NCBI GenBank assembly: GCA_016182905.1
Contig: JACPFR010000063.1
Span: 1-41,089, forward strand
Length of the DNA: 41,089 nt
DNA from: Elusimicrobiota bacterium
Lineage (GTDB): Bacteria > Elusimicrobiota > Elusimicrobia > UBA1565 > UBA9628
Direction: 5' to 3'
Below, in pieces: positions 1 through 41,089 of the stretch (its first letter is position 1; the number at the start of each line of letters is the position of its first letter). A program made the translations under genes and the position numbers. The notes under the pieces are model-generated. The model was not told the DNA's origin, ran no database searches, and saw nothing but the letters and a program-made list of their open reading frames with translations.

Positions 1-17
1 CCTAGGCCGCGGCGCCG

Positions 18-350
18 TCAGCGCGCGAAGAACGGGCCGGCCTTAGCTTCCAGCAGGCGTATCAGCTCGGAGTCCATGTAGCCGTAGTCGTCGGGGATGC
101 CGAGGCAGACGACCTTCTTTCCCTTCAGGCAGGAGCCGAATGTCTTCATGAGTTTCGCGCGCTGCGCGTTCTCCATGACGAACACGAGGTCGGCCTGCTC
201 GAGGAGCTCGGACGAGACCCGGACGTCCGCGCCGGGATTGAGCCCGGCGGAGGAGATCTCGAAGCCGCCGCGGCCTTGGAATATCCGTTCGGCGGTGGGG
301 CTTCTCAGCCGATTGCGTCCGCAGATGAAAAGGGCTCGGCGCATCATCAT
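18..350 (-). CDS. Small low-molecular-weight protein tyrosine phosphatase-like protein
   Basis: A 110-residue protein. Near the N-terminus it carries the P-loop CGRNRLRSPTAE, a C-x5-R signature with the Asn and Ser-Pro-Thr-Ala-Glu seen in low-molecular-weight tyrosine phosphatases; the nucleophile would be the Cys. A late IPDDYGYMD segment resembles the acidic DPxD/PDD loop holding the general acid. It is shorter than classical family members (about 150 residues) and resembles the compact predicted phosphatases of the COG4551 type. The start has three ATG codons in a row; I use the outermost. It lies 33 bases after the membrane glycosyltransferase on the same strand and probably shares its transcript. 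An 18-bp palindrome (358-375) fills the gap. The substrate is unknown; polysaccharide-linked tyrosine kinases are common partners in the family, but none is seen here. Confidence 0.8.
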   Translation of the reverse strand: MMMRRALFICGRNRLRSPTAERIFQGRGGFEISSAGLNPGADVRVSSELLEQADLVFVMENAQRAKLMKTFGSCLKGKKVVCLGIPDDYGYMDSELIRLLEAKAGPFFAR

Positions 351-357
351 CGTTCGA

Positions 358-375
358 ACTGTTTCCGGAAACAGT
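358..375. repeat. 18-bp perfect palindrome, copy 1
   Basis: ACTGTTTCCGGAAACAGT is its own reverse complement and begins 8 nt after the stop codon of the glycosyltransferase gene (minus strand). As RNA it gives a 7-bp stem with a CCGG loop, without a T-run. An identical copy sits at 25035-25052, there 9 nt after another stop codon, so this is a dispersed element rather than a chance palindrome. Confidence 0.75.
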
Positions 376-383
376 CCGCCGCG

Positions 384-1853
384 TCAGCGCCCCGGCGCGA
401 GCGGGAAGATCACGAGCTTGCCGTCGTCCCAGACCGGCTTGCCTCGCCCGCGGAAGCGCTTCCACATCGAGCCGTCCGGCTCGGCGAAGAGGCCGCGCTT
501 CTCCGACGCGACGAACCGCGCGCCTTTCGCGGCATGCTCGTCGACGGCGGCCTCGGCGGCCGCCGGCTCCTGCATGTCCAGCTCGCCGGACCAGCCGCGG
601 CGATCGAGATAATACAGGAGGACGGAGGGGGCCTGGCAGTTGGTGTAGAACAGGTCTCCCTTCTCGCTGACGGCGTCAGCCGCCTTGGCGGCGCCGAGGG
701 CGTAATCGAAACCCTGTCTATACCAGTGGCTGATGCGCAGGGCCGAATGCGCGGGGATCGCGACGAGCAGGAGGGCCACGCCCGCGAGCGCGAAGGACCG
801 GTTCTTCGCGGCCGCTGCCTTCTCTCGCAAGCGCGCGACGCCGGCGCCGATGAGCCCGGCCGCGACGGGCGCCAGCGGCAGCGCCGTGTATTCGTGGGAG
901 TGCGAGTAGCCCGACATCGCGAAGAGATGCAGGACCACGCCGAAAAACCAGGAGATCCAGAACGCGTCGCGCTTCTCCCAAAGGATCCGGCGCGCGCCGA
1001 CGGCCAGGAACACGACGCCGGCGTAGGTCATGACCACTTCCGGGAAGCGCGAGAAGATCTGGAACTGGATGAAGTAGAGGATGCGCGAGTAATCGAGGAG
1101 GTTGGTGTACTCCCCGGCGTGCGTGGGAACGACGTAGACTCCTTGGCGCGCGTGCAGGTACCAAGCGATCACCCCGCCCATCGAGGCCAGCCCCGCGGCG
1201 TACATGCGCCAATCGGAGAGGGTCCGGCGTCCGAGCTTCCGCCAGGTCAGGCCCGCGAGGGGGACGAGGAGGTGCGCGTACGGGAGCTTGAGGCCGACCG
1301 CGACGAACGCGCAGGACACGGCGAGCGCCCAGGCGCTCCAGGGACGGCCGTCATCGAGAGAGCGGCTCCAGAAGAAGAGGGCGGCGACCAGGGCGAGGAG
1401 CGCGGTCGCCTCGGGCTGGACGGTGCGGCCGAAGTAGACCTCGACCGGCAGAAGGGAGAAGAGGGAGGCTCCCCAGAAGGCGGCTTCCCGCCCGAGTTCT
1501 TCGTCGAAGAAGGCGAAGAGGAGAAGGGCGGTGAAAAGGGACGCGGCGACGGAGATGAGCCGGCCCCATTTCTCGCCGAGGCCGCCGACCGGCCAGAGCT
1601 TACCGTAGAGCCACATGTGGACCGGGAGCTCCGTCGCGGCGAGGCGGTCCTCTCCGCCGTCCCAATCGATGCGGGGCTGGGCGATCGGGAGCGCGCCGCG
1701 CCAATAGCCGCGGGCGATCGAGGCGGTGTTGACCTGGCGGTGGAAGTGGTAATCGAGGAGCGGGGCGGTGAGGCCTTTCGCGTGGACGAGGAGGGACAGG
1801 AACGCGACGACGGCCAGGCAAAGCCCTCGCCGTTCGAGGAGAGCCTCGATCAT
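384..1853 (-). CDS. GT39-like (PMT_2) membrane glycosyltransferase
   Basis: A 489-residue polytopic membrane protein with roughly ten hydrophobic segments. After the first transmembrane helix comes LLDYHFHRQVNTASIARGYW (Asp34, Arg39). This matches the acidic first extracytoplasmic loop of the dolichyl-phosphate-mannose/ArnT-like GT-C superfamily, where an Asp acts in catalysis. Such enzymes move a sugar from a polyprenyl-phosphate donor to protein, lipid A or glycan on the outer face of the inner membrane; the acceptor cannot be told here. The C-terminal ~130 residues are more polar and probably periplasmic. Its ATG overlaps the stop of the methyltransferase gene (ATGA, 1850-1853), so the two are translationally coupled. 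The phosphatase gene follows 33 bases downstream. Confidence 0.8.
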   Translation of the reverse strand: MIEALLERRGLCLAVVAFLSLLVHAKGLTAPLLDYHFHRQVNTASIARGYWRGALPIAQPRIDWDGGEDRLAATELPVHMWLYGKLWPVGGLGEKWGRLISVAASLFTALLLFAFFDEELGREAAFWGASLFSLLPVEVYFGRTVQPEATALLALVAALFFWSRSLDDGRPWSAWALAVSCAFVAVGLKLPYAHLLVPLAGLTWRKLGRRTLSDWRMYAAGLASMGGVIAWYLHARQGVYVVPTHAGEYTNLLDYSRILYFIQFQIFSRFPEVVMTYAGVVFLAVGARRILWEKRDAFWISWFFGVVLHLFAMSGYSHSHEYTALPLAPVAAGLIGAGVARLREKAAAAKNRSFALAGVALLLVAIPAHSALRISHWYRQGFDYALGAAKAADAVSEKGDLFYTNCQAPSVLLYYLDRRGWSGELDMQEPAAAEAAVDEHAAKGARFVASEKRGLFAEPDGSMWKRFRGRGKPVWDDGKLVIFPLAPGR

Positions 1854-2845
1854 TCCTTGAACGCGTACATCTCGAAGGTCCCGCCCGACTTGAACAGGGT
1901 CTCGAGGGCGGTCGCGGCGACGACGAGCGGGACCAGGAAGGGGAGAAGGGCGGCGTGCGCGGCGGTCTGGAACGGGTAGCGCACGGCCGTGTCGGTCCGG
2001 GCCGTCGAGTTCTTGAGGAGGGAGTAGAGCAGGTTGAAGCGGAAGCCGGCCGCGTTGAAGACGGACTGGAGGAGGCCGTAGGGGTTCTGCTCGAAGCTGT
2101 AGTGGTCGAGTTGGACGACGCGGAAGCGGTGGCGCGCGAGGATCGCCTCGAGGGACTTGACGGTGAAGTGGAAGTAGTGGCGGGGAGCGTCCACGTGGAA
2201 CCAGTTGCCGCCGAAAAGCCGGGCCTGCCAGCTCCCGTAGTTCGGGACCGCGATGAAGAGGACTCCGCCCGGCTTGAGCAGCTCGTGCGCGCGCGCGACC
2301 GCGGCGACGGGGTTCGCGAAGTGCTCGAGCGTGTGGCAGAAGATCACCGCGTTGTAGCGGCTCTTCTCGTGGGGGGACGTGAGGAAATCGCCGGTCGCCA
2401 CCTCGAGCTTGAGGACGCGGCGCGCGTGGTGGGCCGCGGTCTCGCTGAGCTCGAGGCCGTGGGCCTCATAGCCGAGCTCGCGCATGTAGGAGAGCATCAT
2501 GCCGCGTCCGCAGCCGACGTCGAGCACCGGGCCGCGGGGGACCCGGTTGTAGAGGACGGCGGCGCGGCGCTTGCGGAACCACCGCACCAGGGCCTCGAAG
2601 ACCGGGTTGAAGCGGACGTTCTCCTTGCCGTAGTACTGCTCGGGATACCACTTCCCGATCTCGTCTCCCGGGACCGGCGGCCAGGTGCGGCCGAAGCCGC
2701 AGTCCGGGCAGGTGAGCAGCTCGAACCCGTCCTCGTTGGACGGGGAGGCCTTCTCCGGGCCGTCGCAGCCGCAGGCCGGGCAGCGCGTGGGGCGCTTGTC
2801 CTGGTCGGAGAGCTCGGGCTGGAAGCGAGGGGCGGAAGTCGTCAC
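1850..2845 (-). CDS. Zinc-ribbon class I SAM-dependent methyltransferase
   Basis: A 331-residue protein. The N-terminus has a C-x2-C...C-x2-C zinc ribbon (Cys22, Cys25, Cys46, Cys49). A Methyltransf_23-type Rossmann domain follows, with motif I VLDVGCGRG at residues 107-115, the acidic GLELSE segment, and HTLEHFANP, typical of methyltransferases found in glycan clusters. The C-terminus has a hydrophobic stretch (AALLPFLVPLVVAATALE) suggesting membrane association. The start is GTG at 2845, supported by TATAAT 8 nt upstream (2854-2859), which gives a nearly leaderless message. The gene is first in a three-gene minus-strand operon with the GT39-like enzyme and small phosphatase, suggesting O- or N-methylation of a surface glycan or lipid-linked sugar. 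The substrate is not deducible. Confidence 0.82.
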   Translation of the reverse strand: MTTSAPRFQPELSDQDKRPTRCPACGCDGPEKASPSNEDGFELLTCPDCGFGRTWPPVPGDEIGKWYPEQYYGKENVRFNPVFEALVRWFRKRRAAVLYNRVPRGPVLDVGCGRGMMLSYMRELGYEAHGLELSETAAHHARRVLKLEVATGDFLTSPHEKSRYNAVIFCHTLEHFANPVAAVARAHELLKPGGVLFIAVPNYGSWQARLFGGNWFHVDAPRHYFHFTVKSLEAILARHRFRVVQLDHYSFEQNPYGLLQSVFNAAGFRFNLLYSLLKNSTARTDTAVRYPFQTAAHAALLPFLVPLVVAATALETLFKSGGTFEMYAFKE

Positions 2846-2853
2846 GAGCGGAA

Positions 2854-2865
2854 ATTATATAAAAT
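2854..2865. promoter_or_regulatory. Back-to-back -10 boxes of the divergent methyltransferase/htrA promoters
   Basis: The divergent gap is only 26 bp and contains one AT-rich block. On the minus strand TATAAT (2854-2859) lies 8 nt before the GTG at 2845. On the plus strand TAAAAT (2860-2865) lies 6 nt before the ATG at 2872. The two hexamers touch with no spacer, so each promoter's -35 region would fall inside the other gene. Confidence 0.6.
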
Positions 2866-2871
2866 TCGCCC

Positions 2872-3906
2872 ATGCTCATCCGACTCCTCTGCGTCGTTCT
2901 CGCCCTGGCGGCCGCCTCGACCACGGTCCACGGCCTCCTCCCCGACGAGGAGAACACGATCAAGGTGTTCAAATCCGCCTCGGCCTCCGTCGTGTACGTC
3001 ACGAACGTCGCCATCACGCAGAGCCCCTACATGGACGAGCAGGCGATCCCGCAGGGGACCGGCTCGGGGTTCGTGTGGGACCGCCAGGGTCACATCGTCA
3101 CCAATTTCCACGTCGTGCAGGGCGGCAACGCCTTCCTCGTGACGCTCGGGGACCAGACCCAGCTCGAGGCGCGTCTCGTCGGCTCCGACCCGACGAAGGA
3201 CATCGCCGTCCTCAAGGTCGAGAAGAGCCACGACAAGCTCGCGCCCGTGCGCGTGGCCAAGTTCGAGGCGCTGCAGGTCGGTCAGAAGACGATCGCCATC
3301 GGCAACCCGTTCGGCCTGGACCACACCCTGACGACCGGGGTCATCTCGGCCCTCGGCCGCGAGGTCCAGGGGATCAGCGGCATCACGATCCGGGACATGA
3401 TCCAGACCGACGCGGCGATCAACCCCGGCAACTCCGGCGGCCCGCTGCTCGACTCGGACGGGAACCTGATCGGCATGAACACGATGATCTTCAGCCGGTC
3501 CGGCGGCAGCGCCGGGATCGGCTTCGCCGTCCCCGTGTCGTTCATCGCCCGCATCGTCCCGGAGCTGATCAAGTACGGCAAGGTCGTGCGGCCGGGCATG
3601 GGCATCACCATCCTGAGCACCGGCCAGAAGTACTATCTCATCGGGGACCGCCCCGGCGTCGTCGTCAACGAGGTCTCTCCCCGGGGGCCGGCGGCGAAGG
3701 CGGGCCTGCGCGGGCTGCGGCGCCTGCCGGGCGGCCGCGTGGCCGCCGGCGACGTCATCGTCGGCGTCGAGTCCTTCCCCGTGCGGGACTTCGACGACCT
3801 TTACAACGCGTTCGACCGCTTCAAGCCCGGCGACACGGTGTCGGTGAAGATCGAGCGCGGCGGCAAGCCTCTGTCTTTGCCGGTGACCCTCATCACCATC
3901 GAATAG
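2872..3906 (+). CDS. Periplasmic S1C serine protease, HtrA/DegP family
   Basis: A 344-residue trypsin-like protease. It has a Sec signal peptide (MLIRLLCVVLALAAASTTVHG, cleavage near residue 21) and a chymotrypsin-fold domain with the full triad: His80 (TNFHVVQGG), Asp110 (DPTKDIAVLKV) and Ser188 (NPGNSGGPL). One C-terminal PDZ domain (about 255-340) follows, with an Arg/Gly-rich insertion before GDVIVGVESF. One PDZ rather than two makes it DegS/HhoA-like in layout, but no membrane anchor is apparent. HtrA proteins degrade or refold damaged envelope proteins. The ATG lies 6 nt after TAAAAT, implying a leaderless transcript. It ends 6 bases before the convergent oxidase gene. Confidence 0.93.
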   Translation: MLIRLLCVVLALAAASTTVHGLLPDEENTIKVFKSASASVVYVTNVAITQSPYMDEQAIPQGTGSGFVWDRQGHIVTNFHVVQGGNAFLVTLGDQTQLEARLVGSDPTKDIAVLKVEKSHDKLAPVRVAKFEALQVGQKTIAIGNPFGLDHTLTTGVISALGREVQGISGITIRDMIQTDAAINPGNSGGPLLDSDGNLIGMNTMIFSRSGGSAGIGFAVPVSFIARIVPELIKYGKVVRPGMGITILSTGQKYYLIGDRPGVVVNEVSPRGPAAKAGLRGLRRLPGGRVAAGDVIVGVESFPVRDFDDLYNAFDRFKPGDTVSVKIERGGKPLSLPVTLITIE

Positions 3907-3912
3907 GCCCGG

Positions 3913-5127
3913 CTAAAGGCCGCGGTTGCGCAAAGTGATCACGACGCCGAGTCCGGCGACGATCACGAGCCAGGAGACGAGCAGCGCGATGCTCGCCTTC
4001 CCCCAGGCCTTCATCCCCGGGCTCGCCTCCCAGCGCCCGGCCACGCGGCCGGACTGGTAGGCCACGGCCAGGATCCAGGCGAGGACGACCAGGCACAGGG
4101 CGAAGGTGACGAAGAAGAGGCTGGTGCTCCCCCAATCGATATTCAGGCGGTGGTCCGCGATCGCGTAGCCGAACCGGCCGAGGTAGCGCACGCGCAGCGC
4201 CTCGCGCGCGGCCGCCATCTCCAGCACGGTCGCGAACATCCCCGCCGCGGCCGCCCAGGCGAAGCGATGATGATCCTTTTCCCGCGCCTGCACGAAGTAG
4301 AGGAACCCGAGCAGGGCCAGCCCCAGCGTCAGCCCCAGCACGAACAGGGGGTGGGCGTGGAAGCGCAGGTCCCGCGGCAGGACCATCAGCCAGAGCAGTC
4401 CGGTGAGGGCCTCGATCGCGGTGGCGTGGAACGCCATCTTGGCGCCGAGGCGCCCGGCCCAATCGAGGTAGGCGGCGTCGGCGTCCGCGCGCGCGCGGAA
4501 ATACCAGGAGTACAGCATCAGGAAGACTCCGGTCGCCGCGAAGGCGGGGACGATGAAGTGAAGGAAGCGCGGCAGGGAAAAATCATGGAGTACCGTCCCC
4601 GCGGTCGCGGCGGCGCCGCGGCCGGCGTACCAGCCGAGCCACTTCTCCGGCTGGAGCAGCTGGAAGCCGAGCACGTGCATGATGAAGCCCGCCGTCAGGA
4701 ACAGCGCGAAGGAGAGCCCGGCGAAGGCGGAGCCCGCGTCGCCCTGCCGGTCCCGGGCCAGGTACAGCGACGCGTAGCCGGCCATCAGGATGAAGATGAA
4801 GCCGATCGCCCAAGCCGCGGACAGGTTGCTCGAGGCGTACCAGAAGGGGTCGTAGATGACCTGGACGAAGAGCAGGGGCGCGACGCCGAGCAGGATCGCC
4901 CCGGAGACGCTCGCCGTCGCGGCCTGGCCCATGCCTCCGGCCAGCCGGTTCCAGCGGTCGCCGCCCTTGAGCCGGCCGACGACGGTCAGGCAGGTCGCGC
5001 CGAGCGAGAGGTTCACGAACAGGATGTGCAGCGCGAAGGTGAGGACCATCAGCGCCTGGAAGACGGCCGGATAAAACGGGACGCCCATGGGGTCCTTGAG
5101 GAGCTGCAGCATCGCGGGGGTATCCAT
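3913..5127 (-). CDS. Second CydA-like membrane subunit of a cytochrome bd-type oxidase
   Basis: A 404-residue protein with about ten transmembrane segments. The first helix carries FALHILFVNLSLGA, with His34 placed like the haem-ligating His of TM1 in CydA. The same helix in the neighbouring subunit reads TFHILPSHLSVSA, so the two look paralogous (HIL...LS..A). It is therefore more like a CydA-type partner than classical CydB. I infer that the pair forms an oxygen-reductase-like complex of the broad cytochrome bd superfamily. The haem set and electron donor cannot be settled by eye. It starts 13 bases after the upstream subunit with a strong AAGGAG Shine-Dalgarno at 8-9 nt spacing, and ends convergently with htrA. 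Confidence 0.65.
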   Translation of the reverse strand: MDTPAMLQLLKDPMGVPFYPAVFQALMVLTFALHILFVNLSLGATCLTVVGRLKGGDRWNRLAGGMGQAATASVSGAILLGVAPLLFVQVIYDPFWYASSNLSAAWAIGFIFILMAGYASLYLARDRQGDAGSAFAGLSFALFLTAGFIMHVLGFQLLQPEKWLGWYAGRGAAATAGTVLHDFSLPRFLHFIVPAFAATGVFLMLYSWYFRARADADAAYLDWAGRLGAKMAFHATAIEALTGLLWLMVLPRDLRFHAHPLFVLGLTLGLALLGFLYFVQAREKDHHRFAWAAAAGMFATVLEMAAAREALRVRYLGRFGYAIADHRLNIDWGSTSLFFVTFALCLVVLAWILAVAYQSGRVAGRWEASPGMKAWGKASIALLVSWLVIVAGLGVVITLRNRGL

Positions 5128-5140
5128 GACGGTTCTCCTT

Positions 5141-6451
5141 CTATTTCGCGATCGAGATCAGGTATTCGGCGAGGGCCTTCTTCTCCGTCTCCGTGCCGAC
5201 GAACGGCGGCATGTACGGATAGGAGCCGAGGCTGTCGATGAAGCCGGCCAGGGAGTCGGCGTCGGTGAAGCCGAGCGCGCTCACCCGCTGCGGCAGCGGC
5301 CGCAGGCCTTTGGGCGAGAGCGTGTGGCAGGCGCTGCACTCGATCAGCGCCACCATGCGCCCGGCCTCGAGGCGGTTGGCGTCGCTCACCTCGCGCAGTC
5401 CGTCCGGCACGAAGGGCGCGAAGCGGAGCACGCCCTTCGCGTTGATCGCGGCCGTCTCCGAGGAGACCCCCTTGGCGGGAAGCTCCCCGCCGATGATCTG
5501 GTTGGAGTACATGAACTGCGGCATCAAGTAGGGCTTGCGGATCAGCTCCCGGCCGCGCTCGAAGGAGAAGATCGAGACGAACAGGACCGCGATCGCGAAC
5601 ACCGCGGGCGCGAAGCCGACCGACAGCGGCCGCCGGCGCAGGAAGGCGAAGTACGCGGCCATGAGCCCGATGGGGACGCACATGCCCTGCTTCAGGCCCG
5701 GCGTCAGGAGCGCGTCGAAGGTCGCGCGCGCGGCCTCGGGCAGGGAGGCGCGGTACCAGAAGAAGCATACGGTGCCGAGCGCCAGCCCGGCCAGGCCCCA
5801 TAGGGACGCGATCCTGATCACGTCGGCGCGCGTCCGCGCGTCCTCCGCGCGGCTGGCCACGGCCACGGCGTAGGCGGCCGCGATCGCGAACATGCCCGTC
5901 GTGCGCAGGAAGAGCTGGGGCCAGTATGTCTCGTTGAAGAAGCCGTCGAAGAAGCCGCCGGTGACGAGCCAGCGTCCGGGCGTGAGCATGAAGGTCAGTA
6001 TGCCGACGATGACGACCATCGTCGTCCACGAGCCCAGCGCGAAGATCCAGCCGATCTTGAGGTGCGTCTTCCGGTCGACCTTGTCGAAGGTGTAGTAATA
6101 GGTGAAGATTCCGGCGACCTCGATGAGGAAGAAGCACCACTCGGTCGCCCAGCCCCAGACGTAGTTGTGGATGAGCCCGGACAGGGCGCGCGGGGCGGCG
6201 GCCGAGGCCGAGAACCAGATGCCGACGCCGGTGATCGAGCCGAACACGTAGGCGAAGATCAGGAGCATGCGCGAGTACTTGCGCACGAACTCCAGGAGGT
6301 CGGGGCGCTCCTCGCGGTAGGCCTTGCTCTCGAGGTAGAGGTTGAGCCACATCGCGCTCACCGACAGGTGCGACGGGAGTATGTGGAACGTCGCGATCAG
6401 CGCGAGCACGCCGCCCGCGGTCAGGCCCGGAACTTCCCAGACTGGATACAT
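5141..6451 (-). CDS. Cytochrome bd-like oxidase subunit I with fused C-terminal cytochrome c domain
   Basis: A 436-residue protein. The N-terminal ~320 residues are membrane-spanning in CydA style: TM1 has ATFHILPSHLS (His23, His28), and a later helix has WATEWCFFLIEVAGIF with two Glu residues, as in the proton/haem pocket of CydA. The C-terminal ~75 residues are a class I cytochrome c: CSACH at 372-376 (His376 ligand) and Met414 in YPYMPPF as probable sixth ligand. Canonical CydA lacks haem c; a fused c domain suggests that a c-type cytochrome, or an internal c haem, feeds electrons. This recalls the OR-C branch of the bd superfamily described by Murali, Gennis and Hemp (recalled, not searched). 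First gene of a two-gene operon; a stable hairpin covers the start region. Confidence 0.75.
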   Translation of the reverse strand: MYPVWEVPGLTAGGVLALIATFHILPSHLSVSAMWLNLYLESKAYREERPDLLEFVRKYSRMLLIFAYVFGSITGVGIWFSASAAAPRALSGLIHNYVWGWATEWCFFLIEVAGIFTYYYTFDKVDRKTHLKIGWIFALGSWTTMVVIVGILTFMLTPGRWLVTGGFFDGFFNETYWPQLFLRTTGMFAIAAAYAVAVASRAEDARTRADVIRIASLWGLAGLALGTVCFFWYRASLPEAARATFDALLTPGLKQGMCVPIGLMAAYFAFLRRRPLSVGFAPAVFAIAVLFVSIFSFERGRELIRKPYLMPQFMYSNQIIGGELPAKGVSSETAAINAKGVLRFAPFVPDGLREVSDANRLEAGRMVALIECSACHTLSPKGLRPLPQRVSALGFTDADSLAGFIDSLGSYPYMPPFVGTETEKKALAEYLISIAK

Positions 6452-6454
6452 GAA

Positions 6455-6493
6455 GACCCCCGTTGGGCTCTAAAGGAGAGCGCAACGGGGGTC
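6455..6493 (-). promoter_or_regulatory. RBS-covering hairpin in the oxidase operon leader
   Basis: On the minus strand GACCCCCGTTG (6493-6483) pairs perfectly with CAACGGGGGTC (6465-6455), an 11-bp stem. Inside it, across one C-C mismatch, is a second 5-bp stem GCTCT/AGAGC with loop CCTTT. The outer 3' arm ends three bases before the ATG at 6451 and holds the only Shine-Dalgarno-like sequence (GGGGG), so initiation should be blocked when it is folded. No T-run follows, which argues against a terminator. Confidence 0.7.
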
Positions 6494-6521
6494 ATGCAAC
6501 GATAATTCCTTGACGCCGCCG

Positions 6522-7931
6522 TTACTTGACGGAAGGCAAGTCCGCGATCTCCGCGTACAGGTGGACGGCCGAGGCGATCGCCTTCTGGAACATGCCCAGG
6601 TGCAGGCTCTCGTTCTCCGAGTGCGGGTTGGAGAGCGGGTCCTCGACGCCGATGAGCAGCGCGGGCGCGCCTTTCAAGGCTTTCGCGAAGGGCCCGACGA
6701 ACGGGATCGAGCCGCCGCAGCCCATGTCCACGGCCGGCCGCCCGTAGCCCTTCTTGAGCGCCGTGCGCGCCGCGGTGAAGGCGGGCGCGTCGGTGTCCGT
6801 CGTCCACGACGGGCTCGCCGTCTCCCCGGAGAACTCGACCTTCACGCCCCAAGGGGCGTTCTTGACCAGGTGCTTCTTGAGGTCGGCGAGCGTCTTCTTC
6901 GGGTTCATGCCGGGGACCACGCGTATGCCCATGTGCGCCCACACCGAGTCGTTGATGATGTTCGCGCAGTCCTTCTTCGACGAGGCCTGGATCGCGTTCA
7001 CGGAGAACGACGGGATGTACCAGTTGGAGCGCAGGATGTCCTTCGGGCTGACCATCAGCTTGGTGCCTTTGAACAGGCCGCTCTGCTCGCGGAACGTCTT
7101 CTCGGAGAGCTTGAGGGCCTTGAGGCTCGCTTCGGACGCCTTCGCGGGCTTGGCGACGTCCTTGTAGATCCCCGGGATCGTCATGCGCCCCTTGGCGTCG
7201 ACGACGGAGGCGATCATCTTCGACAGGGCCAGCACGGGGTCGACGACGGGCCCGCCCCACATGCCGGAGTGGAGAGGGTGGTCCATCGAGCGCACGGTCA
7301 CGTCGAGCGCGACGATCCCGCGCAGCGCGACGGTGATCGAAGGCGTCTCGTGGTCGAAGTTGCCGGTGTCGGTGAGGACGATCACGTCGGCCATCACCTT
7401 CTCCGCGTACTTCTCGAGGAAAGGCTCCAGATTGTCGGAGCCGCACTCCTCCTCGCCCTCGATGATCAATTTCACGTTGACCGGCAGCGAGCCGTGGGTC
7501 TTGAGCCAGGACGCGATCGCGCTCGTGTGGGCGACCGCGCCGGCCTTGTCGTCGGCGCAGCCGCGGCCGAACAGGCGGCCGTCGCGCTCGGTGGGCTCGA
7601 ACGGCGGGGACTTCCACAGCTCCTCGCGGCCGGCGGGCTGGACGTCGTGGTGCGCGTACAGCAGGAGGGTCGGCTTGCCCGGGGCGTGCAGCCAGTCGGC
7701 GTAGACGTACGGGTGGGCGCCGGGCAGCTTCAGGATCTCGACGTTCTCGAGGCCGCGCGCCTTGCACAGGGCGGCGACGGCTTCGGCGGAGCGCTCGACT
7801 TCCTTGGGGTCGAAGCCGGGGAACGAGACGCTCGGTATGCGGGCCAGCAGCTTCAAGTCCTCGAGGAACTCGGAGTTGTGATCATCGGCGTACAGCGCGG
7901 CAACGGCGGATCGGGAGGAGAGGTCGCTCAT
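6522..7931 (-). CDS. M20-family dipeptidase/carboxypeptidase
   Basis: A 469-residue metallopeptidase of the ArgE/DapE/ACY1/CPG2/PepV superfamily, close in layout to dipeptidase homologues. Metal and catalytic residues are in order: AHHDVQ (His94, Asp96), GRGCADDKAG (Asp127), EGEEECGS (Glu161 base, Glu162 ligand), LTDTGNF (Asp188) and a late His in NPHSENE. The central lid domain carries the family HSGMWGG. It would hydrolyse dipeptides or N-terminal residues in the cytoplasm; no signal peptide is seen. I choose the ATG at 7931 over one 33 bases upstream, because TATCAT lies 7 nt before it and homology begins just after. The gene is monocistronic between the oxidase operon and the REP-like pair. 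Confidence 0.9.
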   Translation of the reverse strand: MSDLSSRSAVAALYADDHNSEFLEDLKLLARIPSVSFPGFDPKEVERSAEAVAALCKARGLENVEILKLPGAHPYVYADWLHAPGKPTLLLYAHHDVQPAGREELWKSPPFEPTERDGRLFGRGCADDKAGAVAHTSAIASWLKTHGSLPVNVKLIIEGEEECGSDNLEPFLEKYAEKVMADVIVLTDTGNFDHETPSITVALRGIVALDVTVRSMDHPLHSGMWGGPVVDPVLALSKMIASVVDAKGRMTIPGIYKDVAKPAKASEASLKALKLSEKTFREQSGLFKGTKLMVSPKDILRSNWYIPSFSVNAIQASSKKDCANIINDSVWAHMGIRVVPGMNPKKTLADLKKHLVKNAPWGVKVEFSGETASPSWTTDTDAPAFTAARTALKKGYGRPAVDMGCGGSIPFVGPFAKALKGAPALLIGVEDPLSNPHSENESLHLGMFQKAIASAVHLYAEIADLPSVK

Positions 7932-7938
7932 GAATCCG

Positions 7939-7944
7939 ATGATA
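7939..7944 (-). promoter_or_regulatory. -10 box of the dipeptidase gene, leaderless spacing
   Basis: TATCAT on the minus strand ends 7 nt before the ATG at 7931, placing the transcription start at or next to the start codon. No Shine-Dalgarno is present. No good -35 is visible. Confidence 0.5.
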
Positions 7945-7972
7945 CAAATATGGACGGCATCCAACCATGAAT

Positions 7973-8090
7973 GGTGTCAGGCCTAACAATTCGTCGAATT
8001 CATGCGGGGCCAATCCCGCCCGTCCCCGACGGACGACACTCCTCCACCCCCGCCCACATGAGAATTCGACGAATTGTTAGGCCTGACACC
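7973..8090. repeat. REP-like inverted pair (BIME/MITE-like element)
   Basis: Two perfect 29-nt arms in inverted orientation, 7973-8001 and 8062-8090. Each starts at its outer end with GGTGTCAGGCCTAACAATTC and ends in GTCGAATTC. Each arm contains its own small palindrome AATTCGTCGAATT. The 60-nt spacer holds a further stem CGTCC-CCGAC-GGACG (8021-8035). The unit lies in the gap between the divergent dipeptidase and lptF genes and has no coding capacity. Paired REP sequences of this kind are usually mobilised by IS200-like Y1 transposases (RAYT/TnpA-REP); none is encoded in this window. Confidence 0.8.
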
Positions 8091-8116
8091 GTCATACGGC
8101 GCTGGGTCAAAGTTGA

Positions 8117-8122
8117 TAGAAT
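8117..8122 (+). promoter_or_regulatory. Extended -10 of lptF, leaderless spacing
   Basis: TGATAGAAT (extended -10, TGN plus TAGAAT) ends 7 nt before the ATG at 8130. A similar TGATAGGAT precedes the gluzincin gene at 14362. No Shine-Dalgarno is present between it and the start codon. Confidence 0.55.
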
Positions 8123-8129
8123 CGGCCTG

Positions 8130-9209
8130 ATGCCGATCCTGCCGCGCTACATCCTGCGCCAGTTCCTGCCGGTCTTCGGTGCCAGCGTCGCCCTGTTCCT
8201 GGGCGTGCTGATGATGAACCAGTTCCTGCGTCTGTTCTCGCTGGCGATGATGAAAGGCATACCGGTCTGGTGGATACTCAGCTGCTTCGCCCGGCTGCTG
8301 CCCTCTTTCGCGGCGCTGGCCGTGCCGATGTCCTTCCTCGTCGCGGCGATGGTGGTCCTGGGCCAGCTCGCCGACAGCGGCGAGATCATGGCCCTGCGCG
8401 CCAGCGGATTCTCCTACCGCGAGATCACCCGTCCCCTTCTCTGGACGTCCATCCTCCTGTCGGCGCTCCTCCTCGCTGTCAACCACAAGCTTGGGCCGGA
8501 CGGCTTCCACTCCTTCAAGAAGCGCACGACCGAGGCGGCTCAGAAGGTGGCTCGCGTGGAGCTGCGCTCGCGCTCCTTCACCGAGCTGGGGCCGTGGCGC
8601 CTGTACGCGCGCGGCTCGGACGCGAAGACGGGCTTCCTCGAGGGCGTCTATCTCGTCAAGCCGGGGCAGTCGTCGGGCATGCGCATCAACGCCGAGAAAG
8701 GGAAGCTGACCTCGGAGCCGGGACGGGGGATCACGCTCGAGCTGCTCGACGGCCAGCTGCAGCTCCCGAGCCGTGAGCCGGAGCGCTTCACCTCCGGGCG
8801 CTTCGAGCGCTACAGCGTCTTCGTGCCCCTGACCGCCGCCGCGGCGCCGCGCGAGCTCGACATGCAGGAGATGAGCACCTCGCGGCTGCGCGCGAAGGCG
8901 TCCGAGCCGGAGACGCCCGCTGACCGGCGCCTCGAGTACCGCGTCGAGGCGGCCGTGCGCACGGTCGGGGCGCTCTCGCCGTTCGTGTTCTTCTGGGTCG
9001 GCGTCCCGCTCGGGATGGCCAAGCGCAAGACTCGCGGCGCGGACCTCGCCGCCAGCCTCGGCGTCATGTTCGTCTTCTACGGCCTTCTCGTCGTGGGGAT
9101 CAGCCTGGGCCGCCGGCACGAGTCCCTCGCGTCCGTGGCCCCCTGGCTGTGCGACGCGGCGGGCCTGCTCGCGGGGATCGTCCTGACGCGCAAGGCGGCC
9201 GCGCAGTGA
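8130..9209 (+). CDS. lptF: LPS export permease LptF (YjgP/YjgQ family)
   Basis: A 359-residue inner-membrane protein. It has the family layout: two N-terminal transmembrane segments (ILRQFLPVFGASVALFLGVL; LLPSFAALAVPMSFLVAAMVVLGQLADSGEIMALRASGFS), a periplasmic beta-rich region in the middle, and C-terminal helices including PFVFFWVGVPLGM. The SGEIMALRASG segment is the coupling-helix signature of LptF/LptG. With LptG and the ATPase LptB it extracts lipopolysaccharide from the inner membrane. The start at 8130 fits homology and the -10 spacing; an in-frame extension back into the REP element is not credible. It overlaps lptG by 4 bases (GTGA). lptB, lptA and lptC are not in the window. Confidence 0.93.
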   Translation: MPILPRYILRQFLPVFGASVALFLGVLMMNQFLRLFSLAMMKGIPVWWILSCFARLLPSFAALAVPMSFLVAAMVVLGQLADSGEIMALRASGFSYREITRPLLWTSILLSALLLAVNHKLGPDGFHSFKKRTTEAAQKVARVELRSRSFTELGPWRLYARGSDAKTGFLEGVYLVKPGQSSGMRINAEKGKLTSEPGRGITLELLDGQLQLPSREPERFTSGRFERYSVFVPLTAAAAPRELDMQEMSTSRLRAKASEPETPADRRLEYRVEAAVRTVGALSPFVFFWVGVPLGMAKRKTRGADLAASLGVMFVFYGLLVVGISLGRRHESLASVAPWLCDAAGLLAGIVLTRKAAAQ

Positions 9210-10279
9210 CGATCTACACGCGCTACATGGTCGGGCGCTTCGTGAGGCCCTTCGCCTTCGGCCTCGGGCTGTTCGCGGTCCTCATCTTCCTCGGCGACAC
9301 CTTCGACAAGATGAACCCGATCATGCGCTCGCACGCGCCGCTGATGACCATCCTCGAATGCCTCTGGCTCGAGGTCCCGTACTGGGCCGGGCGCGTGATC
9401 CCGATGGCGACCCTTCTGGCGACTTTGGTCGCCATCGGCGGCTTCGTGCAGAGCGGCGAGTGGCTCGCGTCGCAGTCCTGCGGCATCGAGACGAAGCGCT
9501 TCTGGCTCCCGGTGCTCGGCTGCGCGCTGGGGGTGTCCGTGCTCGCCTTCGCCGCCCAGGAGACGATCATGCCCGCGGCCTGGGCCCGCTCCCGCCGGCT
9601 GTGGCGCGAGAAGGTCCATCCCGAATGGGAGTGGACGAAGTATCAGAACGTGGCCCTGCTCGGCGGCGAGGATCAGTTCGTCCAGGCCTGGCTGTTCCTC
9701 CCGAAGGAAGGCAAGCTCGAGCGGCCGACCCACGAGACGATGGGCGCCCACGGCGTGGACCGGCAGCTCGACGCGAAATACGCGTTCTGGGATCCCGCGC
9801 GCGAACGCTGGGTGTTCCACGACGGCGTCGAGCGCGTGTTCGGCCCGACGGGCGTCGTCGAGACCCCCTTCGAGACCAAGGTCTCGGAGCTGAGCGCGCC
9901 GCCGCTCAGCCTCGTGCCGCGCGCGACGAGCCCCGACGAATTGACCATGCGCGAGGCCCTCGCCTACGCGCGGCGCGTCGGGCGCTTCGGCGGCTCGCCG
10001 CGGGAGTATGAGGTGGCGGCGATGGCGAAGATCGCCTACCCCTTCACGAACCTGATCATCTGCGCCCTCGGCATCCCCATCGCGCTGCGGCTGCGCAAAT
10101 CGTCGCGGGTCGTGGCGTTCTGCGCGGCGCTCGGGCTGTCCTTCATCTTCCTTTGGATGATGGAGATCGGCCGCACCCTCGGCGTCAGCGGCCGGCTGCC
10201 GCCGCTGGCCGCGGCGTGGATGGCCAACGCCGGCTTCGGCGCCCTCGCCCTGTTCCTGATCCGGCGCTGGGACCTATAG
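9206..10279 (+). CDS. lptG: LPS export permease LptG (YjgP/YjgQ family)
   Basis: A 357-residue partner of LptF with the same architecture: N-terminal transmembrane segments (FVRPFAFGLGLFAVLIFLGD and WAGRVIPMATLLATLVAIGG), QSGEWLASQSCGIE in place of the coupling-helix signature, a periplasmic domain, and C-terminal helices (NLIICALGIPIALRLR and FIFLWMMEIGRTLG). The start is GTG at 9206, overlapping the lptF stop, so the two are translationally coupled as expected for a heterodimer. The order lptF-lptG is the usual one. It ends three bases before the stop of the convergent outer-membrane barrel gene, with no terminator hairpin between them. Which permease is F and which is G is inferred from order and paralogy. 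Confidence 0.92.
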   Translation: MTIYTRYMVGRFVRPFAFGLGLFAVLIFLGDTFDKMNPIMRSHAPLMTILECLWLEVPYWAGRVIPMATLLATLVAIGGFVQSGEWLASQSCGIETKRFWLPVLGCALGVSVLAFAAQETIMPAAWARSRRLWREKVHPEWEWTKYQNVALLGGEDQFVQAWLFLPKEGKLERPTHETMGAHGVDRQLDAKYAFWDPARERWVFHDGVERVFGPTGVVETPFETKVSELSAPPLSLVPRATSPDELTMREALAYARRVGRFGGSPREYEVAAMAKIAYPFTNLIICALGIPIALRLRKSSRVVAFCAALGLSFIFLWMMEIGRTLGVSGRLPPLAAAWMANAGFGALALFLIRRWDL

Positions 10280-10282
10280 CCC

Positions 10283-11671
10283 CTACGGCTTCGCGGCCGG
10301 GGCGGACTGCTTCAGCTCCTCGGCCTTGAGGTCCTCCTGCGCCTTCTCGGCGGCCTTCCTGATCGTCTCGGTCGACGCGGGCTGATCGTCCGCCGGAGGC
10401 GCGGACTTCCATTCGCGCGCGGGGGCCTCGGGTTCTTTCTCCGAGTCTCCGCCGAAGAGCACGCTGAGTTGGACGCCGAGCGCGACCTCACGGGGCATCT
10501 TCTTCTCCGTGCCCTGGCTCTCGGTGACCACGCGCTTGTTGCTGACGGCGGCGGAGGCGTCCAGCATGACGTGCAGGAAATTGAGGCCGGCGCCCAAAGT
10601 GAGCACGTTCCCGGCGGAGGTCTCCGCCGTGTTCCTCGTCAGCCCGATGCGCAGCGGGATGTTGATCCAGGAGCGGTTGAATACGTTGAACTCGCTGCCG
10701 ACGCCGATCTGGCGGCTGGCCGCGTTGTCGACGGGGGTGAGGTTCCGCGTGAGATCCAGGTCCGCGGCGATGTTCCACCAGTCGAAGGGGGTGATCGAGG
10801 CGCCGAGGCGGAGCTGCGGGTTCACCGCGAACTTGCCGGTGACGCCCGCGGCCGTCGCCGCGGCGGGCTGCTTGAACTTGGGGTTGTTGAGGTTGCGGCC
10901 GACGAGCCCAACGCGCGGCTTGAGCGCGACGCCGCCGAAGGAGCGGTCGAGGTCCCACAGCGCGCCGAGGTCCACGCCGAAGTTCGCGCTCTTCGTCGCG
11001 CCGTCCTTCAGCTTCGAGACGATGTTGTCCTGGTCGTTGTTGTTGCGCAGGACGAAGTAGTCCGAATAGCCGACCTGCGCGCTCATGAGCTTCAGCGCGC
11101 CGCCGAGATACAGGCCCTGGGCGAAGGGAAGCTCGCGGCCGTAGGCGGCGCCGAGCTCGACGACGTTGGCGCCCTTGACGATGAGCTTGGAGTTGTTCGT
11201 GCCGTTGGTGATGTCGGCGGCGGCGGTATTGACGCGGTCCACCTGGGGCACGGCGCCGGCGTCTATCGAGCCGTTGAAGAAGATCCCGAGTCTTCCCGTC
11301 TTGACGTTGACTCCGAGGTCGGCGTCGAAGCGCATGCCGCTGCCGGGCTGGTCGAGCTTGTCGAGGGCGTCGTTGACCTCGGCCTGCGTCGGCGCCGTGC
11401 CCCGGTCCTTGAGGTTCTCGAGGTTCTTGGCGCCCTCGATCACCGAGCCGGTGAGCGCGGCGTGCACGCCGAGGGGGATCTGGACGCCGTGCGTGTTGGG
11501 CGTCGGCCGCCCGAGCGCGGCCGGGTTCCAGTACGAGGCCAGCGGCCCTTGGGCCAGGGCCACGCCGGCGCCGCCCATGCCCAGGGCGCGCGCGCCGCGG
11601 GAGTGCCATTCGAGGGCTCCGGCGGGGGAGGCCGCGAGCAGGAGGGCGAGCGGGAAAAGGATATTGTTCAT
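10283..11671 (-). CDS. Outer-membrane beta-barrel protein, TraF/PorV/FadL-like
   Basis: A 462-residue exported protein: signal peptide MNNILFPLALLLAASPAGA, then EWHSRGARALGMGGAGVALAQGPLASYWNPAAL. That is the hallmark opening of the conjugal-transfer TraF_2/PorV/FadL-like barrels (GMGGAG..A...G..A..WNPA). Alternating polar/hydrophobic strands follow to about residue 410. A Pro/Ala/Lys/Glu-rich tail ends the protein, probably periplasmic. Despite the TraF label common in such families, no conjugation gene is nearby; a general outer-membrane channel or scaffold is more likely. The ATG lies 6 nt after CATACT (extended -10 TGTCATACT at 11678-11686), another leaderless arrangement. It is monocistronic and convergent with lptG. 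Confidence 0.8.
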   Translation of the reverse strand: MNNILFPLALLLAASPAGALEWHSRGARALGMGGAGVALAQGPLASYWNPAALGRPTPNTHGVQIPLGVHAALTGSVIEGAKNLENLKDRGTAPTQAEVNDALDKLDQPGSGMRFDADLGVNVKTGRLGIFFNGSIDAGAVPQVDRVNTAAADITNGTNNSKLIVKGANVVELGAAYGRELPFAQGLYLGGALKLMSAQVGYSDYFVLRNNNDQDNIVSKLKDGATKSANFGVDLGALWDLDRSFGGVALKPRVGLVGRNLNNPKFKQPAAATAAGVTGKFAVNPQLRLGASITPFDWWNIAADLDLTRNLTPVDNAASRQIGVGSEFNVFNRSWINIPLRIGLTRNTAETSAGNVLTLGAGLNFLHVMLDASAAVSNKRVVTESQGTEKKMPREVALGVQLSVLFGGDSEKEPEAPAREWKSAPPADDQPASTETIRKAAEKAQEDLKAEELKQSAPAAKP

Positions 11672-11677
11672 GGCCGC

Positions 11678-11683
11678 AGTATG
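11678..11683 (-). promoter_or_regulatory. Extended -10 of the outer-membrane barrel gene
   Basis: On the minus strand TG-T-CATACT ends 6 nt before the ATG at 11671, without a Shine-Dalgarno. This fits the leaderless spacing seen in other genes of the window. Confidence 0.5.
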
Positions 11684-11703
11684 ACAAATCGGAGACGGCC
11701 GAA

Positions 11704-11742
11704 AAAGGGCCGGGCGGCCCGCAAGGGCCGCCCGGTTTTTTT
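11704..11742. terminator. Bidirectional intrinsic terminator
   Basis: An 11-bp GC stem (11710-11720 with 11725-11735), CCGGGCGGCCC and its complement around loop GCAA. On the plus strand T7 follows directly (11736-11742). On the minus strand CCC then T5 follows (11709-11702). It lies 20 bases after the gluzincin stop and terminates that gene; the plus-strand face would stop antisense readthrough. A smaller TCTCCT/AGGAGA hairpin sits at 11742-11757. Confidence 0.85.
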
Positions 11743-11761
11743 CTCCTGGTGAGGAGAGCTT

Positions 11762-14362
11762 TTAGCGCGACTCGAGGCTGCGGAACCAGCTCTGGATCGC
11801 GTCCACGTGCTGCTGCACCTCGTCCTGCGGGCCTTCGATGATCAGCAGGTAGTCGGTGCTGAGCCAGCCGCCGTACGACTTGAGCTCGTACTTCACGCCG
11901 GCCTCGTCGAGGTAGCGGCGCAGCTGGTTGACGACGCGGCCGCGGTACAGCGCGCCGACGGAGAAGGTCATCTTGGCCTTGACCATCGGAGACTGGCCGT
12001 CCGCGGCCAGCAGCCCGGTGTTCAGCGTGCCGCCGCCGAGGCTCTCGGCGCCGGTGAGCTTGACGGCGGACAGCGGGCCGGCCAGCCGCGACAGGAAGCT
12101 CGCGACGCCGCCGACGCGGCTCTGCGGGAGGTCGATGCCGTGGGCCTTCGCGGCCGCGCGGATCTCCGCCTCATGCAGGATCGTGCCGTCCTTGCCCGTC
12201 GCGTTGACGAGGACCTGGGCCATCGCGTCAGGGATGCGGGAGGCCTTGGCGAACATCGTCGGCATGACGAGGGACTCGGCCATCGCCGCGCCCTCCGCCT
12301 CGCCGAGCTTGGCGATCAGCGCCTTGCGGAGCTTCCACGCGAAGCCGCCCCACGCCTGGCCCTGGTCGTGCACCTCGTCGTACTCGTTGTATTGATAAGT
12401 ATTTTCGCCATGGCGAATGTAGTCGACGCCGCCGCGGCTTTGCTTGAGGAAGTGCTCGCCGATGATCGGGTTGTTCAGGCGGAACATCGAGAGGATGTCG
12501 CCCCAGCCCTCGGACAGGCCGCCGTTGACGATGCCGCCGGTGAAGTCGTCCCAGTAGTGGCCGTTCTCGTGCTCGGCGACGGTGTCGTACGCGGAGTTCA
12601 CGCAGTTCTTGCTCGACCGGAAGAAGTTGAGGGTCGGGCGGCCCGGCGTGTAGTAGGCGTTGCACTCGTCGTTGATGTTCGTGCGGACCGGGAGCTGCGT
12701 CTTGTCCATGCGCTCGTTGCTGAGGCCGCGCTCGCGAAGGAAGGCGAGGGAGAGGTTCACCTTGTGGAAGGCGTTGACCTGGGCCAAGGTGTTCTCGTCG
12801 GTGACGCCCGCCTGGGGGTTGAAGACGACCTTGTTGTCGCCGGGCTTGACCGCGACCTTGACCGACAGCGTCGCGCCCTGCTGGTTCTCGACGCGGACCC
12901 ACGGGCCGGACAAAGTCGCCGTCAGCTCGAGCCCCTCGGGGCCCACGGTCAGGTCGGCGGGGAGCTTGCCGTTCTTGTCGGTGACGTAGGACTTGCCGCC
13001 GATCTTGACCTCGAGGAAGGGGAGCGGGACCTCGGAGATCTCGGAGGTCGCCAGGATCGGGCCCCGGTCGACGGCCTTGCCGCTGACGGTGCCCGTCACG
13101 CCGCCCGCGGCCGGCTCGGAGGCGCTCTCCAGGCCCGTGCGGTTGTCCCACGCGAACACGAGGCCGCTGACGACGTCCACGGCCACCATGAACGGCAGGC
13201 CCTCGGCGACGTACAGCTTCACGTTGCGCCACTCGCCGCGAGAGTAGACGATCTTCTGCTCGTAGAACTCGAAGGCGTTGGCGACGTCGGAGGTCGGCAT
13301 GCCGGTGCGCTCGGCGATCTTGTCCATGATCTGGTCGTCGGTGAGCACCGTCTCGGTGTTGACGTCCAGCTGCGGGAAGATCTGCCCGGTCTGCGCGACG
13401 ATCGTCGGCTGGCCGTTCAGGGTCTTGATCGTGAAGGACAGGGCCGAGCCGTTGACGACGAGGCCGTTCTTGGTCTGCCGGAAGTACACGAAGAGCGTGT
13501 CGGCCTGCTCACCCTTGCCGGTGAACTTCTGGGCGTGGATGAGGCGCAGGTCGGCGCTCGACACGCCGTAGCGCGCCGGGTCGGCGTCGATCATCGCCTT
13601 GACGGCGTCGACGACGGCCGTACCGTTGGCCGGGTCGGCGGCGAGGACCTTGCGGCTCGTCTCGAAGATGCCGCCCACGTCGCGGGCGCCGGGAAGGCCG
13701 TACGCCTCGACGCGCGTGGTCGGCTCGCGGTCGGGGGAGGGGGTGGTCGGCTGCTCGTCGGTGACGGTGCCGTTGGGCAAGGTGATCGGCTTCTGCTCCT
13801 TGAGGCCCATGCGCGCGAAGATCGGCGCGGAGCGCTCGGCGGCGCCGTCGAAGGAGACGGAGGCGGCGGGGCGGCGGAGCAAGACGTCGAGGACGCGGCC
13901 GGCGAGGCTCTTCGCGACGGGGGCGGCGGCCTTCGCGGCGGGCGCCTGCGCGGCGGGGACGGACGCGGCGTATTCGGCGGCCTCGGCGGCGACGCCCGAG
14001 GCGGCGGCGCCGGGGGTGCGGACCACGATGGCCTTTGCGTTGTCGGGGGTCGCGGCGGCGGCCGTGACGGCGGTCAGGGCCGACGGAGCCTGAAGGGCGG
14101 CGGTCGGGACCACGGAGACGAGGGGCGCGGGCGTCGCGCTCGGCGCGGAGAGGGAGCCGTTGAGGCCGAGGGTCGCCGGGGAGCTGGTCAGGCTGCCGGC
14201 GCTCGGCAGGATGCTGCCTCCGAGGGCGGGCACGACGGGGACCCCGGCACTGGAGCCGGCGCCCACCTGCACGCGCATCTGCGCGGCGGCGGGCAGCGGG
14301 CCGGAGGCGAGGAAAAGGGAGAGGGCGAGGAACACGGGAGACAGGCGGGTTTCTTTCTTCAT
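11762..14362 (-). CDS. Secreted gluzincin metallopeptidase (M36/M4-like) with FTP propeptide
   Basis: An 866-residue protein. Signal peptide (to about residue 27); Ala/Pro/Ser/Val-rich tract (about 30-165); FDGAAERSA box at 171-179; FTP/PepSY-like propeptide region (about 235-415: RLIHAQKFTG, QTKNGLVVNGS, VAVDVVSGLVFAWDN); a beta-rich insert; then the catalytic domain. The zinc motif is HENGH (His598, Glu599, His602), and Glu618 in GGLSEGWGD is the likely third ligand; the EGWGD wording and later QAWGGFAW favour fungalysin M36 over thermolysin M4. The His-to-Glu spacing is shorter than in either family as I recall them. The last ~95 residues form an unassigned alpha/beta-looking domain. Starts at ATG 14362, 6 nt after TAGGAT. 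Probably activated by removal of the FTP part outside the cytoplasm. Confidence 0.87.
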   Translation of the reverse strand: MKKETRLSPVFLALSLFLASGPLPAAAQMRVQVGAGSSAGVPVVPALGGSILPSAGSLTSSPATLGLNGSLSAPSATPAPLVSVVPTAALQAPSALTAVTAAAATPDNAKAIVVRTPGAAASGVAAEAAEYAASVPAAQAPAAKAAAPVAKSLAGRVLDVLLRRPAASVSFDGAAERSAPIFARMGLKEQKPITLPNGTVTDEQPTTPSPDREPTTRVEAYGLPGARDVGGIFETSRKVLAADPANGTAVVDAVKAMIDADPARYGVSSADLRLIHAQKFTGKGEQADTLFVYFRQTKNGLVVNGSALSFTIKTLNGQPTIVAQTGQIFPQLDVNTETVLTDDQIMDKIAERTGMPTSDVANAFEFYEQKIVYSRGEWRNVKLYVAEGLPFMVAVDVVSGLVFAWDNRTGLESASEPAAGGVTGTVSGKAVDRGPILATSEISEVPLPFLEVKIGGKSYVTDKNGKLPADLTVGPEGLELTATLSGPWVRVENQQGATLSVKVAVKPGDNKVVFNPQAGVTDENTLAQVNAFHKVNLSLAFLRERGLSNERMDKTQLPVRTNINDECNAYYTPGRPTLNFFRSSKNCVNSAYDTVAEHENGHYWDDFTGGIVNGGLSEGWGDILSMFRLNNPIIGEHFLKQSRGGVDYIRHGENTYQYNEYDEVHDQGQAWGGFAWKLRKALIAKLGEAEGAAMAESLVMPTMFAKASRIPDAMAQVLVNATGKDGTILHEAEIRAAAKAHGIDLPQSRVGGVASFLSRLAGPLSAVKLTGAESLGGGTLNTGLLAADGQSPMVKAKMTFSVGALYRGRVVNQLRRYLDEAGVKYELKSYGGWLSTDYLLIIEGPQDEVQQHVDAIQSWFRSLESR

Positions 14363-14368
14363 GGGCGC

Positions 14369-14374
14369 ATCCTA
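14369..14374 (-). promoter_or_regulatory. Extended -10 of the gluzincin gene, leaderless spacing
   Basis: TGATAGGAT on the minus strand ends 6 nt before the ATG at 14362. It is nearly the same as the lptF box (TGATAGAAT). No Shine-Dalgarno is visible. Confidence 0.55.
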
Positions 14375-14484
14375 TCAACTCCCGGGATTCGGCCATGAGG
14401 GCCGATGGTCCTTGATGGGATGGGGGATAGGGCCCAGATTAATCCGGGACCTTCGGCACCCCGACCCGGCCGTGCACGATTTGA

Positions 14485-14490
14485 TATCAT
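14485..14490 (+). promoter_or_regulatory. Extended -10 upstream of ychF
   Basis: TGATATCAT (extended -10) ends 10 nt before the ATG at 14501, giving a leader of only a few bases. An alternative ATG at 14489 lies inside this box, which argues against it as the start. Confidence 0.45.
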
Positions 14491-14500
14491 GACGTCCCCC

Positions 14501-15571
14501 ATGGAAATAGGCATCGTCGGTCTCCCCAACGTCGGCAAGTCCACCATCTTCAACGCATTGACTTCCGGTAATGCGGCCGCCTCCAACTATCCGTTCACCA
14601 CCATCGAGCCCAACGTGGGCGTCGTCGGCGTGCCCGATCCGAGGCTCCAGCGCCTGACCGAGCTGGCCAAGCCCAAGAAGACGATCCCCGCCTCCTGCCG
14701 CTTCGTCGATATCGCCGGTCTCGTGAAAGGCGCCGCTTCGGGCGAAGGCCTGGGAAACAAGTTCTTGGCGAACATCCGCGAGGTCGACGCGATCCTTCAC
14801 ATGGTCCGTCTGTTCAAGGACCCGGACGTCATCCACACCATGGGCGGGGTCGATTTCAAGCGAGACATAGACGTCATCGAGACCGAGCTGATGCTCGCCG
14901 ACCTCGAGAGCATCTCGAAGCAGTACGACAAGGTCTCCGGCAAAGCCAAATCGGGCGATAAGGCCGCGAAGGAAGCGATGGTCGTGCTCGACGCCCTCAA
15001 GAGCGGCCTCGAGGCGGGCAAGCCCGCCCGCGCCCTCGGCCTCGATCCGAAGGTCCTCCAGGATTTCGCCTTGCTCACCGCCAAGCCCGTCCTTTATGTC
15101 GGCAACACCGATGAGAACCCCGATCCCTCGACGCTCGAGGAGTTCAAGGCCTTCACGAAGGCCCGCGGCTCCGAATCGGTGGTGATCTGCGGCAAGCTCG
15201 AGAGCGAGATCGCCCAGCTCTCAGGCGAGGACCGCGAGATGTTCATGAAGGAGCTCGGCATGAAGCAGAGCGGTCTCGAGACCGTGATCGTCGGCGCCTA
15301 CAAGACACTCGGCCTGTGCTCCTACTTCACCGTCGGCGTCGAGGAAGTCCGCGCCTGGACCATCCACGTAGGAGACAAGGCGCCGCGCGCCGCGGGCGTG
15401 ATCCACACCGACTTCGAGAAGGGCTTCATCAAGGCCGACATCTACGGCTACGCCGACATCGACAAGCTCGGCTCCGAAGCGGCCCTGAGAGAGAAGGGCC
15501 TGATCCGCTCCGAAGGCAAAGAGTACACGGTCAAAGACGGCGATGTCTGCCATTTCAAGTTCGCCAACTGA
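14501..15571 (+). CDS. ychF: Obg-family ATPase/GTPase YchF (OLA1)
   Basis: A 356-residue P-loop NTPase. Walker [10 protein letters not shown] is at residues 7-15, switch region [20 protein letters not shown] follows, and NTDE stands where GTPases have NKxD; the NxxE form is the YchF/OLA1 signature linked to ATP preference. A coiled-coil insert (about 125-190) and a C-terminal TGS-like domain ([20 protein letters not shown] to [10 protein letters not shown]) complete the normal architecture and length. The family binds ribosomes and acts in stress and translation control. I start at 14501 ([10 protein letters not shown]) for homology and promoter spacing; 14489 would add four residues. It overlaps rlmD by 29 bases in another frame, so the two are co-expressed. 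Confidence 0.95.
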
Positions 15572-16736
15572 AGCCTCGTTGCTTTGCCGTCACTTCGGCG
15601 CCTGCGGCGGCTGCTCCCTTCAGGACAAATCCTATGAGTCCCAGCTTGTCCTGAAGAAGGACAAAGTCCTCGCCGCCCTGTCGGGGATCGAAGGCCTTCC
15701 CGAGGCGTCCGTCCTGGGCGCCCCCGACATCTGGAACTACCGCAACAAGATGGAGTTCAGCTTCGGCGACGTCTATCCGCCCGTCGCGGGACAGTGGCTC
15801 AAGCTCGGCATGAAGCCCAAGGGACGCTGGTACGAGATCCTCGACCTTCAGGAGTGCCGTCTTCCCAGCCCCGAGGCGGCGAAGCTGCTCGCCTCTGTCC
15901 GCGCCTGGGCGGAGCGCGAGAAGGTTCCCCCGTACAATTCCCATAAAAAAGAAGGCGTTTTGCGTCATCTCGTCCTGCGCGAGGCCAAGAATCGTCCCGA
16001 GCGCATGGTGCTGCTCGTCACGACGGACGGGAAGATCCCCAAGCCTTCCTTTATAGAAGCGGTCCAGTCGGTCTACCCCGCGACGACAATCCTTCTCGGC
16101 TCCAACGCCAAGGCCTCTGATACCGCGATCTCGGACAGCCTCGAGACCTTGACGGGCGCGGGCTTTATCACCGAGACCTTGTACTTCCCCGACGGCGCCG
16201 TCGACTACCGCATCTCCCCGCACTCCTTCTTCCAGACCAACACCAAGGGCACCGAGGCGCTGTACGGCCTCCTTCGCTCCTGGACGCGCGAGCTTCCGGG
16301 AACGGGTACGGTGCTCGATCTCTACTGCGGCGGCGGCGGGATCGCGTTGTCGCTGGCGGGAGCCGCGCGCAAGGTCGTCGGCGTCGAGCTCAACCCCTCG
16401 GCCGTGGCCGACGCGAAGGCCAACGCGGAACGCAACGGGTTCAAGAACTGCGAGTTCTACTGCGCGGCCGTCGAGCTGCTCCTGCCCGCGCTCCTCGACC
16501 TGCGCCCGGAGGCCGTCGTCGTGGACCCGCCGCGCGCGGGCCTTCACGCCAAGGCCGCCGCGACCTTGCTCGAGATGGCGCCGCCCCTGATCTTCTACGT
16601 CTCCTGCAATCCCGAGTCCCTGGGCCGGGACCTCGGCCTGCTCAAGGAGAAATACGCCGCCGACCGGCTCGTCGTGGTCGACCTTTTCCCGCACACGGAC
16701 CACGTCGAAACCGTCGTCCGCCTCGTGCGTCGCTAG
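15543..16736 (+). CDS. rlmD: 23S rRNA (uracil-5)-methyltransferase RlmD/RumA-type (TrmA family)
   Basis: A 397-residue RNA m5U methyltransferase. The [4Fe-4S] cysteines are C15-x5-C21-x2-C24 (CRHFGACGGCSLQ) and Cys105 (QECRLPSP), characteristic of RumA/RlmD. The C-terminal Rossmann part has FFQTN, VLDLYCGGGGIALSLA, VVDPPRAGLH, nucleophile Cys355 (YVSCNPESL) and general base Glu389 (HVETV). The N-terminal TRAM domain of E. coli RlmD is absent, as in RlmCD-like shorter homologues, so the exact uridine (747 or 1939) is uncertain. The ATG at 15543 overlaps the end of ychF by 29 bases and is the only plausible start before the first cluster cysteine. A tRNA gene with its own promoter follows. Confidence 0.88.
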   Translation: MSAISSSPTEASLLCRHFGACGGCSLQDKSYESQLVLKKDKVLAALSGIEGLPEASVLGAPDIWNYRNKMEFSFGDVYPPVAGQWLKLGMKPKGRWYEILDLQECRLPSPEAAKLLASVRAWAEREKVPPYNSHKKEGVLRHLVLREAKNRPERMVLLVTTDGKIPKPSFIEAVQSVYPATTILLGSNAKASDTAISDSLETLTGAGFITETLYFPDGAVDYRISPHSFFQTNTKGTEALYGLLRSWTRELPGTGTVLDLYCGGGGIALSLAGAARKVVGVELNPSAVADAKANAERNGFKNCEFYCAAVELLLPALLDLRPEAVVVDPPRAGLHAKAAATLLEMAPPLIFYVSCNPESLGRDLGLLKEKYAADRLVVVDLFPHTDHVETVVRLVRR

Positions 16737-16757
16737 CCAGGCCGCCCGGCGATAAAC

Positions 16758-16763
16758 TATAAT
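16758..16763 (+). promoter_or_regulatory. Consensus -10 of the tRNA-Arg gene
   Basis: A perfect TATAAT. Transcription would start at about 16770-16771, exactly at the base of the long leader/trailer stem around the tRNA. No clear -35 is visible within the end of rlmD. Confidence 0.65.
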
Positions 16764-16770
16764 CACGCGT

Positions 16771-16875
16771 CGGGCCGTCGATTGCGCTCGTAACACAAAG
16801 GATAGTGTCCCGCCCTGCGAAGGCGGGTATCCAGGTTCGATTCCTGGCGAGCGCAATGGACGGCCCGGTTTTTTT
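16771..16875 (+). terminator. Leader-trailer extended stem of pre-tRNA-Arg ending in T7
   Basis: Leader CGGGCCGTC (16771-16779) is the exact complement of trailer GACGGCCCG (16859-16867). After one G-G mismatch (16780/16858), ATT (16781-16783) pairs with AAT (16855-16857) and runs directly into the 7-bp acceptor stem. T7 follows at 16869-16875. The whole transcript is thus one hairpin capped by the tRNA cloverleaf, and the trailer arm plus T7 should act as terminator. The T-run abuts the stop codon of the convergent gene at 16876. Confidence 0.8.
16784..16855 (+). tRNA. tRNA-Arg (anticodon GCG)
   Basis: Cloverleaf read by eye: acceptor GCGCTCG/CGAGCGC, T8-A9, D-stem ACAC/GTGT with loop AAAGGATA (A14, G18-G19, A21 and A20 typical of arginine tRNAs), base 26 C, anticodon stem CCGCC/GGCGG with loop CTGCGAA, variable loop GTAT, T-arm CCAGG-TTCGATT-CCTGG, discriminator A. 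The anticodon at 34-36 is GCG, reading CGC (and CGU by wobble). CCA is not encoded. Most bacteria read CGN with a tRNA-Arg(ACG) edited to inosine by TadA, so a genomic GCG is less common; it suits a genome where CGC is heavily used. Confidence 0.88.
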
Positions 16876-18903
16876 CTAGAACGCGAGCGCGGGCAGAAGA
16901 CTCGCGTGCCGGTCGGTCCAGGCCGCCGCGTCCGCCGGCCCCTTGCCGAGCTCCCGCCAGCCTTTCTTCTCCACGAGTCTGCCGATCGCCGCGGCGTCGC
17001 GGCTGACCGCCACCCACACCGACGGGACGCCGCCGTCCCCGCCGGAGAGCTGCCGCTTCGCCGCGGCGGAGAGCCCGAGGTCGCGCGCGGCCGCGCCGAG
17101 CACCGGGCGCAGATCGAGATAGCGGTTGGAGATATGGCAGAGGATCACGCCGCCGGGCTTCAGGCGGCGCAGATAGGAGGCGAAAGCCTCCTCGGTCAGA
17201 AGATGGATCGGGATCGAGCCGCTGCTGAAGGCGTCGAGGATGAGCGCGTCGTAGGACGCGCCGTCGGCCTTCTCGAGGGAGAGACGCCCGTCCCCCACCA
17301 CGACGCGGACCGCGGACTCGCTGCGCCGCAGATGCGTGAACCAGCGTTCGGCGATGGCGGCCACGTCGGGGTCGAGCTCGTAGAAATCCATGCTCATGCC
17401 GCGGCGGCCGTACGCCGCGAGGCTGCCCGCGCCGAGGCCGACGACCCCGACCGAGGTCCAGGGGCCGAGCGTCGCCGCGGCCTCGCCGAGAGGCGAGGCG
17501 AACCCGTAGTACGACAACGGCTCGTCCTGGCGGACGGGATCGAGGGACTGAGCGCCGTGCTCGGTGTTGCCGTGGAACAGGCTGCGCACGCCGCCTTCGT
17601 CGCGGACGGAGTACACGCCGTAGAAGTTGCGCAGGCTGTGCACCGTGCCGGACCGGCTGGCGGCCGAGGTGACCCCCGCGGCGACGGCGACGGCGAGGGC
17701 GGCGAGGGCGGCCGCGGCCTTGCGGTGCGGGCGGATCTGCTCCCAGTCGCGGACGAGGATCGCGGCGGCGGCGACCGCGCCCACGGCGGCCCAGTCGAGG
17801 GCCAGCGCGCCGACGGCCCGGCCAAGGCAGGGCACGGCCAGCCCGACGAGGACGCTGCCGAGCAGGCCGCCGGCGGCGATCCAGCTGTAGTACTCAGCCA
17901 TCGCCCGCTCCGACGCGGGGCGGGCCGTCGCAAGCGACCGGTGGAAGATCATGCTCAGCGCGAAGAGCGCGAAGAGGACGTAGCCGAATTTCCCGAGGTC
18001 GAGCAGGCGGCTGAGGATCTGCGCGGGCGTCGAATCCAGGGAGAACCAGAAGGCGAGCCCCGCCGGGATGAGGATCAGCGCGAGGAAGACGGCGAACACC
18101 GGGAGCAAAGTCCGGTTCAGCTTCTCGGGGTACCAGGGCACGCGCTTGAAGTTCAGCACGAAGGTGAGCAGATAGGTCGCCAAGGGCGCGGTCCAGAGCA
18201 GCGGGACCGCGGCGAAGTCCATGCTCAGGAGGTTCGTCGCGGCGAGCAGGGCCGCGCACGGCGCGGCGCTGAGCAGCAGCCACAGCGCGCGCTCGCGCCG
18301 CGACGGGGCGCTCCCGCCGGCGGCCGGCTCGACGAGCGCGCCGCTCCCGCGGGGGGCGCAGGAGAGGCACAACGCCGCATACGCCGCGTAGAGCCCGCGC
18401 CACAGCCAGCCCTGCGCCGGGAGGGACAGGAGCGGTTCGATGGCGAGGGGATAGGCGAGCAGCGCGCAGGCGGCGCCGGCGTTAGACGCCGCGTAGAGGA
18501 AATAGCCGTCGGACCGCTCCGCGCACGACGACCGCATCAGCCAGCTTTGCGCGACGACGACCGTCGTGGACAGGACGAAGAACGGCGCCCCGACCGAGAA
18601 GACCAGGGACCAAAGGAGCCCGGCGAACGGGCCGGACGCCGCGAGCGGCGCGGGGAGGGTCAGCGGCAGGAAAAAGAACGGGAGCACCAGCGCGACGGCG
18701 TGCGCCCGCGGGTGGAGCCGCGCCCGGCGGCCGTAGAGGTAAGAGAGGAGCAGGAGCCCCTGGAAGAACATCATGGCGCCGGTCCAGACGTAGGCGCTGC
18801 CGCCGAAGCGCGGCAGCAGCAGCTTGGCGGCGGCCAGCTCCAGGCAGAAGGCGAGGAAGGAGCCGAGGAACGCGAGGGCCTGAAAACGGGTTCGTTGAGG
18901 CAA
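16876..18903 (-). CDS. Fused MFS-type membrane protein / spermidine synthase-like protein
   Basis: A 675-residue protein. The N-terminal ~440 residues are polytopic and open like other fused MFS/spermidine synthases (LLLPRFGGSAYVWTGAMMFFQGLLLLSYLYG). The C-terminal ~200 residues are a PABS-type Rossmann domain: GVVGLGAGSLAAYG, YELDPDVAAIA, VVVGDGRLSLEK, LILDAFSSGSIPIHLLTEEAF. The last matches the aminopropyltransferase loop in position, but substrate residues were not verified, so polyamine synthesis is a family-level guess. Start choice: TTG at 18903, because TACACT on the minus strand (18911-18916) lies 7 nt before it. A TTG at 18927 would add eight residues upstream of the promoter box. 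It is monocistronic, divergent from the alpha-2-macroglobulin gene, and ends against the tRNA terminator. Confidence 0.82.
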   Translation of the reverse strand: MPQRTRFQALAFLGSFLAFCLELAAAKLLLPRFGGSAYVWTGAMMFFQGLLLLSYLYGRRARLHPRAHAVALVLPFFFLPLTLPAPLAASGPFAGLLWSLVFSVGAPFFVLSTTVVVAQSWLMRSSCAERSDGYFLYAASNAGAACALLAYPLAIEPLLSLPAQGWLWRGLYAAYAALCLSCAPRGSGALVEPAAGGSAPSRRERALWLLLSAAPCAALLAATNLLSMDFAAVPLLWTAPLATYLLTFVLNFKRVPWYPEKLNRTLLPVFAVFLALILIPAGLAFWFSLDSTPAQILSRLLDLGKFGYVLFALFALSMIFHRSLATARPASERAMAEYYSWIAAGGLLGSVLVGLAVPCLGRAVGALALDWAAVGAVAAAAILVRDWEQIRPHRKAAAALAALAVAVAAGVTSAASRSGTVHSLRNFYGVYSVRDEGGVRSLFHGNTEHGAQSLDPVRQDEPLSYYGFASPLGEAAATLGPWTSVGVVGLGAGSLAAYGRRGMSMDFYELDPDVAAIAERWFTHLRRSESAVRVVVGDGRLSLEKADGASYDALILDAFSSGSIPIHLLTEEAFASYLRRLKPGGVILCHISNRYLDLRPVLGAAARDLGLSAAAKRQLSGGDGGVPSVWVAVSRDAAAIGRLVEKKGWRELGKGPADAAAWTDRHASLLPALAF

Positions 18904-18910
18904 CCCCGAC

Positions 18911-18916
18911 AGTGTA
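18911..18916 (-). promoter_or_regulatory. -10 of the MFS/spermidine synthase gene, leaderless spacing
   Basis: TACACT on the minus strand ends 7 nt before a TTG at 18903. The same hexamer serves as -10 in both kinase-region promoters (33438-33504). Confidence 0.45.
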
Positions 18917-18947
18917 TAAATTCTCAAACTTACGGGCGCGGGCGGGC

Positions 18948-18976
18948 TTGCGCTGGCGCCGCAAGGGGGGTACAGT
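18948..18976 (+). promoter_or_regulatory. Promoter of the alpha-2-macroglobulin gene
   Basis: TTGCGC (18948-18953), a 17-bp spacer, then TACAGT (18971-18976). Transcription would start near 18983, leaving a leader of about 58 nt before the ATG at 19041. This gene is one of the few here with a conventional leader. Confidence 0.5.
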
Positions 18977-19040
18977 CTGCAAGGAACATTGCGGCCGCGC
19001 CGTTGTCGAAATAGGATCCTCCGTCCTCGTTGAGAGCGCC

Positions 19041-22000
19041 ATGAAACGATTCTTGCTCGTCCTGTCCATCCTCGCGGCGGTGGCGATGCCCGCTCGCGCC
19101 GATCTCTCGAAAGCCGACGGCCTTTTCGAGAAGCGCCTCTACCAGGAAGCCCTCAAGGAGTACGAGGCCGCGCTCAAGTCCGCGTCCGGCGAGGAGCGCC
19201 TCAAGGCCCTGTACCGCGCGGCCGAGTCCGAGGCCCTGTTGTTCCGTTACGCCGAGGCCGCCCAGCGCGTGTTCCCGGAGAAGCTGCCGCAGGACCCGGC
19301 TTGGCGGGGGCGCTTCCTGATCCTGCGCACCGAGCTCGCCCGCGAGTTCCTGAAGCAGTACGGCTGGGCCGCGCCCCAGGATGAGGAGGAGGGGGCCCGG
19401 GACCTGACGAAGCGCACGCGCGCCGAGTGGGAGAGCGACCTGCGTGCCGACTACCAGAAGCTGTGGGCCGTGCGCCGGGCCCTCGCCGAGCTGCCGATCG
19501 CGGGCGAGGCCTATTTCGTCGACCTGAAGGACGCCGACGCCGCGCTCGCGCCGACCTTGTGGGACCTGGCGGTCCTGCGCTGGACGGGTTACCTCCTGTC
19601 CGAGGCGCCCGCGGAGCCGGGTAAGAACCCGCCGGGACTTTCCTTCCTCGTCGCCGATTACGCGGGGACCTATGCCCCGGGCGCGCCGCCCGCCGCCCAG
19701 GCCGGCGCCGTCCTCGAGGAGAGCGCCCGCATGGGCGGCCCGGGCCGCGAGGTCGTCCGCGAGACCTGGAAGCTCCGGCGTCTGCTGATCCCGTTCCGTC
19801 ACTCCGGTCTGGTCGCCGCCGTGCCGGACTATCCGGCGGCCCGGAGCAGCGCGGTGGCCCTGCTCCGGGGCTGGATGAGCTCCTTCACGACCCCCGGCGC
19901 CAAGGCCGAAGCCGGCTACGAGGCGGCGGTGCTCCTCAACGCCGGCGGCAGCCCCGCCGAGGCCGTCGCTCTCTGCAAGACCGTGGAGGCGAGCTGGCCT
20001 CAGGTCCGCTCGGCCAAGGCCGCGGCGAAGCTGCGCGCCCAGATCGAGATGCCGATGCTGTCCGTCACCGGGCGCTTCGCCCCGCCCCCCGGCAAAGACA
20101 TCCTGCGCCTGTCCACGCGCAACCTCGAGCGCGTGCACGTCGCCCTTCACATCGTCGAGCCGGAGGAGATCGCCGAGCTCTCCCGCCGCCGGGGGGACGA
20201 CTGGTCGGCCCTTCGCAGTCCCGACATGGAGCTGGTCAGATCCTTCCTCGCGACGCGAACCCCCGCCGCGCGCTACGCCGTCGACGTCAAGGCGCCCTCA
20301 CCGTATCAGCAGGTCGAGACGCAGGCCGTCCCGCCGGCGCTGACGGCGGGGATCTATCTCGCGATCGCGAGCAACGACGCCCGGCCCAAGCCCGGCTCGT
20401 CCTTGATCTCCGCGGTGTTCGTGAACGTGACCGAGCTGTTCCTGCTCGGCTCGGCCGGGCCCAAGGGGCCCGAGCGCGATTTCATCTTCGACCCCGCGGA
20501 GCCTCGGGAGCGCACCGTCGCGGGCTTCCACCTGTACGCGCTCGACGCCGGCACCGGCGCGCCGGCGCGCGCCGCCCGCATCGACGCGTTCAAGCGCACG
20601 AACTGGGGCCAGGTCGAGCGGCTGTCTCTGACGACCGACGACGCCGGCGTGGCCGAGGTCCCCGCGACCGTGAGCCTGATCTACGGCGACGGCAGGAGCT
20701 TCTCCCTCGATCCGCTCGCCCGCTCCGGGCCCAGCCGCGCCTACTGGCAGAATCCTTCCCATTTCAACGTCGGCGTCCCCGCTCCGATCGAGATCCATCT
20801 GGAGACCGACCGCCCGATCTACCGCCCCGGCCAGACCGTGCGGGTCAAGACCACGGTCCTGCGCCGCCTGCCGCGCGGCTACAAGGTCTACGACGGCGCC
20901 TCGAAGCTGACGGTGCATCTCAACGACGCGAACGGCCAGGAGCTGTGCAAGGCCGAGCCGAAGCTCAACGCGATGGGCTCGGCGTCGGTCTCGTGCGCGA
21001 TCCCGACCGGCCGCCTGCTCGGCCAGTACTCCGCGCAGGCGATGATCGGCGACTTCGAGCGGAATTTCTCCGGCCACCTGTCCTTCGCCGTCGAGGAGTA
21101 CAAGCGGCCCGAGTTCGAGGTGAAGGTGGACGAGAGCACCGGCATCTGGCGCTACGGCCGCACGGTGTCGGTGGGGGGTGAAGCGAAGTATTATTTCGGC
21201 GGCGCCGTGCCGGACGCGCCGGTGACCTACCGGGTGACGCGTTCCGTGTACATCCCGTGGTTCTGCTGGTGGTGGCGGTGGCAGTGGTCCGGCCGCGGCC
21301 CGACCGAGGTGGCCACGGGCCAGGTCAAGACCGGCGCCGACGGTAAGTTCTCCTTCCCGTTCACGCCCCAGCCGTACGATCCCTCGGCGAAGAACGCGCC
21401 GCCCTCGCGGTTCACCGTGTCGGTCGAGTCGCGGGACCCCGGCGGCCGGACGATCACGGCCGAGCGCTCCTTCACCGCCGGCGACAAGTCCGTCCTCCTC
21501 TCCATCGAGCCCCCGGCGGGTTTCGCCCGCGCCGGCAAGCCTCACGCCGTCGGGCTCAAGCTCCTGAACCTCAACGAGAAGACGCAGGACGGGACCGGCT
21601 CCTATACGCTGTACCGCCTGACCCAGGATCCTCCCATGGACGGGGGCGACGCGCAGTGGGGAGGCCGCTTCGGGGAAAGCCAGCCGCTCGAACAGCTCTA
21701 TAAGGACGTGCCGAACGGCCCCGAGGCCGCCGCAGGCAAGCTGCGCTTCTCCAAGGACAAGGCGATCTTCGCGGGGCTCCCTGGGCTCGCCGAGGGCGCC
21801 TATCGCCTCGTCGTGCGCGCCGACGACCCCGCGGGCGGGAGCGTCGAGCAGTCGGTCATCGTGCTCTCGGCGGGGAACGGGAAAACCGCCCTGCGCCTGC
21901 CCGCGGTCTCGCTCGCCGAGCAGGGGACCGTGCTCCGCGGCGAGACGGCGCGCCTGCTGATAGGGTCCGCCGGCCTGTCCAAGCTCATGATCGTCGAGAT

Positions 22001-25000
22001 CTGGGGCGGTCCGTCCATGCTCGAACGCCGCGTGCTCAGCGGCGGGGGCGTGCAGATCCTCGAGGTCCCCGTGACCGACGATCACAAGGGCGGCTTCACC
22101 GTGCGCTGGTTCGGCGCCCAGGACTTCAAGATCCGCTCGGGGCAGGCCCGCGTGGAGGTTCCGTGGAAGGACCGGGAGCTGTTCGTGAAGCTCAAGCACG
22201 ACGCGGTGATGAAGCCGGGCCAGAACGTGCGCTGGTCGCTGTCCGTGTCGGACCGCGACGGCAAGCCCGCGTCGGGAGAGGCGGCGGTGCGCGTGTACGA
22301 CCGCTCGCTCGAGTACTATGCCGGCGCCGCCGGGGCCTGGACGGCCGGGTTGTACTCCGCGCGCTGGAACTACTCGCCCGCGCAGGGCTCGTTGTTCGTC
22401 CCGTACGGCCATCAGCTTCCCGTCGACGAGGGCTGGGTCAAGAAGATGATGGATCTTTACCACTCGGCGATCCGCGAGCCCATGGCGCCCGGCCTGCGCA
22501 TCAACCGCAGCCGCGTCTACGGCGGACGCTTCTCGGGCATGAAGCTGTACGCTCCCGCCGCCGCGGCCGCGGGGGGCGCTTTCTCCCGCGCGGAGGAAAG
22601 CGCGGACATGATGGCTCAAAGCAAAAGCGTCGACGGGTCCCTCTCCGAAGCGGCCGCGGTGAGAGGCTCCGCGGGAGCGAGGCGGAAGAATGGGAATGAG
22701 AGGGAGCAGGATAAGAAGGAATCCGCCGGGAAGGCGCCCGAGCCGCCCGTCGCGGCGCGCAAGGACTTCTCCGAGACGGCGTACTTCGAGCCCCACCTGG
22801 CGGTGAAGAACGGAAAAGCCTTCTTCGCCTTCAAGGCCCCGGAGCGCCTGACGAGCTGGAAGACCAGCGCGGTGGTGCTGACGCGCGACGTCAAGCGCGG
22901 GACCGTGTCCGCCGAGTCGGTGACGCGCAAGGACCTGATGGTGCGCGTCGAGATGCCCCGCTTCTACCGCGAGGGCGACGAGGGGCTGCTGCAGGCCATC
23001 GTGCACAACGAGACGGGCGCGCCGATGTCGGGCGAGGTGACCTTGCTCGTCACCGAGGACGGCCAGGACGCGGCGGCCAAGCTCGGCCTGACCGGGACGG
23101 TCGTCCCGTTCACGGCGAAGCCGCACGGCATCGCGCCGCTGTCATGGACCGTGAAGGCTCCGCGCGGCATGACCACGTTCCAGGTCCGCGCGGTGGCCCG
23201 CGCCGGGACCTTGGCCGACGCCGAGGAGCGCGAGCTGCCGATCCTGCCGTCGCGCGAGCGCCTCATCGAGACGGCCTTCGCCGTGCTCGACGGCGAGACG
23301 CGCAAGGTCCTGGCCGTGCCGGCCTGGACCGAGCCCGATCCCACGCGCGAGCACGAGTCGGTCCACGTTCAGGTCGACCCGCAGCTGGCGCTGATCGTCC
23401 TGAACAGCCTGCCTTCCCTCATCCATTACCCGTACGAGTGCACCGAGCAGCTGCTCGACCGCTACGTGCCGCTGGCGATCGTCAACGCGTTCTACAAAAA
23501 GTATCCGGCGCTGGCCGTCGCGGCGAAGAAGATACCGAAGCGGAACACGGTCACCCCGGCCTGGGACCGCAGCGATCCGCGTCGCCTGACGCGCCTGATG
23601 GAGTCTCCATGGGAGGAAGCATCGAAGGGACGCAAGTCCGGCTGGCCGATCGTCGACATGTTCGACCCGAAGACGGTGGAGGTCGAGCTCGCGGACTCGC
23701 TGGGCAAGCTCAAGTCTTATCAGCTCGACGACGGGAGCTTCCCCTGGTTCCCCGGCGGGCGCTCGAGCCCGTACATGACCTTGCTCGTCCTCGCGGGCTT
23801 CGCGGAGGCCCAACGCTACGGCGTGACGCCCCCGGCCGAGGTGGTCTCGAGGGCCTTGGCGTACACCAACAACGAGATCCCGCGGCACCTCAAGCCCGAG
23901 GAAGGGGAGCTCTCCCTGATCCTGTACGCGGCGTACACCGTCACCTCGTTCCCAAAGACGATGCCCGGCGCCGAGCAGGGCTGGCGCTTCGCCAAGGTCT
24001 GGGCGGACTACGCCGACAAGCACACGGACGCGCTGACGCCGTTCGGCCGCGGCTACGCGGCCTACGTGTACTGGCGCCTCGGCGAGAAGGCGAAGGCGGA
24101 CCTCTACCTCGCCCGCGCCCTCGACGGCGTGCGCACGGATCCCATCGCCGGGACCTATTGGGCGCCGGAGAAGATCTCCTGGCTGTGGTACAACGACACG
24201 GTCGAGAAGCACGCCTTCTTCCTGCGCACCTTGCTGACGATGAAGCCCAAGGACCCGCGCATCCCGGGGATGGTGCAGTGGCTGCTCTTCAACCGCAAGG
24301 GAAACGAGTGGAAGTCCACCAAGGCCTCGGCCGCGGCGATCTACTCCTTGCTCGACGTGCTGAAGTCGCGCGGCGCGCTCGACAAGGGCGACGGCTACAA
24401 GATCCAGTGGGGAAATGAAGTCGAGTCGGCCCAGGTACAGCCGTTCGACTGGCTGTCCCAGCCCCTGCGCTGGAGCCGCTCGGGGGCCGAGGTCAATGAG
24501 ACGCACGGCAAGGCCGTCATCGACAAGACCGGCCCCGGCTTCGGCTTCGCCTCGTTGACCTGGATCTACAGCACCGACAAGCCGCCGAAGGCCTCGGGCC
24601 CGGGGATGATGGAGGTGGAGCGGACCTGCTTCCGCCGAGACAAGAGCGGAGACGGCTACAAGCTCGCGCCGCTGTCCTCCGGCGACGCCGTCGCCGTCGG
24701 CGACCAGATCGAGGTGCGCCTGACGGTCAAGACGCGCTCGCAGTTCGAGTACGTCCACCTCAAGGACCCGCGCGGCGCCGGGTTCGAGGGCGAGGAGCTG
24801 CGCTCGGGCTGGAAGTGGGACCTGCTCTCTCGCTACGAGGAGCCGCGCGACTCCTTGACGAACTTCTTCATCGACTGGCTGCCGCACGGCGAGTACAAGC
24901 TCGCCTACCGCGTCCGCCCGACGACGCCGGGGACCTACCGCATCGGCGCGGCCGTGCTCCAGTCGATGTACGCGCCCGAGATGACGGCCCACTCGGACGG

Positions 25001-25025
25001 GATGATCCTGAAGGTCCGCCCTTAA
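19041..25025 (+). CDS. Bacterial alpha-2-macroglobulin-like protein with thioester motif
   Basis: A 1994-residue exported protein. Signal peptide MKRFLLVLSILAAVAMPARA, with no lipobox Cys, so it is probably periplasmic rather than lipid-anchored. An alpha-helical N-terminal part (to about 340) looks TPR-like. Macroglobulin domains follow; MG2 carries ETDRPIYRPGQTVRVKTTV. A low-complexity, Ala/Ser/Lys/Glu-rich stretch (about 1170-1240) precedes FEPHLAVKNGKAFFAFKAPE and LTSWKTSAVV, the A2M-domain core, and is a candidate bait region. The thioester is YECTEQ, Cys1467-Gln1470, inside the helical TED domain. A C-terminal receptor-binding-like domain ends the protein. The family traps proteases covalently in the periplasm. 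The usual partner pbpC (penicillin-binding protein 1C) is not adjacent. ATG 19041 is chosen because the signal peptide starts there. Confidence 0.93.
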   Translation: MKRFLLVLSILAAVAMPARADLSKADGLFEKRLYQEALKEYEAALKSASGEERLKALYRAAESEALLFRYAEAAQRVFPEKLPQDPAWRGRFLILRTELAREFLKQYGWAAPQDEEEGARDLTKRTRAEWESDLRADYQKLWAVRRALAELPIAGEAYFVDLKDADAALAPTLWDLAVLRWTGYLLSEAPAEPGKNPPGLSFLVADYAGTYAPGAPPAAQAGAVLEESARMGGPGREVVRETWKLRRLLIPFRHSGLVAAVPDYPAARSSAVALLRGWMSSFTTPGAKAEAGYEAAVLLNAGGSPAEAVALCKTVEASWPQVRSAKAAAKLRAQIEMPMLSVTGRFAPPPGKDILRLSTRNLERVHVALHIVEPEEIAELSRRRGDDWSALRSPDMELVRSFLATRTPAARYAVDVKAPSPYQQVETQAVPPALTAGIYLAIASNDARPKPGSSLISAVFVNVTELFLLGSAGPKGPERDFIFDPAEPRERTVAGFHLYALDAGTGAPARAARIDAFKRTNWGQVERLSLTTDDAGVAEVPATVSLIYGDGRSFSLDPLARSGPSRAYWQNPSHFNVGVPAPIEIHLETDRPIYRPGQTVRVKTTVLRRLPRGYKVYDGASKLTVHLNDANGQELCKAEPKLNAMGSASVSCAIPTGRLLGQYSAQAMIGDFERNFSGHLSFAVEEYKRPEFEVKVDESTGIWRYGRTVSVGGEAKYYFGGAVPDAPVTYRVTRSVYIPWFCWWWRWQWSGRGPTEVATGQVKTGADGKFSFPFTPQPYDPSAKNAPPSRFTVSVESRDPGGRTITAERSFTAGDKSVLLSIEPPAGFARAGKPHAVGLKLLNLNEKTQDGTGSYTLYRLTQDPPMDGGDAQWGGRFGESQPLEQLYKDVPNGPEAAAGKLRFSKDKAIFAGLPGLAEGAYRLVVRADDPAGGSVEQSVIVLSAGNGKTALRLPAVSLAEQGTVLRGETARLLIGSAGLSKLMIVEIWGGPSMLERRVLSGGGVQILEVPVTDDHKGGFTVRWFGAQDFKIRSGQARVEVPWKDRELFVKLKHDAVMKPGQNVRWSLSVSDRDGKPASGEAAVRVYDRSLEYYAGAAGAWTAGLYSARWNYSPAQGSLFVPYGHQLPVDEGWVKKMMDLYHSAIREPMAPGLRINRSRVYGGRFSGMKLYAPAAAAAGGAFSRAEESADMMAQSKSVDGSLSEAAAVRGSAGARRKNGNEREQDKKESAGKAPEPPVAARKDFSETAYFEPHLAVKNGKAFFAFKAPERLTSWKTSAVVLTRDVKRGTVSAESVTRKDLMVRVEMPRFYREGDEGLLQAIVHNETGAPMSGEVTLLVTEDGQDAAAKLGLTGTVVPFTAKPHGIAPLSWTVKAPRGMTTFQVRAVARAGTLADAEERELPILPSRERLIETAFAVLDGETRKVLAVPAWTEPDPTREHESVHVQVDPQLALIVLNSLPSLIHYPYECTEQLLDRYVPLAIVNAFYKKYPALAVAAKKIPKRNTVTPAWDRSDPRRLTRLMESPWEEASKGRKSGWPIVDMFDPKTVEVELADSLGKLKSYQLDDGSFPWFPGGRSSPYMTLLVLAGFAEAQRYGVTPPAEVVSRALAYTNNEIPRHLKPEEGELSLILYAAYTVTSFPKTMPGAEQGWRFAKVWADYADKHTDALTPFGRGYAAYVYWRLGEKAKADLYLARALDGVRTDPIAGTYWAPEKISWLWYNDTVEKHAFFLRTLLTMKPKDPRIPGMVQWLLFNRKGNEWKSTKASAAAIYSLLDVLKSRGALDKGDGYKIQWGNEVESAQVQPFDWLSQPLRWSRSGAEVNETHGKAVIDKTGPGFGFASLTWIYSTDKPPKASGPGMMEVERTCFRRDKSGDGYKLAPLSSGDAVAVGDQIEVRLTVKTRSQFEYVHLKDPRGAGFEGEELRSGWKWDLLSRYEEPRDSLTNFFIDWLPHGEYKLAYRVRPTTPGTYRIGAAVLQSMYAPEMTAHSDGMILKVRP

Positions 25026-25034
25026 GCGCGGCCG

Positions 25035-25052
25035 ACTGTTTCCGGAAACAGT
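25035..25052. repeat. 18-bp perfect palindrome, copy 2
   Basis: Identical to 358-375, and read in the direction of the upstream gene the flanks also agree (G before, TC after). It begins 9 nt after the alpha-2-macroglobulin stop. It forms a 7-bp RNA stem with a CCGG loop, without a T-run. Confidence 0.75.
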
Positions 25053-25054
25053 TC

Positions 25055-25086
25055 AGGCCGGACTCGCGCCGGTGCGAGCCCGGCCT
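25055..25086. terminator. GC hairpin between convergent genes
   Basis: AGGCCGG/CCGGCCT (7 bp), one A-C mismatch, CTCGC/GCGAG (5 bp) and loop GCCGGT. It fills the gap between the convergent alpha-2-macroglobulin and MFS genes and overlaps the MFS stop codon. There is no T-run, so it may pause polymerase or protect 3' ends rather than act as a classical intrinsic terminator. Confidence 0.5.
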
Positions 25087-26272
25087 AGACCTTGAGGTGC
25101 TCTTCCTCGACCGAGGAGGCCCAGGCGCAGGCGAGGATCGCGGCGCCCAGCGCCGCGAAGGTCCAGGGAAGGGAGATCTTCGTGAGCAGCCCGACGACGG
25201 GCAGCACGAGGATGCCCATGAGCTGGCGGCCCATGCCCACGGTGGACAGGACCGTCGCGCGCTGGGCGCTTCCGATGTGCTTGTTCATGTAGTTCGAGAT
25301 GAGCACCGAGCGCGACATGCCGAAGGCGGGGATCAGGACGAACAGCGCGCACGCGGCCCACGGGTTCGTCGCGAAGGGCAAGGCGAGGAACGCGAGCCCC
25401 GGGATGACCGCGCTCCAGGCCAGGTAGCGGCGCGTCCCGCCGAATAGGCTCTCGAGCCGTTCGTGGCCGCTCATGACGGCGATCTGGGACAAGGTCAGAG
25501 CCGCGGTGACGAAGCCGTAGACGCCGACCCCGACGCCGAGCTCCTTGAGGCGCGGCTGGAACAGCCAGATCGTCATGAAGGACAGCATCGAGATCGTGAT
25601 CGAGTCGAACGCCAGGGCGCGCAGGGGCTTGTGCGAGGCGAAGTAGCGCACGCCGCGCGTCAGGACCTCGCGGTAGCCGGGCTTGGCGCCTTCTTCTCCC
25701 GTGGGGGGCTCTTGAAAGGAGAGGGACACGAACAGGGCGAGGGAGAAGGGGATGAGCATCGCGAGCAGCGGGGATTGCAGGCCCCAGCGCGCGGCCATCA
25801 GGCCGCCGAGCGGCGCGGCGAAGGCGATCGCGCCGATATCGAACGACGAGAGCAGCGAGAGCGCCCGCTTCGAGGAGCCCTCGTCGCCCGCGGCCTTGAG
25901 GCTGTCATAGACCATGGCCTCGTCCGCGCCGGAGGCGAGCGCGGCCGACGCGGCCCAGATGAACTCGGCGAGGAGGTAGCGCGGCAGGCCCTTGCCCGTG
26001 GCGTAGATCGCCGTCGCGATCAGCAGGCAGGCGCTCGCGCAGACGACCGAGGTCTTGCGGCCGAACTTGTCGGCGACGGCGCCGGTCGGCACCTCGAGCA
26101 GGAAGATCCAGAGGAAGAACCAGGCCTGGAGCAGGAGCATCTGCGGCAAGGTCAGCCCGCCCCAGTCGGTGAAGAAGGGCACGAGCACCCCGGCGAAGAA
26201 GTGCATGTGCGTCAGGGAGCGCCACAGGTACATGCGGCGCACGTTGCCGCGCCAAGCTTCGCGGCTCGTCAC
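25085..26272 (-). CDS. Major facilitator superfamily transporter
   Basis: A 395-residue protein with about twelve hydrophobic segments. The loop between TM2 and TM3 has VADKFGRKTSVV, the MFS motif A (G-x3-D-x2-G-R-x2). It follows the DHA-like fold of drug or metabolite exporters; the substrate cannot be assigned. The start is GTG at 26272, overlapping the trmO stop by four bases (GTGA), so it is translationally coupled as the last gene of a four-gene operon. A conserved-looking LWRSLTHMHFFAGVLVPFFTDWGGLTLPQ opening is seen in MFS proteins that select on a soluble N-terminus. It ends convergently with the alpha-2-macroglobulin gene. Confidence 0.85.
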   Translation of the reverse strand: MTSREAWRGNVRRMYLWRSLTHMHFFAGVLVPFFTDWGGLTLPQMLLLQAWFFLWIFLLEVPTGAVADKFGRKTSVVCASACLLIATAIYATGKGLPRYLLAEFIWAASAALASGADEAMVYDSLKAAGDEGSSKRALSLLSSFDIGAIAFAAPLGGLMAARWGLQSPLLAMLIPFSLALFVSLSFQEPPTGEEGAKPGYREVLTRGVRYFASHKPLRALAFDSITISMLSFMTIWLFQPRLKELGVGVGVYGFVTAALTLSQIAVMSGHERLESLFGGTRRYLAWSAVIPGLAFLALPFATNPWAACALFVLIPAFGMSRSVLISNYMNKHIGSAQRATVLSTVGMGRQLMGILVLPVVGLLTKISLPWTFAALGAAILACAWASSVEEEHLKV

Positions 26273-27024
26273 GCCAGCTTGACCTTGGCGGGGGAGACGC
26301 GCCGTTCCTTCTTGTGCATCTTCGTGCCGGTCACCAGCCGCAGGACGGTGGCGACGCCGTTTTGAACGGAAAAATGGCAGTCGAAATCGTGAAGGAAAAA
26401 CCCAAGCTCCAACCCCTCCTTCGTTTGCGCTTTGTCGCGGGGGTTCCTCAAGTCTTGACTCAGTATGTCCGTCAGAACAGCACTCAATCCGTTGACGTTA
26501 AGCCGTTTCTCCGCCGCCTTGATGTCGTTCTTCGCGGCGGCGGACATTTCAACCCTCAACACCGGGAACGGGGCGTCTTTCACCCAGCCCGGCGACGCGT
26601 GCGGCACCGAGTCCCACTCCGGGATGTACGGCTTGACGTCGAGTATCGGCGTCCCGTCCACGAGGTCTATCCCCGCGAGATGCAAAGTCGCGCCCTCGAT
26701 CCGCACGAGCCGCGCCAGCGACAGCCCGATCGGGCTCGGCCGGTGCGGCGACCTCGACGCGAACAGCCCGACGCTCTCGCCCTTCAGGCGCGGCGGATGG
26801 ATCTTCGGCCGCACCGTCTTGTTCGTGTTGAGGTGGAAGTAGGAGATCAGCCAGACGTGGCTGAACCGCTCGAGGCCGGCGAGGGAGTGCTCGGGGAGGA
26901 ACTCGCGCGCGATGGTCAAGGTCGCGGTCGCGCCGGGCACGAGGAGCGGCTGCCGCGGCGTGCCGAACTTCTCTCGGAAGCAGGAACGCAGCTTGCCGAT
27001 GACGCGCAGGGGCTGGGCGGGCAT
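26269..27024 (-). CDS. trmO: tRNA t6A37 N6-methyltransferase TrmO (TsaA/YaeB family)
   Basis: A 251-residue protein with both signature blocks of the family: SRSPHRPSPIGLSLARL (SAM-binding) and DLVDGTPILDVKPYIPEWD. The N-terminal core (IGKLRSCFREKFGTPRQP...LERFSHVWLISYFHLN) also fits. TrmO uses SAM to methylate N6-threonylcarbamoyladenosine-37 in threonine tRNAs. The C-terminal ~100 residues (MSAAAKNDIK to the end) match the tail found in proteobacterial YaeB-type proteins. The ATG at 27024 is chosen over longer in-frame starts because homology begins at residue 6 and those starts would overlap the small membrane protein gene. It lies 8 bases after that gene and overlaps the MFS gene by 4. 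Confidence 0.93.
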   Translation of the reverse strand: MPAQPLRVIGKLRSCFREKFGTPRQPLLVPGATATLTIAREFLPEHSLAGLERFSHVWLISYFHLNTNKTVRPKIHPPRLKGESVGLFASRSPHRPSPIGLSLARLVRIEGATLHLAGIDLVDGTPILDVKPYIPEWDSVPHASPGWVKDAPFPVLRVEMSAAAKNDIKAAEKRLNVNGLSAVLTDILSQDLRNPRDKAQTKEGLELGFFLHDFDCHFSVQNGVATVLRLVTGTKMHKKERRVSPAKVKLA

Positions 27025-27032
27025 GGGGCGGC

Positions 27033-27356
27033 TTACGAATCGACCTGTTCGAGGAGCTCGGCCTTGTCGTTGAAGACGAGGAAGGACGCCTTCTCGCCCG
27101 CGGCGACGGCGGCTTCCTTCCCGGCGTACGCGGCCTCCACGGCCTCGGGCTGCTTCTCGAAGTCGCCGAGCCAGCGCAGAAGGCCGCCGTGGTCGCGGCG
27201 GGCGGCGCGGAACCACTTCGGCTCGATGGGGCGCTCGGCGTACAGCGCGGCGACCTCCGGCGGGACGACGAGCGGGCTGACCTTCTTCAGCCAGCGCACG
27301 ACGAGCCAGGCGAAGAACAGCGGGATGACGACCCAGTAGATGAGGGGAAAAAACAT
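27033..27356 (-). CDS. Small membrane-anchored protein of unknown function
   Basis: A 107-residue protein. One N-terminal transmembrane helix (MFFPLIYWVVIPLFFAWLVVRWL) is followed by KK and a soluble, helical, charged tail of about 80 residues with several Trp/Arg (PKWFRAARRDHGGLLRWLGD) and acidic/Ala-rich helices. The positive residues after the helix predict a cytoplasmic tail. I recognise no family. It is the second gene of the zinc protease - this - trmO - MFS operon (12 bases after the protease stop, 8 bases before trmO), so its expression is tied to the membrane protease. It could be a small accessory or anchor; this is a guess from position only. Confidence 0.7.
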   Translation of the reverse strand: MFFPLIYWVVIPLFFAWLVVRWLKKVSPLVVPPEVAALYAERPIEPKWFRAARRDHGGLLRWLGDFEKQPEAVEAAYAGKEAAVAAGEKASFLVFNDKAELLEQVDS

Positions 27357-27368
27357 GGCGTTATCGGC

Positions 27369-28940
27369 TCAGCGAGAGGCGGCGAGGGGGGCGGGCTCGG
27401 GGAGCCCCGCTTCCTTGGCCGCGGCCTTCGCCTTGTCCATGTACATTTTAGCCGATGCGGGGGTGTGAGCGCGAGCCGCGAGCACCTGATAGATGTGCAC
27501 GCGGAAGGCGGGCCAGCGCGCGCGCTGCTCGGCGAGGAAGGCGTCGAAGTAGGGGTTCGGGACGGAAACGTTCTTCTCGTACATCGCGGCGACGGACTTG
27601 AGGAAGCCGTCGAGGTCCGCGGCGGCGTCGGGGACCATCCACTGGTCGTGGCCGTTGTTGCGCGCGGCGGGGTCGCGCTCGAGCTCGGCCAAGCGGAACA
27701 GCATCTCCTGGAAGAAGGCCTCCTGCTCGGCCTCGAAGGTGAGCTTGAAGTAGCCGGGCGTCCACGGCGGCCGGCGTCCCTGGACGGCGTGGGTGAGCTC
27801 GTGCAGGACGGTGGAGCTCATCTCCCGGATCAACTGCCGCTGAAGCGCGGGGTCCTTGAGGAACTGCTCGACGGTCCAGCCCCGGCCGGTGACCTCGCCC
27901 TCGTTGAGATAGACCCCGTCGAAGAGATTCTCGTGCTGGCCGTAGGAATCGTCCTGGCGGGAGATGAAGAACGGGGGCAGGCGCAGGACGCCGCCGCGGT
28001 CGCGCAGCTTGTCCAGGACCTCGCGGCCGACGGGATTGGGGGCGAGGACCTTGAAGACCTCGTCCTCGACGGCGCCGCCCGAGATCCAGCGCGCCCGGGT
28101 CTGCTTCGCGGCGGGATCGTGCCTTTCGGTGTAGGCCTTGACGCGCTCCACGACGGGGCCGGTCGCCTGATAGGGGACGACGGCGGCGCCGAGGCCGAGG
28201 ACGACGCCGAGGGCGACGACGGCGAGCTTGGCGCGGCGGCTGGGCGGGGGCTTGGCGGCGGTCTGCGGCGCCCGCTTCAGCTTGCGCCAGACGGCGAGGA
28301 CGAGGGCGACGGGAAGGACGACCGCGAGCATGAGCGCGTCGGCGGCGACGGCGGCGTAGGCGAGCTTCAGCGCCGGCGCCGCGCCCCACAGCACGGGGAC
28401 GGCGACGGCCGCCGTCGTCGTGAGGAACATCGCCTTGCCGAAGGCGTTCTGAAGGGGGTTCTTGTTCCGTCCGGCCTTGTACCGCTGCAGCAAAGTGCGG
28501 CGGGGCTGCGCGGCGGCCTCGGGCTGGACGGGCGGCTCGACGGAGGCCGCGGCCGAGCGCGTGACCGAGCCGTCGAAGATCGCGCCGGTCCCGGGCGCGA
28601 TCTCGGGCGAGGCGGCGGAGCGCAGGGTCTCGAGCGGCGTCGCGGTCCGCGCCGGCGCGAGCGCGGGGAGCGTGGGGACGGCCGAGACGGGCCGGGCCGG
28701 GAGCGGGGCCGCGGCCGACGGGACCGGAGACGGGCCGAGGGACGCGAAGGCGGCCGGCGTCAGCGAGGCGCCGAGCGCGGGCGCGAGGAGGCCGGCGGCG
28801 GGCGCGACGAGGCCCGCGGGGACCGGGACGGGCGCCGCGGGGGCCGGCAGCGAGGCCCGGCCGAGCGCGGTCTGGGCCTGGGCGGGGACGGAGCCCAGGC
28901 CGAGCGCGAGCGCCAGGATCGACGACAGCAGCCGCTTCAT
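27369..28940 (-). CDS. Membrane-associated zinc metalloprotease-like protein with FDG-box N-terminus
   Basis: A 523-residue protein. Signal peptide MKRLLSSILALALGLGSVPAQA; Pro/Ala/Val-rich tract (about 25-118); box IFDGSVTRSAA at 121-131; hydrophobic helices (about 166-218 and 238-258); then a soluble domain with HELTHAVQ (His380, Glu381, His384), an HExxH zinc site, followed by acidic residues at 403-411 (FEAEQEAFF) that could supply the third ligand. The catalytic domain looks like a minigluzincin, but I cannot place the family. The ATG at 28940 is supported by TATCCT 6 nt upstream and by the signal peptide starting there. First gene of a four-gene operon. The N-terminus resembles those of the gluzincin at 11762 and the glycogen synthase at 29010. 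Confidence 0.72.
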   Translation of the reverse strand: MKRLLSSILALALGLGSVPAQAQTALGRASLPAPAAPVPVPAGLVAPAAGLLAPALGASLTPAAFASLGPSPVPSAAAPLPARPVSAVPTLPALAPARTATPLETLRSAASPEIAPGTGAIFDGSVTRSAAASVEPPVQPEAAAQPRRTLLQRYKAGRNKNPLQNAFGKAMFLTTTAAVAVPVLWGAAPALKLAYAAVAADALMLAVVLPVALVLAVWRKLKRAPQTAAKPPPSRRAKLAVVALGVVLGLGAAVVPYQATGPVVERVKAYTERHDPAAKQTRARWISGGAVEDEVFKVLAPNPVGREVLDKLRDRGGVLRLPPFFISRQDDSYGQHENLFDGVYLNEGEVTGRGWTVEQFLKDPALQRQLIREMSSTVLHELTHAVQGRRPPWTPGYFKLTFEAEQEAFFQEMLFRLAELERDPAARNNGHDQWMVPDAAADLDGFLKSVAAMYEKNVSVPNPYFDAFLAEQRARWPAFRVHIYQVLAARAHTPASAKMYMDKAKAAAKEAGLPEPAPLAASR

Positions 28941-28946
28941 ACAGGG

Positions 28947-28952
28947 AGGATA
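28947..28952 (-). promoter_or_regulatory. -10 of the zinc protease operon, leaderless spacing
   Basis: TATCCT on the minus strand ends 6 nt before the ATG at 28940. The intervening CCCTGT contains no Shine-Dalgarno. Confidence 0.5.
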
Positions 28953-29009
28953 GCGGCTTGCGGCCGTGAAGAGACGGTGCAAGGGGGCCGCGGAGGCCCG
29001 GGAGAAGGC

Positions 29010-30884
29010 CTAGCGCTTTTCGGGACTTTCGGCCCGCAACAGGCGCCGGAACAGCGCCTCGTACACGTCGAGGGAGACTTCCCAGGACGAGTCCTTGCTC
29101 ATCGCGGCGCGGCGCGCCAGCGGAAAGGCCCGCGGATGATGATAGCCGGAGACGGCGTCGGCGATCGCGCGCGACAGGGAGATCGAGGCGACGGCGCGGA
29201 TGATCAGGCCGTCCCCGTGGATCGGGTCGTCGCGCAGGTCCCGGACGGTGTCGGCCAGGCCGCCGACCATCGTGACGATCGGCAGGGCGCCGTAGCGCTG
29301 GGCGATGAGCTGCGACAGGCCGCAGGGCTCGAAACGCGAGGGCATGAGCAGGAAGTCGGCCGCGGCGAAGCCCATGCGCACGAACTTCTCGTCGAACGGG
29401 TACGACGCGACCTTCCCGGGGAACGCGAGCACGAGCGCGGCGCGCAGGGCCTCGGTCTGGGCGTCGCCGGCGCCCATGATCAGGAGCTGGCCGCCGAGGC
29501 GCACGACGTCGCGCGCGGAGTCGAAGATCATGTCGATGCCCTTCTGATGCGCCAGGCGCGAGGCGACGAGGAAGAGCGGGGAGCCGGGTTCGACGTCGAG
29601 CCCGAGGTTCGTCTGGATCGCGGCCTTGTTCGCGGCCTTGCCCTCGGCGACGCCGTCGATGTCGTAGTGGTGGGCGACGTCGGGGTCGGTCGCGGGGTCG
29701 TACAGCACGGGGTCGATGCCGTTGATGATGCCGTGCACGCCGTCGGGGCGGGCGCGCAGGGGGCCTTCGAGGCCCATGCCGAACAGGATGTTCTCGAGGA
29801 TCTCCTTCGCGTAAGTGGGGCTGACGGTGGTCACCGCGTCGGCGTTCACGATGCCGGCCTTGAGATAGTTGGCGCCGCCGTGGTGCTCGAGGGCCGCGTC
29901 GTCGAAGCCGAGCTTGCCCGCCGTCGCGAGCGCGAAGGCGCCCTGGAAGGCGATGTTGTGGATGGTCAAAGTGGTCTTCGTGCCCGCGAAGAACGCGTCG
30001 TTCGCATAGACGGTCCTCAGGAAGGCGGGGATCAGGGCCGCGTGCCAGTCGTGCGCGGAGATGACGTCGGGCTTGATGTCGAGGGACTTCATCACCTCGA
30101 GCGCCGCGCGCGCGTAGAAGCCGAAGCGCTCGTCGGCGTCGTCGACGCCGGCCGCGTCGTAGGCCGAGAGGCCGAGCGCCGCGTGCTTGGCGGCGTACGG
30201 CCCGCCTTCGCGCTCGTAGAACTCGGGATGCTCGAGCAGGACGACGCGCACTCCGTCGCGCCGGCCGACGAGGACGTTCGCCGTCTCGACGCGGCCGCCG
30301 ATCGGCACCGACACCGCGCCCGCCTTCCGCAGCTCGACGCCGGCCGTCTTGAGATCGCGGTACTTGGGCAGGACCATGGTCACGTCATGGCCGCGCGCGG
30401 CGAGGCCGCGGGACAGGGCGTCGACGACGTCGGCGAGGCCGCCGGTCTTGATGAAGGGCACCGCCTCGGAGCCGGCGATGAGGACCTTGAGCGCGCCGTC
30501 GAACATCGCGTCGGAGGCGCCCTTCTGATGTTCGGCGGAAACGGGCGCCGGCGCCGCGGCGGCGGGCGCGGAGGGCTTGTCCGGCGTCGCGGGGACGGCG
30601 GTCTTGAGAGCGGTCAGGGCGGCGGGGACGGGTTGAGCGGCGATCGCAACGGCGGCCGACACGGCGGGAACGACGGAGGGAGCGGGAGTGACGGCGCTCA
30701 GCGCGGAAGGCGACGGCAGCGAGGCATTCAGGGGCGAAGGAACATCGCCGATCGACGGCGCCGATAGGGATGAAGCGCCGGTGTTTCCAAGATGGATCCG
30801 GGGAACGACGGAGACGGCGTTGCCCCGCACCTGGGCGAAGGAAGGGACCGGAACGAGCAGGAGGGCGACCAACAGCCTTTTCAT
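29010..30884 (-). CDS. glgA: Glycogen/starch synthase (GT5) with signal peptide and Ala/Pro-rich N-terminus
   Basis: A 624-residue protein. Residues ~133-624 are a complete GT5 synthase: KVLIAGSEAVPFIKTGGLADVV (ADP-glucose-binding KTGGL at 146-150), HDWHAALIP, NIAFQG, VSPTYAKEI, LVASRLAHQKG and PSRFEPCGLSQLIAQRYG with the catalytic Glu. GlgA extends alpha-1,4-glucan from ADP-glucose. Residues 1-17 read as a signal peptide (MKRLLVALLLVPVPSFAQ); residues ~20-125 are Ser/Ala/Pro/Val-rich, ending in the MFDGA box at 127-131. A normal GlgA is about 480 residues and cytoplasmic, so export or membrane-proximal placement is unexpected. Start: ATG 30884, because the upstream ATG (30893) overlaps the TATAAT box. 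It is monocistronic; no other glg gene is near. Confidence 0.88.
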   Translation of the reverse strand: MKRLLVALLLVPVPSFAQVRGNAVSVVPRIHLGNTGASSLSAPSIGDVPSPLNASLPSPSALSAVTPAPSVVPAVSAAVAIAAQPVPAALTALKTAVPATPDKPSAPAAAAPAPVSAEHQKGASDAMFDGALKVLIAGSEAVPFIKTGGLADVVDALSRGLAARGHDVTMVLPKYRDLKTAGVELRKAGAVSVPIGGRVETANVLVGRRDGVRVVLLEHPEFYEREGGPYAAKHAALGLSAYDAAGVDDADERFGFYARAALEVMKSLDIKPDVISAHDWHAALIPAFLRTVYANDAFFAGTKTTLTIHNIAFQGAFALATAGKLGFDDAALEHHGGANYLKAGIVNADAVTTVSPTYAKEILENILFGMGLEGPLRARPDGVHGIINGIDPVLYDPATDPDVAHHYDIDGVAEGKAANKAAIQTNLGLDVEPGSPLFLVASRLAHQKGIDMIFDSARDVVRLGGQLLIMGAGDAQTEALRAALVLAFPGKVASYPFDEKFVRMGFAAADFLLMPSRFEPCGLSQLIAQRYGALPIVTMVGGLADTVRDLRDDPIHGDGLIIRAVASISLSRAIADAVSGYHHPRAFPLARRAAMSKDSSWEVSLDVYEALFRRLLRAESPEKR

Positions 30885-30891
30885 CCCTTCC

Positions 30892-30897
30892 ATTATA
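30892..30897 (-). promoter_or_regulatory. Consensus -10 of the glycogen synthase gene
   Basis: TATAAT on the minus strand, 7 nt before the ATG at 30884. The intervening GGAAGGG could serve as a Shine-Dalgarno only if transcription began further upstream. A clear -35 is lacking. Confidence 0.6.
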
Positions 30898-30954
30898 AGG
30901 CGGGACGGCCGGACGGGATAAGAGCCCTTAGGCCTACCGTCCGGACCGGAGGGC

Positions 30955-33426
30955 CTACCGGCGGGGCGTCTCGAGGCCCTCGAGGGCGCGCAGCAGGTTC
31001 CCGGCGGTCGTGTAGCGCTTGTCCGGGTCCGGGTCGAGCGCTTTCCGGAAAATATCGTCGAGGCCGGGGGGCAAGCGCGCGTCGAGCTTGGACGGCGGCT
31101 CGTAGGCCTGCTTGAGCTTGTTCATCAGCAGTCCCGCTCCCATTCCGGCGAACGGCCGCCGTCCGGTGAGGAGCTCGTAAAGGCACAGCGCCATCGCGTA
31201 GACGTCGGACTCCTTGCGCGCCACGCCTTGCTCCTGCTCCGGCGCCATGTACTGCGGAGTGCCCACCGCCGAATTCGTCTTGGAATGGCGGCTCAGCGCC
31301 TCCTCCGTCAGGCGCGCGATGCCGAAATCCATGACCCTCACCCGCCCCTCGCCGTCCACCATGAGATTCGCGGGCTTCAGGTCGCGATGGATCACGCCGT
31401 GCCCCTGAGCGTAGTCCAGGGCCGACGCCACCCCGCGGAAAAGGTCCCGAGCTTTCTCGAAGGGGAGCTTTTTATCCCGCTCGATGACTTCGTGGAGGGT
31501 CCGTCCCGCGATGTGCTCGAAAATCAGGTAAACCTCCCCGTCCTGCTCGACGATGGTGTGGATCTCGACGATGTGGGGGTGCCGGAGCCTCGCCACCAGC
31601 TTCGCCTCGGCGATGAAGCGCGCGCGCTCCCGCGAATCCCACCGGATCTCCTCGCGCATCCGCTTGATGGCCACGACGCGGTCCAGGGAGCGGTCGCGGC
31701 CCAGGTAAACCACGCCCATGCCCCCCGCGCCGATCTCACGGCCCATTTCGAATTTCCCGTCCAAGAGTTCCGGAGTTTTTCGGAAGGCGGACAGCGGCGG
31801 GGGCGCCGGCTTCCGTTTCAAGCGGGCGCCCAGCATCAGCATCGTCGCGACCGCGGCTGCCAGGCCGGCGAGCATCAGCAGCGGGGGCGGTCCCGAGCGC
31901 GAGGGCTCGGCCGCCGGGACGGGCTGCGAGTCCGCCTTCTCTCCCGGGAACATGAAGATGATGTCGCTCTCCAAAGGCAGGCTGAGCGCGGAATCGAGCG
32001 CGGGGGCGAACTGGGGGTTCAATCTCGCGGCGGCGCGCAAGGAGGCGAGCGCCCCCTCGCGATCTTTCAGGCCGCCGAGGGCCCACGCGCGGTTGTAGTG
32101 AGCCATGGCGTCGCCCGGATCGGCCGCGACGGCGAGATCGGCCGCGGCGAGCGCCCCCCGGTAATCCTTCATGTAGTTCAGCGCGTTGGCTTTGGCGTCG
32201 AGCAAGAGGCCGTTGTCGGGGGCGAGCTTGAGTCCCGCCTCCGCCGCCGCCAGCGCCTCGGGATAATTCTTGAGGCGGATGTGGGCCATGGCCGCCAGCC
32301 CCATGGCCTCCGCGTTGCTCGGATTGAGCTCGACCGCCTTGCTCAGGAGCCGGACCGCCGCGTCGGCGTCGCCCAGGCCCATGCTGCGCCGGGCGTCGGC
32401 GACGAGGCCGTCGGAGCGGCGCAAGGAATCGAAGGGCGCGGTCCCGCCCGCGAGTCCATACGCGGCCGCTGGCGAGCCGCCCATGGACGCGGGTCCTCCC
32501 GGCGCGGCGCCGGCATCGACGACGGACGGGCCTCCGGGCGGCGTCCACTCCGCGGCCGCCCCCGGCACGCGGCCTTCCGAGAATTTGAGCGTGGCGTAAG
32601 CCCGATCGTTGCGAGGATTGATCTTCAGGGCGGCGACCGCGTCCCGGACGGCGCCCGAATAGTCGCCTTGGCGGAGTCTCGCCTCGGCTCTGCCGCTCAG
32701 GGCGGCGTCGCTGCTGGGATCCCGCTCCAAAGCCGCGTCGAAGGCCGCCCGCGCCTTGCCGGGCGGGCCGGCGCCGTTCAGGGCCTGCCCGAGATAGGTG
32801 TAGAAAGCGGCGGAATCGGAGGCGGCGGCGTTGCGCTCCGCGTATCGCAGGAGCTCCGCGGGAGAGAATATTTTTTTGACGATCGGATCGGAGAACTTGA
32901 TGAAGTCCCTTTCGTAGGCGCTGCGGCCTCCGGGCCGCGGGCGGAACCCCTCCATGGTCGTGCGCAGCCCGCTCTTGATCTCCGAGTGGCGGCTGCGGTA
33001 GTCGTCGGAGTCGGGGGCGAGGGTCTTCTTCTCGACGTCCTTCTGCAGGTCGACGAATTGATAGGCGCCCTTGATGAGGTCCGCCGTCGCCAGCTTGTTG
33101 CAGCCGTCGGCGTACTTGCAGCGATCCGAGAATCCGGTTATTCCCTCGTAAGCCCCGTCCCCGAACTGCTTGTTGAACTCCGTCGCGCGCTCGCGTTCCC
33201 TCTCCGCGAAGGACGGCTGCGGCGCGCTCGTCGCGGGAACGGGGGAACCGGGAACGGGAGTCACGACGATGCCGGCGGCGGCCGGAGGGATTCCCAGCCG
33301 CTCCCTGCGGCGTTTCATCAGCAGATCGAACTGCGCCTGCTCCTCGGCGGTCGTCGTCTCGTCCTGGCCGGCGGAAGGCGTCGCGCCGGCCAAGGCGATC
33401 GCCATCAGGCCGATATGAAGAATCAT
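30955..33426 (-). CDS. TPR-transmembrane-Ser/Thr protein kinase (periplasmic N-terminus, C-terminal kinase)
   Basis: An 823-residue protein. Signal peptide-like start (MILHIGLMAIALAGATPSAG); alpha-helical region with Cys pair CKYADGC; TPR repeats (about 205-265 and 345-490, e.g. AYGLAG...LRRSDGLVADARRSMGLGDAD, NPSNAEAMGLAAMAHIRLKN); Pro linker; transmembrane helix PPLLMLAGLAAAVATMLMLGA (about 525-545); Hanks-type kinase 558-820 with GAGGMG, Lys588 (VAIK), HRD with Asp682, DFG with Asp700, and GTPQYMAPEQ. All catalytic residues are present. PknB-type kinases normally place the kinase before the helix; here the order is reversed, with TPRs outside and kinase inside. It is divergent from a small secreted protein with a matching promoter. 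Confidence 0.9.
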   Translation of the reverse strand: MILHIGLMAIALAGATPSAGQDETTTAEEQAQFDLLMKRRRERLGIPPAAAGIVVTPVPGSPVPATSAPQPSFAERERERATEFNKQFGDGAYEGITGFSDRCKYADGCNKLATADLIKGAYQFVDLQKDVEKKTLAPDSDDYRSRHSEIKSGLRTTMEGFRPRPGGRSAYERDFIKFSDPIVKKIFSPAELLRYAERNAAASDSAAFYTYLGQALNGAGPPGKARAAFDAALERDPSSDAALSGRAEARLRQGDYSGAVRDAVAALKINPRNDRAYATLKFSEGRVPGAAAEWTPPGGPSVVDAGAAPGGPASMGGSPAAAYGLAGGTAPFDSLRRSDGLVADARRSMGLGDADAAVRLLSKAVELNPSNAEAMGLAAMAHIRLKNYPEALAAAEAGLKLAPDNGLLLDAKANALNYMKDYRGALAAADLAVAADPGDAMAHYNRAWALGGLKDREGALASLRAAARLNPQFAPALDSALSLPLESDIIFMFPGEKADSQPVPAAEPSRSGPPPLLMLAGLAAAVATMLMLGARLKRKPAPPPLSAFRKTPELLDGKFEMGREIGAGGMGVVYLGRDRSLDRVVAIKRMREEIRWDSRERARFIAEAKLVARLRHPHIVEIHTIVEQDGEVYLIFEHIAGRTLHEVIERDKKLPFEKARDLFRGVASALDYAQGHGVIHRDLKPANLMVDGEGRVRVMDFGIARLTEEALSRHSKTNSAVGTPQYMAPEQEQGVARKESDVYAMALCLYELLTGRRPFAGMGAGLLMNKLKQAYEPPSKLDARLPPGLDDIFRKALDPDPDKRYTTAGNLLRALEGLETPRR

Positions 33427-33437
33427 GGCTGTTCCTC

Positions 33438-33466
33438 AGTGTAGTCGGCCTTCGCGGCATTGTCAA
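33438..33466 (-). promoter_or_regulatory. Kinase promoter, TTGACA-17-TACACT
   Basis: Minus strand: consensus -35 TTGACA (33466-33461), a 17-bp spacer, and TACACT (33443-33438). The ATG is 11 nt further at 33426 with GAGGAA as Shine-Dalgarno. It is the mirror image of the plus-strand promoter at 33476-33504. Confidence 0.75.
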
Positions 33467-33475
33467 TGAGGGCCC

Positions 33476-33504
33476 TTGACAACGCCCGGGCGGGAGTTTA
33501 CACT
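33476..33504 (+). promoter_or_regulatory. Promoter of the small secreted protein gene, TTGACA-17-TACACT
   Basis: Consensus -35 TTGACA (33476-33481), 17-bp spacer, TACACT (33499-33504); start near 33511. A GGAAGGG Shine-Dalgarno precedes the ATG at 33537. The two divergent -35 boxes form the inverted repeat TGTCAA-N9-TTGACA (33461-33481). Confidence 0.78.
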
Positions 33505-33536
33505 GGAAAAAGGTCCGGTGTGGAAGGGATTAATCC

Positions 33537-33845
33537 ATGAGATCCACGATCGCCTTGCTCGCTCTCGCCCTGACGCTCGGCGCCGCGCTGCCCGCGGCCG
33601 CCCAAGAGCATCCCGACGTCGTTTACCAGAACGCTCTTCTCGCCCGCGCGCTGTCGCCCGCGGACAAGGGTATCTGCGACGAGAAGGCAGGCGCGAAGGA
33701 TTCCGCCGCCCGCGACGCCTGCCGCGTCACCCGTCTCTTCATCTCCGACATCAACGCCGGCCAGGATAAGGGATTCCCGCCGATGACGGACATCAAGTAC
33801 GCGGTCAATAAAGAGGAAAAGGGAAAAATCCTGGACCGCATATAG
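33537..33845 (+). CDS. Small secreted protein of unknown function
   Basis: A 102-residue protein. Signal peptide MRSTIALLALALTLGAALPAAAQ, leaving a mature part of about 79 residues. The mature protein is hydrophilic, has two cysteines (CDEKAGAKDSAARDAC), which could form a disulfide in the periplasm, and ends in MTDIKYAVNKEEKGKILDRI. I recognise no family. It has the best-formed promoter of the window (TTGACA-17-TACACT) and a good Shine-Dalgarno, so it may be highly expressed. It is divergent from the TPR kinase and shares its promoter architecture, so it could report to the kinase's periplasmic TPR domain; this is inference from position. It ends 22 bases before the convergent receiver gene. 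Confidence 0.8.
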   Translation: MRSTIALLALALTLGAALPAAAQEHPDVVYQNALLARALSPADKGICDEKAGAKDSAARDACRVTRLFISDINAGQDKGFPPMTDIKYAVNKEEKGKILDRI

Positions 33846-33867
33846 GCGCCCGTCCCTTCTTGAGGAC

Positions 33868-34230
33868 CTAGCCGAGCAGCTCGAGCGCCTTCGCGACCAG
33901 CTCGGACGGGAGGAACGGCTTCTGCATATACGATATCCCGCCGTCCCGCAGCTCGAGCGGCAAGGGATCGGTCGAGATCAGGATGATCTTGAGCGCGGGG
34001 CGCGCGGCGCGCGCCTTGGCGATCAGGCCGGCGCCGTCGAGCCGCGGCATCATCAGGTCGGTGATGAGCAGCCCGATCTCGCCGGCTCCGTCGGCTTCGA
34101 AGGCGGCGAGGGCCTCGACGCCGTCCGCGGCCGCCACCACCTTGATGATCCCGGCCTGGGCGAATGCTCGGACCATGAGGCCGCGGATCGGGGTGTTGTC
34201 GTCGGCGAACAGAACGACCGGCGCGTCCAC
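33868..34230 (-). CDS. Stand-alone response-regulator receiver domain
   Basis: A 120-residue CheY-like receiver without an output domain. The acidic pocket is Asp10-Asp11 (LFADDN), the phosphoacceptor Asp58 (LLITDLMMPRLDG), the switch Ser86 (ILISTD) and Lys104 (MQKPF). It would relay phosphate or act by protein-protein contact. It starts four bases after the stop of the XRE regulator gene, so the two form a tight operon. No histidine kinase is encoded in the window, so its phosphodonor is elsewhere. Whether it acts with the neighbouring regulator or the nearby Ser/Thr kinase is not shown by the sequence. Confidence 0.9.
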   Translation of the reverse strand: MDAPVVLFADDNTPIRGLMVRAFAQAGIIKVVAAADGVEALAAFEADGAGEIGLLITDLMMPRLDGAGLIAKARAARPALKIILISTDPLPLELRDGGISYMQKPFLPSELVAKALELLG

Positions 34231-34234
34231 GTGG

Positions 34235-34585
34235 TCAGCTCCCGTTGGTCCGCAGGTCTTTGAGCTCGGCGGCCAGATGGCGGAGGGTCGAAAAGAGAAG
34301 CTGGCGCTCGGGCTCGGTGCGGGCGCGCAAAAGCAGGTCGATCTTCCGGGAAATGGTCCCTTTTTCCGTCGGGCGCCCGCTCTTGAACAGATGGGCCATG
34401 TCGACGTCGAGGGCGGCGGCGATCGCCGACAAAGTCGCGAGGCTGGCCTTCTTGTGGCCGCGCTCGATCATCCCGATGAAGGCGGGATGGCGCGACGAGC
34501 CTTCCGCCAGGTCCTCGAGCGTCATTCCGAGCTCGAGCCTGCGGTCGCGAATCCCTCTTCCCACGGCGGCGTAGATGGGCTCCAT
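34235..34585 (-). CDS. XRE-family HTH transcriptional regulator
   Basis: A 116-residue protein. A Cro/C1-type helix-turn-helix covers residues ~6-66 (VGRGIRDRRLELGMTLEDLAEGSSRHPAFIGMIERGHKKASLATLSAIAAALDVDMAHLF), with the usual GMTLEDLAE helix 2 and recognition helix. The C-terminal helix-rich ~50 residues (SRKIDLLLRARTEPERQLLFSTLRHL) may dimerise. The start is ATG 34585, because homology begins there and an extended -10 (TGATAGATT) lies 10 nt upstream; an ATG at 34627 would add 14 residues overlapping that box. It is followed four bases later by the receiver gene. Its target is unknown; autoregulation is common in the family. Confidence 0.85.
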   Translation of the reverse strand: MEPIYAAVGRGIRDRRLELGMTLEDLAEGSSRHPAFIGMIERGHKKASLATLSAIAAALDVDMAHLFKSGRPTEKGTISRKIDLLLRARTEPERQLLFSTLRHLAAELKDLRTNGS

Positions 34586-34595
34586 CGTGAGCCCA

Positions 34596-34601
34596 AATCT
34601 A
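34596..34601 (-). promoter_or_regulatory. Extended -10 of the XRE-receiver operon
   Basis: TGATAGATT on the minus strand (hexamer TAGATT at 34601-34596) ends 10 nt before the ATG at 34585. It belongs to the same TGATAG-type as the lptF and gluzincin boxes. Confidence 0.4.
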
Positions 34602-34643
34602 TCAATACCCCTGAGAAGAATGAACATCCCACAGGGAGTAATT

Positions 34644-34668
34644 AAAATAAGCCTTTTGGGCTTGTTTT
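34644..34668 (-). terminator. Intrinsic terminator after the ferredoxin-NADP reductase gene
   Basis: On the minus strand AAAACAAGCC pairs with GGCTTATTTT around loop CAAAA (AAGCC/GGCTT plus AAAA/TTTT across a C-A mismatch), followed by AATTA. It lies about 75 bases after the reductase stop at 34742 and before the XRE promoter. The stem is short but the A/T tracts are typical. Bases 34669-34741 hold nothing else recognisable. Confidence 0.65.
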
Positions 34669-34741
34669 AGCGCGGGGTCTTGAGTCTCCGCGATAGACGG
34701 CTCTGGGCAGAGTCTAGCACGACCGGCGGCCCGGACCTAGT

Positions 34742-36124
34742 CTATTTCGGGGCAACGGCGGCGAACATCGATTCGACGCTGGTGAACTTCTCGCGGATCT
34801 TTCCGGCCTTGGTGCCGTTGGCTTTTTCCAAGGCGTCGAGCATCTGCCAGTCGACGAAGCTCAGCGCGCGGACCTTCTTGTCGGCGAGCAGGCGCAAAGT
34901 GGCCTCGAGCGAGGCGTCGGCGGCGGCCGGGACGGCTCCCGCCTTGACGTCGGCGAGCAGGGAGTGCACCGTCGCGACGGAGTCCGCGCGGTTGGTGCCG
35001 ATCAGCCCCGAGGGGCCGCGCTTGGCCCAACCGACCACGTACTGGCCGGGCAAAGCGGGCTTGCCGGTCTCGGGGACGACGCGGCCGTCGGCGTGCGGGA
35101 TGTGGCCCGATCTCTCGTCGAAGGGGACGCCCGGGATCGGGATGCCGCGGTAGCCGACCGAGCGGAGCACGAGGCCGACCTTGATCGTCTCGAAGGTCCC
35201 GGTGCCGACCGCCTTGACGCCGCCTTTCCCGTCGTCGACGAGCTCGTTCTTCTCGAGGCGCAGCGCGTTCACGCGGCCGTTCTCGCCCGTCAGCTCGACC
35301 GGCGAGACGAGGAAGCGAAGGCGCACCTTGCGCTCCTTGAAGCCGTGGCCCTTCTTCGCCTGCGCCTGCACGTACTCCGTCTTCTTCTTCGCCGCCGGAT
35401 CCTTGATCGACGCCGGGTCGATCGCCGCCTCGGCGCCGTCCACGACGAGATCGGAGGCGCTGAGGCCGCCGATCTCCTCGATCTCGGCCAGCGAGTAGGC
35501 GGCCTCGGCCGGGCCGCGGCGGCCGAGCAGCCAGACGGTCTTGACGCGGCTCTTGCGCAGGGCGTCGAGGGCGTAGGCCGCGATGTCGGTCTTGGCCAGC
35601 CCCTCGGCGTCGCAGGCGAGCAGGCGCGCGACGTCCATCGCGACGTTGCCGACGCCGACGATGGCGACGGCGTCCGTGCCCAGGTCGAAGCTCCGGTCGC
35701 GATGGTCGGGATGGCCGTTGTACCAGCCGACGAACTCGGTGGCGGAGTGCGAGCCCGCGAGCTCCTCGCCGGGTACGCCCATGTGGCGGTCGCTCTCGCA
35801 GCCGACGGCGTAGATCACGGCGTCGTGGCGGGCGGCCAGCTCCGCGGCGGAGATGTCCCGGCCGAGCTTGACCCCGCCGAAGAAGCGCACGCGCGGGTCC
35901 TGGGCCGTGCGTTCGTAGACGGCGGCCACGGACTTGATCTTCTGGTGATCGGGGGCGACGCCGCCGCGCACGAGTCCGTACGGGGTCGGCAGGCGGTCGA
36001 ACAGGTCCACGCGCACGGTCAGCCCGGGGGCCTTGAGCAGGGCCTCGGCGGCGTAGAAGCCGGAGGGGCCGGCTCCGACGACGGCGACGGCGAGGGGGCG
36101 CTGCGGCGTTCCGAGTTCGGACAT
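34742..36124 (-). CDS. FAD-dependent ferredoxin/adrenodoxin-type NADP reductase (FprA-like)
   Basis: A 460-residue flavoprotein. The FAD-binding GAGPSG is at residues 17-22, followed by FDRLPTPYGLVRGGVAPDHQKIK, the hallmark of adrenodoxin reductase/FprA. The NADP-binding part has VGVGNVAMDVARLL and LLGRRGP; FVGWYNGHPDH and GYRGIPIPGVPFDE also match. It transfers electrons between NADPH and a ferredoxin in the cytoplasm. The final ~70 residues (ADVKAGAVPAAADASLEATLRLLADKKV...) form a helical tail common to longer members. Start ATG 36124, 51 bases after the GT2 stop on the same strand, so it could be read from the sugar-nucleotide operon. A terminator follows at 34644-34668. Confidence 0.92.
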   Translation of the reverse strand: MSELGTPQRPLAVAVVGAGPSGFYAAEALLKAPGLTVRVDLFDRLPTPYGLVRGGVAPDHQKIKSVAAVYERTAQDPRVRFFGGVKLGRDISAAELAARHDAVIYAVGCESDRHMGVPGEELAGSHSATEFVGWYNGHPDHRDRSFDLGTDAVAIVGVGNVAMDVARLLACDAEGLAKTDIAAYALDALRKSRVKTVWLLGRRGPAEAAYSLAEIEEIGGLSASDLVVDGAEAAIDPASIKDPAAKKKTEYVQAQAKKGHGFKERKVRLRFLVSPVELTGENGRVNALRLEKNELVDDGKGGVKAVGTGTFETIKVGLVLRSVGYRGIPIPGVPFDERSGHIPHADGRVVPETGKPALPGQYVVGWAKRGPSGLIGTNRADSVATVHSLLADVKAGAVPAAADASLEATLRLLADKKVRALSFVDWQMLDALEKANGTKAGKIREKFTSVESMFAAVAPK

Positions 36125-36175
36125 AGGGGGGCTAGGCTACAAAGTTGCGCGGCCTAAGGCCAGCAGGCGGCGGGG

Positions 36176-36913
36176 TCAGCGGCCGGAGAGCAGGCGCAGG
36201 ATCAGCGACAGGTGGCGGCGGAGCTCGCGGCCGCGCTGGAGCTTGGAGACGCCGGCGGTCCGGGCTCGCAGCGGCGCCGGGACCTCGGCGACGACGCGCC
36301 GGTCGATCATCGCGCGGGCGGCGATCTCGGCGTTGATCTCGAAGCCGTTCGAGACGATGTCGAGGTCCCTTATAAAGGCGGTCCGGTAGAGCCGCAGGAC
36401 GGGGGTGTAGGCCGTCAGGCGCATGCCGAACAGGCCGCGGTACAGGGCGTTGATCATCAGGCTCGGCAGCGCCCGCACCCAGGACACCCCGGCCATGTCG
36501 CCGGGGCGCAGGTAGGGCGAGCCGGAGACGAGGTCGGCCTTCGCGGCGATCCCCGCTGCCAGCATGTCCTTGAGCGCGGCGGGCGGGAAGGTGAGGTCGG
36601 CGTCGAGCGTGGCGATCCACTCGCCGCGCGCCTCGGACATCCCGGCGCGGATGGCGCCGCCCATGCCGCGGTTGGGGGCGAGCTTCACGAGACGGACGTC
36701 CTTGCGCGTCATCAGAAGCTCGGCCGCCTTCGAGGACGTGTCATCAAGGGATCCGTCGTCGACGATCACCACCTCGTAGGCGGCGCCCAGCGCGTCGAGG
36801 GCGGGGAACAGATCACGGTCGTACCGGGCGATGTTGCCGGCTTCGTTGTGGCAAGGGAGGACGACGGTCAGGACTGGGTTCAGCCGCCCTCCAACGGCGT
36901 GTGGAAGCGGCAT
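36176..36913 (-). CDS. GT2 glycosyltransferase, dolichyl/polyprenyl-phosphate mannosyltransferase-like
   Basis: A 245-residue GT-A fold protein. It opens with LTVVLPCHNEAGNIARY, then VVIVDDGSLDDTS, KLAPNRGMGGAIRAGM and TLDADLTFPP. The last holds the DAD metal/nucleotide site (about Asp104-Asp106). It ends without transmembrane helices, like soluble DPM1. It would move a sugar from a nucleotide donor to polyprenyl phosphate on the cytoplasmic face. The donor may be UDP-xylose or another sugar made by the operon; a GT39-like enzyme elsewhere in the window could use such a lipid-linked sugar. The ATG at 36913 begins 20 bases after the UDP-xylose synthase stop; longer in-frame starts overlap that gene and lack homology. 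Confidence 0.88.
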   Translation of the reverse strand: MPLPHAVGGRLNPVLTVVLPCHNEAGNIARYDRDLFPALDALGAAYEVVIVDDGSLDDTSSKAAELLMTRKDVRLVKLAPNRGMGGAIRAGMSEARGEWIATLDADLTFPPAALKDMLAAGIAAKADLVSGSPYLRPGDMAGVSWVRALPSLMINALYRGLFGMRLTAYTPVLRLYRTAFIRDLDIVSNGFEINAEIAARAMIDRRVVAEVPAPLRARTAGVSKLQRGRELRRHLSLILRLLSGR

Positions 36914-36933
36914 TTCCTCGCCATATGGCTCGG

Positions 36934-37865
<932 letters not shown>

Positions 37866-37869
<4 letters not shown>

Positions 37870-39185
37870 GGGCGGCCCACGCCGGCGTAGTCGAAGCCCA
37901 GCGCGCGCGCCTTCTCCGGGTCGAAGAGGTTTCGCCCGTCGAGGAGCACGGCGGTACGCATCAGCTTCTTGGCGCGGGCGAGGTCCAGGTCCTTGAAGCG
38001 CGGCCATTCGGTCACGATCGCCAGGGCGTCGCAGCCCTTGATCGCGTCGTACTCGTCCTTGGCGAAGTGCACCCCCTTGAACTCGGGGAGGACCTTGGCG
38101 CGCTCCATCGCGACGGGGTCGAAGGCGCGGACCTTGACGCCGCGGGCGCGCAGGCCGGCGACGACCTCGAGCGAGGGGGCGTAGCGCATGTCGTCGGTAT
38201 TGGGCTTGAACGCGAGGCCGAGGACCGCGACGGTCTTGCCCTCGAGGTTCCAGAGCTTCTCCTCGATCTTTCGGGATACCCAGGAGAGCTGGAGCGCGTT
38301 GATCTCCTGGACGGCTTTGAGGAGCTTGAAGTCGTAGCCCTTCTGCTTGCTGATCCAGTAGAAGGCCTCGAGGTCCTTCGGGAAGCAGAAGCCGCCGAAG
38401 CCGATGCCCGCGTTGAGGAACATCGGGCCGATGCGGCGGTCGAGCCCCATGCCCTGGGCGACCATCTTCACGTCCGCGCCGACCTTCTCGCACAGGGCGG
38501 AGACCGCGTTGATGTAGGAGATCTTGGTCGCGAGGAAGGAGTTCGACGCGTGCTTGATCAGCTCCGCGCTCTTGAGGTCGGTGACGAGTATCGTTGCCTT
38601 TAATGGCGCATAGATCTCGCGCATCAAGGTCTCGGCGCGCTTGGAGGACACGCCGAGCACCACCCGGTCGGGCTTCATGAAATCCTTGACCGCGGACCCT
38701 TCGCTCAGGAACTCGGGGTTCGACACGACGTCGTAGGGGGTGCCCTTCTTGTTGAAGCGCTGGATCGTCTTCGAGACCCAGTCTCCGGTCTCGACCGGGA
38801 CCGTGGATTTGTCCACGATCACGGTGTAGCCGGTCATGTGCTTGGCGACCGTCTCGGCCACGTGCTCCACGGCGGAGAGGTCGGCGGAGCCGTCGGCGCG
38901 GGGAGGGGTTCCCACGGCTATAAAAACAACGGAAGCGCGGCGTCCCTTATACAGGAGGCCTTCCTCCACAGAGGCCGCGAAGGTCAAATGGCCGGACTTC
39001 ACGACGCGCTTGAACACCTCGTCGAGGCCGGGCTCGTGGATCGGGACCTTCCCGGCCTTCAGGGACTTGAGCTTGCGCGGGTCGGAGTCGACGCAGACCA
39101 CGCGGTGGCCGATCTCGGCCAGGCAGGAACCGGTGACCAGGCCGACGTAGCCGGCGCCTACGACGCAGACATCATGGCTCTTCAT
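37866..39185 (-). CDS. UDP-glucose 6-dehydrogenase
   Basis: A 439-residue protein of normal length. The N-terminal NAD site is GAGYVGL (10-16). The catalytic part includes [11 protein letters not shown], Lys211 and Asn215 in [20 protein letters not shown], and nucleophile Cys267 with Lys270 in [23 protein letters not shown] in the C-terminal UDP-binding domain is typical. It oxidises UDP-glucose to UDP-glucuronate with two NAD+. It is the first gene of the operon with UDP-xylose synthase and the GT2 enzyme, and lies divergent to a related UDP-HexNAc dehydrogenase with a 69-bp gap. A possible promoter is TTGTCC-17-AAGAAT on the minus strand, giving a short leader before ATG 39185; it is weak. 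Confidence 0.95.
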
Positions 39186-39219
39186 AGGGAGGGACGCATT
39201 CTTTCATAAATAGCGGGGA

Positions 39220-39248
39220 TGGACAAGTCCTGCCCCATCCTCTATACT
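39220..39248 (+). promoter_or_regulatory. Promoter of the UDP-HexNAc dehydrogenase gene, leaderless
   Basis: TGGACA (39220-39225), 17-bp spacer, TATACT (39243-39248), then CTCGCC and GTG at 39255. With both hexamers near consensus and only 6 nt to the start codon, transcription should begin at the GTG. An upstream in-frame ATG (39219) overlaps the -35 box and cannot be the start from this promoter. Confidence 0.7.
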
Positions 39249-39254
39249 CTCGCC

Positions 39255-40547
39255 GTGAGCCTCGATCGGAAAATCCGCGAGAAAACCGCCCGCGTGGGCG
39301 TCATCGGCCTGGGCTACGTCGGCCTTCCGCTGGCCGTCGCCTTCGCCCGCCGCGGCTTCAAGGTCACCGGCATCGAGGTCGACGCGCGTCGCGCGTCTAC
39401 CCTTAATAGTGGGCGCTCCTACATCGAGGACGTCCCGTCGAAGGAGCTCGCCGCCCTCGTCCGCTCGGGCGCGCTGACGATCGACGACACCGGGGCCGGC
39501 ATCGCGAAGCTCGACGCGGTCCTTATCTGCGTGCAGACGCCCCTGCGCAAGACGAAGGAGCCCGACATCTCCAACATCGTCGCGGCCTGCGGCACCGTGG
39601 CCAAGCGCCTCAAGCGCGGGACCTTGATCGTCCTCGAGAGCACCACCTACCCCGGCACGACGCGGGAGGCGGTGCTTCCGGAGCTGGAGAAGTCGGGCCT
39701 CAAGGCCGGCAAGGATTTCTGGCTCGCTTTCTCGCCCGAGCGCGTGGACCCGGGAAACGAGAAGTGGCACATCGAGAACACCCCCAAGGTCGTCGGCGGC
39801 ATCGACGCCCGCTCGACGCGCCTCGCCGTGGCGCTGTACTCGTCGGTGATCTCGAAGGTCGTGCCCGTGTCGAGCGCGACCGCGGCGGAGCTGGTCAAGC
39901 TCCTGGAGAACACCTTCCGCTCGGTCAACATCGCGCTGGTCAACGAGCTCGCGCAGATCTGCGACCGCCTCGGCCTCAACGTCTGGGAGGTCGTCGCCGC
40001 CGCCGCGACTAAGCCGTTCGGCTTCATGCCCTTCTGGCCCGGCCCCGGCATCGGCGGCCACTGCATCCCCAAGGACCCGCAGCTGCTGGCCTGGAAGATG
40101 AAGTCCCTCAATTTCGAGCCGCGCTTCATCGAGCTCGCGTCCACGGTCAACGGCCAGATGCCGCGGTACGCCGTCCGCCGGGTGGCCCGGCTGCTCAACG
40201 AGGACGCCAAATCGGTCAAGCGCGCCAAGATCCTCGTGCTCGGGGTCGCGTACAAGCCCGGCGTCGGTGACTTCCGCGACTCGCCCTCCCTCGACATCAT
40301 GCACCTGCTGGCCGAGGACGGGGCCCTCATCTCCTACCACGACCCGTTCGTGCCGCGCGTCTCGGTCGGCGGGCGCTCCTGGTCCAGCCGCCGCCTGACG
40401 GACGAGGCGGTCCGCGAGGCCGACTGCGTGCTGATATTGACCGCGCACCCCGGCGTCGATTATCCTCGCGTCGTCCGCCTGGCCCGCCGCGTCTTCGACG
40501 CGCGCAACGCGCTCGCGGGCCTCGAAGGCAGGATCGAGAGGCTCTGA
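39255..40547 (+). CDS. UDP-N-acetylhexosamine 6-dehydrogenase (WbpA/WecC-type)
   Basis: A 430-residue nucleotide-sugar dehydrogenase. The NAD site is GLGYVGLPLA (18-27). LESTTYPGTTREAV and AFSPERVDPGN are signatures of the UDP-GlcNAc/ManNAc branch, and the catalytic Cys270 with Lys273 lies in GPGIGGHCIPKDP. It would make a UDP-HexNAc uronic acid for surface polysaccharide, distinct from the divergent UDP-glucose dehydrogenase. Whether the substrate is GlcNAc or ManNAc is not settled by eye. The GTG start at 39255 rests on the promoter, 36 bases inside the longest frame. Its stop overlaps the next gene's start (TGATG at 40545-40549). Confidence 0.92.
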   Translation: MSLDRKIREKTARVGVIGLGYVGLPLAVAFARRGFKVTGIEVDARRASTLNSGRSYIEDVPSKELAALVRSGALTIDDTGAGIAKLDAVLICVQTPLRKTKEPDISNIVAACGTVAKRLKRGTLIVLESTTYPGTTREAVLPELEKSGLKAGKDFWLAFSPERVDPGNEKWHIENTPKVVGGIDARSTRLAVALYSSVISKVVPVSSATAAELVKLLENTFRSVNIALVNELAQICDRLGLNVWEVVAAAATKPFGFMPFWPGPGIGGHCIPKDPQLLAWKMKSLNFEPRFIELASTVNGQMPRYAVRRVARLLNEDAKSVKRAKILVLGVAYKPGVGDFRDSPSLDIMHLLAEDGALISYHDPFVPRVSVGGRSWSSRRLTDEAVREADCVLILTAHPGVDYPRVVRLARRVFDARNALAGLEGRIERL

Positions 40548-41089
40548 TGGCCGAGACCCCGCCGCCGCCCGCGCCGGGAGCCGGCGCGAACCTCGAGAAG
40601 CAGACGCTCGAGGCGCTCAAGGCGATCGGCAAGGCGCTGGGCCAGATGGCGCTGTACAAGGTCGGCCATCCCGCCGTGATCGCGACCATCGCGTCCGCGC
40701 ACGAGAACCTGGCGGCGGCGCTCTCGCTCTCCTCGAACGGCGAGCTCGCCGTCGGCATCGACCAGGACAAGCTCATCCTCAACGGCCGCGTCGTCGGCAG
40801 CCTGTCGCAGCTGCCCGTCTCGCTCGCCAACCTCTTCAAGCGCTTCAAGCTCACGAGCCTGTCGTTCAAGACGGGCCTGAGCGCCGACGAGCTCGTCGCC
40901 TTCTGCGAGCTGGCCGCGATGCGCCCCGACTCCCCGGCCGCCGCCGACCCGAAGGGCTGGCTCGCCGGACGCGGCGTCTTCAACATCACGTTCAACGAGG
41001 CGGTCTACCTCAAGGCCGGCGACAAGGCCGCGGGCCCCGGCGCGGGACCTGCCGCCGAGGGCGCCGCCCCGGGCGCCGGCGCCGGCGCG
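40547..41089 (+). CDS. Unidentified protein, N-terminal part (cut by window end)
   Basis: An open frame of 181 codons running off the window. Its ATG overlaps the stop of the dehydrogenase (TGATG). It opens with a Pro-rich MAETPPPPAPGAGANLEKQ, then a helical segment (TLEALKAIGKALGQMALYKV) and GHPAVIATIASAHENLAAAL. It resembles the start of proteins that carry an N-terminal 'LYxxxHP' helical module before HD-GYP, GAF or HEAT-repeat parts, but I cannot name the family. A mixed alpha/beta stretch (ELAVGIDQDKLILNGRVVG, FKLTSLSFKTGLSADELVAF) follows, and an Ala/Gly/Pro-rich linker begins at about residue 163. Coding use (GC-rich third positions) matches its neighbours. The rest of the protein lies beyond the window. 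Confidence 0.75.
   Translation, partial: MAETPPPPAPGAGANLEKQTLEALKAIGKALGQMALYKVGHPAVIATIASAHENLAAALSLSSNGELAVGIDQDKLILNGRVVGSLSQLPVSLANLFKRFKLTSLSFKTGLSADELVAFCELAAMRPDSPAAADPKGWLAGRGVFNITFNEAVYLKAGDKAAGPGAGPAAEGAAPGAGAGA

What the first reader, a model, noticed from the sequence alone, without database searches (positions are those of the whole stretch)
13844..30503. Shared export architecture: signal peptide + Ala/Pro-rich tract + 'FDG' box on three unrelated enzymes
The gluzincin (11762-14362), the membrane zinc protease (27369-28940) and the glycogen synthase (29010-30884) each begin with a signal peptide. Each continues with 95-140 residues rich in Ala, Pro, Val and Ser, and ends that tract with FDG: FDGAAERSA (residue 171), FDGSVTRSA (122) and FDGAL (128). 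The first two also share RSA at the same offset. The enzyme domains are unrelated, so the N-terminus looks like a movable module for sorting, processing or surface display. I know of no described system with this signature. All three genes also have leaderless-type promoters.
Basis: partly seen in the sequence, partly recalled or inferred. Interest (0 to 1): 0.7.

Follow-up and report, generated by a model that had tools for sequence, protein, structure and literature searches.

The report
Export leader shared by unrelated enzymes
In a group of uncultured bacteria (Elusimicrobiota), more than forty unrelated proteins begin with the same export tag, and enzymes that normally need the cell's interior, including ATP-driven ones, carry it and have lost almost all their cysteines, as if they work outside the cytoplasm.

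Summary
The host is an Elusimicrobiota bacterium. Its genome has 46 HMM matches (42 at E<=0.001), and one more found later, to one N-terminal module: Sec-type signal peptide usually ending A-Q, roughly 90-150 residues rich in Ala/Pro/Ser/Leu/Val, and often a box. Strict FDG occurs in 24 of 45 leaders (0.29 expected in shuffles), variants in 9. The F, D, G columns are unchanged in 17 of 17 orthologue pairs while the tract drifts (dN/dS 0.36). Similar modules sit on unrelated domains. Cargo includes proteases, nucleases, glycogen enzymes and normally cytosolic ATP-dependent machines (Lon, FtsH, MoxR, ABC, PPK2) plus an NTT-like carrier. Cargo is purged of cysteine: 16 in 32,756 residues (0.05%) against 0.72% in other genes, with no other residue much changed. 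Full-length moduled glycogen synthase domains have exactly one Cys in 16 of 16 genomes; unmoduled ones 4-10 in 14 of 14. I read it as an export-and-sorting leader whose cargo works outside the reducing cytoplasm. What reads the box and what powers ATP-dependent cargo there is unknown; all evidence is computational.

The parts
14282..14362 (-). signal peptide of the M36-like gluzincin (residues 1-27, before Q28)
   Evidence: n-region K/R, hydrophobic core, AAA|Q; cleavage inferred
13853..14281 (-). Ala/Pro/Ser/Val/Leu tract of the gluzincin (residues 28-170)
   Evidence: HMM match 13826-14362
13844..13852 (-). FDG box of the gluzincin (residues 171-173)
   Evidence: kept in the G003 and G006 orthologues
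11765..13843 (-). cargo: fungalysin-like (M36) metallopeptidase, weak Pfam match, 2 Cys 20 residues apart
   Evidence: (E 0.00036, below the Pfam cut-off)
28875..28940 (-). signal peptide of the membrane zinc protease (residues 1-22 from the ATG at 28940)
   Evidence: cleavage inferred
28578..28874 (-). tract of the membrane zinc protease (residues 23-121)
28569..28577 (-). FDG box of the membrane zinc protease (residues 122-124)
   Evidence: FDG kept in L058, L061, L062
27372..28568 (-). cargo: membrane protein with HELTH motif, no Pfam (E 0.001) or NCBIfam (E 0.01) match, 0 Cys
30834..30884 (-). signal peptide of the glycogen synthase (residues 1-17 from the Met at 30884)
   Evidence: cleavage inferred
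30504..30833 (-). tract of the glycogen synthase (residues 18-127)
30495..30503 (-). FDG box of the glycogen synthase (residues 128-130)
   Evidence: FDG kept in orthologues of two families
29013..30494 (-). cargo: ADP-glucose-type glycogen synthase (GlgA, GT5), tested catalytic motifs present, one Cys

Best explanation
The module is an N-terminal export-and-sorting leader. Step 1 (sequence evidence): a Sec-type signal peptide takes the chain out of the cytoplasm and is probably cut by signal peptidase I before the usual glutamine. Step 2 (inferred): the flexible, little-charged tract serves as spacer or second targeting segment. Step 3 (conservation shown, role inferred): the FDG box at the end of the tract is read by a partner, either a sorting receptor or a processing protease, in an envelope or internal compartment. 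Step 4 (cysteine loss shown, location inferred): the cargo then works, nearly cysteine-free, in a thiol-oxidising space outside the cytoplasm. The leader has come to sit on dozens of unrelated genes in one order of Elusimicrobiota, including second copies of cytosolic housekeeping enzymes.
For: One homologous module on 46 HMM matches with unrelated domains. A-Q within residues 13-48 of 40 of 45. Tract dN/dS 0.36; box columns F, D, G each 17 of 17 unchanged, the 24 other columns from -12 to +14 11-16 of 17. Tract is no transmembrane helix (best-segment score below 2 in 0 of 45). Cargo Cys 0.05% against 0.72% in 137 genes without signal peptide and 0.38% in 37 other signal-peptide genes; no other residue differs by more than 0.23 log2 units from the first set; 35 of 45 cargo have no Cys. 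Within one family: 16 of 16 full-length moduled glycogen synthase domains have exactly one Cys, 14 of 14 unmoduled have 4-10; around the active serine, Lon of the moduled type has 0 in 6 of 6, other Lon 2-3 in 11 of 11 (leader read in 5 of those 6). Low Cys repeated in G003, G006, G018. Module shuffling.
Against: Of 45 leaders 21 lack strict FDG and 12 have no recognisable box, so the box cannot be essential for all. Lon, FtsH, MoxR, ABC and PPK2 cargo have the nucleotide motifs that I tested and would need ATP outside the cytoplasm. Polytopic cargo mostly keep positive flanks before the first membrane helix (11 of 13, though FtsH only 4 to 3 and ABC 6 to 5), which by the positive-inside rule fits a cytoplasmic flank. 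Other exported genes here are also poor in Cys, 18 of 37 with none. In the same genus G017 had no match with either model, and in the order 15 of 29 genomes had none with A4. No machinery was identified. No proteomic or localisation data.
Confidence: 0.65

Rival explanations
1. Ordinary periplasmic or extracellular secretion: the tract is only a disordered spacer, FDG is a leftover helix cap from the ancestral module, and the cargo works in an ordinary periplasm, some of it without its usual cofactors or as inactive relatives.
For: Signal peptides look like others of the genome; low Cys is also usual in other exported genes here, 18 of 37 with none; many cargo are proteases, nucleases and amylases that suit secretion.
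Against: F, D and G are the only columns unchanged in 17 of 17 pairs and even the FSG variant is kept in G003, G006 and G018; Lon, FtsH, MoxR, ABC and PPK2 keep the ATP motifs tested; cargo has less Cys than the other exported genes (rank test 5e-4).
Confidence: 0.17
2. The cargo is delivered into another cell (partner, host or prey), as with the leaders of exported parasite effectors; cysteine is avoided because the chain crosses oxidising spaces.
For: Architecture of signal peptide, disordered stretch, short box and diverse cargo resembles PEXEL and RxLR leaders (recalled); ATP would be available in a recipient cytosol.
Against: Cargo includes multi-spanning membrane proteins, poor substrates for secretion through an outer membrane; no secretion system was sought or linked to the module; the named relatives are MAGs whose titles name no host, one of them from groundwater.
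Confidence: 0.09
3. The N-terminus is an uncleaved membrane tether and the cargo stays on the cytoplasmic side.
For: FtsH-like cargo in three genomes has two hydrophobic segments before the AAA domain, as unmoduled FtsH does, so module and AAA lie on one side (by eye); net positive flanks before the first helix in 11 of 13 polytopic cargo; tested ATP motifs present.
Against: A cytoplasmic location gives no reason for a 15-fold lower cysteine content or for the frequent A-Q site; positive residues precede the hydrophobic core, which favours N-in, C-out insertion; the tract is unlikely to form a returning helix.
Confidence: 0.06
4. The module is mainly a gene-level element: a mobile promoter-plus-leader segment that spreads by 5' fusion, with no sorting role for the box.
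For: Similar modules on unrelated domains; a second signal peptide follows the module in the Bat-like fusion, kept in G006.
Against: The module is under purifying selection with an invariant box and cargo is poor in cysteine.
Confidence: 0.03

Closest known systems
Chromatophore transit peptide (crTP) of Paulinella
   Same: A long conserved N-terminal leader, bipartite, with secretory-type signals in its first part, shared by many imported proteins (passages of PMC12176269 seen).
   Different: Eukaryotic host and endosymbiont-derived organelle; about 200 residues with conserved secondary structure; here a bacterium, a low-complexity tract and a three-residue box; sequence relation was not tested.
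PEXEL and RxLR export leaders (Plasmodium, oomycetes; recalled)
   Same: Signal peptide, disordered stretch, short linear box, then diverse cargo; expanded in one lineage.
   Different: Eukaryotic pathogens; different motif near the signal peptide; secreted effector cargo rather than Lon, FtsH or ABC transporters.
PEP-CTERM/exosortase, LPXTG/sortase, type 9 secretion sorting domains (recalled)
   Same: Lineage-expanded sorting tags on unrelated bacterial proteins.
   Different: Those tags are C-terminal; here the tag is N-terminal, and no matching tag model was listed for the 19 proteins scanned with NCBIfam (one table cut at 25 rows).
NTP/NDP exchange transporters (TIGR00769, TLC PF03219)
   Same: One cargo protein (C31:49091) matches TIGR00769 (E 2.4e-7), PF03219 (21.4 bits with neighbours, cut-off 21) and a solved ADP,ATP carrier 9j3n (E 4e-4).
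   Different: Far below the TIGR00769 cut-off (30 against 387 bits), and also a plain MFS match; bears the module and an FSG box; substrate unknown.

Membership tests
Sec signal peptide (signal peptidase I) | positive n-region, hydrophobic core, small residues at -3 and -1 | tested here: met
   A-Q in residues 13-48 of 40 of 45, small residue at -3 in 36 of those 40; n-region and core judged by eye and a simple rule, no SignalP available
Bacterial lipoprotein signal | lipobox cysteine at the cleavage site | tested here: not met
   Q follows the Ala in 40 of 45; between cut and box 1 Cys in 5,115 residues, at residue 130 of one protein
Tat signal peptide | twin-arginine SRRxFLK motif | not tested
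   no script run; none noticed by eye
Chromatophore transit peptide (crTP) | sequence homology to crTP | not tested
   only architecture compared, from passages of PMC12176269
Chromatophore transit peptide (crTP) | import into an endosymbiont-derived organelle | not testable with these tools
   uncultured organism known from assemblies
PEP-CTERM and other curated sorting tags (NCBIfam, Pfam) | match to a curated tag or leader model | tested here: not met
   No match in the module region of the three window proteins. For the others only the listed rows were read; no leader model among them. NCBIfam was run on 19 proteins only
NTP/NDP exchange transporter (for cargo C31:49091) | score over the curated family cut-off | tested here: inconclusive
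   PF03219 just over (21.4 with neighbours, cut-off 21), TIGR00769 far under (30.1, cut-off 387.2)
GlgA, ADP-glucose glycogen synthase (window cargo) | score over cut-off and catalytic motifs | tested here: met
   TIGR02095 448 bits, cut-off 328 (the narrower GlgA equivalog models are below their cut-offs); KTGGLADV and FEPCGLSQ present

The most novel reading that the evidence does not exclude
These bacteria maintain a nucleotide-containing compartment outside the reducing cytoplasm, an internal or envelope organelle, with its own ATP-dependent proteases (Lon, FtsH, AAA), MoxR-Bat system, ABC exporter, nucleotide carrier, polyphosphate kinase and glycogen enzymes. The SP-tract-FDG module is the bipartite targeting leader of that compartment: a bacterial counterpart of a plastid or chromatophore transit peptide.
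Probability: 0.25. Interest if true: 0.97.

Novelty: categorically new. Interest (0 to 1): 0.87.

Why it matters
An N-terminal leader that carries a whole set of normally cytosolic, ATP-dependent enzymes out of a bacterial cytoplasm would break a basic rule of bacterial cell organisation, and would give a prokaryotic case in which the origin of organelle targeting signals can be studied. Even the cautious version is useful: a lineage-specific sorting code with dozens of cargo and a three-residue box, for which a receptor or protease should exist, plus a cysteine-content test that separates exported from cytosolic copies of the same enzyme without any experiment.

Tried and rejected
Chance or composition: rejected (FDG in 24 of 45 against 0.29 in shuffles; GDF, DFG, FGD, GFD, DGF and YDG 0 each, FDA 1, FEG 2, FSG 2, FTG 3). 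Circularity of the HMM: a model cut before the box, run over 1,081 frames of contigs C9, C2 and C19, gave 9 hits at E<=0.01: 5 with FDG, one FTG, three without. One of the three (C2:4368-6386, +) is a module protein that the A3 search had missed, so 46 is a lower bound. In one search, 6 of 11 printed rows were set aside by eye because no such tract lies between the signal peptide and FDG.

Alternative starts inside the gene (leader not translated): rejected; the frames read run open from leader to cargo, tract dN/dS is 0.36; a Met directly before FDG occurs in 3 of 24 boxes.

Tract as second membrane helix (hairpin anchor): not supported (recalled hydrophobicity scale, which also missed helices in polytopic cargo, so helix counts after the box were not taken from it).

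AlphaFold2 models of the membrane zinc protease (3 sequences, mean pLDDT 41.9) and the glycogen synthase (5 sequences, 37.8) were too poor to use; no fold search was run. The solved-structure search for the membrane zinc protease gave one row, E 0.53. The single scan of genome contigs gave 6 loci, 5 of them Elusimicrobiota. Papers: ten searches showed in their listings no description of such a module in Elusimicrobiota, which is weak evidence, as most subscription journals are not held. Passages were seen in PMC12176269, PMC11495043 and PMC12421883 (abstract included); other papers were seen as listings only.

Known faults of my counts: for three proteins without FDG (C10, C44:104426, C27:8465) the script placed the box too far downstream; corrected, cargo is 16 Cys in 32,930 residues instead of 32,756. 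Three of the 45 proteins (C30:13475, C27:1719, C27:8465) are cut short downstream by a contig or stretch end.
Full report
WHAT IS IN THE WINDOW. The three proteins are as described. The gluzincin (14362-11762, -), the membrane zinc protease (28940-27369, -) and the glycogen synthase (30884-29010, -) each start with a signal peptide, run through a long Ala/Pro/Ser/Val/Leu tract and reach FDG at residues 171, 122 and 128. The window is contig C63 of a 3.98 Mb, 63-contig genome. The nearest named relatives are Elusimicrobiota MAGs, among them JACPOW010000037.1 (a groundwater isolate by its title) and the complete genome CP096137.1.

A FAMILY, NOT A TRIO. A DNA pattern for FDG plus a downstream basic residue gave 6 matches: two window genes, two more proteins of the same build, and two unrelated places. 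Scanning three whole contigs (C9, C2, C19, about 367 kb) for signal peptide plus tract plus FDG raised the set to eight; 6 of its 11 printed rows were set aside by eye. An HMM of these eight (A2) gave 22 matches in the genome, 14 of them new; 7 of those 14 have strict FDG at the end of the tract, the others a variant, no box, or (C3) probably no module. An HMM of 19 (A3) gave 46 matches up to E 10, 42 of them at E<=0.001. I read all 46: each shows a hydrophobic start and a tract; one (C23) is cut by the contig end within the leader, and the two weakest have E above 5. A further one (C2:4368-6386) turned up later, so the count is a lower bound. Of the 45 leaders with a full leader, 24 have strict FDG, against 0.29 expected after shuffling (best shuffle 2). 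One of the 24 (C31:36219, LLLDFDGVLAG) may be a chance HAD-like motif. Nine have a variant at about the same place (FSG, FEG twice, FTG, LTG three times, LDG, LFEN) and 12 none that I recognise. A model cut off before the box gave 9 hits in C9, C2 and C19: 5 FDG, one FTG, three without. A basic residue at +6 occurs in 11 of 24 boxes, an acidic one in none, so the shared 'RSA' is the tail of a loose preference.

CONSERVATION. In 19 orthologue pairs with G003 (cargo domains about 80-96% identical) the tract has dN/dS 0.36, the signal peptide 0.49, a seven-residue box segment 0.21 and the cargo 0.23; the F, D and G columns (or the variant letters) are unchanged in 17 of 17 pairs with a box, the other columns from -12 to +14 in 11 to 16 of 17. 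The FSG of the carrier-like protein is kept in G003, G006 and G018. FDG is kept at the same junction in glycogen synthases of a second family of the order (L014, L022, L023), though L018-L021 of that and a third family have the leader without strict FDG. The downstream zinc protease keeps FDG in L058, L061 and L062, the gluzincin in G003 and G006. A variant can also decay: the LTG of C10 reads LTR in G006.

THE MODULE HAS MOVED. In this genome the leaders of C10 (HAD-like) and C33 (prolyl oligopeptidase) are 59% identical over 71 residues, and those of Lon and its neighbouring AAA protein 61% over 72, while the cargo regions of each pair do not align at E 1e-5. In G006 the leader on the orthologue of the C4:35861 cargo (72% identical) resembles the leader of the window's gluzincin (64%) and does not match that of C4:35861. 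These are three cases; most leaders whose cargo orthologue was held pair with the same cargo between genomes.

DISTRIBUTION. With A3, 9 of 198 genomes of the phylum match, own genome included: six of the genus, two more of the family, one more of the class; at most 19 candidates were scored per genome, so counts there are lower bounds. With A4, which includes leaders from other families, 14 of 29 genomes of the order match: 7 of 17 in family f1, 7 of 8 in f2, 0 of 4 in f3. Within the genus G017 matched neither model. CP096137.1 has 31 matches and the Methylococcaceae control none; 100 genomes of that control's phylum, itself included, gave 0. From 33 loci L251-L283 my script read 28 leaders (own-genome copies included, one probably a wrong frame); 17 have FDG.

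CARGO. Pfam was run on 42 of the 43 module proteins outside the window, all but the truncated one, and on the window proteins. Named cargo (E 1e-5): Lon, FtsH (AAA plus M41), another AAA protein, MoxR, a 3,220-residue VWA/TPR/DUF58 (Bat-like) protein directly upstream of MoxR, PPK2, ATP-grasp, a double ABC exporter, three MFS-type proteins, two CAAX proteases (one with trypsin and PDZ), M48 (two), M16, M1, M28, M50 with S8, S8 with GH77 and GDE, S9, PLD (two), PD-(D/E)XK, GH13, PspA/IM30, LOG-like, haem peroxidase; the rest have no Pfam match. The Walker and active-site patterns that I tried are mostly present in Lon, FtsH, MoxR, PPK2, both ABC domains and glycogen synthase, some secondary patterns not; in the second AAA protein the Walker A pattern was not found, and my ATP-grasp patterns were too crude to judge. 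The genome also has another Lon, three other FtsH-type proteins and another glycogen synthase; the Lon at C51, the glycogen synthase at C9 and the FtsH copies were read and start without the module. One cargo protein is NTT-like: TIGR00769 E 2.4e-7 but far under its cut-off, PF03219 at its cut-off and the only match in the genome, and a solved ADP,ATP carrier at E 4e-4.

CYSTEINE. Cargo after the box contains 16 Cys in 32,756 residues (0.05%; 32,930 with three box positions corrected); 35 of 45 have none. Other genes in the held stretches have 0.72% (137 without signal peptide, 15 with no Cys) and 0.38% (37 with, 18 with no Cys). No other amino acid differs from the first set by more than 0.23 log2 units, against -3.88 for Cys (rank test 1e-17 against genes without, 5e-4 against genes with signal peptide). 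Genes and signal peptides were called by simple rules. Counting orthologues over 50% identical, the content is as low in G003 (4 in 13,156), G006 (9 in 12,246) and G018 (0 in 1,985). Within one enzyme family it is cleanest: 16 of 16 moduled glycogen synthases with a full-length domain, from 16 genomes, have exactly one Cys, in FEPCGL, while 14 of 14 without a tract have 4 to 10; the seventeenth moduled one (L024) is broken by frameshifts and its 4 are out of frame; two of the 16 (L013, L017) show only the end of the leader. In 298-360 residues around the active serine, Lon of the moduled type has no Cys in 6 of 6 and other Lon 2 or 3 in 11 of 11; the leader was read in 5 of the 6, and the sixth (L231, leader not held) has a Cys outside the counted stretch. 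Exported proteins are known to differ in cysteine use: in mycobacteria about 64% are predicted to have even numbers (abstract of PMC12421883). Near-total absence in ATP-dependent machines is what surprises.

A TOPOLOGY PUZZLE. In the FtsH-type cargo of this genome, G003 and G006, two hydrophobic segments lie between module and AAA domain, as in the unmoduled copies, so module and AAA are on the same side of the membrane (read by eye; the scripts found only the second). Polytopic cargo have a net positive stretch before the first helix in 11 of 13, often by a small margin. Together with ATP motifs this looks cytosolic; together with signal peptide and cysteine content it looks extracytosolic. 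Both fit if the cargo ends in a compartment that has nucleotides and is not the reducing cytoplasm. A second signal peptide directly after the module in the Bat-like fusion, kept in G006, would also make sense if a second translocation follows the first. This is inference.

LIMITS. All evidence is computational, from genome assemblies of uncultured organisms. Signal peptides were judged by rule and eye. No receptor, protease or compartment is identified. The novelty label rests on the cargo and its cysteine content, not on a demonstrated mechanism.

Noticed in passing
window 14362, 28940, 30884; contig C9 genes: TANNNT about 6 bases before ATG at the three genes and at 20 of 46 assigned module starts; the same spacing peaks at ATGs of contig C9, suggesting widespread leaderless transcripts in this genome.
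   Followed up: partly
L163:357-10016 and L161:3915-5408 (contig C42): A 3,220-residue single protein combines VWA, TPR and DUF58 regions (Bat-like) with a second signal peptide after the module; a moduled MoxR gene follows it directly.
   Followed up: partly
L157:286-8349 (contig C26): A 2,688-residue protein joins an S8 protease, HEAT repeats, GH77 and a debranching-enzyme domain behind one leader.
   Followed up: no
L055:12225-15620 (contig C19): An M50 plus S8 protease fusion has a similar linker (GKGMPDQ...DRSDPDQ) twice after its FDG box.
   Followed up: no
L062 / L024 (CP096137.1): The moduled glycogen synthase is split over three frames in this complete genome, by sequencing error or real decay.
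   Followed up: no
window 30955-33426 (-): Next to the module genes lies a TPR-Ser/Thr kinase with a hydrophobic N-terminus but without such a tract or FDG box.
   Followed up: no
L138:3688-8289 (contig C27): A moduled 1,534-residue protein has a second signal-peptide-like segment after its leader and a Gly/Ser/Trp-rich C-terminus.
   Followed up: no
L050:4368-6386 (+, contig C2): A further module protein with an MFS-like membrane domain and no FDG, missed by the A3 search.
   Followed up: partly
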